A stretch of 64,000 bases of DNA from Agelas oroides (lineage: Eukaryota; Porifera; Demospongiae; Agelasida; Agelasidae): the NCBI GenBank assembly GCA_949130485.1, contig OX422192.1:496001-560000 (forward strand), given 5' to 3'. The first letter of the stretch is position 1. Every line of letters begins with the position of its first letter. A program made the position numbers and the translations under genes. Under the pieces are notes generated by a model. It did no database searches. It was not told the origin of the DNA and worked only from the letters and a program-made list of their open reading frames with translations. Positions 1-64,000 of this stretch are shown piece after piece.

Positions 1-115
1 GGAGCCTGGGAACAAGGCTATACATTCAGGTTGGGGTTCATCCTCTGCTGAATCAAATCCTACATTGCAGAAACAAGATCTTATTTTGTAGCATTTCCCC
101 CCGCACTACAAATAC

Positions 116-401
116 CCTTTGTTATGCTTTTTCCTGTGCCTGAACACCAACACTCCAATTATCACTAGTATACTGCAATAATGGCCAGAGCTACAATAGG
201 CACAGCTACAGCAGCTGCAACAGTTGACACATTTGATGCAGTTGACACAGTTGATGGAGTTGGCAGAGGTAATGCAGTTGACAGCGGCTCTCTGATGTGG
301 ATTGTGCCGACTGTCTGTACTTGGTTGCCAAGGTAGACAGTGATGATTAGTGGTCTTTCTGTCTCCAGGTTTGCGGGGTTGGCAATTCGACATTGCATAA
401 T
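116..401 (-). pseudogene. Isolated transmembrane exon of a receptor copy, frameshifted
   Basis: A minus-strand exon-like block runs from an acceptor (CACACAG) at about 402-406 to a GTATTT donor at 112-115. It encodes the end of an IPT-like beta fold, a Ser/Thr/Pro-rich stalk and the membrane segment [16 protein letters not shown], the same membrane segment as RTK1 (exon 5522-5691). In RTK1 the helix continues [14 protein letters not shown]; here two extra bases after GCAGT create a stop (frame closes at 165-167), and the HRKKH basic stretch is found in the next frame. No flanking receptor exons are visible up to RTK1, and anything downstream lies left of the window. Most likely a pseudogene fragment of a sixth family member. 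Alternative: an unusual splice form of a gene mostly outside the window. Confidence 0.6.
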
Positions 402-1252
402 CTGTGTGCATGTGTGGATATGGATGTGTGTGTGTTTGGAAAGTCTTCCTTAACAAGGAGGGTGGCAGGGAACGTGTCCATTGCACCATGAGTCAGTGAA
501 AATGAGATACTTGATTTTATTTACTTATTCCTTTTGGGAGGACTTGTATGCGTGTGATACAGCGTGCCGAGTAATGTAATGTTAAGCTTATTATTGTGGG
601 GGTATAACAGTAGTAACTACATATTTGACTGTTCTGCTGTTTCCAGTTCACAGTTTCTTTTGCTGGTCGTCAGGGGAGTTCCCAGTCTGATCTTTGCACA
701 AACACAGGTTTCGGCTCCTTTAAACTCCCGACCTGTGGATGGCTACAGAAAGGGCGGAGCCACTCCCATATGTACATGGAGTCCAGCTAAATCTGGTGGT
801 TGGGACATGCTGCATGTGGGCTTGGAACATGTAGGCTCACTACATGCGATCTTACACATGCTTTGAGTCACGAGTCTTATGGTAGCTAGATGACTATAGA
901 CTGTCACAGCTGTTTGGCCTTTAACTTGAATCTCTGAGAATCGAATGAGTACTTGAACTATTTTTTTTTAAATTTTTTCTTTTTATTTTTTTGTTTGCAG
1001 GCCAGCAAAATGAAAGTAGTAGCAATGCTAAAAGTATACTTCTATGACTTATCTCTTAGGAAGGCAATGGATGCTGCTAGATTCTTCTCTTTAGTTGATC
1101 TCTCTTCTTTCTCTTCTACATGTGACTGACTTTTTCTCATGATGTCATAGGTAGGCTATGATATGATTGCTAATTGGTTGGGTGTCGATCAATAATTGTT
1201 ATCTACAAGTTGTCTAATTTTGGTTAATGTTATTATGTGGACTCAGAGAGAG

Positions 1253-1260
1253 TGTGTGTG

Positions 1261-1318
<58 letters not shown>

Positions 1319-1330
1319 TGTGTGTGTGTG
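1253..1330. repeat. TG microsatellite
   Basis: A nearly perfect (TG)n run broken by one CA and one TC step. Confidence 0.95.
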
Positions 1331-1964
1331 AACATGAGAGATATATAGCAGCTTGTTCCTATGCCCAGCTTTCTAGGGACGGAAAGCTGAGTGGGGGCTT
1401 GGGTATGAGTCTATGAGATATACGTCATATTCTTCAGCTTCATTATAATAATCCCAAGGTGCTGATTTCAGAAGAACCATCCAATCTGAGTGCATATTGG
1501 TTAGCAGCATAGTGTACCTACCATGTGAATAAAACACCCATTCACAATAAAAGTGTGGGAAAGTAAACCATCAGTATTCCTCTGTATGCCCCTACACATA
1601 ACAGTCTGCAGTTTCCTTTCCAAGGTGTAGTTTTGGTCATCACATGTCCACAACTTCAAAGCTACAAATCACCACAGTCGAGACCAGTAATGTACTTACT
1701 GTGGAGGGGATGTTAAGAACATTGCACAGACATGTCTCTTGGCAGGGCGTGATTCTGATAGAGATTTGGTCTCTTGAGAACACAAACCGCTCCCCCTAGT
1801 CAAGGAAAGAGATACTGAATACTGAGTCAACCATTGTACTACACTACAAATGGTGTGACATCACGACATCTGTACACACTGTATACATGTATCAACAATG
1901 AACCACATCTCCCAGCAGCTGAGATGACGTTGCATTGACATAATTGACATCACTAACATTATGA

Positions 1965-2110
1965 CATCACATCTCACATGACATCACATGGTCTCACATG
2001 AGCTCACATGATCTCATATCTCACATGACCTCACTTGACATCACATGATCTCAGATGACATCACATGATCTCAGATGATCTCACATGACATCACATGATC
2101 TCACATGATA
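1965..2110. repeat. ACATCACATGATCTC-type short tandem array
   Basis: About ten imperfect head-to-tail copies of 10- to 15-bp units built from CACATGA, CATCA and GATCTC. Unit boundaries are irregular, which suggests slippage rather than a functional array. Confidence 0.8.
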
Positions 2111-2281
2111 CGTTAGTTTGACACAGTGTGTAAAACAAGGGTGACATAGGATACCAAGCAAAGGCAATGCTAAGCTGTAGAAACCCATTAGCTCCGTGGG
2201 CGAAAGAATGCTTCAATCCCCGAGAGACTGCAGTTACTGTTGCAAATAGGATAAACAAGAAATGTTTGCTTCAACCCAGGG

Positions 2282-2456
2282 CTTGACAGCACATGGAAGT
2301 CCCTGGTTGCTGGACTGTTGTGATGAGTAGGCAGGGAGGAGCAATCCTCACCGACCTTTGACCTCCAATGATGTGTATCCGCAGTAGTGCATGGCTATAA
2401 CATGGGTAAGAAATCCCCACCCACAAGGGCTTGAAACAAAACAACAACAACAACAA
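2282..2456 (+). mobile_element. 5'-truncated tail of a Penelope-like element
   Basis: This stretch matches the 3' end of the longer Penelope-like remnant at 23151-23760 plus the following CAACAACAACAA tract, and its right flank (TGCTGCACTCAG onward) is also shared. A shorter version of the same tail lies at 35398-35470. All three sit downstream of an RTK 3' end. I infer one ancestral insertion, copied with the kinase genes and then eroded differently. Confidence 0.6.
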
Positions 2457-3074
2457 AATGCTGCACTCAGTTGTCCAGTATCAACACATCTTCAAACAGG
2501 GTATTCAAAGACATACCAGGCCCACCCTTGAATGTCATTGTACAGGTCATATGACTGAATTAGCACTAGCATAATCATCTTTTTGCATGACATAATGAGC
2601 ACTTGGCATGCAAGCTTCAAGCTTCTCAACATCAACGTTAACATTAACATCTTACCACAGCTGTATAGCTAATAGACAATAGAGCTGTGATTATCTGTGA
2701 TGTTGATCTCAGATTTGCCCACAACCTGCATGGACAGTTGACAATCAAGGCAATGTCATGCAATGTATATAGCTATACTATATGGCTGTCTATGTATTTG
2801 TTCTCTTCATGTGTGGACTGACTATATTCGGCACTGGAATAATAATTGTTGATATATCGCCAACAACAGCACAAATTAAGGGCATTCCTAGTAACTAACT
2901 ATCTAGTTGTAATTAATACCTGAACATGTGCATATCAGTCTACACTTCCACAGAACTGGGAATAATCTATAGCTCTACTAGTTTACTAGCACTATAACTG
3001 CTAGCTACATCCACAAACTGTGAATACAGAACAACTATAAAACTATAGAAAATGAAAAGAAAGTCAAATATCAA

Positions 3075-5190
3075 TTAAGTGCACTCTCCATCATTGTTCT
3101 GTTGCCCATCTCCACCACCAGTGGTGGCAGTGGGAGGCTGGGGGCCTGGAGCTATCTGGAGATCAGTGGGTAGACTATATGCTGGGTTCTCCAACACTAC
3201 CACCCCATCACCACCAGTGGCTGCAGTGGGAGACTGGGGTCCTATACCATACACTGGGTTTCTTTCCATGGGGATATCATCTGAAGCCGGTGCTCCTGTT
3301 AAAAGATTTTATACTTCATATTTGCAACCATGGATTACAAAACTGGCCTTTGTGAGTATACATGATTCTCAAACTCATCCTACCTCCTTCATGATCTGTG
3401 ATCTCAACATCTTCGTACTCTGGGTCAGCCTCACTGGCAGGTAAGGTCATGGTGAGCTCTGTGTAGTCAACAATCAGCTGCAAAAACCTGTCCAGAATGG
3501 AAGCAAGCTCACTGAATGTGGGCCTCTGTGCTGGATCTGCTCGCCAGCACCTCCGCATGATTGAGTACCTGTATGTGTATAGAAGATATGGATAACCACT
3601 TCACAGTATATAGCTACCCTGAGTCTAGGATGGACTTACACTTCTGCACTGCAAGCAGCATTTGGTGGTTTCTCAAGCCTCTGTCCACCTTCCAACATCT
3701 TCAGAAGTGACATGGGGTCTACTGCAGGGTACGGAATCTTGCCAGCCATGAATACCTCCCAACATGTCACACCAAAAGCCCACTGTGAGAGTGAAGAAAG
3801 ACTATGTGTTAACTGATCTGCAGGGTAGGGTAGTTATAGTAACCTACCACATCACTTTTCTCTGAGAACACTCCATCCTGGAAACTCTCTGGTGGTATCC
3901 ACTTGTAGGGCAGGCGGACATTGTCACTGCCATCCTTGCTCAGCCTGAAGTATCCCCTGGTATACACATCCTCTGCCAGTCCAAAGTCAGACACCTTGAC
4001 ATTACCACTGACGTCCAGCCTGCAAGAAGAGCATGAAAGAGAGAAAGGTAACTATGATATGGTTAGTTTTCTTGAGCTAGGGTGAACTTGGTGAACACCT
4101 TACATGCAATTTCTTGCGGCTAGGTCACGATGCACAAATTTCTGCTGTGCAAGATATTCCATTCCCAGGGCTATCTGGTGGCACATCCGAAGCAGCAGCC
4201 TTCTCACTGAAAAAATCTGAAAGCAATATGGAACTTAAACCATGACATTAACATAGACGCCTTGATTGCACTCATTTACACTTAACTGTATCTTAAACAA
4301 TCACATCAATATAACTGCCTTCATTCATACTTAACTGCGTCTAGCTCAGCGTCATCTGAGAGGTCTAGGTTGGGTCTCTCTTTCTTGAGGTAGGCTAGAA
4401 GACTCCCATTAGCCATATAAGGCATCACAAGGGCCAGCCCGGGGCCAGCGTCCAGACATACTCCAATCAGGGTCATCACATGAGGGTGGTCGAAGGACTG
4501 CATCTTAAGCACTTCATCCATCATGCTCTTGACATCATTTGGGGTGAAGAGGCCTGCATTGCAAGTGAGTGGAGAAAACATTTCCAACTGTAGAACACAA
4601 TGTAAGAAAATGTTGAAATTATGGTACAGTAACTTGTTGACCTTCTGATTAGCATAATTATGCCATATTGCTGCCTGCACAACACCGTTTATAATATTGT
4701 CTTGGAGAAATTTACATTCGAAGAGGAAACAAGGCTTGCTATAATACACCTCACTGTCAGGGCACATGCACTTGTTGTCTCTAGCTCAAACATACCTCTC
4801 ATTGTCTTCACTGCGACAAGTTCTTGTTTGTTTCTTCCTTGTTTCCTCAACAGCTTTGCTCTGTAGACAACTCCAAACTCTCCTGTACAAAGTAGACAGT
4901 GCAAGACAGTGCAAGACCATCATGCACTATAGCCTCATTTTCTGGACTCTGACCAGCTTTTCATTATATTCCATACTGCAAGCAATGAAAAGCCAGGAGC
5001 CAGGGAATGTGGATACATGTGGTATATGTAGCTTGTATAAATATGACTAACTCAGCACAAACTCTATGTGATGTCTGTAACTTACCTTCTCCAATGCTTT
5101 CAAAGAGTTGGAGGTGGCTACTGGGAACAATCAACTGCTGAGGAAGCTGTGCAACAAATTCATCTGTCACTTGAAATCCTGTGGTCTTTC
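3075..5190 (-). other. RTK1 tyrosine kinase domain and C-tail exons
   Basis: All catalytic motifs are present. The glycine loop is split between exons 5190-5086 and 4882-4796 (GEGEFGVV). The ATP lysine is in VAVKTM and the alpha-C glutamate probably lies in MMDEVLKM (4553-4336). The catalytic loop HRDLAARN is in 4216-4104, and DFGLAEDV with an activation loop ending YKWIPPES is in 4019-3848. The C-lobe motif [11 protein letters not shown] is in 3782-3640 and [14 protein letters not shown] in 3568-3384. HRDLAARN marks a tyrosine kinase. The tail has NPVYG and NPAYS, both NPxY motifs of the kind bound by PTB domains when phosphorylated, instead of the Met-type YVHV/YVNV docking site. I infer an active kinase. 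Confidence 0.9.
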
Positions 5191-8100
5191 CTATAGGATG
5201 CAACATGAATTTTCTTACAACCAGAATAATAATATACTATAAACATGGTCTAGTGTATAGTATAGCCTACCTTCAGTGTTTGTTGGGAGTGGAATGCTTT
5301 CTTCAACAATTGGCCTATATCAGAAGTAGAAATAATAGACTCGGAAGATGATTATAATTATGGGATAAGCAAAGCCCTAAAGTGTGTTCTTTGTTCATTT
5401 GACAAGCATACATGCACAGTCAACTTAACTGGCATGACGTTTGTCAATTATAGAACAAGAAAAAGAGATCACATGCAATACAAGGCTCAACCTCTGCCCA
5501 CCCAAATTTAGCAGTACATACCCTTTTTTCTGCTTTTTCCTGTGCCTGAACACCAACACTCCAACTATCACAAGCACTGCAATAATGGCCAGAGCTACAA
5601 TAGGCACAGCTACAGCAGCTGCAACAGTTGACACATTTGAGGGATATCTCAGCACACCAACTTGGTAGGTGAGGTTCTGACCAACCATGACCTGTGCAGG
5701 TTAAATAGTATGACATAACATTTTATTGCATGAGTGAATGTGTACATACCAGTATTGGTGCTTCAAGAATGTCATTAGGTGCTTCTTGTGGAGGCAAGCA
5801 AAACAGCTGCAAGAGTGGAAAAAACAGCTGCAATAGTTCTGAATTTAGAAAACTTGCTGACTCATACCTGTTCAGAACTTGGCTGCACTTCAATATTGCA
5901 TGGCTCTCCACCAACAAATACTCTGATTTCACTGGGCTGTACAGAATCTAGATTTGTACCCTGTAGCATATTGTATAATTGTAGGTATGACAGTCAATGG
6001 TTATGCTTGTATGGGGGGGATTGCTGATATGTGTACGTACCCTTATCTGAATGACTGTCCCAGGTGTGAATTGCTGGTTCACAAGCGCACTGCCATCAGT
6101 AGCAATACTAGGGTTAGGAGCCAAGCTCAGTCTCAGGTCACCACTGTTACTTGGACCAGGAGCATTGTCCATTATGATGGTGTAGTTGATGTTGCTGTCC
6201 AGTGGATCACCACCGCTGAGTGCTGGAGCAGTACACACCAGCAAAGTGGAGCTCTCAGGACGACACACTATTTCCTGGGGGAGTTGGAAACACCACCATA
6301 ATACCATGAGCCAGAGCCTACACATAACTGTGTACCTGTGGTGATGCTGTATGGTCATAGACAATAAGAGTTGGATGCTGCACAGAGTCCAGGTCTGTCC
6401 CAGTGAAGTTCAAGGTAATACCACCACTGGAGATATGAGATCCATACACACATTACATGGTGAGTTAACAGAATGGAGAATGTACCAGTTGACTTATACT
6501 AGCCTAGTTCCCAGGCCCCGGCCAGCTTTCCATCACTTGCAGTATGGTACTGCATGTGATGGAAAGCTGGGCGGGACATGGGAACAAGGCTGGTAGACTT
6601 ACGCAGGAATGGTCATCCTTGGAGTGACTGCAGTGAAAGCGGGGTTTCTTCTGAAAGTGAAGTCAACTCCGGCTCCAGTGACATTAGCATTACCAATGTG
6701 TACAACAACAGAGCCAGTTGAAGGAAGGAATGAACTGTTGTAAGGGTAGGCTGTGGAGTCACACCTGATCTCTGTCCCTGAAATGCCCCTGGAATGTCGG
6801 ACACAATAAAGTTACTGTTCATAAACTCAGTCAATGTGTACATGCTGAGTTACACAACACATAGTATTCGTAAAACTCACTGCCTCTGAATTGTGCATTC
6901 CGGTCCATCCTCTCCATCCAGAGTCACTCGTGTGTCCTCCACATTGCTGATGTTGAGACCAGTGCCTCGTATGGTGATGGACGTTCCCCCGGACATTGGA
7001 CCAAATGATGGTTCCACTCCTGTCACAGTCGGTGCCACAACAGTAAACAGTGATGATCCTACAACCACACTGGAGCTAGTTCCCCGCTGCACAGTAATTA
7101 TTAAATCTTTGGGACCTGGACCACTGGTAAATGCAGTGGTCTCACAAACAATCTGTCTTCCTGGGATATAGCCATCTTCTTGTGTGATGCATGGGCTTGA
7201 ACTGATCATGACATTGTTCACAACATCAGCATATGTCACTCCTAAATCTGTGCCAGTGCTGGTAACAGTTGTCCCTCCCTCAGGTGGTCCTGAAGCTGGA
7301 AAGACACTTGTGATAGTCGCAGTAGGACATCCACTTGGAGCAGTGGCAAACTGTGCAGGACTGGGGCAATCCTCTGAAACACGACACATGTCATCTGAGC
7401 TCCCACTACACCAGCCACACTCAAAGCCAGTTCCCAGGTTAGCTCCCAGACATGAGGAGCAACCGTCTGCTAGTGAGGGACAGTTGTACAGAACCACTGC
7501 AGGGAACAACATGCAACATGCATCCACACTGACAGTATGAACACTACACTAACAATGTACTCACAGTTGACTGGAGTAAGAAGGTCAATGGGATGTTGGC
7601 GCCCTGAGGATGCAATTTCCCACATAACACTGATGGTAATGTTCTCCCTGCCAGTGGAGCTACTGGACGATATCTGTGGAGGTGTGCAGAGGACTAAAGT
7701 ACATGTACAGTGTATATATTTACTAGGAAAAAAAAACAGTCTTCCCTCCTAATATACGATTATGATACGGTCACAATTTATATTACCTCATTTTGGTTGA
7801 CTCTGCAGGTGAGTGAACTCTCATTGTTGTAGACAGTCGGAAGATTAACAGTTCCTCTCAAACTACAGATATACCTGAATCCACTGATCTGTAGAGCAAG
7901 GAGATGAAACATAATTATAATATACGTGTAGTGAAAGGATGCATAAAAAGAATGCATGCAATGAATAAAACTCACAGGAGCTGGAAGGTTTCTTGTCTGT
8001 AGTTCAATGTCTCTAGCAACACCCACTGGTTGCACATAATCTCCAGAGGGTGTGGAGGGTGAAGGCTCCAAGAGAGGACACACATCCAGGTAAGTGGTGT

Positions 8101-11100
8101 TAGGTCTACTGAGCTGTGCACAGAACAATAAATGCTTAACAGCCATACAAGAACACACTGGTATGACATTATATTACTAACCTGAAACCAGTTTGTTTCG
8201 TTAGTGCAGGGAGCTGGAGTACCACTGCACACTTTGTTGTAGATACACCACCCACAAGCATTGTCTGTCTGGAGACACTGACTGCAACTGTGGGAAAAGT
8301 ATGTTACTTATTTACATGAGCATGCAGTATTAGAGCTGCCCTACATACCATGTTGCTGATTCACAACTGGTCACAGTCAAGGCACCCTCATTAGTAGCAA
8401 AGGGAATACCAACATCCGAGCTCAGAAAGCTGAAGTTTGTCACTGCAAGGAACATTGAACATGATGTATTGACATTCTTAGTGGAAGTGGCCCATTAGAC
8501 ACTACATGTGTAAATATTTTGTTTAGAGGATTCTCTAAACAGTCCACATGGTGAAGTAAACATATACCGTAGTGTCCCGCTAATACGCCCCCTTCGAAAA
8601 TACGCCCCCCCCCTCTTTTCCGCCAAAGTTCCTGCACAGGGTAGTTTGACTCGTTATAACGCCCCCCGGTGAGCGTCTTCTGGAACATCAAAACTACACG
8701 TGCTTACTACACGTTGCAAGTGCGTTCAGTAAGACTATAGTAGTCGGTGAATCTTTTGTAACTTTTGTGGCTTTTAGAAAAGCCGGTTAGATGTCCAAGT
8801 TTTAAGCTGCTAGTTTAGCAAACAGGTTTATCAGTCTGTCAAGGTGTTTTTGTTTCCCTCTGAAGATGTACACGCACGGAACCACGAGTCCTTTCCCATC
8901 AACTTCAGAACGTCTTCTGTCACCAATGACGATGCAAGTCATCTCGCTGCCACTCTTGTGCAAGAAATACCAGCAGACTCTGGAAATTTCCCGTGGTACA
9001 TGACCGACAGTGTTGCCGTTCTTGAGGACAGCTACAGCGAAGTCGTCGTGAATGTTATTGACCTCGCGTTGAACTGGCAGCTCTTCTCCGATGTAGGGAG
9101 ACCACGCCGCTTTGTAAACGTGATGTCCGCGAACAGTACTCTCGATCCTGAAAGTCGTCGCCATAGTTAGTTGGAAGTGTCCTAATTGCGTACATAGCAC
9201 TTGCGTAAAGTCTTTTGGGGGGGGGGCTTATAGTCGAGACTAATTGCATCCTCGAATATAAGCCCCCCCCCCACTTTAGGCGGGATGTAGTGTACAAAAT
9301 GGGGGGGCGTATTAACGGGACACTACGGTACATAACTGTATCATAGCATCATGCATAGTTGACAGGTAATGCAAATGTGCATGCCTGATTTGGCCAAAAC
9401 ATGGACATTGGGTAACTATACTCTGTGGGAATGTGGTTTACTGATTGTTCATGTACAGAGTTCATAAACCATCAACAGTGCAATGATATTCATGGAAATT
9501 TTAGTGATCCGATGGATTACAGTGGTATGTTAGCAATCTGATATGTTGCAGCAATTCAAAAGCACAGCTGCATGTCTAGTTCATCTTACCTAGCTGCACA
9601 TCAGTGAAGGTAGGGATCCTCCCAGTGATGTTGCACTGGTATGCCGTGTTGGGAGTTACCTCCTCAGCATCAACTGTGATCACCCTCACTCTTCCTCTGT
9701 CTGCAAGCTGGCACTGGTAACTCTCATTTGTCAGCAGTGGGGGTAATCCTGGGGTGACTGTCACACTCAACTGTGTATAGGATAGTACATTAGATTGAGG
9801 ACACACAAACTCATGAGAGAAACACTCACAATCTCAGGGTTATCCAGGACAAATTGGTTGGGGGTGATTGTGGTTGAGATGCACTGGCTGGAGTTCTGCA
9901 CCCATCTCACTGGCTCCACTGCATTCTGGCACTGGGACCTCCGAGAACACTTGTCCTCCACGGTACACCAGCCACACAGCGGGTTATTGTAACTGATGCA
10001 GCTCTCACAATCAGTGAAGGTAGCGCACTCCTCCAGACGGATTTGGAGAACCTATATAATTATGTACATATGTTGTAGTGTGAACAGTGATATAAAATTT
10101 CCAGTCCCATATGCATGTGTGTATGCACTTGCAACTTCTGTCATCCACCTTGCATTCAAAATCATCCCTAAGTTTTACTAGGCCTCCCCTTAAAATACAT
10201 ACTATAAATTAACAACTGGAAGCAAGATTGATTTTTGAATGAGGCTGCATTTGCTACATGGTATTTAAACCTGTATATATAACTGTATATATGTTTGCAT
10301 GCTGAACTGTCAATACTGTCTCAAAATACACACATTCCTATATACAGTGGCCTTCATCCAGACTCCCTCCTCCCTTGATGCATGTACCATGTACAGTACC
10401 GTAATCTCCCGAAAATATGCCCATTGGCTCCTCAAAGATGGGGGTGGGCGTATTTCAAGAGTTATGAGATTTCTCTCAAAAATATGCCCACCTCACAATA
10501 GATGTAAGGTGATTCTGCAATGCCTTTTTTGTCATGCGCTTGCTTATGCAATAGCAGCAAATAGTGCCTGCCTTCATTTGTTAGTCCTATCTCTTCACAG
10601 TATTGCTTCTTCAGTGCATATAACCGCAGTACTACAGCATTGGTAGGTGCGTGGACGTACTTACAAGAAGAAAGCAACCTTTGCAATAACTTCAAAAAAG
10701 GAAGGTAGGCTTATTTTCAAAGGTGGGCCTATTTTCGGGAGATTACAGTATAAGACAATCTTCCAGGTTCTCTTCCCACCTCCACCTGTATTTCTTGGCT
10801 TGTTCACCTCGTGACACATGAGGGGGAGGAACCTGAGTTTATGGTGCAACTAAAAGTTTATGTATATCCATACTCACTGATGTGTCTGTAGCCACATATA
10901 CATACTCCAGTTCACTCTCCCACTGCAGCTGTCTCACAGGAGATGACATACGACTGGTATAGAATGCTCTTTCTGGGCCGAGTGAATTTGAGGTGGAAGT
11001 GATATGAAACTGCAAGTTGAAGAGAAGAGATAAAATGAATCATACATAATCTCCAACATCTCTAGGTTAATTCTTACTGCTCCCACAAAGCTTCCACTGG

Positions 11101-12364
11101 TGTTAGTGTACCCAACGTAGATAATGCTGGTGGAGTCAACAATAACAGCTGTTGATGCTGTTATCTCTGTGTTTCCAAAATTCAGTCGTAGTGATCCACT
11201 AACAGGATACCCAGGGGCAGGATCAACAGCCTCCACATCACCAATAGCTAGTGGTTGTGTGAACTGACACATGTCCTGAAACTAAGAAGAATAACAACTG
11301 CATGTTTTAATTTATAGTGGGCTATACTACTGTTTATGGCATATCCAGCCAGGACAACTTTTACTCCCTGCTGGGCTCATGCTGTCCTGTCTGGTACATG
11401 AACTACTGTTACATGCACTCATGCATGTATACATATTGCCTACCTGAAATGTATCGCACTGAATTTCCCGATCCCATGCCACCTCAATCTCTACACTGTT
11501 TCTTGTTCCCGGGTCTGTACACTGAGTGTAGAATGTGTCCATACGATTATTAATGTCTGTTAAAGGAAAGGAGCAGATTCGATTGCGACCACCACTGTCT
11601 GAATTACACCTTGCCACCACAACAGTTGTACTAGGGGAACCAGCAAATGTGTCCAGCAAAGAAAGGCCACAGATCTCCGTGGTGGTTGGAAAGCCACCTC
11701 CACCACAATCAACTCTCACTTCATACAGTGCATCAAAGTTGCATTGAGTTGAACCTGAACAACTTGAAACATGACAGGCTCGCAACACTCTCAATCCCTC
11801 TACATCGTCAGGAGCACCATCAGCCATGAAGTAGTAAGCATTTGTACCATTCACAAAGCCACCAAAAAATGTTCTCATGAAACTAGTTCGTGTAATGCTG
11901 TAGTCTCTTGATCGTATAAAATATCTATCACCAAATCCATACTGTCTGAGGTTCATAGAAGTTGGTGCTCCACCGACAAAGCTTCCAACGTAGAAGCTGT
12001 TCTCCTCTGCAGTGAACAATGCTACCAAATCTGAAGAGGCAGAGGCTCTTGTCCTTCTCAGCTGCTCACCAGCATCAAAGTCACTGGCGTTGTACACAGC
12101 ACAGGACAGATCACTCAGACACACCACCACTCTCCTCTCATCAGAGCTCAGTGCCACCCTCAGTACACTGCTGCCCAGGGTCATGTTCTCCTGAAGACCT
12201 AGGGTGCTGTCCAGCCTGAGCAGGTGATTGCCGGCGGCTAGGAAGACCCGCCCGCCACCGTCCACCTTCATGTCAGAAGGACGTACGGAGAGAGAGAACT
12301 CTCGCTGCTGTGCTACAACTAAAAGTGGCAAAACACTGCAAAGGATAAGATGCATTTCCATCAT
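3075..12364 (-). CDS. RTK1: receptor tyrosine kinase with a complete plexin-type ectodomain
   Basis: A 26-exon model (minus): 12364-11444, 11275-11078, 11009-10878, 10051-9830, 9770-9590, 8442-8349, 8287-8182, 8113-7976, 7888-7787, 7673-7565, 7496-6881, 6788-6603, 6426-6336, 6274-6041, 5960-5868, 5806-5750, 5691-5522, 5314-5271, 5190-5086, 4882-4796, 4553-4336, 4216-4104, 4019-3848, 3782-3640, 3568-3384, 3295-3075. The lengths sum to 4938 nt (1645 residues), in frame throughout. Order: signal peptide ([17 protein letters not shown]), Sema (exons 1-3), PSI 1 (NPLCGWC), IPT-like, PSI 2 (NACGWC), IPT-like, PSI 3 (FECGWC) with IPT folds, one membrane helix, basic RHRKKQKK stop-transfer, tyrosine kinase, short tail. 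Probable role: a cell-surface receptor that binds through Sema and signals by tyrosine phosphorylation. The three PSI domains resemble plexins rather than Met, which has one. The ligand is unknown. Divergently arranged with PLX1. Confidence 0.88.
6499..6597. mobile_element. TAGCCT/GTTCCCAG MITE in RTK1 intron
   Basis: Ends CTAGCCTAGTTCCCAGG and its near-complement (GGGAACAAGGCTGG), with a further internal inverted pair (CCAGCTTTCCATCA / TGATGGAAAGCTGG) that folds almost the whole unit into a hairpin. Relatives occur throughout the window. Confidence 0.7.
8567..9328. mobile_element. 762-bp TIR element carrying a HIRAN reading frame
   Basis: Terminal inverted repeats of about 27 bp beginning CCGTAGTGTCCCG, one mismatch between the ends, flanked by a TA duplication (8565-8566 and 9329-9330). 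An inner G-tract hairpin lies near the right end. It sits in the RTK1 intron between exons 9770-9590 and 8442-8349. The RTK3 intron at the same place lacks it, which proves insertion. It carries no recognisable transposase and is probably non-autonomous. A 2-bp TA target fits Tc1/mariner-like and some other superfamilies. Confidence 0.85.
8802..9164 (-). CDS. HIRAN-domain-like protein inside a TIR element
   Basis: An intact 120-residue frame starting MATTFRIES, which I prefer to an upstream Met 12 residues earlier because the second copy of this domain also begins just before the matching FEAESCVRG segment. The HIRAN pattern is clear: VRGHHVY, then [20 protein letters not shown] and [14 protein letters not shown] domains bind DNA 3' ends in HLTF/Rad5-type helicases and occur alone in some bacterial and transposon-linked proteins. 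Here it stands alone with no helicase motifs. It may be a captured host exon or an element-encoded accessory DNA-binding protein. It lies antisense to nothing and in the same sense as RTK1, within an intron. Confidence 0.7.
   Translation of the reverse strand: MATTFRIESTVRGHHVYKAAWSPYIGEELPVQREVNNIHDDFAVAVLKNGNTVGHVPREISRVCWYFLHKSGSEMTCIVIGDRRRSEVDGKGLVVPCVYIFRGKQKHLDRLINLFAKLAA
10399..10748. mobile_element. 350-bp TIR element (CYGTAATCTCCCG ends) in RTK1 intron 3
   Basis: Ends CCGTAATCTCCCGAAAATA and the complement of CTGTAATCTCCCGAAAATA, flanked by TA (10397-10398, 10749-10750). The same insertion occupies the equivalent introns of RTK2 (31460-32341) and RTK3 (42687-43436) but not those of PLX1 or PLX2, so it is a marker of kinase-gene ancestry for this intron. 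Confidence 0.8.
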
Positions 12365-12381
12365 GCAATCATAGATAATAG

Positions 12382-12430
12382 ATAGTCTCGGAACCAGACC
12401 CTCAATTTTTCGAGAGTCTGGTTCCGAGAC
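12382..12430. mobile_element. 49-bp hairpin MITE
   Basis: Arms AGTCTCGGAACCAGAC and GTCTGGTTCCGAGACT around a short loop, flanked by TAGATAATAG on both sides (12372-12381, 12431-12440). The paralogous site near 45727 has a single TAGATAATAG and no hairpin, so this is a recent insertion with an 8- to 10-bp target duplication. Confidence 0.8.
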
Positions 12431-13229
12431 TAGATAATAGAGCATAGTAGGGATTGGAAACGCGTATATTGCGTGACGTCACTTACAATCCGAGTTGCGC
12501 CCGTTGCGCTTCATTGCTCGGTGGAAGGTGCTCTTGATAGCAGTACAGTTTCGATATAATACATCGCATATGGATTTCATTGCATTAATAATAAGTAAAA
12601 CACTCCGACGCATGAAGCGAAGTCCTTCACAAGTTCAAGGATCACTTTGCTTCTTGATAGGGCTGATGGAAGTATGTAATTTTCTAGCGGACTGTAGAGT
12701 TAGTATTGACATAATGTGAACAACAGATAATTGGCTGGGTAATAAAGAATTGTTTGGCTTGCATAGGTGAACACCAAAACAAATCGTAGTTCTTTGGCAC
12801 GTGAAATTATGCGTAAAAGTAGGTATGTTTTGTGTAATTTTAGTAGGAAAATAATGCAACTTGAAACTTTTTGCCTGACATAGACTTGTTACGATGTCCA
12901 TGAGTTGTTGTTTAAGGGAAAAGATGAAGGCCTACCGCAGATGGACTGCGGAGTGAACTCCACCGGGATGTACCGTGCAAGTCCCATTGGGGGTGTGGTT
13001 TTCGATCGAATGCCGACTGCTAGCAAACTGAGGCTAAACATATAAACTGACAAGATGCGCCGCAGTAGAAAGTAGGAGATTTCCAACAAGCTCATTGCTA
13101 TACTGGTGTGCTCATGAACTAAGACTTGTTCGCTCGGACTACCCACGCTAAATTACACGGAAGTAAGCTTATACGGACTTACAGCAACGCGGATGAAACC
13201 CGTAAAACGTTACGTTTCCAATCCCTACT

Positions 13230-13311
13230 TAGTCTATCAAGCTAGACCCTCTCTCACCTTTCTGGTCTCTCACTTTTCTGGAGGTGAGAGATGGTCTAGC
13301 TTGATAGACTA
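13230..13311. mobile_element. 82-bp hairpin MITE
   Basis: Perfect or near-perfect arms starting TAGTCTATCAAGCTAGACC, flanked by ATCCCTACT (13221-13229 and 13312-13320). Also present in the RTK3/PLX2 spacer (about 46553-46636), so it predates the block duplication. Length and 9-bp duplication resemble hAT-type MITEs. Confidence 0.8.
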
Positions 13312-13550
13312 ATCCCTACTATGCTTCTATTATCTATTATCTATGATGCAATGCAGTCGCGCGAGCAGTACCACGCCCCCGGTCATTACTTCCGGTTTTG
13401 AGGTCATCTCGCACCTACCATAGATAATATACCCTTCCGGTGCAACACGGGCTAGACGTGTGAGTATGTGATAATTGGCACTGTTTCCAATCCCGGGTAG
13501 GGTATATTATCTATGCTGTGACCGAGCCGGTTTTTGCCAACCGTAGAAAG

Positions 13551-16500
13551 ATGGCCTGGAACAGATGGAGAACTTGTAGCGCTTTGATTTTGTTGCTATT
13601 GATTGCAGGGGGAAGGACTCAGCAGCGAGAGTTCTCTCTCTCCGTACGTCCTTCTGACATGAAGGTGGACGGTGGCGGGCGGGTCTTCCTAGCCGCCGGC
13701 AATCACCTGCTCAGGCTGGACAGCACCCTCGGTCTTCAGGAGAACATGACCCTGGGCAGCAGTGTGCTGAGGGTGGCGCTGAGCGCTGATGAGATGAGAG
13801 TGGTGGTGTGTCTGAGTGACATGTCCTGTGCTGTGTACAACGCGAGTGACTTTGTTGCTGGTGAGCAGTTGAAAAGGACAAGAGCCTCTGCCTCTTCAGA
13901 GGTGGTAGCATTGTTCACTGCAGAGGAGAACAGCTTCTACGTTGGAAGCTTTGTCGGTGGAGCATCAACTTCTATGAACCTCAGACAGTATGGATTTGGT
14001 GATAGAGATTTTATACGATCAAGAGACTACAGCATTACACGAACTAGTTTCATGAGAACATTTTTTGGTGGCTTTGTGAATGGTACAAATGCTTACTACT
14101 TCATGGCTGATGGTGCTCCTGACGATGTAGAGGGATTGAGAGTGTTGCGAGCCTGTCATGTTTCAAGTTGTTCAGGTTCAACTCAATGCAACTTTGATGC
14201 ACTGTATGAAGTGAGAGTTGATTGTGGTGGAGGTGGCTTTCCAACCACCACAGAGATCTGTGGCCTTTCTTTGCTGGACACATTTGCTGGTTCCCCTAGT
14301 ACAACTGTTGTGGTGGCAAGGTGTAATTCAGACAATGGTGGTCGCAATCGAATCTGCTCCTTTCCTTTAACAGACATTAATAATCGTATGGACACATACT
14401 ACACTCAGTGTACAGACCCGGGAACAAGAAACAGTGTAGAGATTGAGGTGGCATGGGATCGGGAAATTCAGTGCAATACATTTCAGGTAGGCAATATGTA
14501 TACATGCATGAGTGCATGTAACAGTAGTTCATGTACCAGACAGGACAGCATGAGCCCAGCAGGGAGTAAAAGTTGTCCTGGCTGGATATGCCATAAACAG
14601 TAGTATAGCCCACTATAAATTAAAATATGCAGTTGTTATTCTTCTTAGTTTCAGGACATGTGTCAGTTCACACAACCACTAGCTATTGGTGATGTGGAGG
14701 CTGTTGATCCTGCCCCTGGGTATCCTGTTAGTGGATCACTACGACTGAATTTTGGAAACACAGAGATAACAGCATCAACAGCTGTTATTGTTGACTCCAC
14801 CAGCATTATCTACGTTGGGTACACTAACACCAGTGGAAGCTTTGTGGGAGCGGTAAGAATTAACCTAGAGATGTTGGAGATTATGTATGATTCATTTTAT
14901 CTCTTCTCTTCAACTTGCAGTTTCATATCACTTCCACCTCAAATTCACTCGGCCCAGAAAGAGCATTCTATACCAGTCGTATGTCATCTCCTGTGAGACA
15001 GCTGCAGTGGGAGAGTGAACTGGAGTATGTATATGTGGCTACAGACACATCTGTGAGTGTTAGATACATTTCAGTTTATGTGCAGTGAACAATTCTGATC
15101 TGGCTAGATCAAACAGATAGAATTGGGTGGAGCCTAAACGCTGTGCAGCATCCTGAGATCTTAGAATTATGTGTACCATTATATATAGAGCATTGTTTTT
15201 TGAAATTTTTGACAGTATCGCTATCAGCATATAAATATAAAGATGGCCCAGCCGGCAAAATTATAGCCTCAATTCCAGACCAACATGTCGTTCATTCCCT
15301 TGTGTGATGCCGGCCCGAAATACTATACATCTCTCATGTTTGTCAGAAGTAAACCCTACATTTATACCATATTTGCATGTGACTAAGTGTACCTAGCCTT
15401 AGCCTTGTTCTCAGGCACTAAAAAATTTTGGGGAACGCACGCGTGAAGTTTCCTTGGTAATCTGCATGCTACTCTGTTACAGTAAATATCAGCTTATTTC
15501 ACTTAACCTGCTGAAAGGCACCCTGTGAGACACATTTGGAAGGTTTTAAAGTCAGAACTGCTATTGCTTTGACAGCAATGGCTTGCATCATCTTGTTCAA
15601 GGTGATCAGTGAGCTTCAAAGGGAGAGACTGCATCATTCATGTACCGCAGTGTTTTTCAGCATTGAATGACAGACCGTGGTTAGTGTAGCGGAGTAGATT
15701 TTACCAACTCCTCCAGGAAATCGTAGAGAGCCGCACATGCACAAACAGTGCATACCAGGCACTCCCTCCGATTTTTTGAGTGCCTGGGAACGAGGCTAGT
15801 ACTAGCCTCTATTTCCCTAGCTAGAGTGAAGTGTAATAATTGAAAACTTTGTATAAAGGTTCTCCAACTCCCTCTGGAGGAGTGTGCAAACTTCACTGAT
15901 TGTGAGAGCTGCATCAGTTACAATAACCCACTGTGTGGCTGGTGTACTGTGGAGAACAAGTGTTCTCGGAGGTCCCAGTGCCAGAATGCAATGGAGCCGG
16001 TCAGATGGGTACAAAACTCTGACCAGTGCATCTCAAACACAATCACCCCCAACCAGTTCATCCTGGATGACCCAGAGATTGTGAGTGTTTCTTTATAATT
16101 GTATTGCATATTATTTGCATCACCAATGTGACATACTATCCTATAGCTGACTGTGACAGTCACTCCAGGATTGCCCCCACTGCTGACTAATGAGAGTTAC
16201 CAGTGCCGATTTACAGGCAAGGAAGGACTGAGGGTGATTGCAGATGCTGAGGAGGTAATTCAAAACACAACATACCAGTGCAACATCACTGGGAGGATCC
16301 CTACCTTCACTGGGGTGCAGCTAGGTAAGATGTACTAAAAGTATTCCAACAGGAACTCACGAGCCACTGAGTATACTATAGGTGCACAATTGTATAAGTA
16401 ACAGCATGGTTTCGAGTGCAATTTGAGATTAATAGCACGAGTGAATGGCTGTTAATTGCAGGAAGCAAAGCGGATTGCAATTATGCCAAATCCCAAATTG

Positions 16501-19500
16501 TACGAGAAAACATGCTGTTCCTTGTTAATCATAAACTTTGCCTAGTTTACAGTATGCTATAATAAGTATGAGTATGTATGTGATGTGGTAGTTTATAGTA
16601 TACAAATTTACAGTAAACTGTATGTCTTACAAGTTACAAGTTTACATTATGTTAATATAGTTTACAACAAATTGCTACTGACCAATCAGTGAGCGATTAC
16701 ACCTTGCATGGTTTTGTAGTTTTTGTATTTTTTGTCCAATCAGAATCTTTCCTACCTGTGCAATTACAAAAATAATTGCACACCTTTCTATGGGAGTAAA
16801 TGTATTGACACTAAATAAGTATATGATTAGTGTTGTAATCATTTATGCACTTACAGCGACAAACTTCAGTTTTGTGAGTTCAGAAGTTGGTATTCCCTTT
16901 GCTACTAATGTGGGTGCATTAACTGTGACCAGGTGTGAATCAGCAACAAGGTATGCAGTTAGATTCTACTCTATTTAATGTGCTCCTATCCTAGCTGTTA
17001 CTGTGAGTGGTAGTCTCATGCCCAGGCTCCTGAGTCTGGTAAGAGACTATTTGAGTGCATGTTCCAACCCACAGCTGCAGTCAGTGTCTCCAGACAGACA
17101 ATGCTTGTGGGTGGTGCATCTACAACAAAGTGTGCAGTGGTACTCCAGCTCCCTGTAGTGATGAAACTAATTGGTCTCAGGTTAGTCTGTGGCATAACAT
17201 TAGTGGCATGATATTGTGTCATCATGTGTATGCATCTGTGTACATGCCTAGCTGTCATAGTACTGGTAGCGCTGTGTTCCACACACACAGTTGAATGGGA
17301 CTAACACCACTTACCTGGATGTGTGTCCTCTCTTGGAGCCCTCACCCTCCACACCCACTGGAGACTATGTGCAACCAGTGGGTGTTGCTAGAGACATTGA
17401 ACTACAGACCAGCAACCTTCCAGCTCCTGTGAGTTTAACCATTCACTCTTAACCCTTGTTGTCTATGTCAGCAATTGTTTTACCATCTTCCAGATCAGTG
17501 GATTCAGGTATATCTGTACTTTGAGAGGAACTGTTAATCTTCCAACTGTCTACAACAATGAGAGCTCACTTACTTGTGTGGTGAACCAAAATCAGGTAAT
17601 GTACTCTAGGTATGACATTATAATACCCATAATTAGGAAAGATTTTTTTTTACCTTATAGTAAATAAACATACATGTATGTACTGATGTCCTCTGCAAAC
17701 TTCCACAGATGATTTTATCCAGTAGCTCCACTGGCAGAGAGAACATTACCATCAGTATTGTGTGGGAAATTGTGTCCTCAGGACGTCGACATCCAATTGA
17801 TCTTCGCACTCCAGTCAACAGTAAGTGCATCCTTGTTAACGATATTGTCAGTGTTATGGATGCATGTTTTTGTTCCCTGCAGTGGTTCTGTACAACTGCT
17901 CCTCACTAGCAGACGGTTGCTCCTCATGTCTGGGAGCTAACCTGGGAACAGGCTTTGAGTGTGGCTGGTGTGATGGGAGCTCAGATGACATGTGTCGTGT
18001 TTCAGAGGATTGCCGGAGTCCTGCACAGTTTGCCACTGTTCCAAATCAATGTCCTGCTGCAACTATCACAAGTGTCTTTCCAGCTTCAGGACCACCTGAG
18101 GGAGGGACAACTGTTAACATTACTGGCACAGATTTAGGAGTGACATATGCTGATATTAACAGGGTCACAATAGGCTCAAGTGCATGCATCACACAAGAAA
18201 ATTCTTATATCCCAGGAACACTGATTGTTTGTGAGACCACATTTACCAGTGCTCAAGGTTCCCAAGATGTAACAATTACCCTGCAGCGTGGAGCTACCTT
18301 GGTTGATGTTGTAGGACCATCACTGTTTACTGTTGTGGCACCGACTGTGACAGGAGTGGAACCATCATTTGGTCCAATGTCTGGGGGAACGTCCATTACC
18401 ATACGAGGCACTGGTCTCAACATCAGCAATGTGGAAGACACACGAGTGACTCTGGATGGAGAGGATGGACCGGAATGCACAATTCAGATGCTGTGAGTTT
18501 TATGAATACTGTATGTAGCTCAGCATGTACATAGTGACCGAGCTCATGAACAGTAACTTTATTGTATCTGATATTCCAGGGGTATTTCAGGGACAGAGAT
18601 CAGGTGTGACTCCACAGCCTACCCTTACAACAGTTCACTCCTTCCTTCAACTGGCTCTGTTGTTGTACACATTGGCAATGCAAATGTCACTGAAGATGGA
18701 GTTGAGTTCACTTTCAGAAGAGACCCCACTTTCTCCTCGGTCACTCCAACAATGACCATTCCAGCGTAAGTTATGTGGTGCAAACTGCACTCTGCTAACT
18801 CACCATGTAATGCAATGTCTGCATCTCATACCTCCAGTGGGGGTATTTCCTTGAACTTCACTGGGACAGACCTGGACTCTGTACAGCGTCCAACTCTTGT
18901 TGTCAACAACCATATGGCAACACCACCGGTACACACAGTTATGCAGCTGTAGACTCTTGTGCATGACATTATGGTGGTATTTCCATCTCCCCCAGAGAAC
19001 AGTGTGTCGTCCTGAGAGTGACACTTTGCTGGTGTGTACTGCTCCAGCACTCAGTGGTGGTGATCCATTGGACAACAGCATCAACTACACAATCATAATG
19101 GACAATGCTCCTGGTCCAAGTAACAGTGGTGACTTGAGACTGAGCTTGGCTCCTAACCCTAGGATTGCTACTGATGGCCTTGATACTACTGACTACACAC
19201 CCGGTGCAGGAACTGCAATCACCATTAATGTATGGACTACAAGTTTGATTAGTGAACAGTGATTTATATGATGTTGTTGTTATGTTCTGTGTCATGTTTA
19301 GGGTTTGAACCTGAACTCAGTTGATGAGAGTGAGATACGAGTGTGGGTTGGTGGAGAACCTTGTGATATCATCAGCGTCGGTGAGACCACGGTAGGTTGA
19401 TGTACACATGTATGTCAGTGAGACTATACTGAAGGTGACAGTCAAGTACTTGTTCCTTGTAGATTGTCTGTACCCCTCCTTCACAAGCACCAGGGGGCGT

Positions 19501-19845
19501 GATGGCAGCAACTGTGATGGTGAGTACAAGTTGTGCCTTCACAGGTTGTGTGTACTACCATTGAATGGCTTCTTTCTCCTCTAGGTGATGATTGGGAGAA
19601 ACTCCAATTTCACCGTTGGGACACTGACATACACATCAACCGGCTTAAACTTACAACTCATAATACCGGTTATTGTAGGCCCAGTCGTGCTTGTACTGCT
19701 GTTGAGTATGTTGGTGATCTGCATCATCATATGTGTGACCAGATCATCAGCACGGGCAAAGGACAAGTGTTTGACCACTCTTCTCTCACAAATGGAACTC
19801 TGGGAACTTGAGATGGCCGATGAGTGCAAAAGAGGTGAGCAGTAG
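13551..19845 (+). CDS. PLX1: plexin ectodomain and membrane segment without cytoplasmic GAP
   Basis: Exons: 13551-14486, 14655-14852, 14921-15052, 15859-16080, 16147-16324, 16857-16950, 17075-17180, 17291-17428, 17494-17595, 17709-17820, 17883-18492, 18580-18765, 18838-18928, 18996-19229, 19302-19391, 19463-19519, 19585-19834. The start is the ATG of MAWNRW, followed by a hydrophobic signal peptide; the frame upstream of it begins only with GTG. Domains: Sema, three PSI (GWC motifs) with IPT folds, membrane helix ([16 protein letters not shown]), and a juxtamembrane stretch ending LEMADECKR. The last exon keeps the GTGAGC donor that PLX2 uses to reach its GAP exons, but the copied block ends at 22486 and no GAP exon follows. 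Readthrough gives GEQ and a stop at 19843-19845. Probably a signalling-dead or decoy receptor, or a broken gene. Alternative: splicing to an exon I cannot recognise. Confidence 0.82.
15410..15798. mobile_element. TAGCCT-ended TIR element in PLX1 intron 3
   Basis: Left end TAGCCTTGTTCTCAGGCACT, right end the complement of TAGCCTCGTTCCCAGGCACT. About 390 bp. A near-identical copy at the same place in PLX2 (48682-49091) shows that it predates the block duplication. Confidence 0.7.
16392..16829. other. 438-bp intron segment present in PLX1 and absent from PLX2
   Basis: In PLX2 the sequence goes directly from CACAATT (about 49685) to GGTGTTGTAATC. PLX1 has 438 bp between the same flanks, with an imperfect inverted pair around AACAGCATG / CATGCTGTT. 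I cannot tell from two copies whether this is an insertion in PLX1 or a deletion in PLX2. Confidence 0.6.
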
Positions 19846-21850
19846 GATATCCTGATAATGTAACGTTGTTGATGGTGGTTTGTCTTTGAGTTTCTTATGA
19901 GTACGAGTTCTGACATGGCATTAGCATCCTGTAAGATGAAGGGTTAAACTTGGCATGGATCAAACCAAATTTAACCCCTTCCTCTTTTGGGTTTGGCCAC
20001 AATAGTTGCTGAACAGTACATCTCCGACATGAAGAATTTATGTTACCCTTATGGCACTTGTGATCAATAACCACTTTGAAGTATCTTTCATGCCTAAATG
20101 TTACTATCCCTCAATAAAACAGTACCATGTTTCGTAGACAGCTGAACCAATTTAGAATACGAATACACCATTGATGGTCAACAGTCATAATGCCTACCCC
20201 AAATCTCAAGTGACTTGTGTACAATGCTAGTCACACAAAGGTCAGCTACTTTCCCAAACAAAGCTCCTTCAAATGCTAGAAATGGCTTCTGTTATGGCCT
20301 CTCTTAGGTACCTAGCTACTGAGCTCAATTAGGAAACTGCACTTTGCTTCCTAGCAGCTGATGCAGCACTCAAAACAGACAAGCAAACTGCCCTCTAGTT
20401 CTGTGGCAGTATCCAAAACAGACACACTCTGTACCTATGTTACATTACCTCTCTCAACCTCTTGTGTAGCTCCTTTGTTCTTCTCTGAATCTTTTGACAC
20501 ACTCACACACAGCCTTGGTTAAATTTCAAAATGAACACAGTGAATGTGCAGCTGTCTTTTTGTTGGGGGTCACCTGTATTATTCTTGTAGATGGATACTA
20601 TGTGGCAGCAGTGTGTGTATCATGTATGGTCCTGAGTGTACTAATAGCTAGCTACTGGCATAGCAACAGCATTTAGTAGTAGCCCTCAGTTTAGATTGGC
20701 TATCTTAAATGAGATCATGGCATTCCTGCTCATGAATTACTCTTCATTGCAGCAATTGTCTGGCTGTGAATACTGTAACAGTGGCATACCAATACGCCCA
20801 TTTACAAGCCTAGTGGGAGCACTTAGCACAGCAGGTGGGTGGAATGTGTGTGATATCCATGTATGGGTGGTCAGCTATTTACATCTTTCAGTGTAGAATG
20901 ATGTGCTTACCACGCTGTAACTCTAGCTAGGATTTATGGAGACCTGTTCATTTTCACTTTCTGTGTTGATGATGAGATATCAACAGAAATGTTGCGAATG
21001 CAGACAGACATCTTTGTCATAGCCTACACAGAATAATTCATTCTGACTGATGTACAATCATAACGGTGACTTCAGGGCTAAGGATATATGTATTCTGATA
21101 CTGAAACGTGAGAGTGAAATGGCTTCCCAATAGTTTGCTGACGAATAAATGACAGTAAGGGTCTCACATAAACTGATACTTGAGACAGAAAGCGTGAATA
21201 CCTGTAGAACTGTCAGTTGATGATTGAAACTTATACCACCTGGGAAATGAACGAAGCGTGACCAGAGATGTTATAGTGCCATGCTTGATTGCCTCTTGAT
21301 TGGGCGAAGCATTGCTGGCCTTGTCCCTAGGTAATTACCACCACTAGCTCATTATTGCCTGAGGTATGACAAACACTGCCTGTTTTGACCACATGGGCAA
21401 TCAAAGACTGGTACAAGTGTTGCCATGGCAACAAGGTACAGTAGTGGGTGGCTGGCACAGTGAGGGCTTTTCCTGTTTGCAGTGTTTGGCATAGCTACTA
21501 GCAACATTTTAATTTTAATCTCAGACCTGATGCCGTTAGTTTTGGTTCGTCCCTGTTTGCAGTGTTTCGACTACTCATTTCTTTAATAGTGTTCAGCCTA
21601 AAGGCTGGTATCCCAATGAAGCACTTTACCTGGTTAGATTAAGATATAGGACCTGGAACTCTTAATTGGTTCATACTCGCTGAATGCTTCGTTTTTTGTT
21701 GAATGTACACATCAATCGTACTGGTAAAGTGGTGATGTCTGCTGGCATTGTTACCATAACAGAGTTGTTTCAACCCACAATTTAGGAATGGTGTTTCAAA
21801 ACAGTTTAGACTGGAGATAAAACGTTCCAAAAATCAGCTGAGAGAGCCTA

Positions 21851-21912
21851 TAGCCTCGTACCCAGGGTCTTTCTTGTGTGTGAAGAGGGAATGAACCTGG
21901 GTATGAGGCTAG
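21851..21912. mobile_element. TAGCCT hairpin MITE
   Basis: TAGCCTCGTACCCAGG at the left and CCTGGGTATGAGGCTA at the right, about 62 bp. The copy in PLX2 intron 17 (54711 onward) has lost its right end. Confidence 0.7.
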
Positions 21913-22137
21913 AGTAAGAGCGTGTAACTCCAATAGAAGCCCATAGTCCGGTCAAAATTATTGAACCGTACTAAAAATAGAACACCCGGTCACGTGCTTA
22001 GCAACAATGGCTTATGTCCATGTGCAGCTGTGCATACATGTTACTGTTTTTAGTACTCGCGGTAAAGTCCGACCGGTTCCAAATTTTACATAGTTACACG
22101 CTCTTACTCTAGCCGCCCGTTCTTATGCACTCTTGAA
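21913..22137. mobile_element. AGTAAGAGCGTGTAACTC TIR element, left end eroded
   Basis: Inverted ends GAGTAAGAGCGTGTAACT / AGTTACACGCTCTTACTC, followed by the outer right-end sequence (AGCCGCCCGTTCTTATGCAC). A complete relative is at 60046-60297 and a fragment at about 24089-24137. Absent from the equivalent place in PLX2 intron 17. Confidence 0.65.
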
Positions 22138-22569
22138 GCACTATGTAGAGATTATATCTACCCCTAGTAACGCTAGCTAGCCTGTCCTTGTACCAATATA
22201 CTCGAGGGTTTGTACCCAGGCTCTTTCTATTGCTGGGCAACTAGGGATTAGCCAAATGACAAAGCTTTAAGTTTTCATTGTGGGCTTGAGTCAGTACCTC
22301 TGTTCCTCTCTGGAGGTTTTTGGTGGGGTTCCCCCAAGAAGATTAGGTTAATGGCAGACCAACCAGGCTAGAGAGAGTCTGCATGCCTTGCAGATAGAAG
22401 CTCATATGTAGAAGTTTTATATCGGGCTAGTATATCTAGGACTTTGGAGTGTAGGGAGGAATGATAGATTGTGTGAGGTCAGAGGTCGCAAATACCAAAG
22501 ATTAAACATATATATACATGTAGTGAAAGGACGTATAACACAAATGCAAATATCAAAGATCAAACTCAC

Positions 22570-22954
22570 AGGAGCTGGAAGGTTTCTGGTCTGTAGTTCA
22601 ATGTCTCTAGCAACGTTCACTGGTTGTACATAGTCTCCAGTGGGTGTGAAGGGTGAGGGCTCCAAGAGAGGACATACATCCAGGTAGGTGGTGTTAGGTC
22701 TACTGAGCTGTGTACAGAACAAATATGACATTATGGCCATACAACAAAACATGCATACACACAACACCATGTGTGACTAACTTGAAACCAGTTTGTTTCG
22801 TTAGCAGGCATGTATAGCTACACAAGCCGCTAACTATGTGGCACTGACCTGAAACCAGTTTGTTTCACTGGTGCAGGGAGCTGGAGTACCACTGCACACT
22901 TTGTTGTAGATACACCACCCACAAGCATTGTCTGTCTGGAGACACTGACTGCAG
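22570..22954 (-). pseudogene. Two orphan receptor exons (PSI 2 and following IPT exon)
   Basis: Two intact exons with their splice sites: 22954-22849 (106 nt, PSI 2 with NACGWC and six-cysteine spacing) and 22707-22570 (138 nt, [14 protein letters not shown]). Lengths match exons 7 and 8 of every receptor here. The flanking intron sequence (22487-22569) matches the RTK2 intron at 29139-29220, so they are a copied piece of RTK2 or a close relative. The intron between them contains a partial tandem copy of the first exon's 3' end (22781-22803). No further exons follow on either side. They lie downstream of RTK2 on the same strand. Confidence 0.75.
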
Positions 22955-23086
22955 CTGTGGGTTGGAACATGCACTCAAATAGCCTCATACCCAGACACTC
23001 ACACTACATGTGTATGGGTGGTTCACTCACAGAGGCATGCATCATTAATAGGGTAGCTAGAGTACATACACACCTTGCTGCATTGT

Positions 23087-23150
23087 GGATAAAGTTTACA
23101 GGGTAACTGTTCTGCTCTTAAGCAGAACAGTTACCCTGTAAACTTTATCC
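23087..23150. repeat. Perfect 30-bp inverted repeat, 4-nt loop
   Basis: Arms 23087-23116 and 23121-23150 (GGATAAAGTTTACAGGG...) are exact reverse complements around CTTA. It lies immediately before the Penelope-like remnant. It could be an inverted terminal partial copy of that element, which such elements often have. Confidence 0.85.
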
Positions 23151-23760
23151 CTTCTTATCCCTGCTTCTGCCCCACCCACACAGGAAACAGCGGACATGAA
23201 CAGCTGTAATGACGAACAGGAGGAGGATACCCTATGTGGCTGGGATGAGTGAGGACATTAGGTGCGTTTGCAGGAAGTTTAACATCAAAGTAGTCTTTAA
23301 GTCTCTGCTCAATGTTGACCAAGGTCAAGGATACATTGCCTCTTGGTAAGCAATCCGATGTGGTATATCGTATCCCCTGCAGCTGCGGCCAGGTCTACAT
23401 CAGGGAGACCAGACGGAGACTGGAGACGAGACTGAAGGAACACCAGGATGCCTGCGAGAGGGGGATGATGGAGAAGTCAGCTGTAGTGGAGCAATGGGAG
23501 AATCACCATCCGATCCACTGGGAGTAGACCACAGTGCTGGACCATGGCAGAGGACAGGAGCTGTTGGTGAAGGAGGCCCTGGACATCCAGATGACACCCT
23601 CAGAGGAGCACTTCAACCGAGATGGAGGACTGGAAGTCCCTGGTTGCTGGACCGTTGTGATGAGGAGGCAGGGAGGGAGGAGCAATCCTCACCGACCTTT
23701 GACCTCCAATGATGTGTATCCGCAGTAGTGCATGGCTATAACATGGGTAAGAAATCCCCA
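23151..23760 (+). mobile_element. Penelope-like element remnant with GIY-YIG endonuclease
   Basis: The frame at 23312-23527 reads VVYRIPCSCGQVYIRETRRR and continues LETRLKEHQDACERG: the pattern YxIPCxCGxxYIxETxRxLxxRLxEH of GIY-YIG endonuclease domains of Penelope-like retroelements. After an in-frame stop at about 23525 the rest continues in another frame (LLVKEALDIQMTPSEEHFNR, DGGLEVPGCW), the usual C-terminal end of these proteins, to a stop at about 23728. No reverse-transcriptase domain remains. A CAACAACAACAA tract follows. Confidence 0.8.
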
Positions 23761-24471
23761 CCCACAAGGGCCTGAAACAAAACAACAACAACAACAAAAT
23801 GCTGCACTCAGTTGCATGTCCAGTGTCAACACATCTTCAAAAAGAGCATTCAAAGACATACCAGCCCCCCACAGGTCATATGACTGAATTTAGCACTAGC
23901 ATAATCATATTTTTGCATGATATAATGAGCACTTGGCATGCAAGCTTCAAGCTTCTCAACATCATCTTACTATAGCTATATAGCTGATAGACAACATTGC
24001 TGTGATTATCTGTGATGTTGATCTCAGATTTACCCACAACCTTGACAGTTGACAATCAAGGCAATTGTCATGCAACGTATATAGTGATACTCAAGAGCAC
24101 ATAAGAGCTTGAGCCGCCCCTTTCCCATGCACTCTTGCTATACTCTTCATGTGTGGAAGCTATACTATATGGCTGTCTATGTATTTTGTCCTCTTCATGT
24201 GTGGACTGACTATATTCAGCGCTGGAATAATAATTGTTGATATATCGCCACCTGGCCAACAACAGCATGAAATAAGAGCATTCCTAGTAACTATCTAATA
24301 CATCAACATGTGCACAGCTAGTAGTATACACTTTCGCATAACTGGGAATAATCTATAGCTACTAGTAGTTAGCTAGCAGTATAACTGCTAGCTACATCCA
24401 CACAGTGTGAATACAGAACAACTATAAAACAGTAAAGCAGCTATAGCAAAGAAAATTATCAAAGTCAAATA
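23761..24471. other. RTK2 3' flank
   Basis: No gene seen. The sequence is shared with the 3' flanks of RTK1 (about 2460-3074) and RTK3 (about 35470-36130), including AATAATTGTTGATATATCGCC and the CTAGCTACATCCACA stretch just after the stop codons, which probably includes 3' UTR. A fragment of the AAGAGCNCATAAGA element interrupts it at 24089-24137. Confidence 0.6.
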
Positions 24472-27400
24472 TCAATTAAGTGGTTCATACTCTCCATCAT
24501 TGTTCTGTTGTCCATCTCCACCAACAGTTGTGGCAGTTGGAAGCTGAGTGCCTGGAGCTATCTGGAGATCAGTGGGTAGACTATATGCTGGGTTCTCCAA
24601 CACAACCACCTCATCTCCTCCAGTGGCTGCAGTGGGAGGCTGGGTGCCTGCACCGTACACTGGGTTTCTTTCCATGGGGATATCATCATCAGGAGGTGCT
24701 CCTGTTAAAAGGATTTCTATAAGTTCATATTTGCAACCATGGATTACAAAACTGGCCTTTGTGAGTATGCATGATTCTTAAACTCATCTTACCTCCTTCA
24801 TGATCTGTGATCTCAACATCTTCGTACTCTGGGTCAGCCTCACTGGCAGGCAAGGTCATGGTGAGCTCTGTGTAGTCAGCAACTAGCTGCAGAAACCTGT
24901 CCAGAATGGAAGCAAGCTCACTGAATGTGGGCCTCTGTACTGGATCTGCTCGCCAACACCTCCGCATGATTGAGTACCTGTATGTGTATATATAGGTAGA
25001 AGTTAACAGGATCACCACTTCATAGTATATTGCCACCCTGAGTCTATACTAGACTTACACTTCTGTACTGCAAGCAGTGTTTGGTGGTTTCTCAAGCCTC
25101 TGTCCACCTTGCAACATCTTCAGAAGTGACATGGGGTCTACTGCAGGGTACGGAATCTTGCCAGCCATGAATACCTCCCAACACGTCACACCAAAAGCCC
25201 ACTGTGAGAGTGAAGAAAGACATCTACATATCACTGTTAACTGATCTGCAGGGTAGGGTAGTTATAGTAACCTACCACATCACTTTTCTCTGAGAACACT
25301 CCATCCTGGAAGCTTTCTGGTGGTATCCACTTGTAGGGCAGGCGGACATTGTCACTGCCATCTTTGCTCAGCCTGAAGTATCCCCTGGTGTACACATCCT
25401 CTGCCAGTCCAAAGTCAGACACCTTGACATTACCACTGATGTCCAGCCTGCATGAAGAGCATGAAAGAGAGAAATCTAGCCAGTTTCTTTACTGCTATTA
25501 TAAGCTCTATATAGCCCCAAAAACAAACCCTTACATGCAGTTTCTTGCAGCTAGGTCACGGTGCACAAACTTCTGCTGTGCAAGATATTCCATTCCCAGG
25601 GCTATCTGGTGGCACATCCGAAGCAATAGCCTTCGCACCGAAAATATCTGAAAGCAAATCAGTGCATGTGGGACTTAAACAATCACATAAAATTGCACTC
25701 ATTCGTACTTAACTGCATCTAGCTCAGCGTCATCTGAGAGGTCTAGGTTGGGCCTCTCTTTCTTGAGGTAGGCCAGAAGACTTCCATTGGCCATATAAGG
25801 CATCACAAGGGCCAGCCCGGGGCCAGCGTCCAGACATACTCCAATCAGGGTCATCACATGAGGGTGGTTGAAGGACTGCATCTTGAGCACTTCATCCATC
25901 ATGCTCTTGACATCATTTGGAGTGAAGAGGCCTGCAGTGCAAGTGAACAACTTATTTTCTAAACTGTAGAGCACATAAGGATAAATTTTCAGCTGACAGT
26001 AATGAAGGGTACAATAATAATAATAATATGCCTTACAAACTTTGCAAGAAAGCCATGATCTTATAACGCAGTAAGTTGTTGACATTTTACATCAGTAAAA
26101 TGTTAATAATGCTCATTAACAAGGCTATTTCTAGCCAATAAAGTTGATTCTGTTTTTACTATACTCTCACGGAAGTGGAAACAAGACTAGCTATAATACA
26201 CCATTGGTTGTTGCCTAACTCAAACATACCTCGCATTGTTTTCACTGCGACAAATCCTGGATCACTTTTTCCTTGTTTTCTCAACAGCTTTGCTCTGTAG
26301 ACAACTCCAAACTCTCCTGTACAAAGTAGACAGTGCAAAACCACCATGTGCACATTGTCTGGCCCAGCCCAGCTTTTCATACTTTTCCATACTCAGCAAG
26401 TGAAGAGACAGAAAGCTGGGTGAGGGCCTGGGAATGAGGTTACATGGCTTGTATAAAAATGACTGACACCAACTAACAATACAGCACAAACTTTGTTAGT
26501 TTGTAGATTACCTTGTCCAATGCTTTTAGAGATTTGGAGGTGGCTACTGGGAATAATCAACTGCTTTGGAAGTTGTGCAATAAACTCATCTGTGACTTGA
26601 AATCCTGCTGTCTTTCCTATAGGACACAAAATGAATTCTCAGCTATGCCACAACATACAAAGCAACAGGACAATATACTCAACTGCTGGCATATACCTGG
26701 CATACTGTTGTTACCTTCGGTCACTGTAGGAGTTCCTAAAGTTTCCATTTGTGAGAGAAGAGTAGTCAAACGCTTGTCCTTCGCCTGTGCTGATGATCTG
26801 GTCACACATATGATGATGCAGATCACCAGCATACTCAACAGCAGTACAAGCGCGACTGGGCCTACAATAACCGGTATTATGAGTTGTAAGTTTAAGCCGC
26901 CGGTTGATGTATACGTCAGTGTCCCAGCAGTGAAATTGGAGTTTATCCCAATCATCACCTAGAGAAGAAAGAAGCCATTCAGTGGCAGTACACACAGCCT
27001 GTGAAAGCACTACATGTACTCACCCTCACAGTTGCTGCAGTCACGCCCCCTGGTGCTTGTGAAGGAGGGGTACAGACAATCTACAAGGAACAAGTACTTG
27101 ACTGTCACATTCAGTATGGTTTCACTAACATACATGTGTACATCAACCTACCGTGGTCTCACCGACGCTGATGATATCACAAGGTTCTCCACCAACCAGT
27201 ACTCGTATCTCACTCTCATCAACTGAGTTCAGGTTCAAACCCTAAACATCACACAGAACACAACAACAACAACGACTATAAATCACTGTTCACTAATCAA
27301 ACTTAAGGTACTTGTAGTCCATACATCAATGGTGATTGCAGTTCCTGCACCAGGTGTGTAGTCAGTAGTATCAAGGCCATCAGTAGCAATACTAGGGTTA

Positions 27401-30400
27401 GCAACCAAGCTCAGTCTCAGGTCACCACTGTTACTTGGACCAGGAGCATTGTCCATTATGATTGTGTAGTTGATGCTGTTGTCCGTTGGGTCACCACCAC
27501 TGAGTGCTGGAGCAGTACACACCAGCAAAGTGGAGCTCTCAGGACAACACACTGTTCTCTGGGGGAGATGGAAATACCACCATAATACCAAGCACAAGAG
27601 CCTACAGCTATAGAGCTGTGTGTGTACCTGTGGTGATGCACTATGGTCATAGACAGCAAGAGTTGGACGCTGCACAGAGTCCAGGTCTGTCCCAGTAAAG
27701 TTCAAGGTAATACCCCCACTGGAGGTATGAGATCCATACACACATTACATGGTGAGTCAGCAGAGTGCAGAATGTACCAGTTAACTTACGCAGGAATGGT
27801 CATCCTTGGAGTGACTGAGGAGAAAGTGGGGTCTCTTCTGAAAGTGAAGTTAACTCCGCCTCCAGTGATATTAGTATTACCAATGTGCACAACAACAGAG
27901 CCAGTTGAAGGAAGGAGTGAACTGTTGTAAGGGTAGGCTGTGGAGTCACACCTAATCTCTGTCCCTGAAACACCCCTGAAATATCAGATACAATAAAGTT
28001 ACTGTTCATGAACTCAGTGAATATGGACATGCTAAGCTACACAACACACATGCATGCAGTATCTGTAAAACTCACTGCATCAGAATTGTGCATTCAGGTC
28101 CATCCCCTCCATCCAGAGTCACTCGAGTGTCTTCCACATTGCTGATGTTGAGACCAGTGCCTCGTATGATGATGGATGTTGCCCCAGACATTGGACCAAA
28201 TGATGGTTCCACTCCTGTCACAGTCGGTGCCACAACAGTAAACAGTGATCTTCTCACAACCACACTAGAGCTAGTTCCACGCTGTATGGTAATATTTACA
28301 TCTTTGGGACCTGGACCACTGGTAAATGCAGTGGTCTCACAAATGATCTGTGTTCCTGGGATATAGCCATCTTCTTGTGTGATGCATGGGCTTGAACTGA
28401 TCATAACATTGTTCACAACATCAGCATATGTCACTCCTAAATCTGTGCCAGTGATGGTAACAGTTGTCCCTCCCTCAGGTGGTCCTGAAGCTGGAAAGAC
28501 ACTTCTGATAGTTGCAGCAGGACATCCTGATGGAGTGGTGGCAAACTGTGCAGGACTGCGGCAATCCTCTGAAACACGACACATGTCATCTGAGCTCCCA
28601 TCACACCAGCCACAATCAAAGCCAGTTCCCAGGTTAGCTCCCAGACATGAGGAACAACCGTCTGCTAGTGAGGGACAGTTGTACAGAACCACTGCAGGGA
28701 ACAACAACATACATCCACAGTATGAACACTATATACACTAACAAGGATGGACTTACTATTGACTGGAGTAAGAAGGTCAATAAGATGCTGGCGCCTTGAG
28801 GATGCAATTTCCCACACAATACTGATGGTAACAGTCTCTCTGCCAATGGAACTACTGGATAAAATCTGTAGAGAAGTACAGAGGACTAAAGTACATGTAC
28901 AGTTACTAGAAAAAAAAAAAACAGTCTTCCCTCCTGATAGACATTTTAAGGTCCATTTATATTACCTGGTTTTGGTTGACCCTGCAGGTGAGTGAACTCT
29001 CATTGTTGTAGACAGTCGGAAGATTAAGAGTTCCTCTTAAACTGCAGATATAGTTGAATCCACTGATCTGCACATAGAGGTGAATAAAGAGGTGAAAAAA
29101 GAGGTGAAACAGTAATGAAAGGATGTAACACAGTGAACGCAAATACCAAAGATTAAACATATATATACATGTAGTGAAAGGACGTATAACACAAATGCAA
29201 ATATCAAAGATTGAAACTCACAGGAGCTGGAAGGTTTCTGGTCTGTAGTTCAATGTCTCTAGCAACGCCCACTGGTTGCACATAGTCTCCAGAGGGTGTG
29301 GTGGGTGAGGGCTCCAAGAGAGGACACACATCCAGGTAGGTGGTGTTAGGTCCATTCAGCTGTGCGCAGAACCAAATGTGTCATTAACAGCCATACAAGA
29401 ACAATATGCATACACACAACACTATATATATATCTGTATAACCTGAAACCAGTTTGTTTCATTAGTACAAGGAGCTTGAGTACCACTGCACACTTTGTTG
29501 TAGATACACCACCCACAAGCATTGTCTGTCTGGAGACACTGACTGCAGCTGTGGGTTAACAAAGTAGGACAAGCTCAGAAATAAATAGAACATGCACTCA
29601 CGTTAGCACGTATCATTAATAGAGTAGCTGGAGCACATATATACATACCGTGTTGCTGATTCACATCTGGTCACAGTCAAGGCACCCATGTTAGTAGCAA
29701 AGGGAATACCAGTCTCTGAGCTGACAAAGCTGAAGTCCATCACTGCAGGAAACATTCAATGATGATGTTAGGATTGTTCCCAGACCACACCCACTGAAAG
29801 CGGCCTACATGTATATTGTTTAGAGGATTCTGGTGAAAATAAACACTGCATGTAGCTATAGTGTAGTCTGGGAACAAGACAAATACCACAATTGATAGGT
29901 AATGCAGGTATGCATGCCTGATGTTGGCCAAACATGGACATTGGGTAACTAAATTCTGTGGGAATATGTTGTTCATGTACAGAGTTCACAAACCATCAAC
30001 AGTGCAATGATATTCATGAAAATTTTAGTGGATTACAGTGGTATGTTAGCAATCTGCAGCAATGCAAAAACACAGCTACGTAGTTCATCTTACCTAGCTG
30101 TACACCAGTGAAGGTAGGGATCCTCCCAGTGATGTTGCACTGGTATGCAGTGTTGGGAGTTACCTCCTCAGCATCAACTGTGATCACCCTCAGTCTTTCT
30201 CTGTCTGCAAACTGACACTGGTAACCCCCGTTCATCAGGAGCGGGGGTAATCCTGGAGTGACTGTCACACTCAGCTACATGTACAGGATATACAATTGTT
30301 CGAATGAAGACATACCAATTGTTGCAAGAATTCTTGTCGTTCACAGTAAACTGGCAAAACAAGATTTTCTATATTGTTATACTGAATACTCACAGTAACC

Positions 30401-33400
30401 TGACTCTCACAATCTCAGGGTTATCCGGGACAAACTGGTTGGGGGTGATTGTGGTTGAGATGCACTGGCTGGAGTTCTGCACCCATCTCACTGGCTCCAC
30501 TGCATTCTGGCACTGGGACCTCCGAGAACACTTGTTCTCCACAGTACACCAGCCACACAGTGGGTTGTTGTAACTGATGCAGCTCTCACAATCAGTGAAG
30601 TTTGCACACTCCTCCAGAGGGAGTTGGAGAACCTACACATATACACATTGTAGTGTGAACAGTGATATAACTTAATAATGGAGTACAGATCCATGGGGAT
30701 CTAAGCGGTTAGCTGCTACGTCGCAATCAGACTAGGTAGTGATTCTTTGAGCTATTAAGCCGTAGCAAATTCACAATCAGTAGTGCAAACGTGTGACCTA
30801 CTCGCTATATATATCTACAGGTGACGTCATGGTTACAGAAAATTGAATGGGTATTTAGAGAATTCTTATCGTTTGAACGGGTATTTAGAGAGTAGAGAGG
30901 GAGAGGACAGTTTTCAAGACACAGACCACACTCAGACAAAAACTGATGACGGTCAAAGGAAAGCCTGACAAACACGACGTGAAGGGTGTTGTCCCCAGTA
31001 TCCGGTTATCATTTCTGTCTAACTTCACTCTCTAAATACCCGTTCAACTTTCTGTAACCATGACATCACCTGTAGATATATATAGCGAGTAGGTCACACT
31101 TTGTATCATTGCACTGATGATGATCCACGGATCGAAACGTTTGCACTCCTGACTGTGAATTTGCTACGGCTTAATAGCTCAAAGAATCACTACCTAGTGA
31201 TATAACTTCATTTCCAGTCCCATATAATATGCATGCATGTGTGTGTGCCACTTGCAACTTTCTTGCACTCAAAACCATCCCTAAGTTTTACCAGGCCTCC
31301 CCTTAAAATTAACAACTGGAAGCAAGATTGAATATTGAATGAGGCTGCATGCATTTGCTACACGGTATTTAAACCTGTATTATATAGCTCAAAATACACA
31401 CATTCCTATATACAGTGGCCTTCATCCAGACTCCCTCTTCCCTTGATGCATGTACAGTACCGTAATCTCCTGAAAATATGCCCATGGGCAATGACTTAAT
31501 TGGCTCCTCAAAGATGGGGGTGGGTGTATTTTCGAGAGTCTCTAAAAGTATGCCCACCTCACAACAGATGTATGCACCTGGTGATTTTGCAATGCCTTTT
31601 TTGTCATGCACTTGCTTATGCAATAGCAGCAAATAGTGCCTGCCTTCATTTGTTAGTCCTACCTCTTCACAGTACTGCTTCTTCGGTGCATATAACCGCA
31701 GTACTACAGCTTGGTAGGTGCATGGACATACTTACAAGAAGAAAGCAACCTTTGCAATACCGTATAGCCGGTTAATTTCGCGGGGTGCAAATTTTCGCGT
31801 TTTTCGCGAGTCGGGACCGATTCGCGAAAATTTTCTCCCGCGAAAATTTAGCTGTTCGTTGAAAGTAACACGTGAAAGAGACCGAGTGTCATTTTAGAAG
31901 TCTGTCGTTGTAAAGCAAAGTTCTAGATGTCTATTGTTTCCTGTGTCTTACAATATCGCTCCCTTCAGGGTTCAATACTGCCACTGCAAAAGGATCTTTT
32001 GCGTTTCTACGTTCCTGCACTGTAGTTGCTCTCCAACTGTTGCTACCCAAACAGCGCTATATGTGTGGTAGCCTCGAACGCAGCTTTCTGCTTCAAAAGT
32101 CTCCGTTGGTATCATTCGCACGTTTTGCTTCTCTGCTGGCAAGTTACGGTAGTTGCACATGTGCGCTAAATAGAAATTTATGACGACGCGCGTGTGACCG
32201 CGAAATTTTAATTCGCGAAAATTTGTGCTGAGGCATCTATTGATCGATTCGCGAAAATTTGTACCCGCGAAATTAACCGGCTATACGGTAACTGAAGGTG
32301 GGCTTATTTTCAAAGGTGGCCCTATTTTCGGGAGATTACAGTATAAGACAATCTTCCAGGTTCTCTTCCCACCTCCACCTGTATTGCTTGGCTTGTTCAC
32401 CTCGTGACACATGAGGGGGAGGAACCCGAGTTCAGGATAATAGGGTGCAACTAAAATATATATCCATACTCACAGATGTGTCTGTAGCCACATATACATA
32501 CTCCAGTTCACTCTTCCATTGCAGCTGTCTCACAGGAGATGACATACGATTGGTATAGAATGCTCTTTCTGGGCCGAGTGAATTTGAGGTGGAAGTGATA
32601 TGAAACTGGAAATTGAAGAGAAGAGATAATACATAATCTCCAACATCTCTAGGTTAATTCTTACCGCTCCCACAAAGTATAAGCCACTGCCATTGGTGTA
32701 CCCAACGTAGATAATGCTGGTGGAGTCAACAATAACAGCTGTTGATGCTGTTATCTCTGTATTTCCAAAATTCAGTCGTAGTGATCCACTAACAGGATAC
32801 CCAGGGGCAGGATCAACAGCCTCCACATCACCAATAGCTAGTGGTTGCGTGAACTCACACATGTCCTGAAACTAAGAAGAATAACAAACTGCATGTTATA
32901 ATTTATAGTGGGCTGTACTACTGTTTATGGCTACATGTTGCATATCCAGCCAGGACAACTTTTACTCCCTGCTGGGCTCATGCTGTCCTGTCTGGTACAT
33001 GAACTACTGTTATATGCACTCATGCATGCATACATATTGCCTACCTGAAATGTATTGCACTGAATTTCCCGACCCCATGCCACCTCAATCTCTACACTGT
33101 TTCTTGTTCCCGGGTCTGTACACTGAGTGTAGTATGTGTCCATACGATTATTAATGTCTGTTAAAGCAAAGGAGCAGATTCGATTGCGACCACCATTGCC
33201 TGAATTACACCTTGCCAACACAACAGTTATACTAGGGGAACCAGCAAATGTGTCCAGCAAAGAAAGGCCACAGATCTCCGTGGTGAGTGGAAAGCCACCT
33301 CCACCACAATCAACTCTCACTTCATACAGTGCATCAAAGTTGCATTGAGTTGAACCTGAACAACTTGAAATATGACAGGCTCGTAACACCCTCAACCCCT

Positions 33401-33983
33401 CTACATCATCAGGAGCACCATCAGCCATGAAGTAGTAAGCATTTGTACCATTCACAAAACCATCAAAAAATGTTCTCATAAAATTAGTTTGTGTAATGCT
33501 GTAGTCTCTTGATCGTATAAAATCCCCATCTCCAAATCCATACTGCCTGAGGTCCATAGAAGCAGCAGCTCCACCAACAATGCTGCCAACATAGAAGCTG
33601 TTCTCTTCTGCAGTGAACAACGCTAGCAAATCCGAAGAGACAGAGGCTCCCGTCCTTCTCAACTGCTCACCAGCACCAAAGTCACTGGCGTTGTGCACAG
33701 CACAGGACATGTCACTCAGACACACCACCACTCTCCTCTCATCAGAGCTCAGCGTCACCTTCAGTGCACTGCTGCCCAGGGTCACGTTCTCCTGCAAAGC
33801 GAGGGTGCTGTCCAGCCTGAGCAGCTGATTGCCGGCGGCTAGAAAGACCCGCCCGTCGCTGTCCACCTTCATATCGGAGGGACTAGCGGAGAGGGAGAAC
33901 TCTGGCTGTACCGCTGCAACGCTGCAAAACCATATGCAGCAAATGATGAAAGTCCTCATACTCGCAGGCTCGCTCCAATGCAC
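24472..33983 (-). CDS. RTK2: receptor tyrosine kinase, plexin ectodomain with plexin-type membrane segment
   Basis: Same exon order as RTK1. Sema exon 33045-33983 (signal peptide best from Met at 33959, [16 protein letters not shown]; an upstream in-frame Met gives 33983), then 32865-32665; PSI 1 about 30410-30632; PSI 2 about 29443-29550; PSI 3/IPT exon about 28076-28690. Transmembrane exon 26958-26715. Kinase exons: glycine loop about 26513-26617 (GQGEFGVV), VAVKTM about 26229-26318, alpha-C about 25714-25934, HRDLAARN about 25537-25650, DFGLAEDV about 25275-25447, then 25070-25201 and 24794-24977; tail with NPVYG, NPAYS and YEPLN to 24472. All catalytic motifs are intact. The ectodomain is RTK1-like up to about 27.5 kb, then plexin-like through the membrane helix. 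The Sema domain is the most divergent of the five. It has no divergent plexin partner. Confidence 0.85.
26715..26958 (-). other. RTK2 chimeric transmembrane exon
   Basis: One 244-nt exon encodes the plexin-type membrane helix ([16 protein letters not shown]) and plexin juxtamembrane residues [11 protein letters not shown], then [10 protein letters not shown], which corresponds to the end (PLPTNTEG) of the separate 44-nt exon 5314-5271 of RTK1. Thus the RTK1 intron between its membrane exon and that exon is missing here, and the plexin sequence runs directly into kinase-gene coding sequence in frame. Confidence 0.85.
30674..31195. mobile_element. Long-inverted-repeat element with hammerhead-like core (Penelope-like derivative?)
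   Basis: Flanked by a 13-bp duplication AGTGATATAACTT (30661-30673, 31196-31208). The RTK1 intron has a single uninterrupted AGTGATATAA. Arms from about 30734 and to 31195 (AGGTAGTGATTCTTTGAGC...) are inverted copies over about 110 bp. The right arm has CTGATGA (31114-31120), a GATCC/GGATC stem and GAAAC (31134-31138), the conserved core of a hammerhead ribozyme; the left arm lacks just that stretch. Hammerhead motifs are known from Penelope-like elements and retrozymes. No coding capacity. Confidence 0.6.
31760..32288. mobile_element. 529-bp TIR element (CCGTATAGCCGG ends) with HIRAN remnant, nested
   Basis: Inverted ends CCGTATAGCCGGTTAATTTC (about 37 bp with few mismatches), TA duplication at 31758-31759 and 32289-32290. 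The host element in RTK1 reads TTGCAATAACTT at this point with no insert, so the empty site is known. It carries a decayed HIRAN frame on the minus strand. Confidence 0.85.
31940..32160 (-). pseudogene. Frameshifted HIRAN-domain remnant
   Basis: The frame from 32160 reads [15 protein letters not shown] and VGEQLQCRN. It then loses register; the neighbouring frame continues [15 protein letters not shown], which aligns with [15 protein letters not shown] of the intact HIRAN protein at 8802-9164. A frameshift near 32010 therefore breaks this copy. Confidence 0.65.
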
Positions 33984-36130
33984 AATAGGCAGATTGCTAC
34001 GGAGACAGCGACACTCGGTCAGCCTCTGGGCCTGTTCTGATCCAAAATGATCTCATGACAAAATGCAATTATAACATTCCTTAGGCAGTAGCCTCCACCC
34101 CATGTAACACCAGACCTTCTTTTCACTAGGGCCTGGGATGAGACTATATACTTTCCATCAGGTTTTTGTTAATTGACATTTAATTTAGTTAAGTTGCTTT
34201 CCAGTGACACATGACTTGTATACACAGTTCACAAAACCCTTCCCTTTTTTGTGGAAGAGGGTCTGGTTCGCTAGACTAAATTAGCTCATAATTAGTCAAA
34301 ACTGTGCAGGGTTAATATGATAAAAAGCTTTCTCTGTATCTGAGAAAAAATATGTTGGTCTGTTGATCTTGGTTCATTTTAATCCCTAGTACTTGACTTC
34401 ATTTACGTTTGTTGTCAGTGTCAAACACTTCCAGATTGAAACAGTTAACAGAACGCACAGTGCATACTGAAATATAAGCACTTAAGACAGCATAAATTAT
34501 ATAGCCTCATGCATCTGGTATGTGTGAGTCGGGGATAGATATAGAAACAGTAATGAGTTTGTAATAAGAAGTATATATAGACGTGGCCTGCACAGTAGCT
34601 AAAGAGTTCAAAACGTACATGTCAGTAATCAGACCAGATGAATGACAAGAAATCAGACTACCACCTAAGCATGCAGTTACCATACACTACCAGTTGTAAC
34701 TATTTCCTTGCTCTTAGTCAAGAAGTGTATTTTTGAAAAAAATTTTTAGCAGCTGCAAGTTTCCAGGATGTATAATGAAGCAGAAGTAACTTGCTGGCTA
34801 TACAGTCAATCTTACAACCCTTCCAAACACATCACCGAATACCCACCAGTAAAGTGGTTGAGAAACCATGGCACCATGTCTGCTCCAATAATGTCTTGTG
34901 AAAACAGAAGAGTGCATTATCATGCAGAAGGAGTGGACCCGAGTAGCTATTGACTACGGGGTTGTTGCATGTGTAATTTATTGCATGTTTTGAGAATATA
35001 GCCTGCTATTCACACAATTGCCTCTCAAGCCATAATCTTTGCATGCATGGAAGGGTGTACCTTGTACAATAGGCTAAAGTTAGCTGCATTGTGGATTTTC
35101 GACATTGCTGTCCTCACATAAGTTACTTTGTTTGTTAACATCTTGCACATGCACGAAAGAAGTACATGTTGAAAGAAATTGGATTTGGCTGGGTGCATCA
35201 CTGCCAGCCATATAGGGGGCCAGTCCCCCCCAAAGGAATTTTTTTGTGCTCTGAGGTCACATTTAGTGACTTCTGAGTAATAACACATGATGCATTATCT
35301 ATGTAGGGCATGCCCCTAGGGAAATTTAGGTCGTCCCAGGTGAGTTACGCAACCCACTACAACTATGCATGACATGGTGCATTATCCAATGTATGTTGAC
35401 AGAACATGGATAAGAAATTCCCACCCACAAGGGCCTGAAAAAAAAAACAAAAAAAAAAAAACAAATGCTGAACTCAGCGTATCTTCGAACAGGGCATTCT
35501 TGCATAAAAGATGAATTAATGCCCTGTTGATGTTGGTAAGCTTCTCGCTTCTCAACATCAACATATCTTTTTAGCTGATAGGCAATAGAGCTATATGATT
35601 ATCCGTGATGTTGATCTATGATTTACCCACAACTATAGTTCACAATCAAGGCAATGCCATGCAACCTTCTATTAGCGTGTATATAGCTATACACATACTG
35701 TCTATGTATTTTGCTCTCATGTGTGGACTGACTATATTGAGCACTGGAATAATTGTTGATATATCGCCAATCTGGCCAACAACAGTGTTATGACCCACTC
35801 AAGCAACCTATACATCCTTCTTACTTCACTTCACAAATCACTTAACTTCACTAAGTGTAAAACAGGGAGGGGTATTTATACACACACGTGCTTACCTGCA
35901 CGTGTGCAACATGCATGCAATGACATAAAATTACATAACACAAAATTACACAACACAATTAATAATGTGCACAGCTAGTAGTCTACACTAGTAGAACTGC
36001 ATGGGTAGAGTCTATAGCTACTACTAGTTTACTAGCAGTATAACTGCTAGCTACATCCACAGAGTGTGAATACAGAACAACTATAAAACAGTAAAGCAGC
36101 TATAGCAAAGAAAATTATCAAAGTCAAATA
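33984..36130. other. Spacer between RTK2 start and RTK3 3' end
   Basis: No gene recognised. A remnant of the shared Penelope-like tail and A-rich tract lies at 35398-35470, followed by the common RTK 3' flank. The RTK1/PLX1-type divergent promoter core with its TGACGTCA site is not found upstream of RTK2, so RTK2 is probably under separate control. Confidence 0.5.
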
Positions 36131-39100
36131 TCAATTAAGTGGTTCATACTCATATTCATTGTTCTGTTGCCCATCTCCACCAACAGTGGTGGCAGTGGGA
36201 GACTGGGGGCCTGAAGCTGGCTGGAGATCTCTGGGCAGACTATATGCTGGGTTCTCCAACACAACCACCCCATCACCACCAGTGGCAGCAGTGGGAGACT
36301 GGGGGCCTGCACCATACACTGGGTTTCTTTCCATGGGGATGTCATCATCAGGAGGTGCTCCTGTTAAAAAGATTTCTATAAGTCCATATTTGCAACCATG
36401 GATTACAAAACTGGCCTTTGTGAGTGTGCATGGTTCTCAAACTCATCTTACCTCCTTCATGATCTGTGATCTCAACAGCTTCATACTCTGGGTCAGCCTC
36501 ACTGGCAGGTAAGGTCATGGTGAGCTCTGTGTAGTCAGCAACCAGCTGCAGAAACCTGTCCAGGATCGAAGCAAGCTCACTGAATGTAGGCCTCTGTGCT
36601 GGATCTGCCCGCCAGCACCTCCGCATGATTGAGTACCTGTATATATAGAAGTTGGTAACTGGATCATTACTTCATAGTAGGTAGAAGCTGTATCATCACT
36701 TCATAGTATACTGCCACCCTGAGTCTATACTAGACCTAGACTTACACTTCTGTACTGCAAGCAGTGTTTGGTGGTTTCTCAAGCCTCTGTCCACCTTGCA
36801 ACATCTTCAGAAGTGACATGGGGTCTACTGCAGGGTACGGTATCATGCCAGCCATGAATACCTCCCAACACGTCACACCAAAAGCCCACTGTGAGAGTGA
36901 AGAAAGACATATCACTATTAACTGATCTGCAGGGTAGGGTAGTTATAGTAACCTACCACATCACTTTTCTCTGAGAACACTCCATCCTGGAAGCTTTCTG
37001 GTGGTATCCACTTGTAGGGCAGGCGGACATTGTCACTGCCATCTTTGCTCAGCCTGAAGTATCCCCTGGTATACACATCCTCTGCCAGTCCAAAGTCAGA
37101 CACCTTGACATTACCACTGATGTCCAGCCTGCATGAAGAGCATGAAAGAGAGAAATCTAGCCAGTTTCTTTACTGCTATTATAAGCTCTATATAGCCCCA
37201 AAAACAAACCCTTACATGCAGTTTCTTGCAGCTAGGTCACGGTGCACAAACTTCTGCTGTGCAAGATATTCCATTCCCAGGGCTATCTGGTGGCACATCC
37301 GAAGCAACAGCCTTCGCACCGAAAATATCTGAAAGCAAATCAGTGCATATGGGACTTAAACAATCACATAAAATTGCACTCATTCATACTTAACTGCATC
37401 TAGCTCAGCGTCATCTGAGAGGTCTAGGTTGGACCTCTCTTTCTTGAGGTAGGCCAGAAGACTTCCATTGGCCATATAAGGCATCACAAGGGCCAGCCCG
37501 GGGCCAGCGTCCAGACATACTCCAATCAGAGTCATCACATGGGGGTGGTCGAAGGACTGCATCTTAAGCACTTCATCCATCATGCTCTTGACATCATTTG
37601 GGGTGAAGAGACCTGCATTGCAAGTGAACAACTCATTTTCTAAACTGTAGAGCACATAAGGATAAATTTTCAGCTGACAGTAATGAAGGGTACAATAATA
37701 ATAATATGCCTTGCAAACTTTGCAAGAAAGCCATGATCTTATAACGCAGTAAGTTGTTGACATTTTACATCAGTAAATGTTAATATTGCTCATTAACAAG
37801 GCTATTTCTAGCCAATAAAGTTGATTCTGTTTTTACTATACTCTCACGGAAGTGGAAACAAGACTAGCTATAATACACCATTGATTGTTGCCAAGCTGTA
37901 ACATACCTCGCATTGTCTTCACTGCAACAAATCCTGGATCACTTTTTCCTTGTTTTCTCAACAGCTTTGCTCTGTAGACAACTCCAAACTCTCCTGTACA
38001 AAGTAGGCAGTGCTGTAGCCTCATTGTCTGGCACCACCCAGCTTTCCATTACATTTCCATACTCAGCAGAAGAGACAGAAAGGTGGGTGGGGCCTGGGAA
38101 TGGGACTATATGGTTTGTATAAAATGACTGACACCAACTAACAATACAGCACAAACTTTGTTAGTTTGTAACTTACCTTGTCCAATGCTTTTAGAGATTT
38201 GGAGGTGGCTATTGGGAATAATCAACTGCTGAGGAAGCTGTGCAATAAACTCATCTGTGACTTGAAACCCTGCAGCCCTTCCTATAGGACACAAAATGAA
38301 TTCTCAGCTATGCCACAACATACAAAGCAACAGGACAATATACCCAACTGCTTGCATATACCTGGCATACTGTTGTTAGCTTCGGTCACTGTAGGAGTTC
38401 CTAAAGTTTCCATTTGTGAGAGAAGAGTAGTCAAATGCTTGTCCTTTGCCCGTGCTGATGATCTGGTCACACATATGATGATGCAGATCACCAGTATACT
38501 CAACAGCAGTACAAGCACGACTGGGCCTACAATAACCGGTATTATGAGTTGTAAGTTTAAGCCAGTAGATGTGTATGTCAGTGTCCCAACAGTGAAATTG
38601 GAGTTTCTCCCAATCATCACCTAGAGGAGAAAGAAGCCATTCAATGGTAGTACACACAACCAGTGAAAGCACCACTTGTACTCACCATCACAGTTGCTGC
38701 AGTCACGCCCCCTGGTGCTTGTGAAGGAGGGGTACAGACAATCTACAAGGAACAAGCACTTGACTGTCACCTTCAGTATAGTCTCACTGACATACATGTG
38801 TATAATAACCTACCGTGGTCTCACCGACGCTGATGATATCACAAGGTTCTCCACCAACCCACACTCGTATCTCACTCTCATCAACTGAGTTCAGGTTCAA
38901 ACCCTAAACATCACACAGAACACAACAACATCATCATATAAATCACTGTTCACTAATCAAACTTGTAGTCCTTACATTAATGGTGATTGCAGTTCCTGCA
39001 CCGGGTGTGTAGTCAGTAGTATCAAGGCCATCAGTAGCAATACTAGGGTTAGGAGCCAAGCTCAGTCTCAGGTCACCACTGTTACTTGGACCAGGAGCAT

Positions 39101-42100
39101 TGTCCATTATGATTGTGTAGTTGATGCTGTTGTCCAATGGATCACCACCACTGAGTGCTGGAGCAGTACACACCAGCAAAGTGTCACTCTCAGGACGACA
39201 CACTGTTCTCTGGGGGAGATGGAAATACCACCATAATGTCATGCACAAGAGTCCACAGCTGCATAACTGTGTGTACCGGTGGTGTTGCCATATGGTTGTT
39301 GACAACAAGAGTTGGACGCTGTACAGAGTCCAGGTCTGTCCCAGTGAAGTTCAAGGAAATACCCCCACTGGAGGTATGAGATGCAGACATTGCATTACAT
39401 GGTGAGTTAGCAGAGTGCAGTTTGCACCACATAACTTACGCTGGAATGGTCATTGTTGGAGTGACCGAGGAGAAAGTGGGGTCTCTTCTGAAAGTGAACT
39501 CAACTCCATCTTCAGTGACATTTGCATTGCCAATGTGTACAACAACACAGCCAGTTGAAGGAAGGAGTGAACTGTTGTAAGGGTAGGCTGTGGAGTCACA
39601 CCTGATCTCTGTCCCTGAAATACCCCTGGAATATCAGATACAATAAAGTTGCTGTTCATGAGCTCGGTCACTATGTACATGCTGAGCTACATACAGTATT
39701 CATAAAACTTACAGCATCTGAATTGTGCATTCCGGTCCATCCTCTCCATCCAGAGTCACTCGTGTGTCTTCCACATTGCTGATGTTGAGACCAGTGCCTC
39801 GTATGGTAATGGACGTTCCCCCAGACATTGGACCAAATGATGGTTCCACTCCTGTCACAGTCGGTGCCACAACAGTAAACAGTGATGGTCCTACAACATC
39901 AACCAAGGTAGCTCCACGCTGCAGGGTAATTGTTACATCTTGGGAACCTTGAGCACTGGTAAATGTGGTCTCACAAACAATCAGTGTTCCTGGGATATAA
40001 GAATTTTCTTGTGTGATGCATGCACTTGAGCCTATTGTGACCCTGTTAATATCAGCATATGTCACTCCTAAATCTGTGCCAGTAATGTTAACAGTTGTCC
40101 CTCCCTCAGGTGGTCCTGAAGCTGGAAAGACACTGGTGATAGTTGCAGCAGGACATTGATTTGGAGAGGTGGCAAACTGTGCAGGACTGCGGCAATCCTC
40201 TGAAACACGACACATGTCATCTGAGCTCCCACTACACCAGCCACACTCAAAGCCAGTCCCCAGGTTAGCTCCCAGACATGAGGAGCAACCATCTGCTAGC
40301 AAGGGACAGTTGTACAGAACCACTGCAGGGAACAAAAACATGCATCCATAACACTGACAATATCATTAACAAGGATGCACTTACTGCTGACTGGAGTGCG
40401 AAGATCAATTGGATGTCGACGTCCTGAGGATACAATTTCCCACACAATACTGATGGTAATGTTCTCTCTGCCAGTGGAGCTACTGGATAAAATCATCTGT
40501 GGAAGTTTGCAGAGGACATCAGTACATACATGTATGTTTATTTACTATAAGGTAAAAAAAAATCTTTCCTAATTATGGGTATTATAATGTCATACCTAGA
40601 GTACATTACCTGATTTTGGTCCACCACACAAGTAAGTGAGCTCTCATTGTTGTAGACAGTTGGAAGATTAACAGTTCCTCTCAAAGTACAGATATACCTG
40701 AATCCACTGATCTGGAAGAAGGTAAAACAATTGCTGACATAGACAACAAGGGTTAAGAGTGAATGGTTAAACTCACAGGAGCTGGAAGGTTGCTGGTCTG
40801 TAGTTCAATGTCTCTAGCAACACCCACTGGTTGCACATAGTCTCCAGTGGGTGTGGAGGGTGAGGGCTCCAAGAGAGGACACACATCCAGGTAAGTGGTG
40901 TTAGTCCCATTCAACTGTGTGTGTGGAACACAGCGCTACCAGTACTATGACAGCTAGGCATGTACACAGATGCATACACATGATGACACAATATCATGCC
41001 ACTAATGTTATGCCACAGACTAACCCGAAACCAATTAGTTTCATCAGTGCAGGGAGCTGGAGTACCACTGCACACTTTGTTGTAGATACACCACCCACAA
41101 GCATTGTCTGTCTGGAGACACTGACTGCAGCTGTGGGAAAAGTATTTTACTTATTTACATGAGCATGCAGCATTAGAACTGCCCTACATACCTTGCTGCT
41201 GATGCACATCTGGTCACAGTCAAGGCACCCTCATTAGTAGCAAAGGGAATACCAGTCTCTGAGCTCACAAAGCTGAAGTCCGTCACTGCAAAGAACATTG
41301 AACATGATGTATTGACATTCTTAGTGGAAGTGGCCCATTAGACACTACATGTGTAAATATTTTGTTTAGAGGATTCTCTAAACAGTCCACATGGTGAAGT
41401 AAACATATACATTTTTTTTTTCTTTTTTTTTTCTTTAATGATTTATGCAATGTATGCAAAGGGCAGAGCAGTTAGCAACCTAATGCTATCGGAAGAGCTA
41501 GCCCAAGAATACAAAACAAGACAAGTAGGGACTAGACAGGACAAAACAAATAATTACAGACCAAGTGACCAGCAACAAGGGAGAATTTAAAAAGAAAGTG
41601 GGGCTAATTTAAGCTTGCGCTTAAATGAGGAGGTTGTGAGAGCACAGACAATACATAACTGTATCATAGCACCACAGTTGACAGGTAATGCAAATGTGCA
41701 TGCCTGATTTGGCCAAAACATGGACATTGGGTAACTACACTCTGTGGGAGTATGGTACAGAGATTGTTCATGTACAGAGTTCATAAACCATCAACAGTGC
41801 AATGATATTCATGGAAAGTTTAGTGATCTGATGGTATGTTAGCAATCTGATATGTTGCAGCAATTCAGCTGCATCTCTAGTACATCTTACCTAGCTGTAC
41901 ACCAGTGAAAGTAGGGGTCCTCCCAGTGATGTTGCACTGGTATGCCGTGTTGGGAGTTACCTCCTCAGCATCAACTGTGATCACCCTCACTCTTCCTCTG
42001 TCTGCAAGCTGGCACTGGTAACTCTCATTTGTCAGCAGTGGGGGTAATCCTGGGGTGACTGTCACACTCAACTGTGTATAGGATAGTACATTAGATTGAG

Positions 42101-45043
42101 GACACACAAACTCATGAGAGAAACACTCACAATCTCAGGGTTATCCAGGACAAATTGGTTGGGGGTGATTGTGGTTGAGATGCGCTGGCTGGAGTTCTGC
42201 ACCCATCTCACTGGCTCCACTGCATTCTGGCACTGGGACCTCCGAGAACACTTGTCCTCCACGGTACACCAGCCACACAGCGGGTTATTGTAACTGATGC
42301 AGCTCTCACAATCAGTGAAGGTAGCGCACTCCTCCAGAGGGATTCGGTGAACCTATATAATTATGTACATATGTTGTAGTGTGAACAGTGATATAAAATT
42401 TCCAGTCCCATATGCATGTGTGTATGCCACTTGCAACTTCTGTCATCCACCTTGCACTCAAAACCATCCCTAAGTTTTACCAGGCCTCCCCTTAAAATAC
42501 ATACTATAAATTAACAACTGGAAGCAAGATTGATTTTTGAATGAGGCTGCATTTGCTACATGGTATTTAAACCTGTATATATAACTGTATATATGTTTGC
42601 ATGCTGAACTGTCAATACTGTCTCAAAATACACACATTCCTATATACAGTGGCCTTCATCCCTTGATGCATGTACCATGTACAGTACCGTAATCTCCCGA
42701 AAATATGCCCATTGGCTCCTCAAAGATGGGGGTGGGCGTATTTCGAGAGTTATGAGATTTCTCTCAAAAATATGCTCACCTCACAATAGATTCTGCGATG
42801 CCTTTTTGTCATGTGCTTGCTTATGCAATAGCAGCAAATAGTGCCTGCCTTCATTTGTTAGTCCTACCTCTTCACAGTACTGCTTCTTCAGTGCATATAA
42901 CCGCAGTACTACAGCATTGGTAGGTGCATGGACGTACTTACAAGGCTAAGGCTAGGTACACTTAGTCACATGCAATTATGGTATAAATGTAGGGTGTACT
43001 TCTGACAAAGATGAGAGATGTATAGTATTTTGGGCCGGCATCACACAAGGGAATGAATGACATGTTGGTCTGGAATTGAGGCTATAATTTTGCTGGCTGG
43101 GCCATCTTTATATTTATATGCTGATAGTGATACTGTCAAAAATTTCAAAAAACAATGCTCTATATATAATGGTACACATAATTCTAAGATCTCAGGATGC
43201 TGCACAGCGTTTAGGTTCCACCCAATTCTATCTGTTTGATCTATCCAGATCAGAATTGTGCACTGCACATAAACTGAAATGTATCAAGATTAACACTCAC
43301 ATAGCCACACATACATATAACCGCAGTACTACAGGTGCGTGGACGTACTTACAAGAAGAAAGCAACCTTTGTAATAACTTCAAAAAAGGAAGGTAGGCTT
43401 ATTTTCAAAGGTGGGCCTATTTTCGGGAGATTACAGTATAAGACAATCTTCCAGGTTCTCTTCCCACCTCCACCTGTATTGCTTGGCTTGTTCACCTCGT
43501 GACACATGAGGGGAGGAACCTGAGTTTATGGTGCAACTAGATATATCCATACTCACTGATGTGTCTGTAGCCACATATACATACTCCAGTTCACTCCTCC
43601 ATTGCAGCTGTCTCACAGGAGATGACATACGATTCGTATAGAATGCTCTTTCTGGGCCGAGTGAATTTGAGGTGGAAGTGATATGAAACTGCAAGTTGAA
43701 GAGAAGAGATAAAATGAATCATACATAATCTCCAACATCTCTAGGTTAATTCTTACCACTCCCACAAAGCTTCCACTGCCGTTCGTGTACCCAACGTAGA
43801 TAATGCTGGTGGAGTCAACAGTAATAGCTGCTGATGCTGTTATCTCTGTGTTTCCAAAATTCAGTCGTAGTGATCCACTAACAGGATACCCAGGGGTAGG
43901 ATCAACAGCCTCCACATCACCAATAGCTAGTGGTTGTGTGAACTGACACATGTCCTGAAACTAAGAAGAATAACAACTGCATGTTTTAATTTATAGTGGG
44001 CTATACTACTGTTTATGGCATATCCAGCCAGGACAACTTTTGCTCCCTGCTGGGCTCATGCTGTCCTGTCTGGTACATGAACTACTGTTACATGCACTCA
44101 TGCATGCATACATATTGCCTACCTGAAATGTATTGCACTGAATTTCCCGATCCCATGCCACCTCAATCTCTACACTGTTTCTTGTTCCCGGGTCTGTACA
44201 CTGAGTGTAGTATGTGTCCATACGATTATTAATGTCTGTTAAAGGAAAGGAGCAGATTCGATTGCGACCACCATTGTCTGAATTACACCTTGCCACCACA
44301 ACAGTTGTACTAGGGGAACCAGCAAATGTGTCCAGCAAAGAAAGGCCACAGATCTCCGTGGTGGTTGGAAAGCCACCTCCACCACAATCAACTCTCAATT
44401 CATACAGTGCATCAAAGTTGCATTGAGTTGAATTTGAACAACTTGAAATGTGACAGGCTCGCAACACCCTCAACCCCTCTACATCATCAGGAGCACCATC
44501 AGCCATGAAGTAGTAAGCATTTGTACCATTCACAAAGCCACCAAAAAATGTTCTCATGAAACTAGTTCGTGTAATGCTGTAGTCTCTTGATCGTATAAAA
44601 TCTCTATCACCAAATCCATACTGTCTGAGGTTCATAGAAGTTGATGCTCCACCGACAAAGCTTCCAACGTAGAAGCTGTTCTCCTCTGCAGTGAACAATG
44701 CTACCAAATCTGAAGAGGCAGAGGGTCCCGTCCTTCTCAGCTGCTCACCAGCATCAAAGTCACTGGCGTTGTACACAGCACAGGACAGATCACTCAGACA
44801 CACCACCACTCTCATCTCATCGGAGCTCAGTGCCACCCTCAGTACACTGCTGCCCAGGGTCATGTTCTCCTGAAGACCGAGGGTGCTGTCCAGCCTGAGC
44901 AGCTGATTGCCGGCGGCTAGGAAGACCCGCCCGCCACCGTCCACCTTCATGTCAGAAGGACGTACGGAGAGAGAGAACTCTCGCTGCTGTGCTACAACTA
45001 AAAGTGGCAAAACACTGCAAAGGATAAGATGCATTTCCATCAT
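36131..45043 (-). CDS. RTK3: receptor tyrosine kinase, mosaic of RTK1-type and plexin-type ectodomain
   Basis: Exons include 45043-44123, 43954-43757, 43688-43557, 42352-42131, 42071-41891, 41285-41192, 41130-41025, 40914-40777, 40711-40610, 40496-40385, 40322-39713, then about 39625-39440, 39367-39277, 39209-38976, 38904-38815, 38743-38687 and the membrane exon from 38620. Kinase exons: about 38178-38280, 37909-38002, 37395-37614, 37218-37330 (HRDLAARN), 36957-37129 (DFGLAEDV), 36752-36889, 36453-36638, tail 36131-36363 with NPVYG, NPAYS and YEPLN. Signal peptide as in RTK1. From about 41.13 kb to 38.4 kb exon lengths (112 and 610 nt) and introns are those of the plexins, not RTK1 (109 and 616). 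The donor after the membrane exon is mutated (GT to CT at 38379-38378). Kinase motifs are otherwise intact. Confidence 0.8.
38362..38620 (-). other. RTK3 chimeric transmembrane exon with displaced donor
   Basis: Same plexin/kinase fusion exon as RTK2 ([13 protein letters not shown]), but the RTK2 donor AAG|GTAACA reads AAGCTAACA here. Two downstream GT sites, ACA|GTATGC (+9 nt) and CCAG|GTATAT (+18 nt, exon end 38362), keep the frame into the next kinase exon. The second has the better consensus and would add ANNSMP. If neither is used, the frame ends at 38282-38284 and the protein lacks a kinase. Confidence 0.65.
41413..41650 (-). mobile_element. 5'-truncated LINE-like tail in RTK3 intron 5
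   Basis: Read on the minus strand it is a 238-bp unique sequence ending ATTAAAGAAAAAAAAAA, flanked by ATACAT on both sides (41407-41412, 41651-41656). RTK1 and RTK2 lack it. The A-rich end plus short target duplication fits a truncated non-LTR retroposon. The family is not identifiable. Confidence 0.65.
42687..43436. mobile_element. CYGTAATCTCCCG TIR element in RTK3 intron 3 with foreign insert
   Basis: Same element as in RTK1 and RTK2, with TA flanks. It is split by about 390 bp (42943-43330) that come from a plexin exon 3/intron 3, and the host sequence CCGCAGTACTACAG...ACGTACTTACAAG is repeated on both sides of that insert. Confidence 0.75.
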
Positions 45044-46843
45044 GCCAGTGGCGGATCTAGAAATTTAGAAAGGGGGGTTCAGTCACCGGCGCGCTTCGCG
45101 CGCCGGAAAATTTTTTGGGTTGCCACGCCAACTTTCTGTCACGTGAACGCATTCATACAATAAAATAAAATATAGCTGCATGGAAGGCCGAACCGAGGGG
45201 TCCGTCACAAAAGAAATCTCGTACACTGTCCGACAGTGTTGTTTTAGTTAACTATAACTTTAACTAAATACATTTTAGTATGGCCTTTTTAAAATTTAGT
45301 TAACCAAAACTACAACTAAAATTTTTTGCTAAGCTGGGAACTATAACTAAAATATCCAAGAACATACAAGAAGAAACCTGTCGGCAGAAATCCAAACTGA
45401 AATCCAGAAATCCACTGTGAAATCCGAAATCCACGTGAAATCCAGTGGATTTCAAAATCTCGTACGCCGAGGCGCGCCGTGGCGGACCCCTCGGGCCGAA
45501 CTGAATATCTCGAAGCAACTCTAGGCCTACTCAAACGTCTGGAGATCAGTAAGGAACTGATACGTGAGTGTGTAACTGTGCCTGGTTGTTGTTGCTGCAT
45601 GCCACTGCTGCATAATCATTTGATGGACTCGTGCAGTTATGTACGCAAAATACATTACTAGCCGTCAAAGGGGGGTGCGTTTGCACCCCCCTTACCCCCC
45701 CTAAATCCGCCACTGCATGCAATCATAGATAATAGAGCATAGTAGGGGTTGGAAACGCGTATATTGCGTGACGTCACTTACAATCCGAGTTGCGCCCGTT
45801 GCGCTTCATTGCTCGGTGGAAGGTGCTCTTGATAGCAGTACAGTTTCGATATAATACACCGCATATGGATTTCATTGCATTAATAATAAGTAAAACACTC
45901 GGACGCATGAAGCGAAGTCCTTCACAAGTTCATTGGAATCAAGGATCACTTTGCTTCTTGATAGGGCTGATGGAAGTATGAAAATAGACCTTTGTGTAAT
46001 TTTCTAGCGGACTGTAGAGTTAGTATTGACATAATGTGAACAACAGATAATTGGCTGGGTAATAAAGAATTGTTTGGCTTGCATAGGTGAACACCAAAAA
46101 AAACAAATCGTAGTTCTTTGGCACGTGAAATTATGCGTAAAAGTAGGTATGTTTTGTGTAATTTTAGTAGGAAAATAATGCAACTTGAAACTTTTTGCCT
46201 GACATAGACTTGTTACGATGTCCATGAGTTGTCGTTTAAGGGAAAAGATGAAGGCCTACCGCAGATGGACTGCGGAGTGAACTCCTCCGGGATGTACCGT
46301 GCAAGTCCCATTGGGGGTGTGGTTTTCGATCGAATGCCGACTGCTAGCAAACTGAGGCTAAACATATAAACTGACAAGATGCGCCACAGTAGAAAGTAGG
46401 AGATTTCCAACAAGCTCTTTGCTATACTGGTGTGCTCATGAACTAAGACTTGTTCGCTCGGACTACCCACGCTAAATTACACGGAAGTAAGTTATACGGA
46501 CTTACAGCAACGCGGATGAAACCCGTAAAACGTTACGTTTCCAATCCCTACTTAGTCTATCAAGCTAGACCCTCTCTCACCTTTCTGGTCTCTCACTTTT
46601 CTGGAGGGTGAGAGATGGTCTAGCTTGATAGACTAATCCCTACTATGCTTCTATTATCTATTTAATATCTATGATGCAATGCAGTCGCGCGTCGGTGCGC
46701 TGCTTACGCGCTTAGCTTTCGCGCGAGCAGTACCACGCCCCCGGCCATTACTTCCGGTTTTGAGGTCATCTCGCACCTACTGTGACCATAGATAGTAGAC
46801 TATCTATGCTGTGACCGATCCGGTTTTTGCCAACCGTAGAAAG
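45044..46843. promoter_or_regulatory. Bidirectional promoter region of RTK3 and PLX2
   Basis: Copy of the RTK1/PLX1 spacer, with the TGACGTCA palindrome at 45769-45776 and the AGTAGGG / CCCTACT inverted borders. It is enlarged by the 670-bp element on the RTK3 side, which moves the conserved core away from RTK3 but not from PLX2. A 32-bp CG-rich stretch (about 46690-46721) is extra relative to PLX1. Confidence 0.5.
45046..45715. mobile_element. 670-bp CAGTGGCGGATCTAG TIR element at the RTK3 start codon
   Basis: Ends CAGTGGCGGATCTAG and the complement CAGTGGCGGATTTAG, flanked by CATGC (45041-45045, 45716-45720). RTK1 has the uninterrupted sequence CATCATGCAATCATAG. The RTK3 initiation codon (45043-45041) lies inside the left target duplication. 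It has no transposase. The ends resemble those of several non-autonomous hAT-like elements, though the duplication seen is 5 bp, not 8. Confidence 0.85.
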
Positions 46844-49800
46844 ATGGCCTGGAACAGATGGAGAACTTGTAGCGCTTTGATTTTGTTGCTATTGGTTGCA
46901 GGGGGAAGGACTCAGCAGCGAGAGTTCTCTCTCTCCGTACGTCCTTCTGACATGAAGGTGGACGGTGGCGGGCGGGTCTTCCTAGCCGCCGGCAATCAGC
47001 TGCTCAGGCTGGACAGCACCCTCGGTCTTCAGGAGAACATGACCCTGGGCAGGAGTGTGCTGAGGGTGGCGCTGAGCGCTGATGAGATGAGAGTGGTGGT
47101 GTGTCTGAGTGACATGTCCTGTGCTGTGTACAACGCGAGTGACTTTGGTGCTGGTGAGCAGTTGAGAAGGATAAGAGCCTCTGCCTCTTCAGAGGTGGTA
47201 GCATTGTTCACTGCAGAGGAGAACAGCTTCTACGTTGGAAGCTTTGTCGGTGGAGCATCAACTTCTATGAACCTCAGACAGTATGGATTTGGTGATAGAG
47301 ATTTTATACGATCAAGAGACTACAGCATTACACGAACTAGTTTCATGAGAACATTTTTTGGTGGCTTTGTGAATGGTACAAATGCTTACTACTTCATGGC
47401 TGATGGTGCTCCTGATGATGTAGAGGGATTGAGAGTGTTGCGAGCCTGTCATGTTTCAAGTTGTTCAGGTTCAACTCAATGCAACTTTGATGCACTGTAT
47501 GAAGTGAGAGTTGATTGTGGTGGAGGTGGCTTTCCAACCACCACGGAGATCTGTGGCCTTTCTTTGCTGGACACATTTGCTGGTTCCCCTAGTACAACTG
47601 TTGTGGTGGCAAGGTGTAATTCAGACAATGGTGGTCGCAATCGAATCTGCTCCTTTCCTTTAACAGACATTAATAATCGTATGGACACATACTACACTCA
47701 GTGTACAGACCCGGGAACAAGAAACAGTGTAGAGATTGAGGTGGCATGGGATCGGGAAATTCAGTGCAATACATTTCAGGTAGGCAATATGTATACATGC
47801 ATGAGTGCATGTAACAGTAGTTCATGTACCAGACAGGACAGCATGAGCCCAGCAGGGAGCAAAAGTTGTCCTGGCTGGATATGCCATAAACAGTAGTATA
47901 GCCCACTATAAATTAAAACATGCAGTTGTTATTCTTCTTAGTTTCAGGACATGTGTCAGTTCACACAACCACTAGCTATTGGTGATGTGGAGGCTGTTGA
48001 TCCTACCCCTGGGTATCCTGTTAGTGGATCACTACGACTGAATTTTGGAAACACAGAGATAACAGCATCAACAGCTGTTATTGTTGACTCCACCAGCATT
48101 ATCTACGTTGGGTACACTAACACCAGTGGAAGCTTTGTGGGAGCGGTAAGAGTTAACCTAGAGATGTTGGAGATTATGTATGATTCACTTTATCTCTTCT
48201 CTTCAACTTGCAGTTTCATATCACTTCCACCTCAAATTCACTCGGCCCAGAAAGAGCATTCTATACCAGTCGTATGTCATCTCCTGTGAGACAGCTGCAG
48301 TGGGAGAGTGAACTGGAGTATGTATATGTGGCTACAGACACATCTGTGAGTGTTAGATACATTTCAGTTTATGTGCAGTGAACAATTCTGATCTGGCTAG
48401 ATCAAACAGATAGAATTGGGTGGAGCCTAAACGCTGTGCAGCATCCTGAGATCTTAGAATTATGTGTACCATTATATATAGAGCATTGTTTTTGAAATTT
48501 TTGACAGTATCGCTATCAGCATATAAATATAAAGATGGCCCAGCCAGCAAAATTATAGCCTCAATTCCAGACCAACATGTCGTTCATTCCCTTGTGTGAT
48601 GCTGGCCCGAAATACTATACATCTCTCATCTTTGTCAGAAGTAAACCCTACATTTTGCATGTGACTAAGTGTACCTAGCCTTAGCCTTGTTCTCAGGCAC
48701 TAAAAAATTTTGGGGAACGCCTGGTACACGCACGTGTGAAGTTTCCTTGGTAATCTGCATGCTACTCTGTTACAGTAAATATCAGCTTATTTCACTTAAC
48801 CTGCTGAAAGGCACCCTGTGAGACACACTTGGAAGGTTTTAAAGTCAGAACTGCTATTGCTTTGACAGCAATGGCTTGCATCATCTTGTTCAAGGTGATC
48901 AGTGAGCTTCAAAGGGAGAGACTGCATCATTCATGTACCGCAGTGTTTTTCAGCATTGAATGACAGACCGCGGTTAGTGTAGCGGAGTAGATTTTACCAA
49001 CTCCTCCAGGAAATCGTAGAGAGCCGCACATGCACAAACAGTGCATACCAGGCACTCCCTCCGATTTTTTGAGTGCCTGGGAACGAGGCTAGTACTAGCC
49101 TCTATTTCCCTAGCTAGAGTGAAGTGTAATAATTGAAAACTTTGTATAAAGGTTCTCCAAATCCGTCTGGAGGAGTGTGCAAACTTCACTGATTGTGAGA
49201 GCTGCATCAGTTACAACAACCCGCTGTGTGGCTGGTGTACTGTGGAGAACAAGTGTTCTCGGAGGTCCCAGTGCCAGAGTGCATTGGAGCCAGTCAGATG
49301 GGTGCAGAACTCCAGCCAGTGCATCTCAACCACAATCACCCCCAACCAGTTCATCCTGGATGACCCAGAGATTGTGAGTGTTTCTTTATAATTGTATTGC
49401 ATATTATTTGCATCACCAATGTGACATACTATCCTATAGCTGACTGTGACAGTCACTCCAGGATTGCCTCCACTGCTGACTAATGAGAGTTACCAGTGCC
49501 GATTTACAGGCAAGGAAGGACTGAGGGTGATTACAGATGCTGAGGAGGTAATTCAAAACACAACATACCAGTGCAACATCACTGGGAGGATCCCTACCTT
49601 CACTGGGGTGCAGCTAGGTAAGATGTACTAAAAGTATTCCAACAGGAACTCACGAGCCACTGAGTATACTATAGGTGCACAATTGGTGTTGTAATCATTT
49701 ATGCACTTACAGCGACAAACTTCAGTTTTGTGAGTTCAGAAGTTGGTATTCCCTTTGCTACTAATGTGGGTGCATTAACTGTGACCAGGTGTGAATCAGC

Positions 49801-52800
49801 AACAAGGTATGCAGTTAGATTCTACTCTATTTAATGTGCTCCTATCCTAGCTGTTACTGTGAGTGGTAGTCTCATGCCCAGGCTCCTGAGTCTGGTAAGA
49901 GACTATTTGAGTGCATGTTCCAACCCACAGCTGCAGTCAGTGTCTCCAGACAGACAATGCTTGTGGGTGGTGTATCTACAACAAAGTGTGCAGTGGTACT
50001 CCAGCTCCCTGTACTGATGAAACTAATTGGTCTCAGGTTAGTCTGTGGCATAACATTAGTGGCATGATATTGTGTCATCATGTGTATGCATCTGTGTACA
50101 TGCCTAGCTGTCATAGTACTGGTAGCGCTGTGTTCCACACACACAGTTGAATGGGACTAACACCACTTACCTGGATGTGTGTCCTCTCTTGGAGCCCTCA
50201 CCCTCCACACCCACTGGAGACTATGTGCAACCAGTGGGTGTTGCTAGAGACATTGAACTACAGACCAGCAACCTTCCAGCTCCTGTGAGTTTAACCATTC
50301 ACTCTTAACCCTTGTTGTCTATGTCAGCAATTGTTTTACCTTCTTCCAGATCAGTGGATTCAGGTATATCTGTACTTTGAGAGGAACTGTTAATCTTCCA
50401 ACTGTCTACAACAATGAGAGCTCACTTACTTGTGTGGTGGACCAAAATCAGGTAATGTACTCTAGGTATGACATTATAATACCCATAATTAGGAAAGATT
50501 TTTTTTTACCTTATAGTAAATAAACATACATGTATGTACTGATGTCCTCTGCAAACTTCCACAGATGATTTTATCCAGTAGTTCCACTGGCAGAGAGAAC
50601 ATTACCATCAGTATTGTGTGGGAAATTGTATCCTCAGGACGTCGACATCCAATTGATCTTCGCACTCCAGTCAGCAGTAAGTACATCCTTGTTAATGATA
50701 TTGTCAGTGTTATGGATGCATGTTTTTGTTGCTTGCAGTGGTTCTGTACAACTGTCCCTTGCTAGCAGACGGTTGCTCCTCATGTCTGGGAGCTAACCTG
50801 GGAAATGGTTTTGATTGTGGCTGGTGTAGTGGGAGCTCAGATGACATGTGTCGTGTTTCAGAGGATTGCCGCAGTCCTGCACAGTTTGCCACCTCTCCAA
50901 ATCAATGTCCTGCTGCAACTATCACCAGTGTCTTTCCAGCTTCAGGACCACCCGAGGGAGGGACAACTGTTAACATTACTGGCACAGATTTAGGAGTGAC
51001 ATATGCTGATATTAACAGGGTCACAATAGGCTCAAGTGCGTGCATCACACAAGAAAATTCTTATATCCCAGGAACACTGATTGTTTGTGAGACCACATTT
51101 ACCAGTGCTCAAGGTTCCCAAGATGTAACAATTACCCTGCAGCGTGGAGCTACCTTGGTTGATGTTGTAGGACCATCACTGTTTACTGTTGTGGCACCGA
51201 CTGTGACAGGAGTGGAACCATCATTTGGTCCAATGTCTGGGGGAACGTCCATTACCATACGAGGCACTGGTCTCAACATCAGCAATGTGGAAGACACACG
51301 AGTGACTCTGGATGGAGAGGATGGACCGGAATGCACAATTCAGATGCTGTAAGTTTTATGAATACTGTATGTAGCTCAGCATGTACATAGTGACCGAGCT
51401 CATGAACAGTAACTTTATTGTATCTGATATTCCAGGGGTATTTCAGGGACAGAGATCAGGTGTGACTCCACAGCCTACCCTTACAACAGTTCACTCCTTC
51501 CTTCAACTGGCTCTGTTGTTGTACACATTGGCAATGCAAATGCCACTGAAGATGGAGTTGAGTTCACTTTCAGAAGAGACCCCACTTTCTCCTCGGTCAC
51601 TCCAACAATGACCATTCCAGCGTAAGTTATGTGGTGCAAACTGCACTCTGCTAACTCACCATGTAATGCAATGTCTGCATCTCATACCTCCAGTGGGGGT
51701 ATTTCCTTGAACTTCACTGGGACAGACCTGGACTCTGTACAGCGTCCAACTCTTGTTGTCAACAACCATATGGCAACACCACCGGTACACACAGTTATGC
51801 AGCTGTGGACTCTTGTGCATGACATTATGGTGGTATTTCCATCTCCCCCAGAGAACAGTGTGTCGTCCTGAGAGTGACACTTTGCTGGTGTGTACTGCTC
51901 CAGCACTCAGTGGTGGTGATCCATTGGACAACAGCATCAACTACACAATCATAATGGACAATGCTCCTGGTCCAAGTAACGACCTGAGACTGAGCTTGGC
52001 TCCTAACCCTAGTATTGCTACTGATGGCCTTGATACTACTGACTACACACCCGGTGCAGGAACTGCAATCACCATTAATGTAAGGACTACAAGTTTGATT
52101 AGTGAACAGTGATTTATATGATGATGTTGTTGTGTTCTGTGTGATGTTTAGGGTTTGAACCTGAACTCAGTTGATGTGAGTGAGATACGAGTGTGGGTTG
52201 GTGGAGAACCTTGTGTTATCATCAGCGTCGGTGAGACCACGGTAGGTTGGTGTACACATGTATGTCAGTGAGACTATACTGAAGGTGACAGTCAAGTACT
52301 TGTTCCTTGTAGATTGTCTGCACCCCTCCTTCACAAGCACCAGGGGGCGTGACTGCAGCAACTGTGATGGTGAGTACAAGTAGTGCTTTCACAGGTTGTG
52401 TGTACTACCACTGAATGGCTTCTTTCTTCTCTAGGTGATGATTGGGAGAAACTCCAATTTCACTGTTGGGACACTGACATACACATCAACCGGCGGCTTA
52501 AACTTACAACTCATAATACCGGTTATCGTTGGCCCAGTTGCACTTGTACTGCTGTTGAGTATGCTGGTGATCTGCATCATCATATGTGTGACCAGATCAT
52601 CAGCACGGGCAAAGGACAAGCGTTTGACTACTCTTCTCTCGCAAATGGAACTCTGGGAACTTGAGATGGCCGATGAGTGCAAGAGAGGTGAGCAGTTGGA
52701 TATCCTGATAATGTTGTTGATGTAGTTGTTTGTCTTTGAGCTTCTTATGAGTACGAGTTCTGACATGGCATTAGCAGCCCGTAAGATGAAGGGTTAAACT

Positions 52801-55800
52801 TGGCATGGATCAAACCAAATTTAACCCCTTCCTCTTTTGGGTTTGACCACAATAGTTGCTGAGCAGTACATCTCCGAGGGGTGCCGTGATTCTGTGACAT
52901 GAGCTATTACATAGAATTTATGTTAACCTTATGGCACTTGTGATCAATAACCCCTTTGAAGTTTCTTTCACGCCTAAATGTTACTATACCCTCAATAAAA
53001 CAGTACCATGTTTCATAGACAGCCGAACCAATTTAGAATACGAATACACTATTGATGGTCAACAGTCATAATGCCTACCCCAAATCTCAAGTGACTTGTG
53101 TACAATACTAGTCACACAAAGGTCAGCTACTTTCCCAAACAAAGCTCCTTCACATGCTAGGAATGGCTTCTGTTATGGCCTCTCTTAGGTACCTAGCTAC
53201 TGAGCTCAATTAGGAAACTGCACTTTGCTTCCTAGCAGCTGATGCAGCACTCAAAACAGACAAGCAAACTGCCCTCTAGTTCTGTGGCAGTATCCAAAAC
53301 AGACACACTCTGTACCTATGTTACATTACCTCTCTTGTGTAGCTACCTCCTTTGTTCTTCTCTGAATCTTTTGACACACTCACACACAGCCTTGGTTAAA
53401 TTTCAAAATGAACACAGTGAATGTGCAGCTGTCTTTTTGTTGGGGGTCACCTGTATTATTCTTGTAGATGGATACTGTGTGCATCATGTATGATCCTGAG
53501 TTTACTTGTAGCTAGCTATGGTTCATGGCATAGCAACGTAGTAGCCCTCAGTTTAGATTGGCTATCTTAAATGAGATCATGGCATTCCTGCTCATGAATT
53601 ACTCTTCATTGCGACAATTGTCTGGCTGTGAATATGATAACAGTGGCATACCAATACGCCCATTTACAAGCCCAGTGGGAGCACTTAGCACAGCAGGTGG
53701 GTGGAATGTGCATGATATCCATGTATGGTGGTCAGCTATTTACATCTTTCAGTGTAGAATATGAGCTTACCATGCTGTAACTCTAGCTAGGATTTATGGA
53801 GGCCTGCTCATTTTCACTTTCTGTGTTGATGATGTGAGATATCAACAGAAATGTTGCGAATGCAGACAGACATCTTTGTCATAGCCTACACAAAATAATT
53901 CACTATCAATTTCTGACTGATGTACAATCATAACGGTGACTTCAGAGCTGAGGGGTATATGTATTCTGATACTGAAACGTGAGAGTGAAATGGCTTCCCA
54001 ATAGTTTGCTGACGAATAAATGACAGTAAGGGTCTCACATAAACTGATACTTGAGACAGAAAGCGTGAATACCTGTAGAACTGTCAGTTGATGATTGAAA
54101 CTTATACCACCTGGGAAATGAACGAAGCGTGACCAGAGATGTTATAGTGCCATGCTTGATTGCCTCTTGATTGGGCGAAGCATTGCTGGCCTCTTCCCTA
54201 GGTCACTACCACCACTAGCTCATTATTGCCTGAGGTATGACAAACACTGCCTGTTTTGACCCCATGGGCAATCAAAGACTAGTAAAAGTGTTGCCATGGC
54301 AACAAGGTACAGTAGTGGGTGGCTGGCACAGTGAGGGCTTTTTCCTGTTTGCAGTGTTTGGCCTACCATTAACATTTAATTTTAATCTCAGATGCCGTTA
54401 GTTTTGGTTTGTCCCTGTTTGCAGTGTTTCGACTACTCATTTCATTTTTATCTTTCACCTGAATGGTGGTATCCCAATGAAGCACTTCACCTGGTAGATT
54501 AATATATAGGACCTGGGACTCTTAATTGGTTCGTGGTTGCTGAATGTTTCGTTTTTTGTTGAATGTACACATCAATCATAGTGGTAAAGTGGTGATGTCT
54601 GCTGGCATTGTTACCATAACAGAGTTGTTTCAACCCACAATTTAGGAATGGTGTTTCAAAACAGTTTAGACTGGAGATAAAACGTTCCAAAAATCAGCTG
54701 ACAGAGCCTATAGCCTCGTACCCAGGGTCTTTCTTGTGCGTGAAAGAGGGAATAAACCTGACTAGAGAAAGCGGCCTGCTGACTTCCTTGTGCAAATAGA
54801 AGCTCCTACGTAGAGATTATATCTACCCTTGTACCCAGGCTCTTTCTATTGCCGGGCAACTAGGGATTAGCCAAATGAGTAAAGGCTTTAGGTTTTCATT
54901 GTGGGCTTGAGTCAGTACCTCTGTTCCTCTCTAGAGGTTTTTGGTGGGTTTCCTCCAAAGAAGATTAGGTTAATGGGAGACCAACCAGGCTAGAGAGAGT
55001 CTGCATGCCTTGCAGATAGAAGCTCATATGTAGAAGTTTTATATCGGGCTAGTATATCTAGGACTTTGGAGTGTAGGGAGGAATGATAGATTGTGTGAGG
55101 TCAGAGGTTAGCCAAGTTGGCATGGGAACACCTGTGTTAGTTACACGTGCCCATAGGACATAACACCTAGTCAAAAATGTTGTCACACAGATTCCATCGA
55201 GACACACTCCTGTACGTCAGTCCATGTCTGTTTTGTAACAAGATAAAATGCTGTTTAGCTTGGCACACACGAGTGTGCAAACGGTTGCTAATTGAACCGA
55301 GTGTTTAATTATCAACCCGAGGGGACATGTAAGGTGTGTAGCTAGCTAGATGCTAGAAGAAAAGCCAGCTTGTCATATTCTTATCTCCATTTTAATTGGC
55401 TATCCCTTATGGAAATAGTTGTAAGATCTTATAAGAATCTTGTAAGAAACATGGTTTCTTATAAGATTCGCTCATTTCTTATAAGATTAAAAATTCTTGT
55501 GAAGTAATTTTAAGTTCTTGTAAGAATCTTATATGAAACACAGTTTCTTATAAGATTCAGTCCTCTTTCTTATAAGATCAAAATTTTTTACAATCTTATA
55601 AGAATCAACATTTCTTGCAAGATAACATGTACACTTATATATTGTTACCAGAGGTACATATATGTGACTAATAATAACCATACCACACTTGTGCTGTATT
55701 TTCACTTGCCTGCAGCTCGTGAAAATACAGCCGCACACTCGTGCAATATCCTGCCATATTGCCTTCTCACCCATCAAATAATATAGAACGTGTATAGGTA

Positions 55801-58470
55801 TCAGTGTTCCTGGCAAACCAAGAAATGAAAAGGTATGGCATGCAGTTCCTTTAATAGCACATAGAGCTATATAGCTGGGGTAGTAACTAGCTAGGCTCTG
55901 TAACCATGTCCTTAAGCTCAATGGCACTATGAATATCATATAATTGCTATTCAAACAAGGTGTTTCTAGGGGTGTAGCCTATTGTCAGGAGAATGCTAAA
56001 GGCATGCACAATCAGCTAGATATATAGCCTATATATGGGCATCTGAGGTGCAGCTTACAGCCTTTTGTCACAACTGCAACAGCATACACACATAGATACG
56101 TTATATAATTGTTACTACTAGCTCTGTGCTACGTATCTCACAACTTGAGTATTGTAAAACTTACACCATGCCAGCTAGCTAAGATGCCAGCAGCTACAGG
56201 CTGTTACTGTAAACAATTATTGGCTCCAGTCTAAGCAGCTGTATTTTATTTTACAGCTGCTGCTCACTTATTTCAAATTTCAGTGAAGTTCTTTGCTTGA
56301 AGGAGTGTAGCTCAAGTAGCTCTGTGATTTATGGCTATTGAATTAGTCTTGTTTAGCTTTGTTGGTAGTTAGCCAAGCTAAATCTAGTGAAAATTATGCC
56401 TGAGGTGTAGCTTCCTATCGGCAGACAGAGAATTAAGGGTGAGTCCAAACTTCTCTAGCTGTTCATATATAGTCCTAATTATAGTTAGGTATGTATAGAT
56501 ATCTGTAGTGCCTTCACAACTCAAAAGCTTCAAGTCTAGCATTAGTTCTCTATAAGTGTATACCCTGTATCTATGACTATAGGTATAGCTTATCTCATAA
56601 GGTAAACTGGGCTAGATAGTATCGCTTCAAATCTGGCAGACAGTTTATATTGGCTATTGGCTAACCACAGCAGAGTGGCATATGTTGCATGCCTTGTACT
56701 AATCCTGCAGTTGTTCAGCTTGCACTCTTTACATGCAAGCCAATACAAAGAAGACAGTTTTTTCTTGTTCTGCTTTTTAAAAATTTCTTATAAGACAATT
56801 TGTCATAAGATTTCTGTACAACAATCCTATAAGAATCATAAATTTTCTTACAAGAGATTTCGGACGGTTGCACAAGATTCTTATAAGAATATCACAAGAT
56901 TCCTAAAACTTTCTTATAAGAATGTCCCAAATCCCTTATAAGAAACTGTACTTAAGCCCTGGGAAGTTCTTATAAGATTTTACTAAATCTTATAAGAATC
57001 TTATAAGATTCTTGTGACTTTTTGCATAAGGGATGTTTGTAATTGTGTACTGATTGATAAGCCTTTAACTGCTGACAAATTTGTTCATAGAGACAGACCG
57101 TATGTATTGTGTACACTGTACCAGACATTGAGTAGTCTGTGTATCACATTGAGCTTTCAATAACAACTGAAAGAGATTGCATAGCAACAATTTGTCGAAG
57201 CCCTAACAACCGTGAGAAGGGTACGTGAACTGGGACATATTTGGTGTCTTCAGCATTTTACCTATTAGTTCAGAATTGAGTGACCCACACATCATGTTTC
57301 AATTAGGAAGAAAACCCGTTGCTATGTAATAGTTATACCCTAGCCCTGTCTTCGACTCCTCCCTAGTTTTTTGGATGACTACGCACGTATATTATGCACC
57401 AATAAAGCTGGGGAGGAGCCTGGGGAACCAGACGAGAATATCCCTCCCTGTGGGGTGGTCATTTACACATTGGTGTTGGGCCTTGCAATGAGCAAGAACA
57501 CTGCCCAGGGATATAGCTATTATACAGCCAATCGTTACCTAGGCAACACCACTCAATAGAAAAGAAATACATGAGAAACAATCTTTATGGTAATGGACAT
57601 TGGGTTATGTGTTGACAGGGTTGATCTAAGCTTCAGTGAGGATATTGCCACGGAGATGTTGACTGGGTGCTGGTCAAAGTGATATTGCCAGGATATTACT
57701 AGAGGAAGTTGCTGTCAGTTCAGCAGAATTTGATTGACCACTGACAGTGAATTAGTCTTGTCTGTGAGGAAGTGTGCTCAATGGCAGTGATGAGGTTGGT
57801 CATGTGTGGAGGTTCAAAGCTTTTGAGGGTGTTTTGGTCACCCTAGCTGGCTTCCCAGCTCCAATAGGGCTGCTGGACATCTCACTGTAAGAGTTCTCTC
57901 AAAGAAACCTCTTTTGGGAAGAACGTAATGCCCCCCTGACAAGTGGCTTATCATATATTAATCTTTGGTTGTCTGGTAGCCAAGTATTATTGCTCCCAAT
58001 GGACCCCTTGTCTATCAATATATAGACTTACACACAGCCCTCTGTGTAGACTTTACACACAGCACTCTATGTAGACTTTACACACAGCTCTCTGTGTAGA
58101 CTTTACACACAGCCCTCTGTGTTTCCAGCATAACCTCCCAGCACCAAACTCAGCTTTAGTTTTGGTGGTTGTTTGCAGTATGGAATAGTGGAGTTATTAT
58201 TATGTGTATTGCTACTACTGTATTATGGACTAAATGCCGACAATTAATCTGTGTTTCACTGGTCAACTTGAGTGACTATACAGTCACTGCAAACTCTCAG
58301 ATGTAGTGGTTATTTGAGTCTAGGGCAGCCAAACCAAGCCTAGCCTGGTAATACCTGAATAAAGCAACATTTTAATTTGGGGTAGGAGATAAAAGCGGAC
58401 TTCTGCGGGACTTGAACCTGCGTTGTAGGCTGCCTTAGAGGAGTGCTCTATGAAGTGACTGATTCATCTC

Positions 58471-58513
<43 letters not shown>

Positions 58514-61500
58514 ACCTCCTCCCTCCCCAGCCTTCACGGAACTCCAGACAGACCTCGCTGCCTTGGTACATGTCTCAGCCGACAAAAATCTCCCCTATCG
58601 CGACTTCCGCACATTTGCAATGCGCTTCCTCTTCCCAAGTGCTGGTGAGGATCACCCTGTCCTCCTCCCCCTTGACATTTCAGAGAGGAGAGATCACGAG
58701 GCAACAGTACAACACTTGGAGGGCTTCAAAAAGCTCGTCTTAGACAAAAAGTTTTTGACGGTGTTTGTTCGCACTTTGGAAGCCCAGCAGGGCTCATTCA
58801 ACCTCCAGGACAAGTGAGTGGTGTATTGAGAAATAATTTCTTACTTTCTCTTAATTGGAAAGCCCTCATCAACCCAGTGAGTGGATCCTTGAGCTGGCCC
58901 AACAAATGAAGTGTATATCGCATATGTGGCAGTCCCGGGTAGTAATTGAACATCATTCTGTTGTGTTTCGATCATGTTACCACGTTCAAAGTGCTACAGC
59001 GCAGAACTTTCATTAAGGGTGGGGCTCATACACGCTGCGTAGATGCACGAATACCTGACATGTCTACGCAGCACGTATGAGCCCCACCCTCAGCGAAAGT
59101 TCTGCGCTGCAGCAATGTGGTAACGCAATCGAAATATGCAATGAAATAATGTTCAATTTCTACCCGGGACTGCCACACATGTGACAGTCCCTGTACATAT
59201 TTATGTTGCACACTTCAAATGTTTCGTTTGAAGTGCTGTACTGTTAACATTTTGTTAAGGGAGGGGCTCACACACGCTTCATAGATACCTAACACTCTTG
59301 TGTGCCACATACGAGCCATATTTGTAGCAGAAGTTCAGCGATACAGCACTTTGAAGGTAGTTGAAATATGCGACAGAATGATCTGCGATTTCCACACGGG
59401 ACAGTCATACACACACGTATGTGCATTGCTGGAATATTGGTATATTGTTACAACATCCCAGTATGTCCCGTGTTTAGAAGTGTTACACTAGCTGCCAAAT
59501 GTGCAGTTTGAGGGCAAAATTTGATCCTTTGGTTCGGTATCGATAAACCATATAAACCATATATGTAAGAGGCAACAAGAAGCTGCATAGTTGCATTATC
59601 ACATGTGCACGACTCAAGTGTAGGATGAAAATTGATCTCATTGTCATGGTTGCCGGGGAAACAAGGGCTGGTCACCCGTAGTCCTTACACATGCATATTT
59701 GTGACTAGACTTGGTGACTCCCCCTCTGTCTTGTACCAGGGGAAACATAACTCAAGTGTTATACTATTAACAATGGATATTTAGCCGAAGTTACAAAGTC
59801 ACTGTAAATTTTCCCCAAAAGTTACCGAGTCATCAGCGGGTTAGCAGTGTGGTCACATGACCAACAGGTGTGACTCGCCAAGTCACAGTGGTCACAAAGT
59901 TAAAAGCAAATTTTTTACAGTGTCACCAGCGGCTTAGCAGTACAGTCATCTGGGTCGTGACGTCACAACCAAACTTTGGCAGTCACAGACTGTGGCCATA
60001 TACAGAAACTACAGTAATATAGTTGCAAACATTAATCTATTGCACCAAGAGCGCATAAGAATGGGCGGCTATAGTGTAAGAGTGTATAACTCTGTAAAAT
60101 TTGAAACCAGTCAGAATTTACCACCAGTACTAAAAATGGTAACACGTACTGTACATGTTGTGTAGACATAAGCCACTGTTGCTAAGCATGTGACCAGGTG
60201 TTCTATTTTTAGTACGGTTCAATAATCTTAACCAGACTACAAGCTTCTATTGGAGTTACACGCTCTTACTCAAGCCGCCTGTTTCTATGAGCTCTTGATT
60301 GCACCTATAGCAGTGACTGGGAAAGTTGTTCAGCTTCTTCATTGGCTTGTAACGAGCTGTGCAGTCCTTCAACTGCCTGAAGCCTGTGAGAGCTGCTGTG
60401 CTTCAACTGCCTGAAGCCAGTGAGAGCTGTGCAGTCCTTCAACTGCCTGAAGCCTGTGAGAGCTGCTGTGCTTCAACTGCCTGAAGCCTGTGTGCTTCAA
60501 CTGCCTGAAGCCTGTGTGCTTCAACTGCCTGAAGCCAGAGAGAGCTGCTGTGTACACAGTCACTATACCAATAACACTACCTGTTATCAAGCAACCCACA
60601 AACACAGCTGTTGTCACAAGAACATCGACTTGGGATTTCCACCTTCTTCCTGCCTTGCTTGCACAAAACCAGCTTCTCTTTCTACCTTACTGTATATGAG
60701 CCGGTTCCTTGCATGGTGTGTGCATGTGTGTTACGCGGAATGTTTGCGTTGCGTGTGTGTGTAAGCTTCCAGTTTTCCTCCTCCTGTGTTGAAATCCACT
60801 CAGCATGTAGTCATAGGTTAGCTGGCTTTGCTCATGTACACACAGTAGCACCTGTTTACAACAGCAAGGTAGGAGGGAGGGTCAGGTGATCTATTCAAAC
60901 CTTCCCGGCACTTGAACAGGCCTGCACGAGCTTCAGAAGACCTCCACGGTGGCTCTATGACCAATCATATTCCTCAAATCAGGTCAGGTGACCTACAGCC
61001 AATCAAGTCAGGTCATTTAATTTCTGACCAATTGAATTAGGTCATTTCATTTCCGACCAATTGTATTTTTCTAATCAGGTCATGTGATCTTCAACCAATC
61101 ATATTTCTCAAATCAGGTGATCATAAAAGCACACACAGTGCTGTCTGACAATGTATATGAAGTTGAAATATGAGATATATGGGAATAAAGGTCACTTTAT
61201 ACATATATGGGCAGTATATCAGACCCATGTGGTCCCTAGCAACAATGAATCCAATGGAGAGATTTTTGCATGGTTATGAGTGCTAAGAGCGTCTAGTAGC
61301 CATTGTCCCTATATCCTCATCAACTAATGAGCTCCCTCCACGTGTCCCATAAGTGAGGGAGGAAAACCTGTTACCATGGTGATGACTAATACAGGCATGT
61401 AGGTAGCTCTAAGACTCTCATTGCATCATTTGAACACAATTGGTCTTACTTTTGAAGTTGAAATTAGCAGAGATTGGTTTGAAGTGCAGCAGCTGCATTG

Positions 61501-61669
61501 ACAGCACTTTATAGCGTACCTTTGTACTCTTGATTGGGTCGCTGGGTGTTGAATTACAGCTGTTATGTATGATTTGAGTATTATGTTTCAGTTGCATTTC
61601 TTTCAACAGGTGTAATGTGGCTTCTCTGCTGATGGTCTCATTTCAGAACGACCTGGATTACGCCACTGA
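46844..61669 (+). CDS. PLXN: PLX2: plexin (runs off the right of the window)
   Basis: Exons: 46844-47779, 47948-48145, 48214-48345, 49152-49373, 49440-49617, 49713-49806, 49931-50036, 50147-50284, 50350-50451, 50565-50676, 50739-51348, 51436-51621, 51694-51784, 51852-52079, 52152-52241, 52313-52369, 52435-52687, 58531-58813, 61610-61669. The first 17 sum to 3733 nt, leaving one base that joins the next exon as G|CC (Ala): ECKR-A-FTELQTDL, the expected plexin juxtamembrane-to-GAP sequence. Order: signal peptide, Sema, PSI-IPT repeats, membrane helix, juxtamembrane helix, start of the R-Ras/Rap GAP domain. Plexins are semaphorin receptors whose cytoplasmic GAP acts on Rap-type small GTPases. 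The arginine-finger and Rho-binding segments must lie beyond 64 kb. Head-to-head with RTK3. Confidence 0.9.
48682..49091. mobile_element. TAGCCT-ended TIR element in PLX2 intron 3
   Basis: Copy of the element at 15410-15798 in PLX1, at the same intron position. Confidence 0.7.
55404..57032. mobile_element. 1.6-kb element with subterminal TCTTATAAGA palindrome arrays
   Basis: Ends CCCTTATGGAAATAG and the complement of CTTTTTGCATAAGGG, so both termini read CCCTTATGSAAA; flanking dinucleotide AT on both sides. Inside each end (55420-55620 and 56780-57015) lie many copies of the palindrome TCTTATAAGA and close variants, on average every 20-30 bp. The middle (about 55630-56770) has no such copies and no transposase. 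It looks like a non-autonomous DNA transposon whose subterminal repeats are transposase-binding sites. Confidence 0.65.
58025..58122. repeat. 25-bp tandem repeat, four copies
   Basis: Units of TTTACACACAGCNCTCTNTG followed by TAGAC. Confidence 0.85.
58477..58508. repeat. CA microsatellite next to PLX2 exon 18 acceptor
   Basis: An uninterrupted CA run that ends about 20 nt before the exon 18 acceptor, within the region expected to hold the branch point and pyrimidine tract. Confidence 0.9.
58531..61669 (+). CDS. PLXN: PLX2 cytoplasmic GAP exons 18 and 19
   Basis: Exon 18 (58531-58813) reads FTELQTDLAALV, then YRDFRTFAMRFLFP, EDHPVLLPLDI, KKLVLDKKFLTVFVRTLEAQ. This is the start of the plexin GAP homology region (compare the family pattern FxELQTD, YRTYxMRxLFP, FLxxFIRTLESQ). 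Exon 19 (61610-61669) continues CNVASLLMVSFQNDLDYAT, matching the family's NVASLxMxxLQxxLEYAT. Splice sites: CCCCAG before exon 18, GTGAGT after both, AACAG before exon 19. A CA microsatellite (58477-58508) ends just upstream of the exon 18 acceptor. The next exon is not in the window. Confidence 0.9.
58926..59179. mobile_element. Foldback element, about 110-bp arms
   Basis: Left arm from GTGGCAGTCCCGGGTAG, right arm to CTACCCGGGACTGCCAC, centred near 59050 around TCTACGCA / TGCGTAGA. A diverged relative follows at about 59205-59420 with the same internal order (GGGGCTCACACACGC, GCGATACAGCACTTTGAA). Confidence 0.65.
60046..60297. mobile_element. CAAGAGC TIR element, complete copy
   Basis: Ends CAAGAGCGCATAAGAATGGG and the complement of CAAGAGCTCATAGAAACAGG, flanked by ATTGCAC on both sides (a 7- to 8-bp duplication). 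About 250 bp, no coding capacity. Relatives at 21913-22137 and 24089-24137. Confidence 0.8.
60366..60540. repeat. CTTCAACTGCCTGAAGCC tandem repeat
   Basis: About six units of 26-35 bp. The core itself is partly self-complementary (CTTCA...TGAAG). Confidence 0.85.
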
Positions 61670-61675
61670 GTGAGT

Positions 61676-61780
61676 CGTGTGTGTGTGTACGTGTGTGTGT
61701 GTGTGTGTGTACATGTGTATGTGTGTGTACGTGTGTGTGTGTGTGTGTACATGTGTATGTGTGTGTATGTGTGTGCGCAT
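61676..61780. repeat. TG-rich microsatellite after PLX2 exon 19
   Basis: Interrupted (TG)n with GTACATGTGTATG spacers, starting 7 nt after the exon 19 donor. Confidence 0.9.
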
Positions 61781-61790
61781 TCAGGTTTCT

Positions 61791-61870
61791 TAGCCTTGTT
61801 CCCAGTCCCTCCCTGCCTCCAGTTTTTGACCGCTTGCACTGAAGGTAGGGAAGGCCTGGGAGCGAGGCTA
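61791..61870. mobile_element. TAGCCT hairpin MITE
   Basis: TAGCCTTGTTCCCAG at the left and CTGGGAGCGAGGCTA at the right; 80 bp. Same family as 6499-6597 and 21851-21912. Confidence 0.75.
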
Positions 61871-62081
61871 AATCGTCCACAGGTCTCACCCATCTTTCAC
61901 TTGCAGTAGTGGTGAGGAACGGGGTGGGACCTGAGAATACGGCCCACCTCCCAGTCACCCCAGAACGGCTGTACAGTGAGGTGTAGGCTGGTAGTTTGGC
62001 TGAAATATGTTTTGCACAATCACAATGGCTACATAACATCTAGGCTTGCTTTTGGGAGATGTGGTTCATTAATTTTTTTAT

Positions 62082-63290
62082 GCATGTGTGCATTCATGCA
62101 TGGCATGCAATGTACATGTGCTCTTCAGTACATGCATGTGTGTGCATTCATGCATGGCATGCAATGTACATGTGCTCTTCAGTACATGCATATGTGTGCA
62201 TTCATGCGTGGCATGCAATGTACATGTGCTCTTCAGTACATGCATATGTGTGCATTCATGCATGGCATGCAATGTACATGTGCTCTTCAGTACATGCATG
62301 TGTGTGCATTCATGCGTGGCATACAATGTACATGTGCTCTTCAGTACATGCATGTGTGCATTCATGCATGGCATGCAATGTACATGTGCTCTTCAGTACA
62401 TGCATATGTGTGCATTCATGCGTGGCATACAATGTACATGTGCTCTTCAGTACATGCATGTGTGTGCATTCATGCGTGGCATGCAATGTACATGTGCTCT
62501 TCAGTACATGCATGTGTGTGCATTCATGCATGGCATGCAATGTACATGTGCTCTTCAGTACATGCATATGTGTGCATTCATGCGTGGCATGCAATGTACA
62601 TGTGCTCTTCAGTACATTCATGCGTGGCATGCAATGTACATGTGCTCTTCAGTACATGCATGTGTGTGCATTCATGCATGGCATGCAATGTACATGTGCT
62701 CTTCAGTACATGCATGTGTGTGCATTCATGCGTGGCATACAATGTACATGTGCTCTTCAGTACATTCATGTGTGTGCATTCATGCGTGGCATGCAATGTA
62801 CATGTGCTCTTCAGTACATGCATGTGTGTGCATTCATGCATGGCATGCAATGTACATGTGCTCTTCAGTACATGCATGTGTGTGCATTCATGCATGGCAT
62901 GCAATGTACATGTGCTCTTCAGTACATGCATATGTGTGCATTCATGCATGGCATACAATGTACATGTGCTCTTCAGTACATGCATATGTGTGCATTCATG
63001 CATGGCATACAATGTACATGTGCTCTTCAGTACATGCATATGTGTGCATTCATGCGTGGCATACAATGTACATGTGCTCTTCAGTACATTCATGTGCGTG
63101 CATTCATGCGTGGCATACAATGTACATGTGCTCTTCAGTACATGCATGTGTGTGCATTCATGCATGGTATGCAATGTACATGTGCTCTTTCAGTACATGC
63201 ATATGTGTGCATTCATGCGTGGCATACAATGTACATGTGCTCTTCAGTACATGCATATGTGTGCATTCATGCGTGGCATACATGTGTGTG
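62082..63290. repeat. 54-bp minisatellite, about 22 copies
   Basis: The unit is built from TGTGTGCATTCATGC, RTGGCATRCAATGTACATG and TGCTCTTCAGTACATGCA. Most units are 54 bp, with 52- and 36-bp variants. It lies in PLX2 intron 19. Because 54 is divisible by three and the unit lacks stops in most frames, long overlapping reading frames appear on both strands; I regard them as artefacts. Confidence 0.9.
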
Positions 63291-63299
63291 CATGTTGTA

Positions 63300-63860
63300 A
63301 TTACCTATGTGTGTACACTGAGTGTGTGCACTATGTGTGCTCATATCTTGACCACAATCTTAATATTTTGACTCAATTCATGATGCTATAAATAGTAACA
63401 GGTGAGTAGTCTAAATTTAACCTGGTCTGAACTGTAGGTACTTAGTCTGCCCATACTAGCTGACAGTCTAATTGTATTGTACACTGTGCATGAATATGGA
63501 AGCGTTAGGGAGTACTGTGAAGATGTTTGTTAAATATGGAAGCATTAGGGGAGGGAATATGGGGATGCTGGCTTTGAGCTTTGATAACATCGTGGAGACT
63601 ACCCACACAACTTAACAATGAAGGACCTTTCAGTCACTTAAACCCAGTCAACAGCCGACCCTGGCACAGCTGACTTTGGTGTGTTGTAAATACACAGACG
63701 ATACTATAAACTCTCAGGAGATTTCCCCTAGCACCAATTGTCAACACAACGATTGAGCTACTCAACCAAGGGTGATGTATGTTTACGAAAATAGAGAGGA
63801 TTAGCCCAAAACAAAATCCTGTAAGGGTACATTAGCAAGTACATGTTTTCAAAGTTACAA
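63300..63860. other. PLX2 intron sequence without recognisable features
   Basis: No exon matching the expected next plexin segment, and no clear repeat. Confidence 0.5.
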
Positions 63861-64000
63861 AGTGTGTCACAAGCGTTGTTGTTGCAAGGGTTGCTGACCT
63901 CCCCGAAGCTTGTAGTGTGTCACAAGCGTTGTTGTTGCAAGGGTTGCTGACCTCCCCGAAGCTTGTAGTGTGTCACAAGCGTTGTTGTTGCAAGGGTTGC
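63861..64000. repeat. 53-bp tandem repeat running off the window
   Basis: Units start AGTGTGTCACAAGCG at 63861, 63914 and 63967; identical over the visible part. The true copy number is unknown because the window ends inside it. Confidence 0.9.

Follow-up and report, generated by a model that had tools for sequence, protein, structure and literature searches.

This sponge genome very probably encodes a family of receptor tyrosine kinases (RTKs) that carry complete plexin ectodomains, have exchanged ectodomain sequence with true plexins and probably share a Sema-domain ligand with them. Three of the kinases (R1, R2 and R3) and two plexin-like genes (P1 and P2) lie in the window, the whole stretch of 64,000 nucleotides analyzed. 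Sponge mitochondrial genomes are characterized by trnR(ucu), atp9, about 25 tRNAs and TGA read as Trp. The mitochondrial genome found here has this set of features, with 24 tRNAs (ARAGORN), trnR(tct), an ATP-synt_C match and TGA within cox1, and marks the host as a sponge and probably as a demosponge (demosponge values for comparison in the excerpts of PMC7799499 and PMC7800652). The features of the window are as follows.

3075 to 12364, minus strand: R1, RTK with plexin ectodomain; 1645 aa from 26 exons, its own RTK-type membrane span
10872 to 12310, minus strand: R1 tract including introns, Sema exons E1-E3 without the leader; 98.5% identical to P1 13620-15058
12365 to 13550, no strand: head-to-head intergenic region of R1 and P1; 1186 bp between start codons
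13551 to 19834, plus strand: P1, plexin ectodomain and membrane span without detected cytoplasmic plexin exons (truncated or decoy copy)
24472 to 33959, minus strand: R2, RTK with plexin ectodomain; 1662 aa from 25 exons, membrane span of the plexin type
24472 to 24701, minus strand: E23 (last exon) of R2, C-terminal tail bearing the motifs NPVY and NPAY, present in R1 and R3 too
24793 to 26616, minus strand: kinase cassette of R2, E16-E22 (juxtamembrane and kinase domain)
36131 to 45043, minus strand: R3, RTK with plexin ectodomain; 1661 aa from 25 exons, of which E8-E14 match plexin P2 at 97.8-100% identity
38396 to 41137, minus strand: R3 tract including introns, E7 to most of E15; 98.2% identical to P2 49924-52661
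45044 to 46843: intergenic region of R3 and P2 (1800 bp), a duplicate of the R1-P1 region; 92.1% identity across 1076 columns
46844 to 64000, plus strand: P2, true plexin; its ectodomain and span occupy 46844-52687, and cytoplasmic matches begin at 58590

Assembled exon by exon with GT-AG at every internal splice site, R1, R2 and R3 each form one open frame of 1645-1662 aa encoding, in order, a Sema region, three PSI domains, IPT domains, a single membrane span (read by eye from the sequence) and an intact tyrosine kinase. The span proposed in the earlier note proved exact, running from the stop codon of R1 at 3075 to the start of R3 at 45043. Its description of the kinases as active-looking agrees with the motifs ([18 protein letters not shown] and DFG), which are complete and unbroken in all three putative enzymes. 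Missing or frame-shifted PSI2 and PSI3 exons are ruled out, as these exons are in frame in 3/3 models. The membrane-span exon of R3, like that of R2, is common with plexins. Exon lengths had been called the same as those of P2, which holds for 10 of 16 ectodomain exons in R2 and 13 of 16 in R3; the others differ by multiples of three.

The ectodomain is of the plexin type, not the Met type. Each of R1, R2 and R3 has three C..C..CGWC PSI motifs, and Pfam finds in each four TIG stretches, a plexin-type TIG_2 and the tyrosine kinase, with no match to the plexin RBD or RasGAP parts. Two PSI domains pass Pfam in R2, two in R3 and one in R1; for the remaining ones the call comes from the cysteine motif together with the plexin-A4 alignment. 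The Pfam Sema model (PF01403) has no match in R1, R2 or R3 at E 0.01, and the Sema region was instead recognized from alignments to two Sema-PSI chains, those of plexin-B1 (query residues 143-451, 73 bits) and plexin-A2. Across all three PSI domains the stalk aligns with plexin-A4 at 248 bits versus 84 bits for MET, while the best matches of the ectodomain are plexin-A4, A1 and A2 (241-251 bits; MET 83 bits). At the level of sequence, the plexin-A4 match (E 3e-73) excludes a chance likeness to plexins. Instead of the MET/RON layout of Sema, one PSI and four IPT, R1-R3 thus have three PSI domains and the complete plexin ectodomain (Sema, three PSI, IPT) of the Met-like RTKs known as Met-LP, with Sema recognized by alignment to plexin structures and not by Pfam. 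The 'plexin outside, kinase inside' layout that had been proposed is upheld; as an architecture, however, the class is not new, being already known from the Met-LP RTKs (PMC6374515). Searches for relatives of the PSI3-IPT exon gave 33 pattern matches in genome_contigs and 46 in viral_contigs, with 0 confirmed in either.

P2 had been taken for a true plexin, and it matches both Plexin_RBD and Plexin_cytopl, its RBD and RasGAP exons extending past the window to C10:567137 and slightly beyond. P1 is without either match. Across the whole genome PF08337 has 11 matches, all within two gene regions, those of P2 and the other plexin, PA. P1 as a complete plexin is rejected, no cytoplasmic exon having been found for it.

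The kinase had been expected to cluster elsewhere than Met; instead, it falls inside a MET/RON/TAM clade (support 97/98). By raw score, FGFR3 is the nearest of the single-domain PDB matches (216 bits; MER 206, RET 204, RON 204), but grouping the kinase with FGFR3 is rejected (p-AU 0.0099). The top PDB row is an EGFR chain that contains the kinase twice, its score being the sum of two 156-bit matches; the same chain supplied the EGFR row of the tree, where it sits on a long branch. The tree has 32 rows, and of the 16 single-exon sponge kinase loci 10 were extracted, two of which (L046 and L052) were left out. In two of the four AU tests (B and D), trees slightly better than that of the free search turned up, so the order of MET, TAM and the sponge kinases in the tree is tentative.

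It has to be considered whether animals inherited a single MET-like kinase that already had the full ectodomain of a plexin, with the Met of bilaterians later losing PSI2 and PSI3. Under this scenario the position of the kinase in the MET/RON/TAM clade, drawn beside MET/RON, would be expected. However, that sister grouping has a support of only 87/67 and one with TAM fits equally well (p-AU 0.79), while uniting the plexin-kinases with MET/RON to the exclusion of L057, a sponge kinase, is rejected (p-AU 0.0018). Neither TIG nor PSI matches occur in the array of L057 (C10:3.29-3.38 Mb), though the PSI search was insensitive, missing PSI1 of PA and of R0, and the L057 ectodomain was read only close to the membrane span, so that L057 may have a diverged or lost plexin ectodomain. 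Common inheritance is thus unlikely. Given that MET does not join without the nearer sponge kinase, the fusion of plexin and kinase looks sponge-made, one further independent origin.

Six plexin-kinase genes (R0-R5) are present in the genome, with R4 on contig C1 and R5 at C10:3.46 Mb. The R0 kinase is 91-97% identical in DNA to that of R2 over E17-E22, and its ectodomain, in a gene not assembled as a whole, has aligned segments 81-98% identical in DNA to PA, introns included. The family has two different plexin ectodomains, each common to one GAP plexin (R3-P2 and R0-PA), these being the only two GAP plexins found. A Sema search of the genome gave one locus, which is a minimum, since the Sema regions of R1-R3 and of P1-P2 escaped it as well. 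One semaphorin gene lies at C14:1.98 Mb.

Consistent with the expectation that the ectodomains would group with local plexins, the Sema regions of R3 and P2, and of R1 and P1, are 95-97% identical. R2 reaches 87% ectodomain identity at best and is without an equally close plexin partner. Between R3 and P2, dS is 0.27 in E4-E5, 0.02 in E8-E12a and 0.01 in E12b-E14, and between R3 and R1 it is 0.02 in E4-E5. The clustering of identity was reached by 0 of 10000 permutations in each of 5 scans. To judge from the aligned DNA, this patchy identity, which reaches 97-100% where kinase and plexin copies are most alike, is the product of conversion or recombination. We count the mosaic identity among the observations, together with the gene structures, the domains and purifying selection on the kinase.

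Clustered copies, repeated ectodomain exchange and broken members could also point to a locus for recognition of self or microbes, diversifying by ectodomain exchange, and not to a guidance system. In the part of PMC8242945 consulted, a plexin-like receptor and a Sema gene of Halichondria panicea are reported as up-regulated after LPS. However, dS is higher than dN in all but one of the 60 block comparisons (59 of 60), and a recognition locus appears improbable (for PSI/IPT the block values were used, dN/dS from an ungapped alignment having been set aside because that alignment breaks at the E10 indels).

Unequal exchange in an unstable cluster might likewise have produced recent kinase-plexin hybrids that are functionless and decaying, as the broken copies would suggest: RE is without kinase-domain exons, RK has a stop and a lost splice site, and P1 has no cytoplasmic exons. 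Such decay is very unlikely for the family, as R1, R2 and R3 are unbroken across 25-26 exons and the kinase is under purifying selection, with dN/dS of 0.08-0.30 in 15 of 15 pairs, reaching out to R5 at dS 0.55-0.67. That unpurged haplotypes or collapsed repeats mimic the likeness of kinase and plexin ectodomains is hardly credible. Identity does reach 97-100% for P1-P2 and for parts of R3-P2, but on the scale of exons it is patchy; the copies also run in different orientations and are unlike in leader peptide, introns and cytoplasmic exons, and R0-PA repeats the pattern at lower identity.

For the preferred reading, a family of plexin-ectodomain kinases exchanging sequence with true plexins, a stepwise origin can be proposed. 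A sponge RTK of the MET/RON/TAM group would have gained a plexin ectodomain near the membrane-span exon, the fused gene would then have duplicated, and ectodomain sequence would since have been traded with true plexin genes through gene conversion or recombination. As a result of this exchange, each RasGAP plexin found has a closely similar kinase partner (P2 with R3, PA with R0). The same Sema-domain ligand would most likely bring together either receptor, and the idea of a common ligand gains from the near-identity of the Sema regions in R3/P2 and R1/P1. The predicted response of the plexin is RasGAP activity and that of the kinase trans-phosphorylation, with PTB adaptors on the NPxY tyrosines; one guidance-type signal may in this way reach the cell by two different routes. 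More tentatively, every GAP plexin of the sponge could be shadowed by a kinase twin, exchange keeping recognition shared and the tails different, with head-to-head pairs and tail-less copies like P1 possibly tuning the balance.

A comparable arrangement is found in vertebrate immunity, where paired receptors (KIR, SIRP and PILR), some activating and others inhibitory, are clustered and have homogenized ectodomains with differing signaling tails. Those proteins are unrelated to the sponge receptors, whose outputs are GAP versus kinase and whose ligand sharing is putative. R1-R3 are like plexins in their ectodomain and exon layout, and in R2 and R3 also in the membrane-span exon, but have a tyrosine kinase in place of the RBD and RasGAP part. 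With MET/RON they share the Sema domain, the IPT domains and a kinase in the same broad clade; MET/RON, however, have one PSI and a shortened stalk.

The plexin-kinase architecture itself is not new. In the portions of PMC6374515 available, a study of 2019, Met-LP receptors are reported from Lophotrochozoa and Echinodermata but not from sponges; they are called polyphyletic, and in one starfish a Met-LP gene adjoins a plexin gene. For the single sponge of that survey plexins and semaphorins alone were reported, and plexin-kinase fusions were placed in Bilateria. No sponge plexin-kinase was found in the open-access literature among the matches listed. The Met-LP RTKs, which were compared here by architecture, likewise combine a full plexin ectodomain, one membrane span and an intracellular tyrosine kinase. 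Unlike them, the family described here has a sponge host and a sponge RTK as the nearest kinase found, and it places one kinase cassette under two plexin ectodomains, with near-identical kinase-plexin partners and exchange tracts. What is new are the six sponge genes, the two plexin ectodomains that are each common to one GAP plexin, and the patchy DNA identity between kinases and plexins.

This receptor design is now present in a non-bilaterian lineage, and the sponge family suggests that plexin ectodomains were repeatedly fused to kinases. It also gives a DNA-level view of swapping between the outside and the inside of a receptor. Whether plexin-ectodomain kinases still bind semaphorins was an open question in 2019, in the text available of PMC6374515. 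As the ectodomains of R3 and P2 share 95%, the ligand of one should bind the other, and such near-identical partners would make semaphorin binding by plexin-ectodomain kinases directly testable.

Three genes of the window, R1, R2 and R3, encode receptor tyrosine kinases with a plexin ectodomain, and two plexin-type genes, P1 and P2, share their ectodomain exons. The models of R1-R3, the members of the six-gene family R0-R5 for which full assembly was carried out, have GT-AG at every internal splice site and an open frame throughout. The window (C10:496001-560000) is part of a 259 Mb assembly.

Genes of the window (window positions)
R1, 12364-3075, minus strand: plexin-ectodomain kinase, 26 exons, 1645 aa
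R2, 33959-24472, minus strand: plexin-ectodomain kinase, 25 exons, 1662 aa
R3, 45043-36131, minus strand: plexin-ectodomain kinase, 25 exons, 1661 aa
P1, 13551-19834, plus strand: plexin-type gene, ectodomain exons common to R1-R3
P2, from 46844, plus strand: plexin-type gene, ectodomain exons common to R1-R3

In R2, Pfam recognises a tyrosine kinase domain (272 bits) together with the plexin TIG_2, four TIG and two PSI; the same set occurs in R3 and, with one PSI, in R1. Each protein shows three PSI cysteine motifs, and all three PSI of R2 aligned to those of plexin-A4 within a single continuous match. The Pfam Sema model gave no match in the R1-R3 proteins; their Sema region was recognised via alignment to the Sema-PSI structures of plexin-B1 and plexin-A2. 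The ectodomain scored 241-251 bits against plexin-A1, A2 and A4 versus 83 against MET. Given the assembled models, the domain and PSI evidence and these scores, the earlier note was right, coordinates included, in describing kinases with a plexin ectodomain.

The family extends beyond the window. Six genes, R0-R5, combine plexin ectodomain exons with stop-free kinase exons E16-E22, and two broken copies, RE and RK, adjoin the cluster at C10:477829-494221.

Family members and broken copies outside the window
R0, upstream: kinase exons at C10:461.7-463.7 kb, ectodomain pieces up to about 475 kb
RE, upstream, beside the cluster: R0-type ectodomain without kinase-domain exons
RK, upstream, beside the cluster: kinase exons that contain a stop and have lost a splice site
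R4, C1:5163.6-5173.5 kb: 22 of 24 exon queries matched; Sema exon cut by the end of the fetched stretch
R5, C10:3459.5-3468 kb: 21 of 24 exon queries matched; E1, E2 and E23 not found

Plexin_cytopl has at least 11 matches genome-wide, all within two C10 gene regions, those of P2 (C10:554590-567137) and of PA, another RasGAP plexin (C10:427620-432227, minus strand). The cytoplasmic part of P2 has Plexin_RBD and the RasGAP domain, scores 419 bits against plexin-A1 and retains the LLLRRTESVAEKML stretch. Tandem repeats spanning about 1.2 kb (window 62080-63282), open in several frames, apparently lie within a P2 intron. Cytoplasmic exons were looked for in P1 and none were found, the Plexin_cytopl genome matches being confined to P2 and PA. 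In the interval 13551-22953 of the window, P1 consists of a plexin ectodomain and membrane span; its match to P2 stops downstream near 22486, and beyond it exons E8 and E7 (PSI2) follow in a fragment of opposite orientation (22570-22953, minus strand). P1 may be a decoy without a tail or a dying copy. Plexins with short tails are also on record in the sponge Amphimedon (PMC6374515).

Kinase and plexin genes form head-to-head pairs, R1|P1 (1186 bp from start codon to start codon) and R3|P2 (1800 bp), and the intergenic DNA was duplicated along with both gene pairs. Exon identities reveal patchwise DNA sharing between the kinase and plexin copies. R3 and P2 are 84.8% identical around E4-E5 and 98.2% over 2745 aligned columns of E7-E15, introns included, while R1 and P1 reach 98.5% identity in E1-E3 (1439 columns) and 83-87% beyond these exons. 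R3-P2 synonymous divergence falls from 0.27 in E4-E5 to 0.02 and 0.01 in E8-E14; between R3 and R1 it is 0.02 in E4-E5. R1/P1 differ at 12 and R3/P2 at 19 of 396 Sema-region sites, and R3 and P2 at 56 of 1128 sites over the whole ectodomain. R2 has a plexin-like E12b-E15, including the membrane span; R1 and R4 have a different span, matched in RE and RK too, and that of R5 is intermediate. The clustering of informative sites was reached by 0 of 10000 permutations in each of five scans. R0 repeats this mosaic pattern with PA, the second plexin. Where the DNA of the two ectodomains aligns, introns included, identity is 81-98%; in protein it is 82-100% for 14 of 15 segments and 68% for the membrane-span segment. 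The R0 kinase exons E17-E22 have 91-97% DNA identity to R2. The simplest reading of these sequences is that gene conversion or unequal exchange took place between kinase and plexin genes.

The kinase motifs looked for are intact in R1, R2 and R3, and kinase dN/dS is 0.08-0.30 in all 15 pairs among R0-R5, indicating purifying selection. PF07714 has at least 148 matches in the genome; single-exon kinase frames occur in large arrays on C15, C8 and at C10:7.5 Mb. Single-domain PDB matches were led by FGFR3 (216 bits), followed by MER (206) and RET and RON (204). In a kinase tree of 32 rows, the seven plexin-kinase rows and L057, a nearer sponge kinase, share a clade with MET, RON, AXL and TYRO3 (97/98); a sister relation to MET/RON has support of just 87/67. 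Of the 16 human sequences in the comparison, 12 are provisional. A clade with TAM (the AXL/TYRO3 group) was not rejected (p-AU 0.79). Rejected were a clade with FGFR3 (p-AU 0.0099) and one of plexin-kinases and MET/RON without L057 (p-AU 0.0018). The L057 array comprises eight close copies (C10:3.29-3.38 Mb), the L057 gene having been read at its membrane-span end only. Of the genome's 12 PSI matches none falls in the array, but that search overlooked PA and R0 too; of its 64 TIG matches none falls there either, and in this case PA and R0 were detected. On balance the plexin-kinase join was probably made inside sponges, its kinase being of MET/TAM type, and an ancestral fusion is the less likely alternative.

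Among other contigs, C141 (22.4 kb) is a mitochondrial genome in which 24 tRNAs were detected, trnR(tct) among them, along with a gene for ATP synthase subunit c and a split cox1 with internal TGA. The splitting insertion (C141:14660-15890) has a long open frame of about 397 codons and is perhaps a self-splicing intron. Another COX1-like match lies on the 16.8 kb contig C107 (16176-16808); it lacks TGA codons and perhaps comes from an associated microbe. Mitochondrial atp9 and trnR(ucu) are not known from bilaterians or from most cnidarians. Published mitochondrial genomes from two demosponges, 20.6 and 20.7 kb long, have 14 protein genes and 25 tRNAs (PMC7799499, PMC7800652). The host was taken to be a sponge and most probably a demosponge.

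The architecture itself was already known: in 2019 Junqueira Alves et al. described lophotrochozoan and echinoderm Met-LP RTKs, Met-like receptors that carry the whole plexin ectodomain (PMC6374515). That paper judges Met-LP polyphyletic, with kinase acquisition as one event for Met and two for Met-LP; in a starfish it notes a plexin beside a Met-LP gene, and it leaves the Met-LP ligand open. For Amphimedon the same authors count two complete plexins and four whose intracellular part is short, besides four semaphorins. Among the papers listed in searches of open-access articles, none described a sponge plexin-kinase. As far as searched, three things are new: the presence of this family in a sponge, what appears to be its separate origin, and the pairing of kinases with plexin partners.

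One Sema-family gene with PSI was found, at C14:1.98 Mb; as the search was insensitive, further ones may exist. A common Sema-type ligand would probably cluster either receptor, plexin or kinase. The plexin would then signal via its RasGAP domain and the kinase via trans-phosphorylation, the kinase tail offering NPVY and NPAY as putative docking sites for PTB adaptors.
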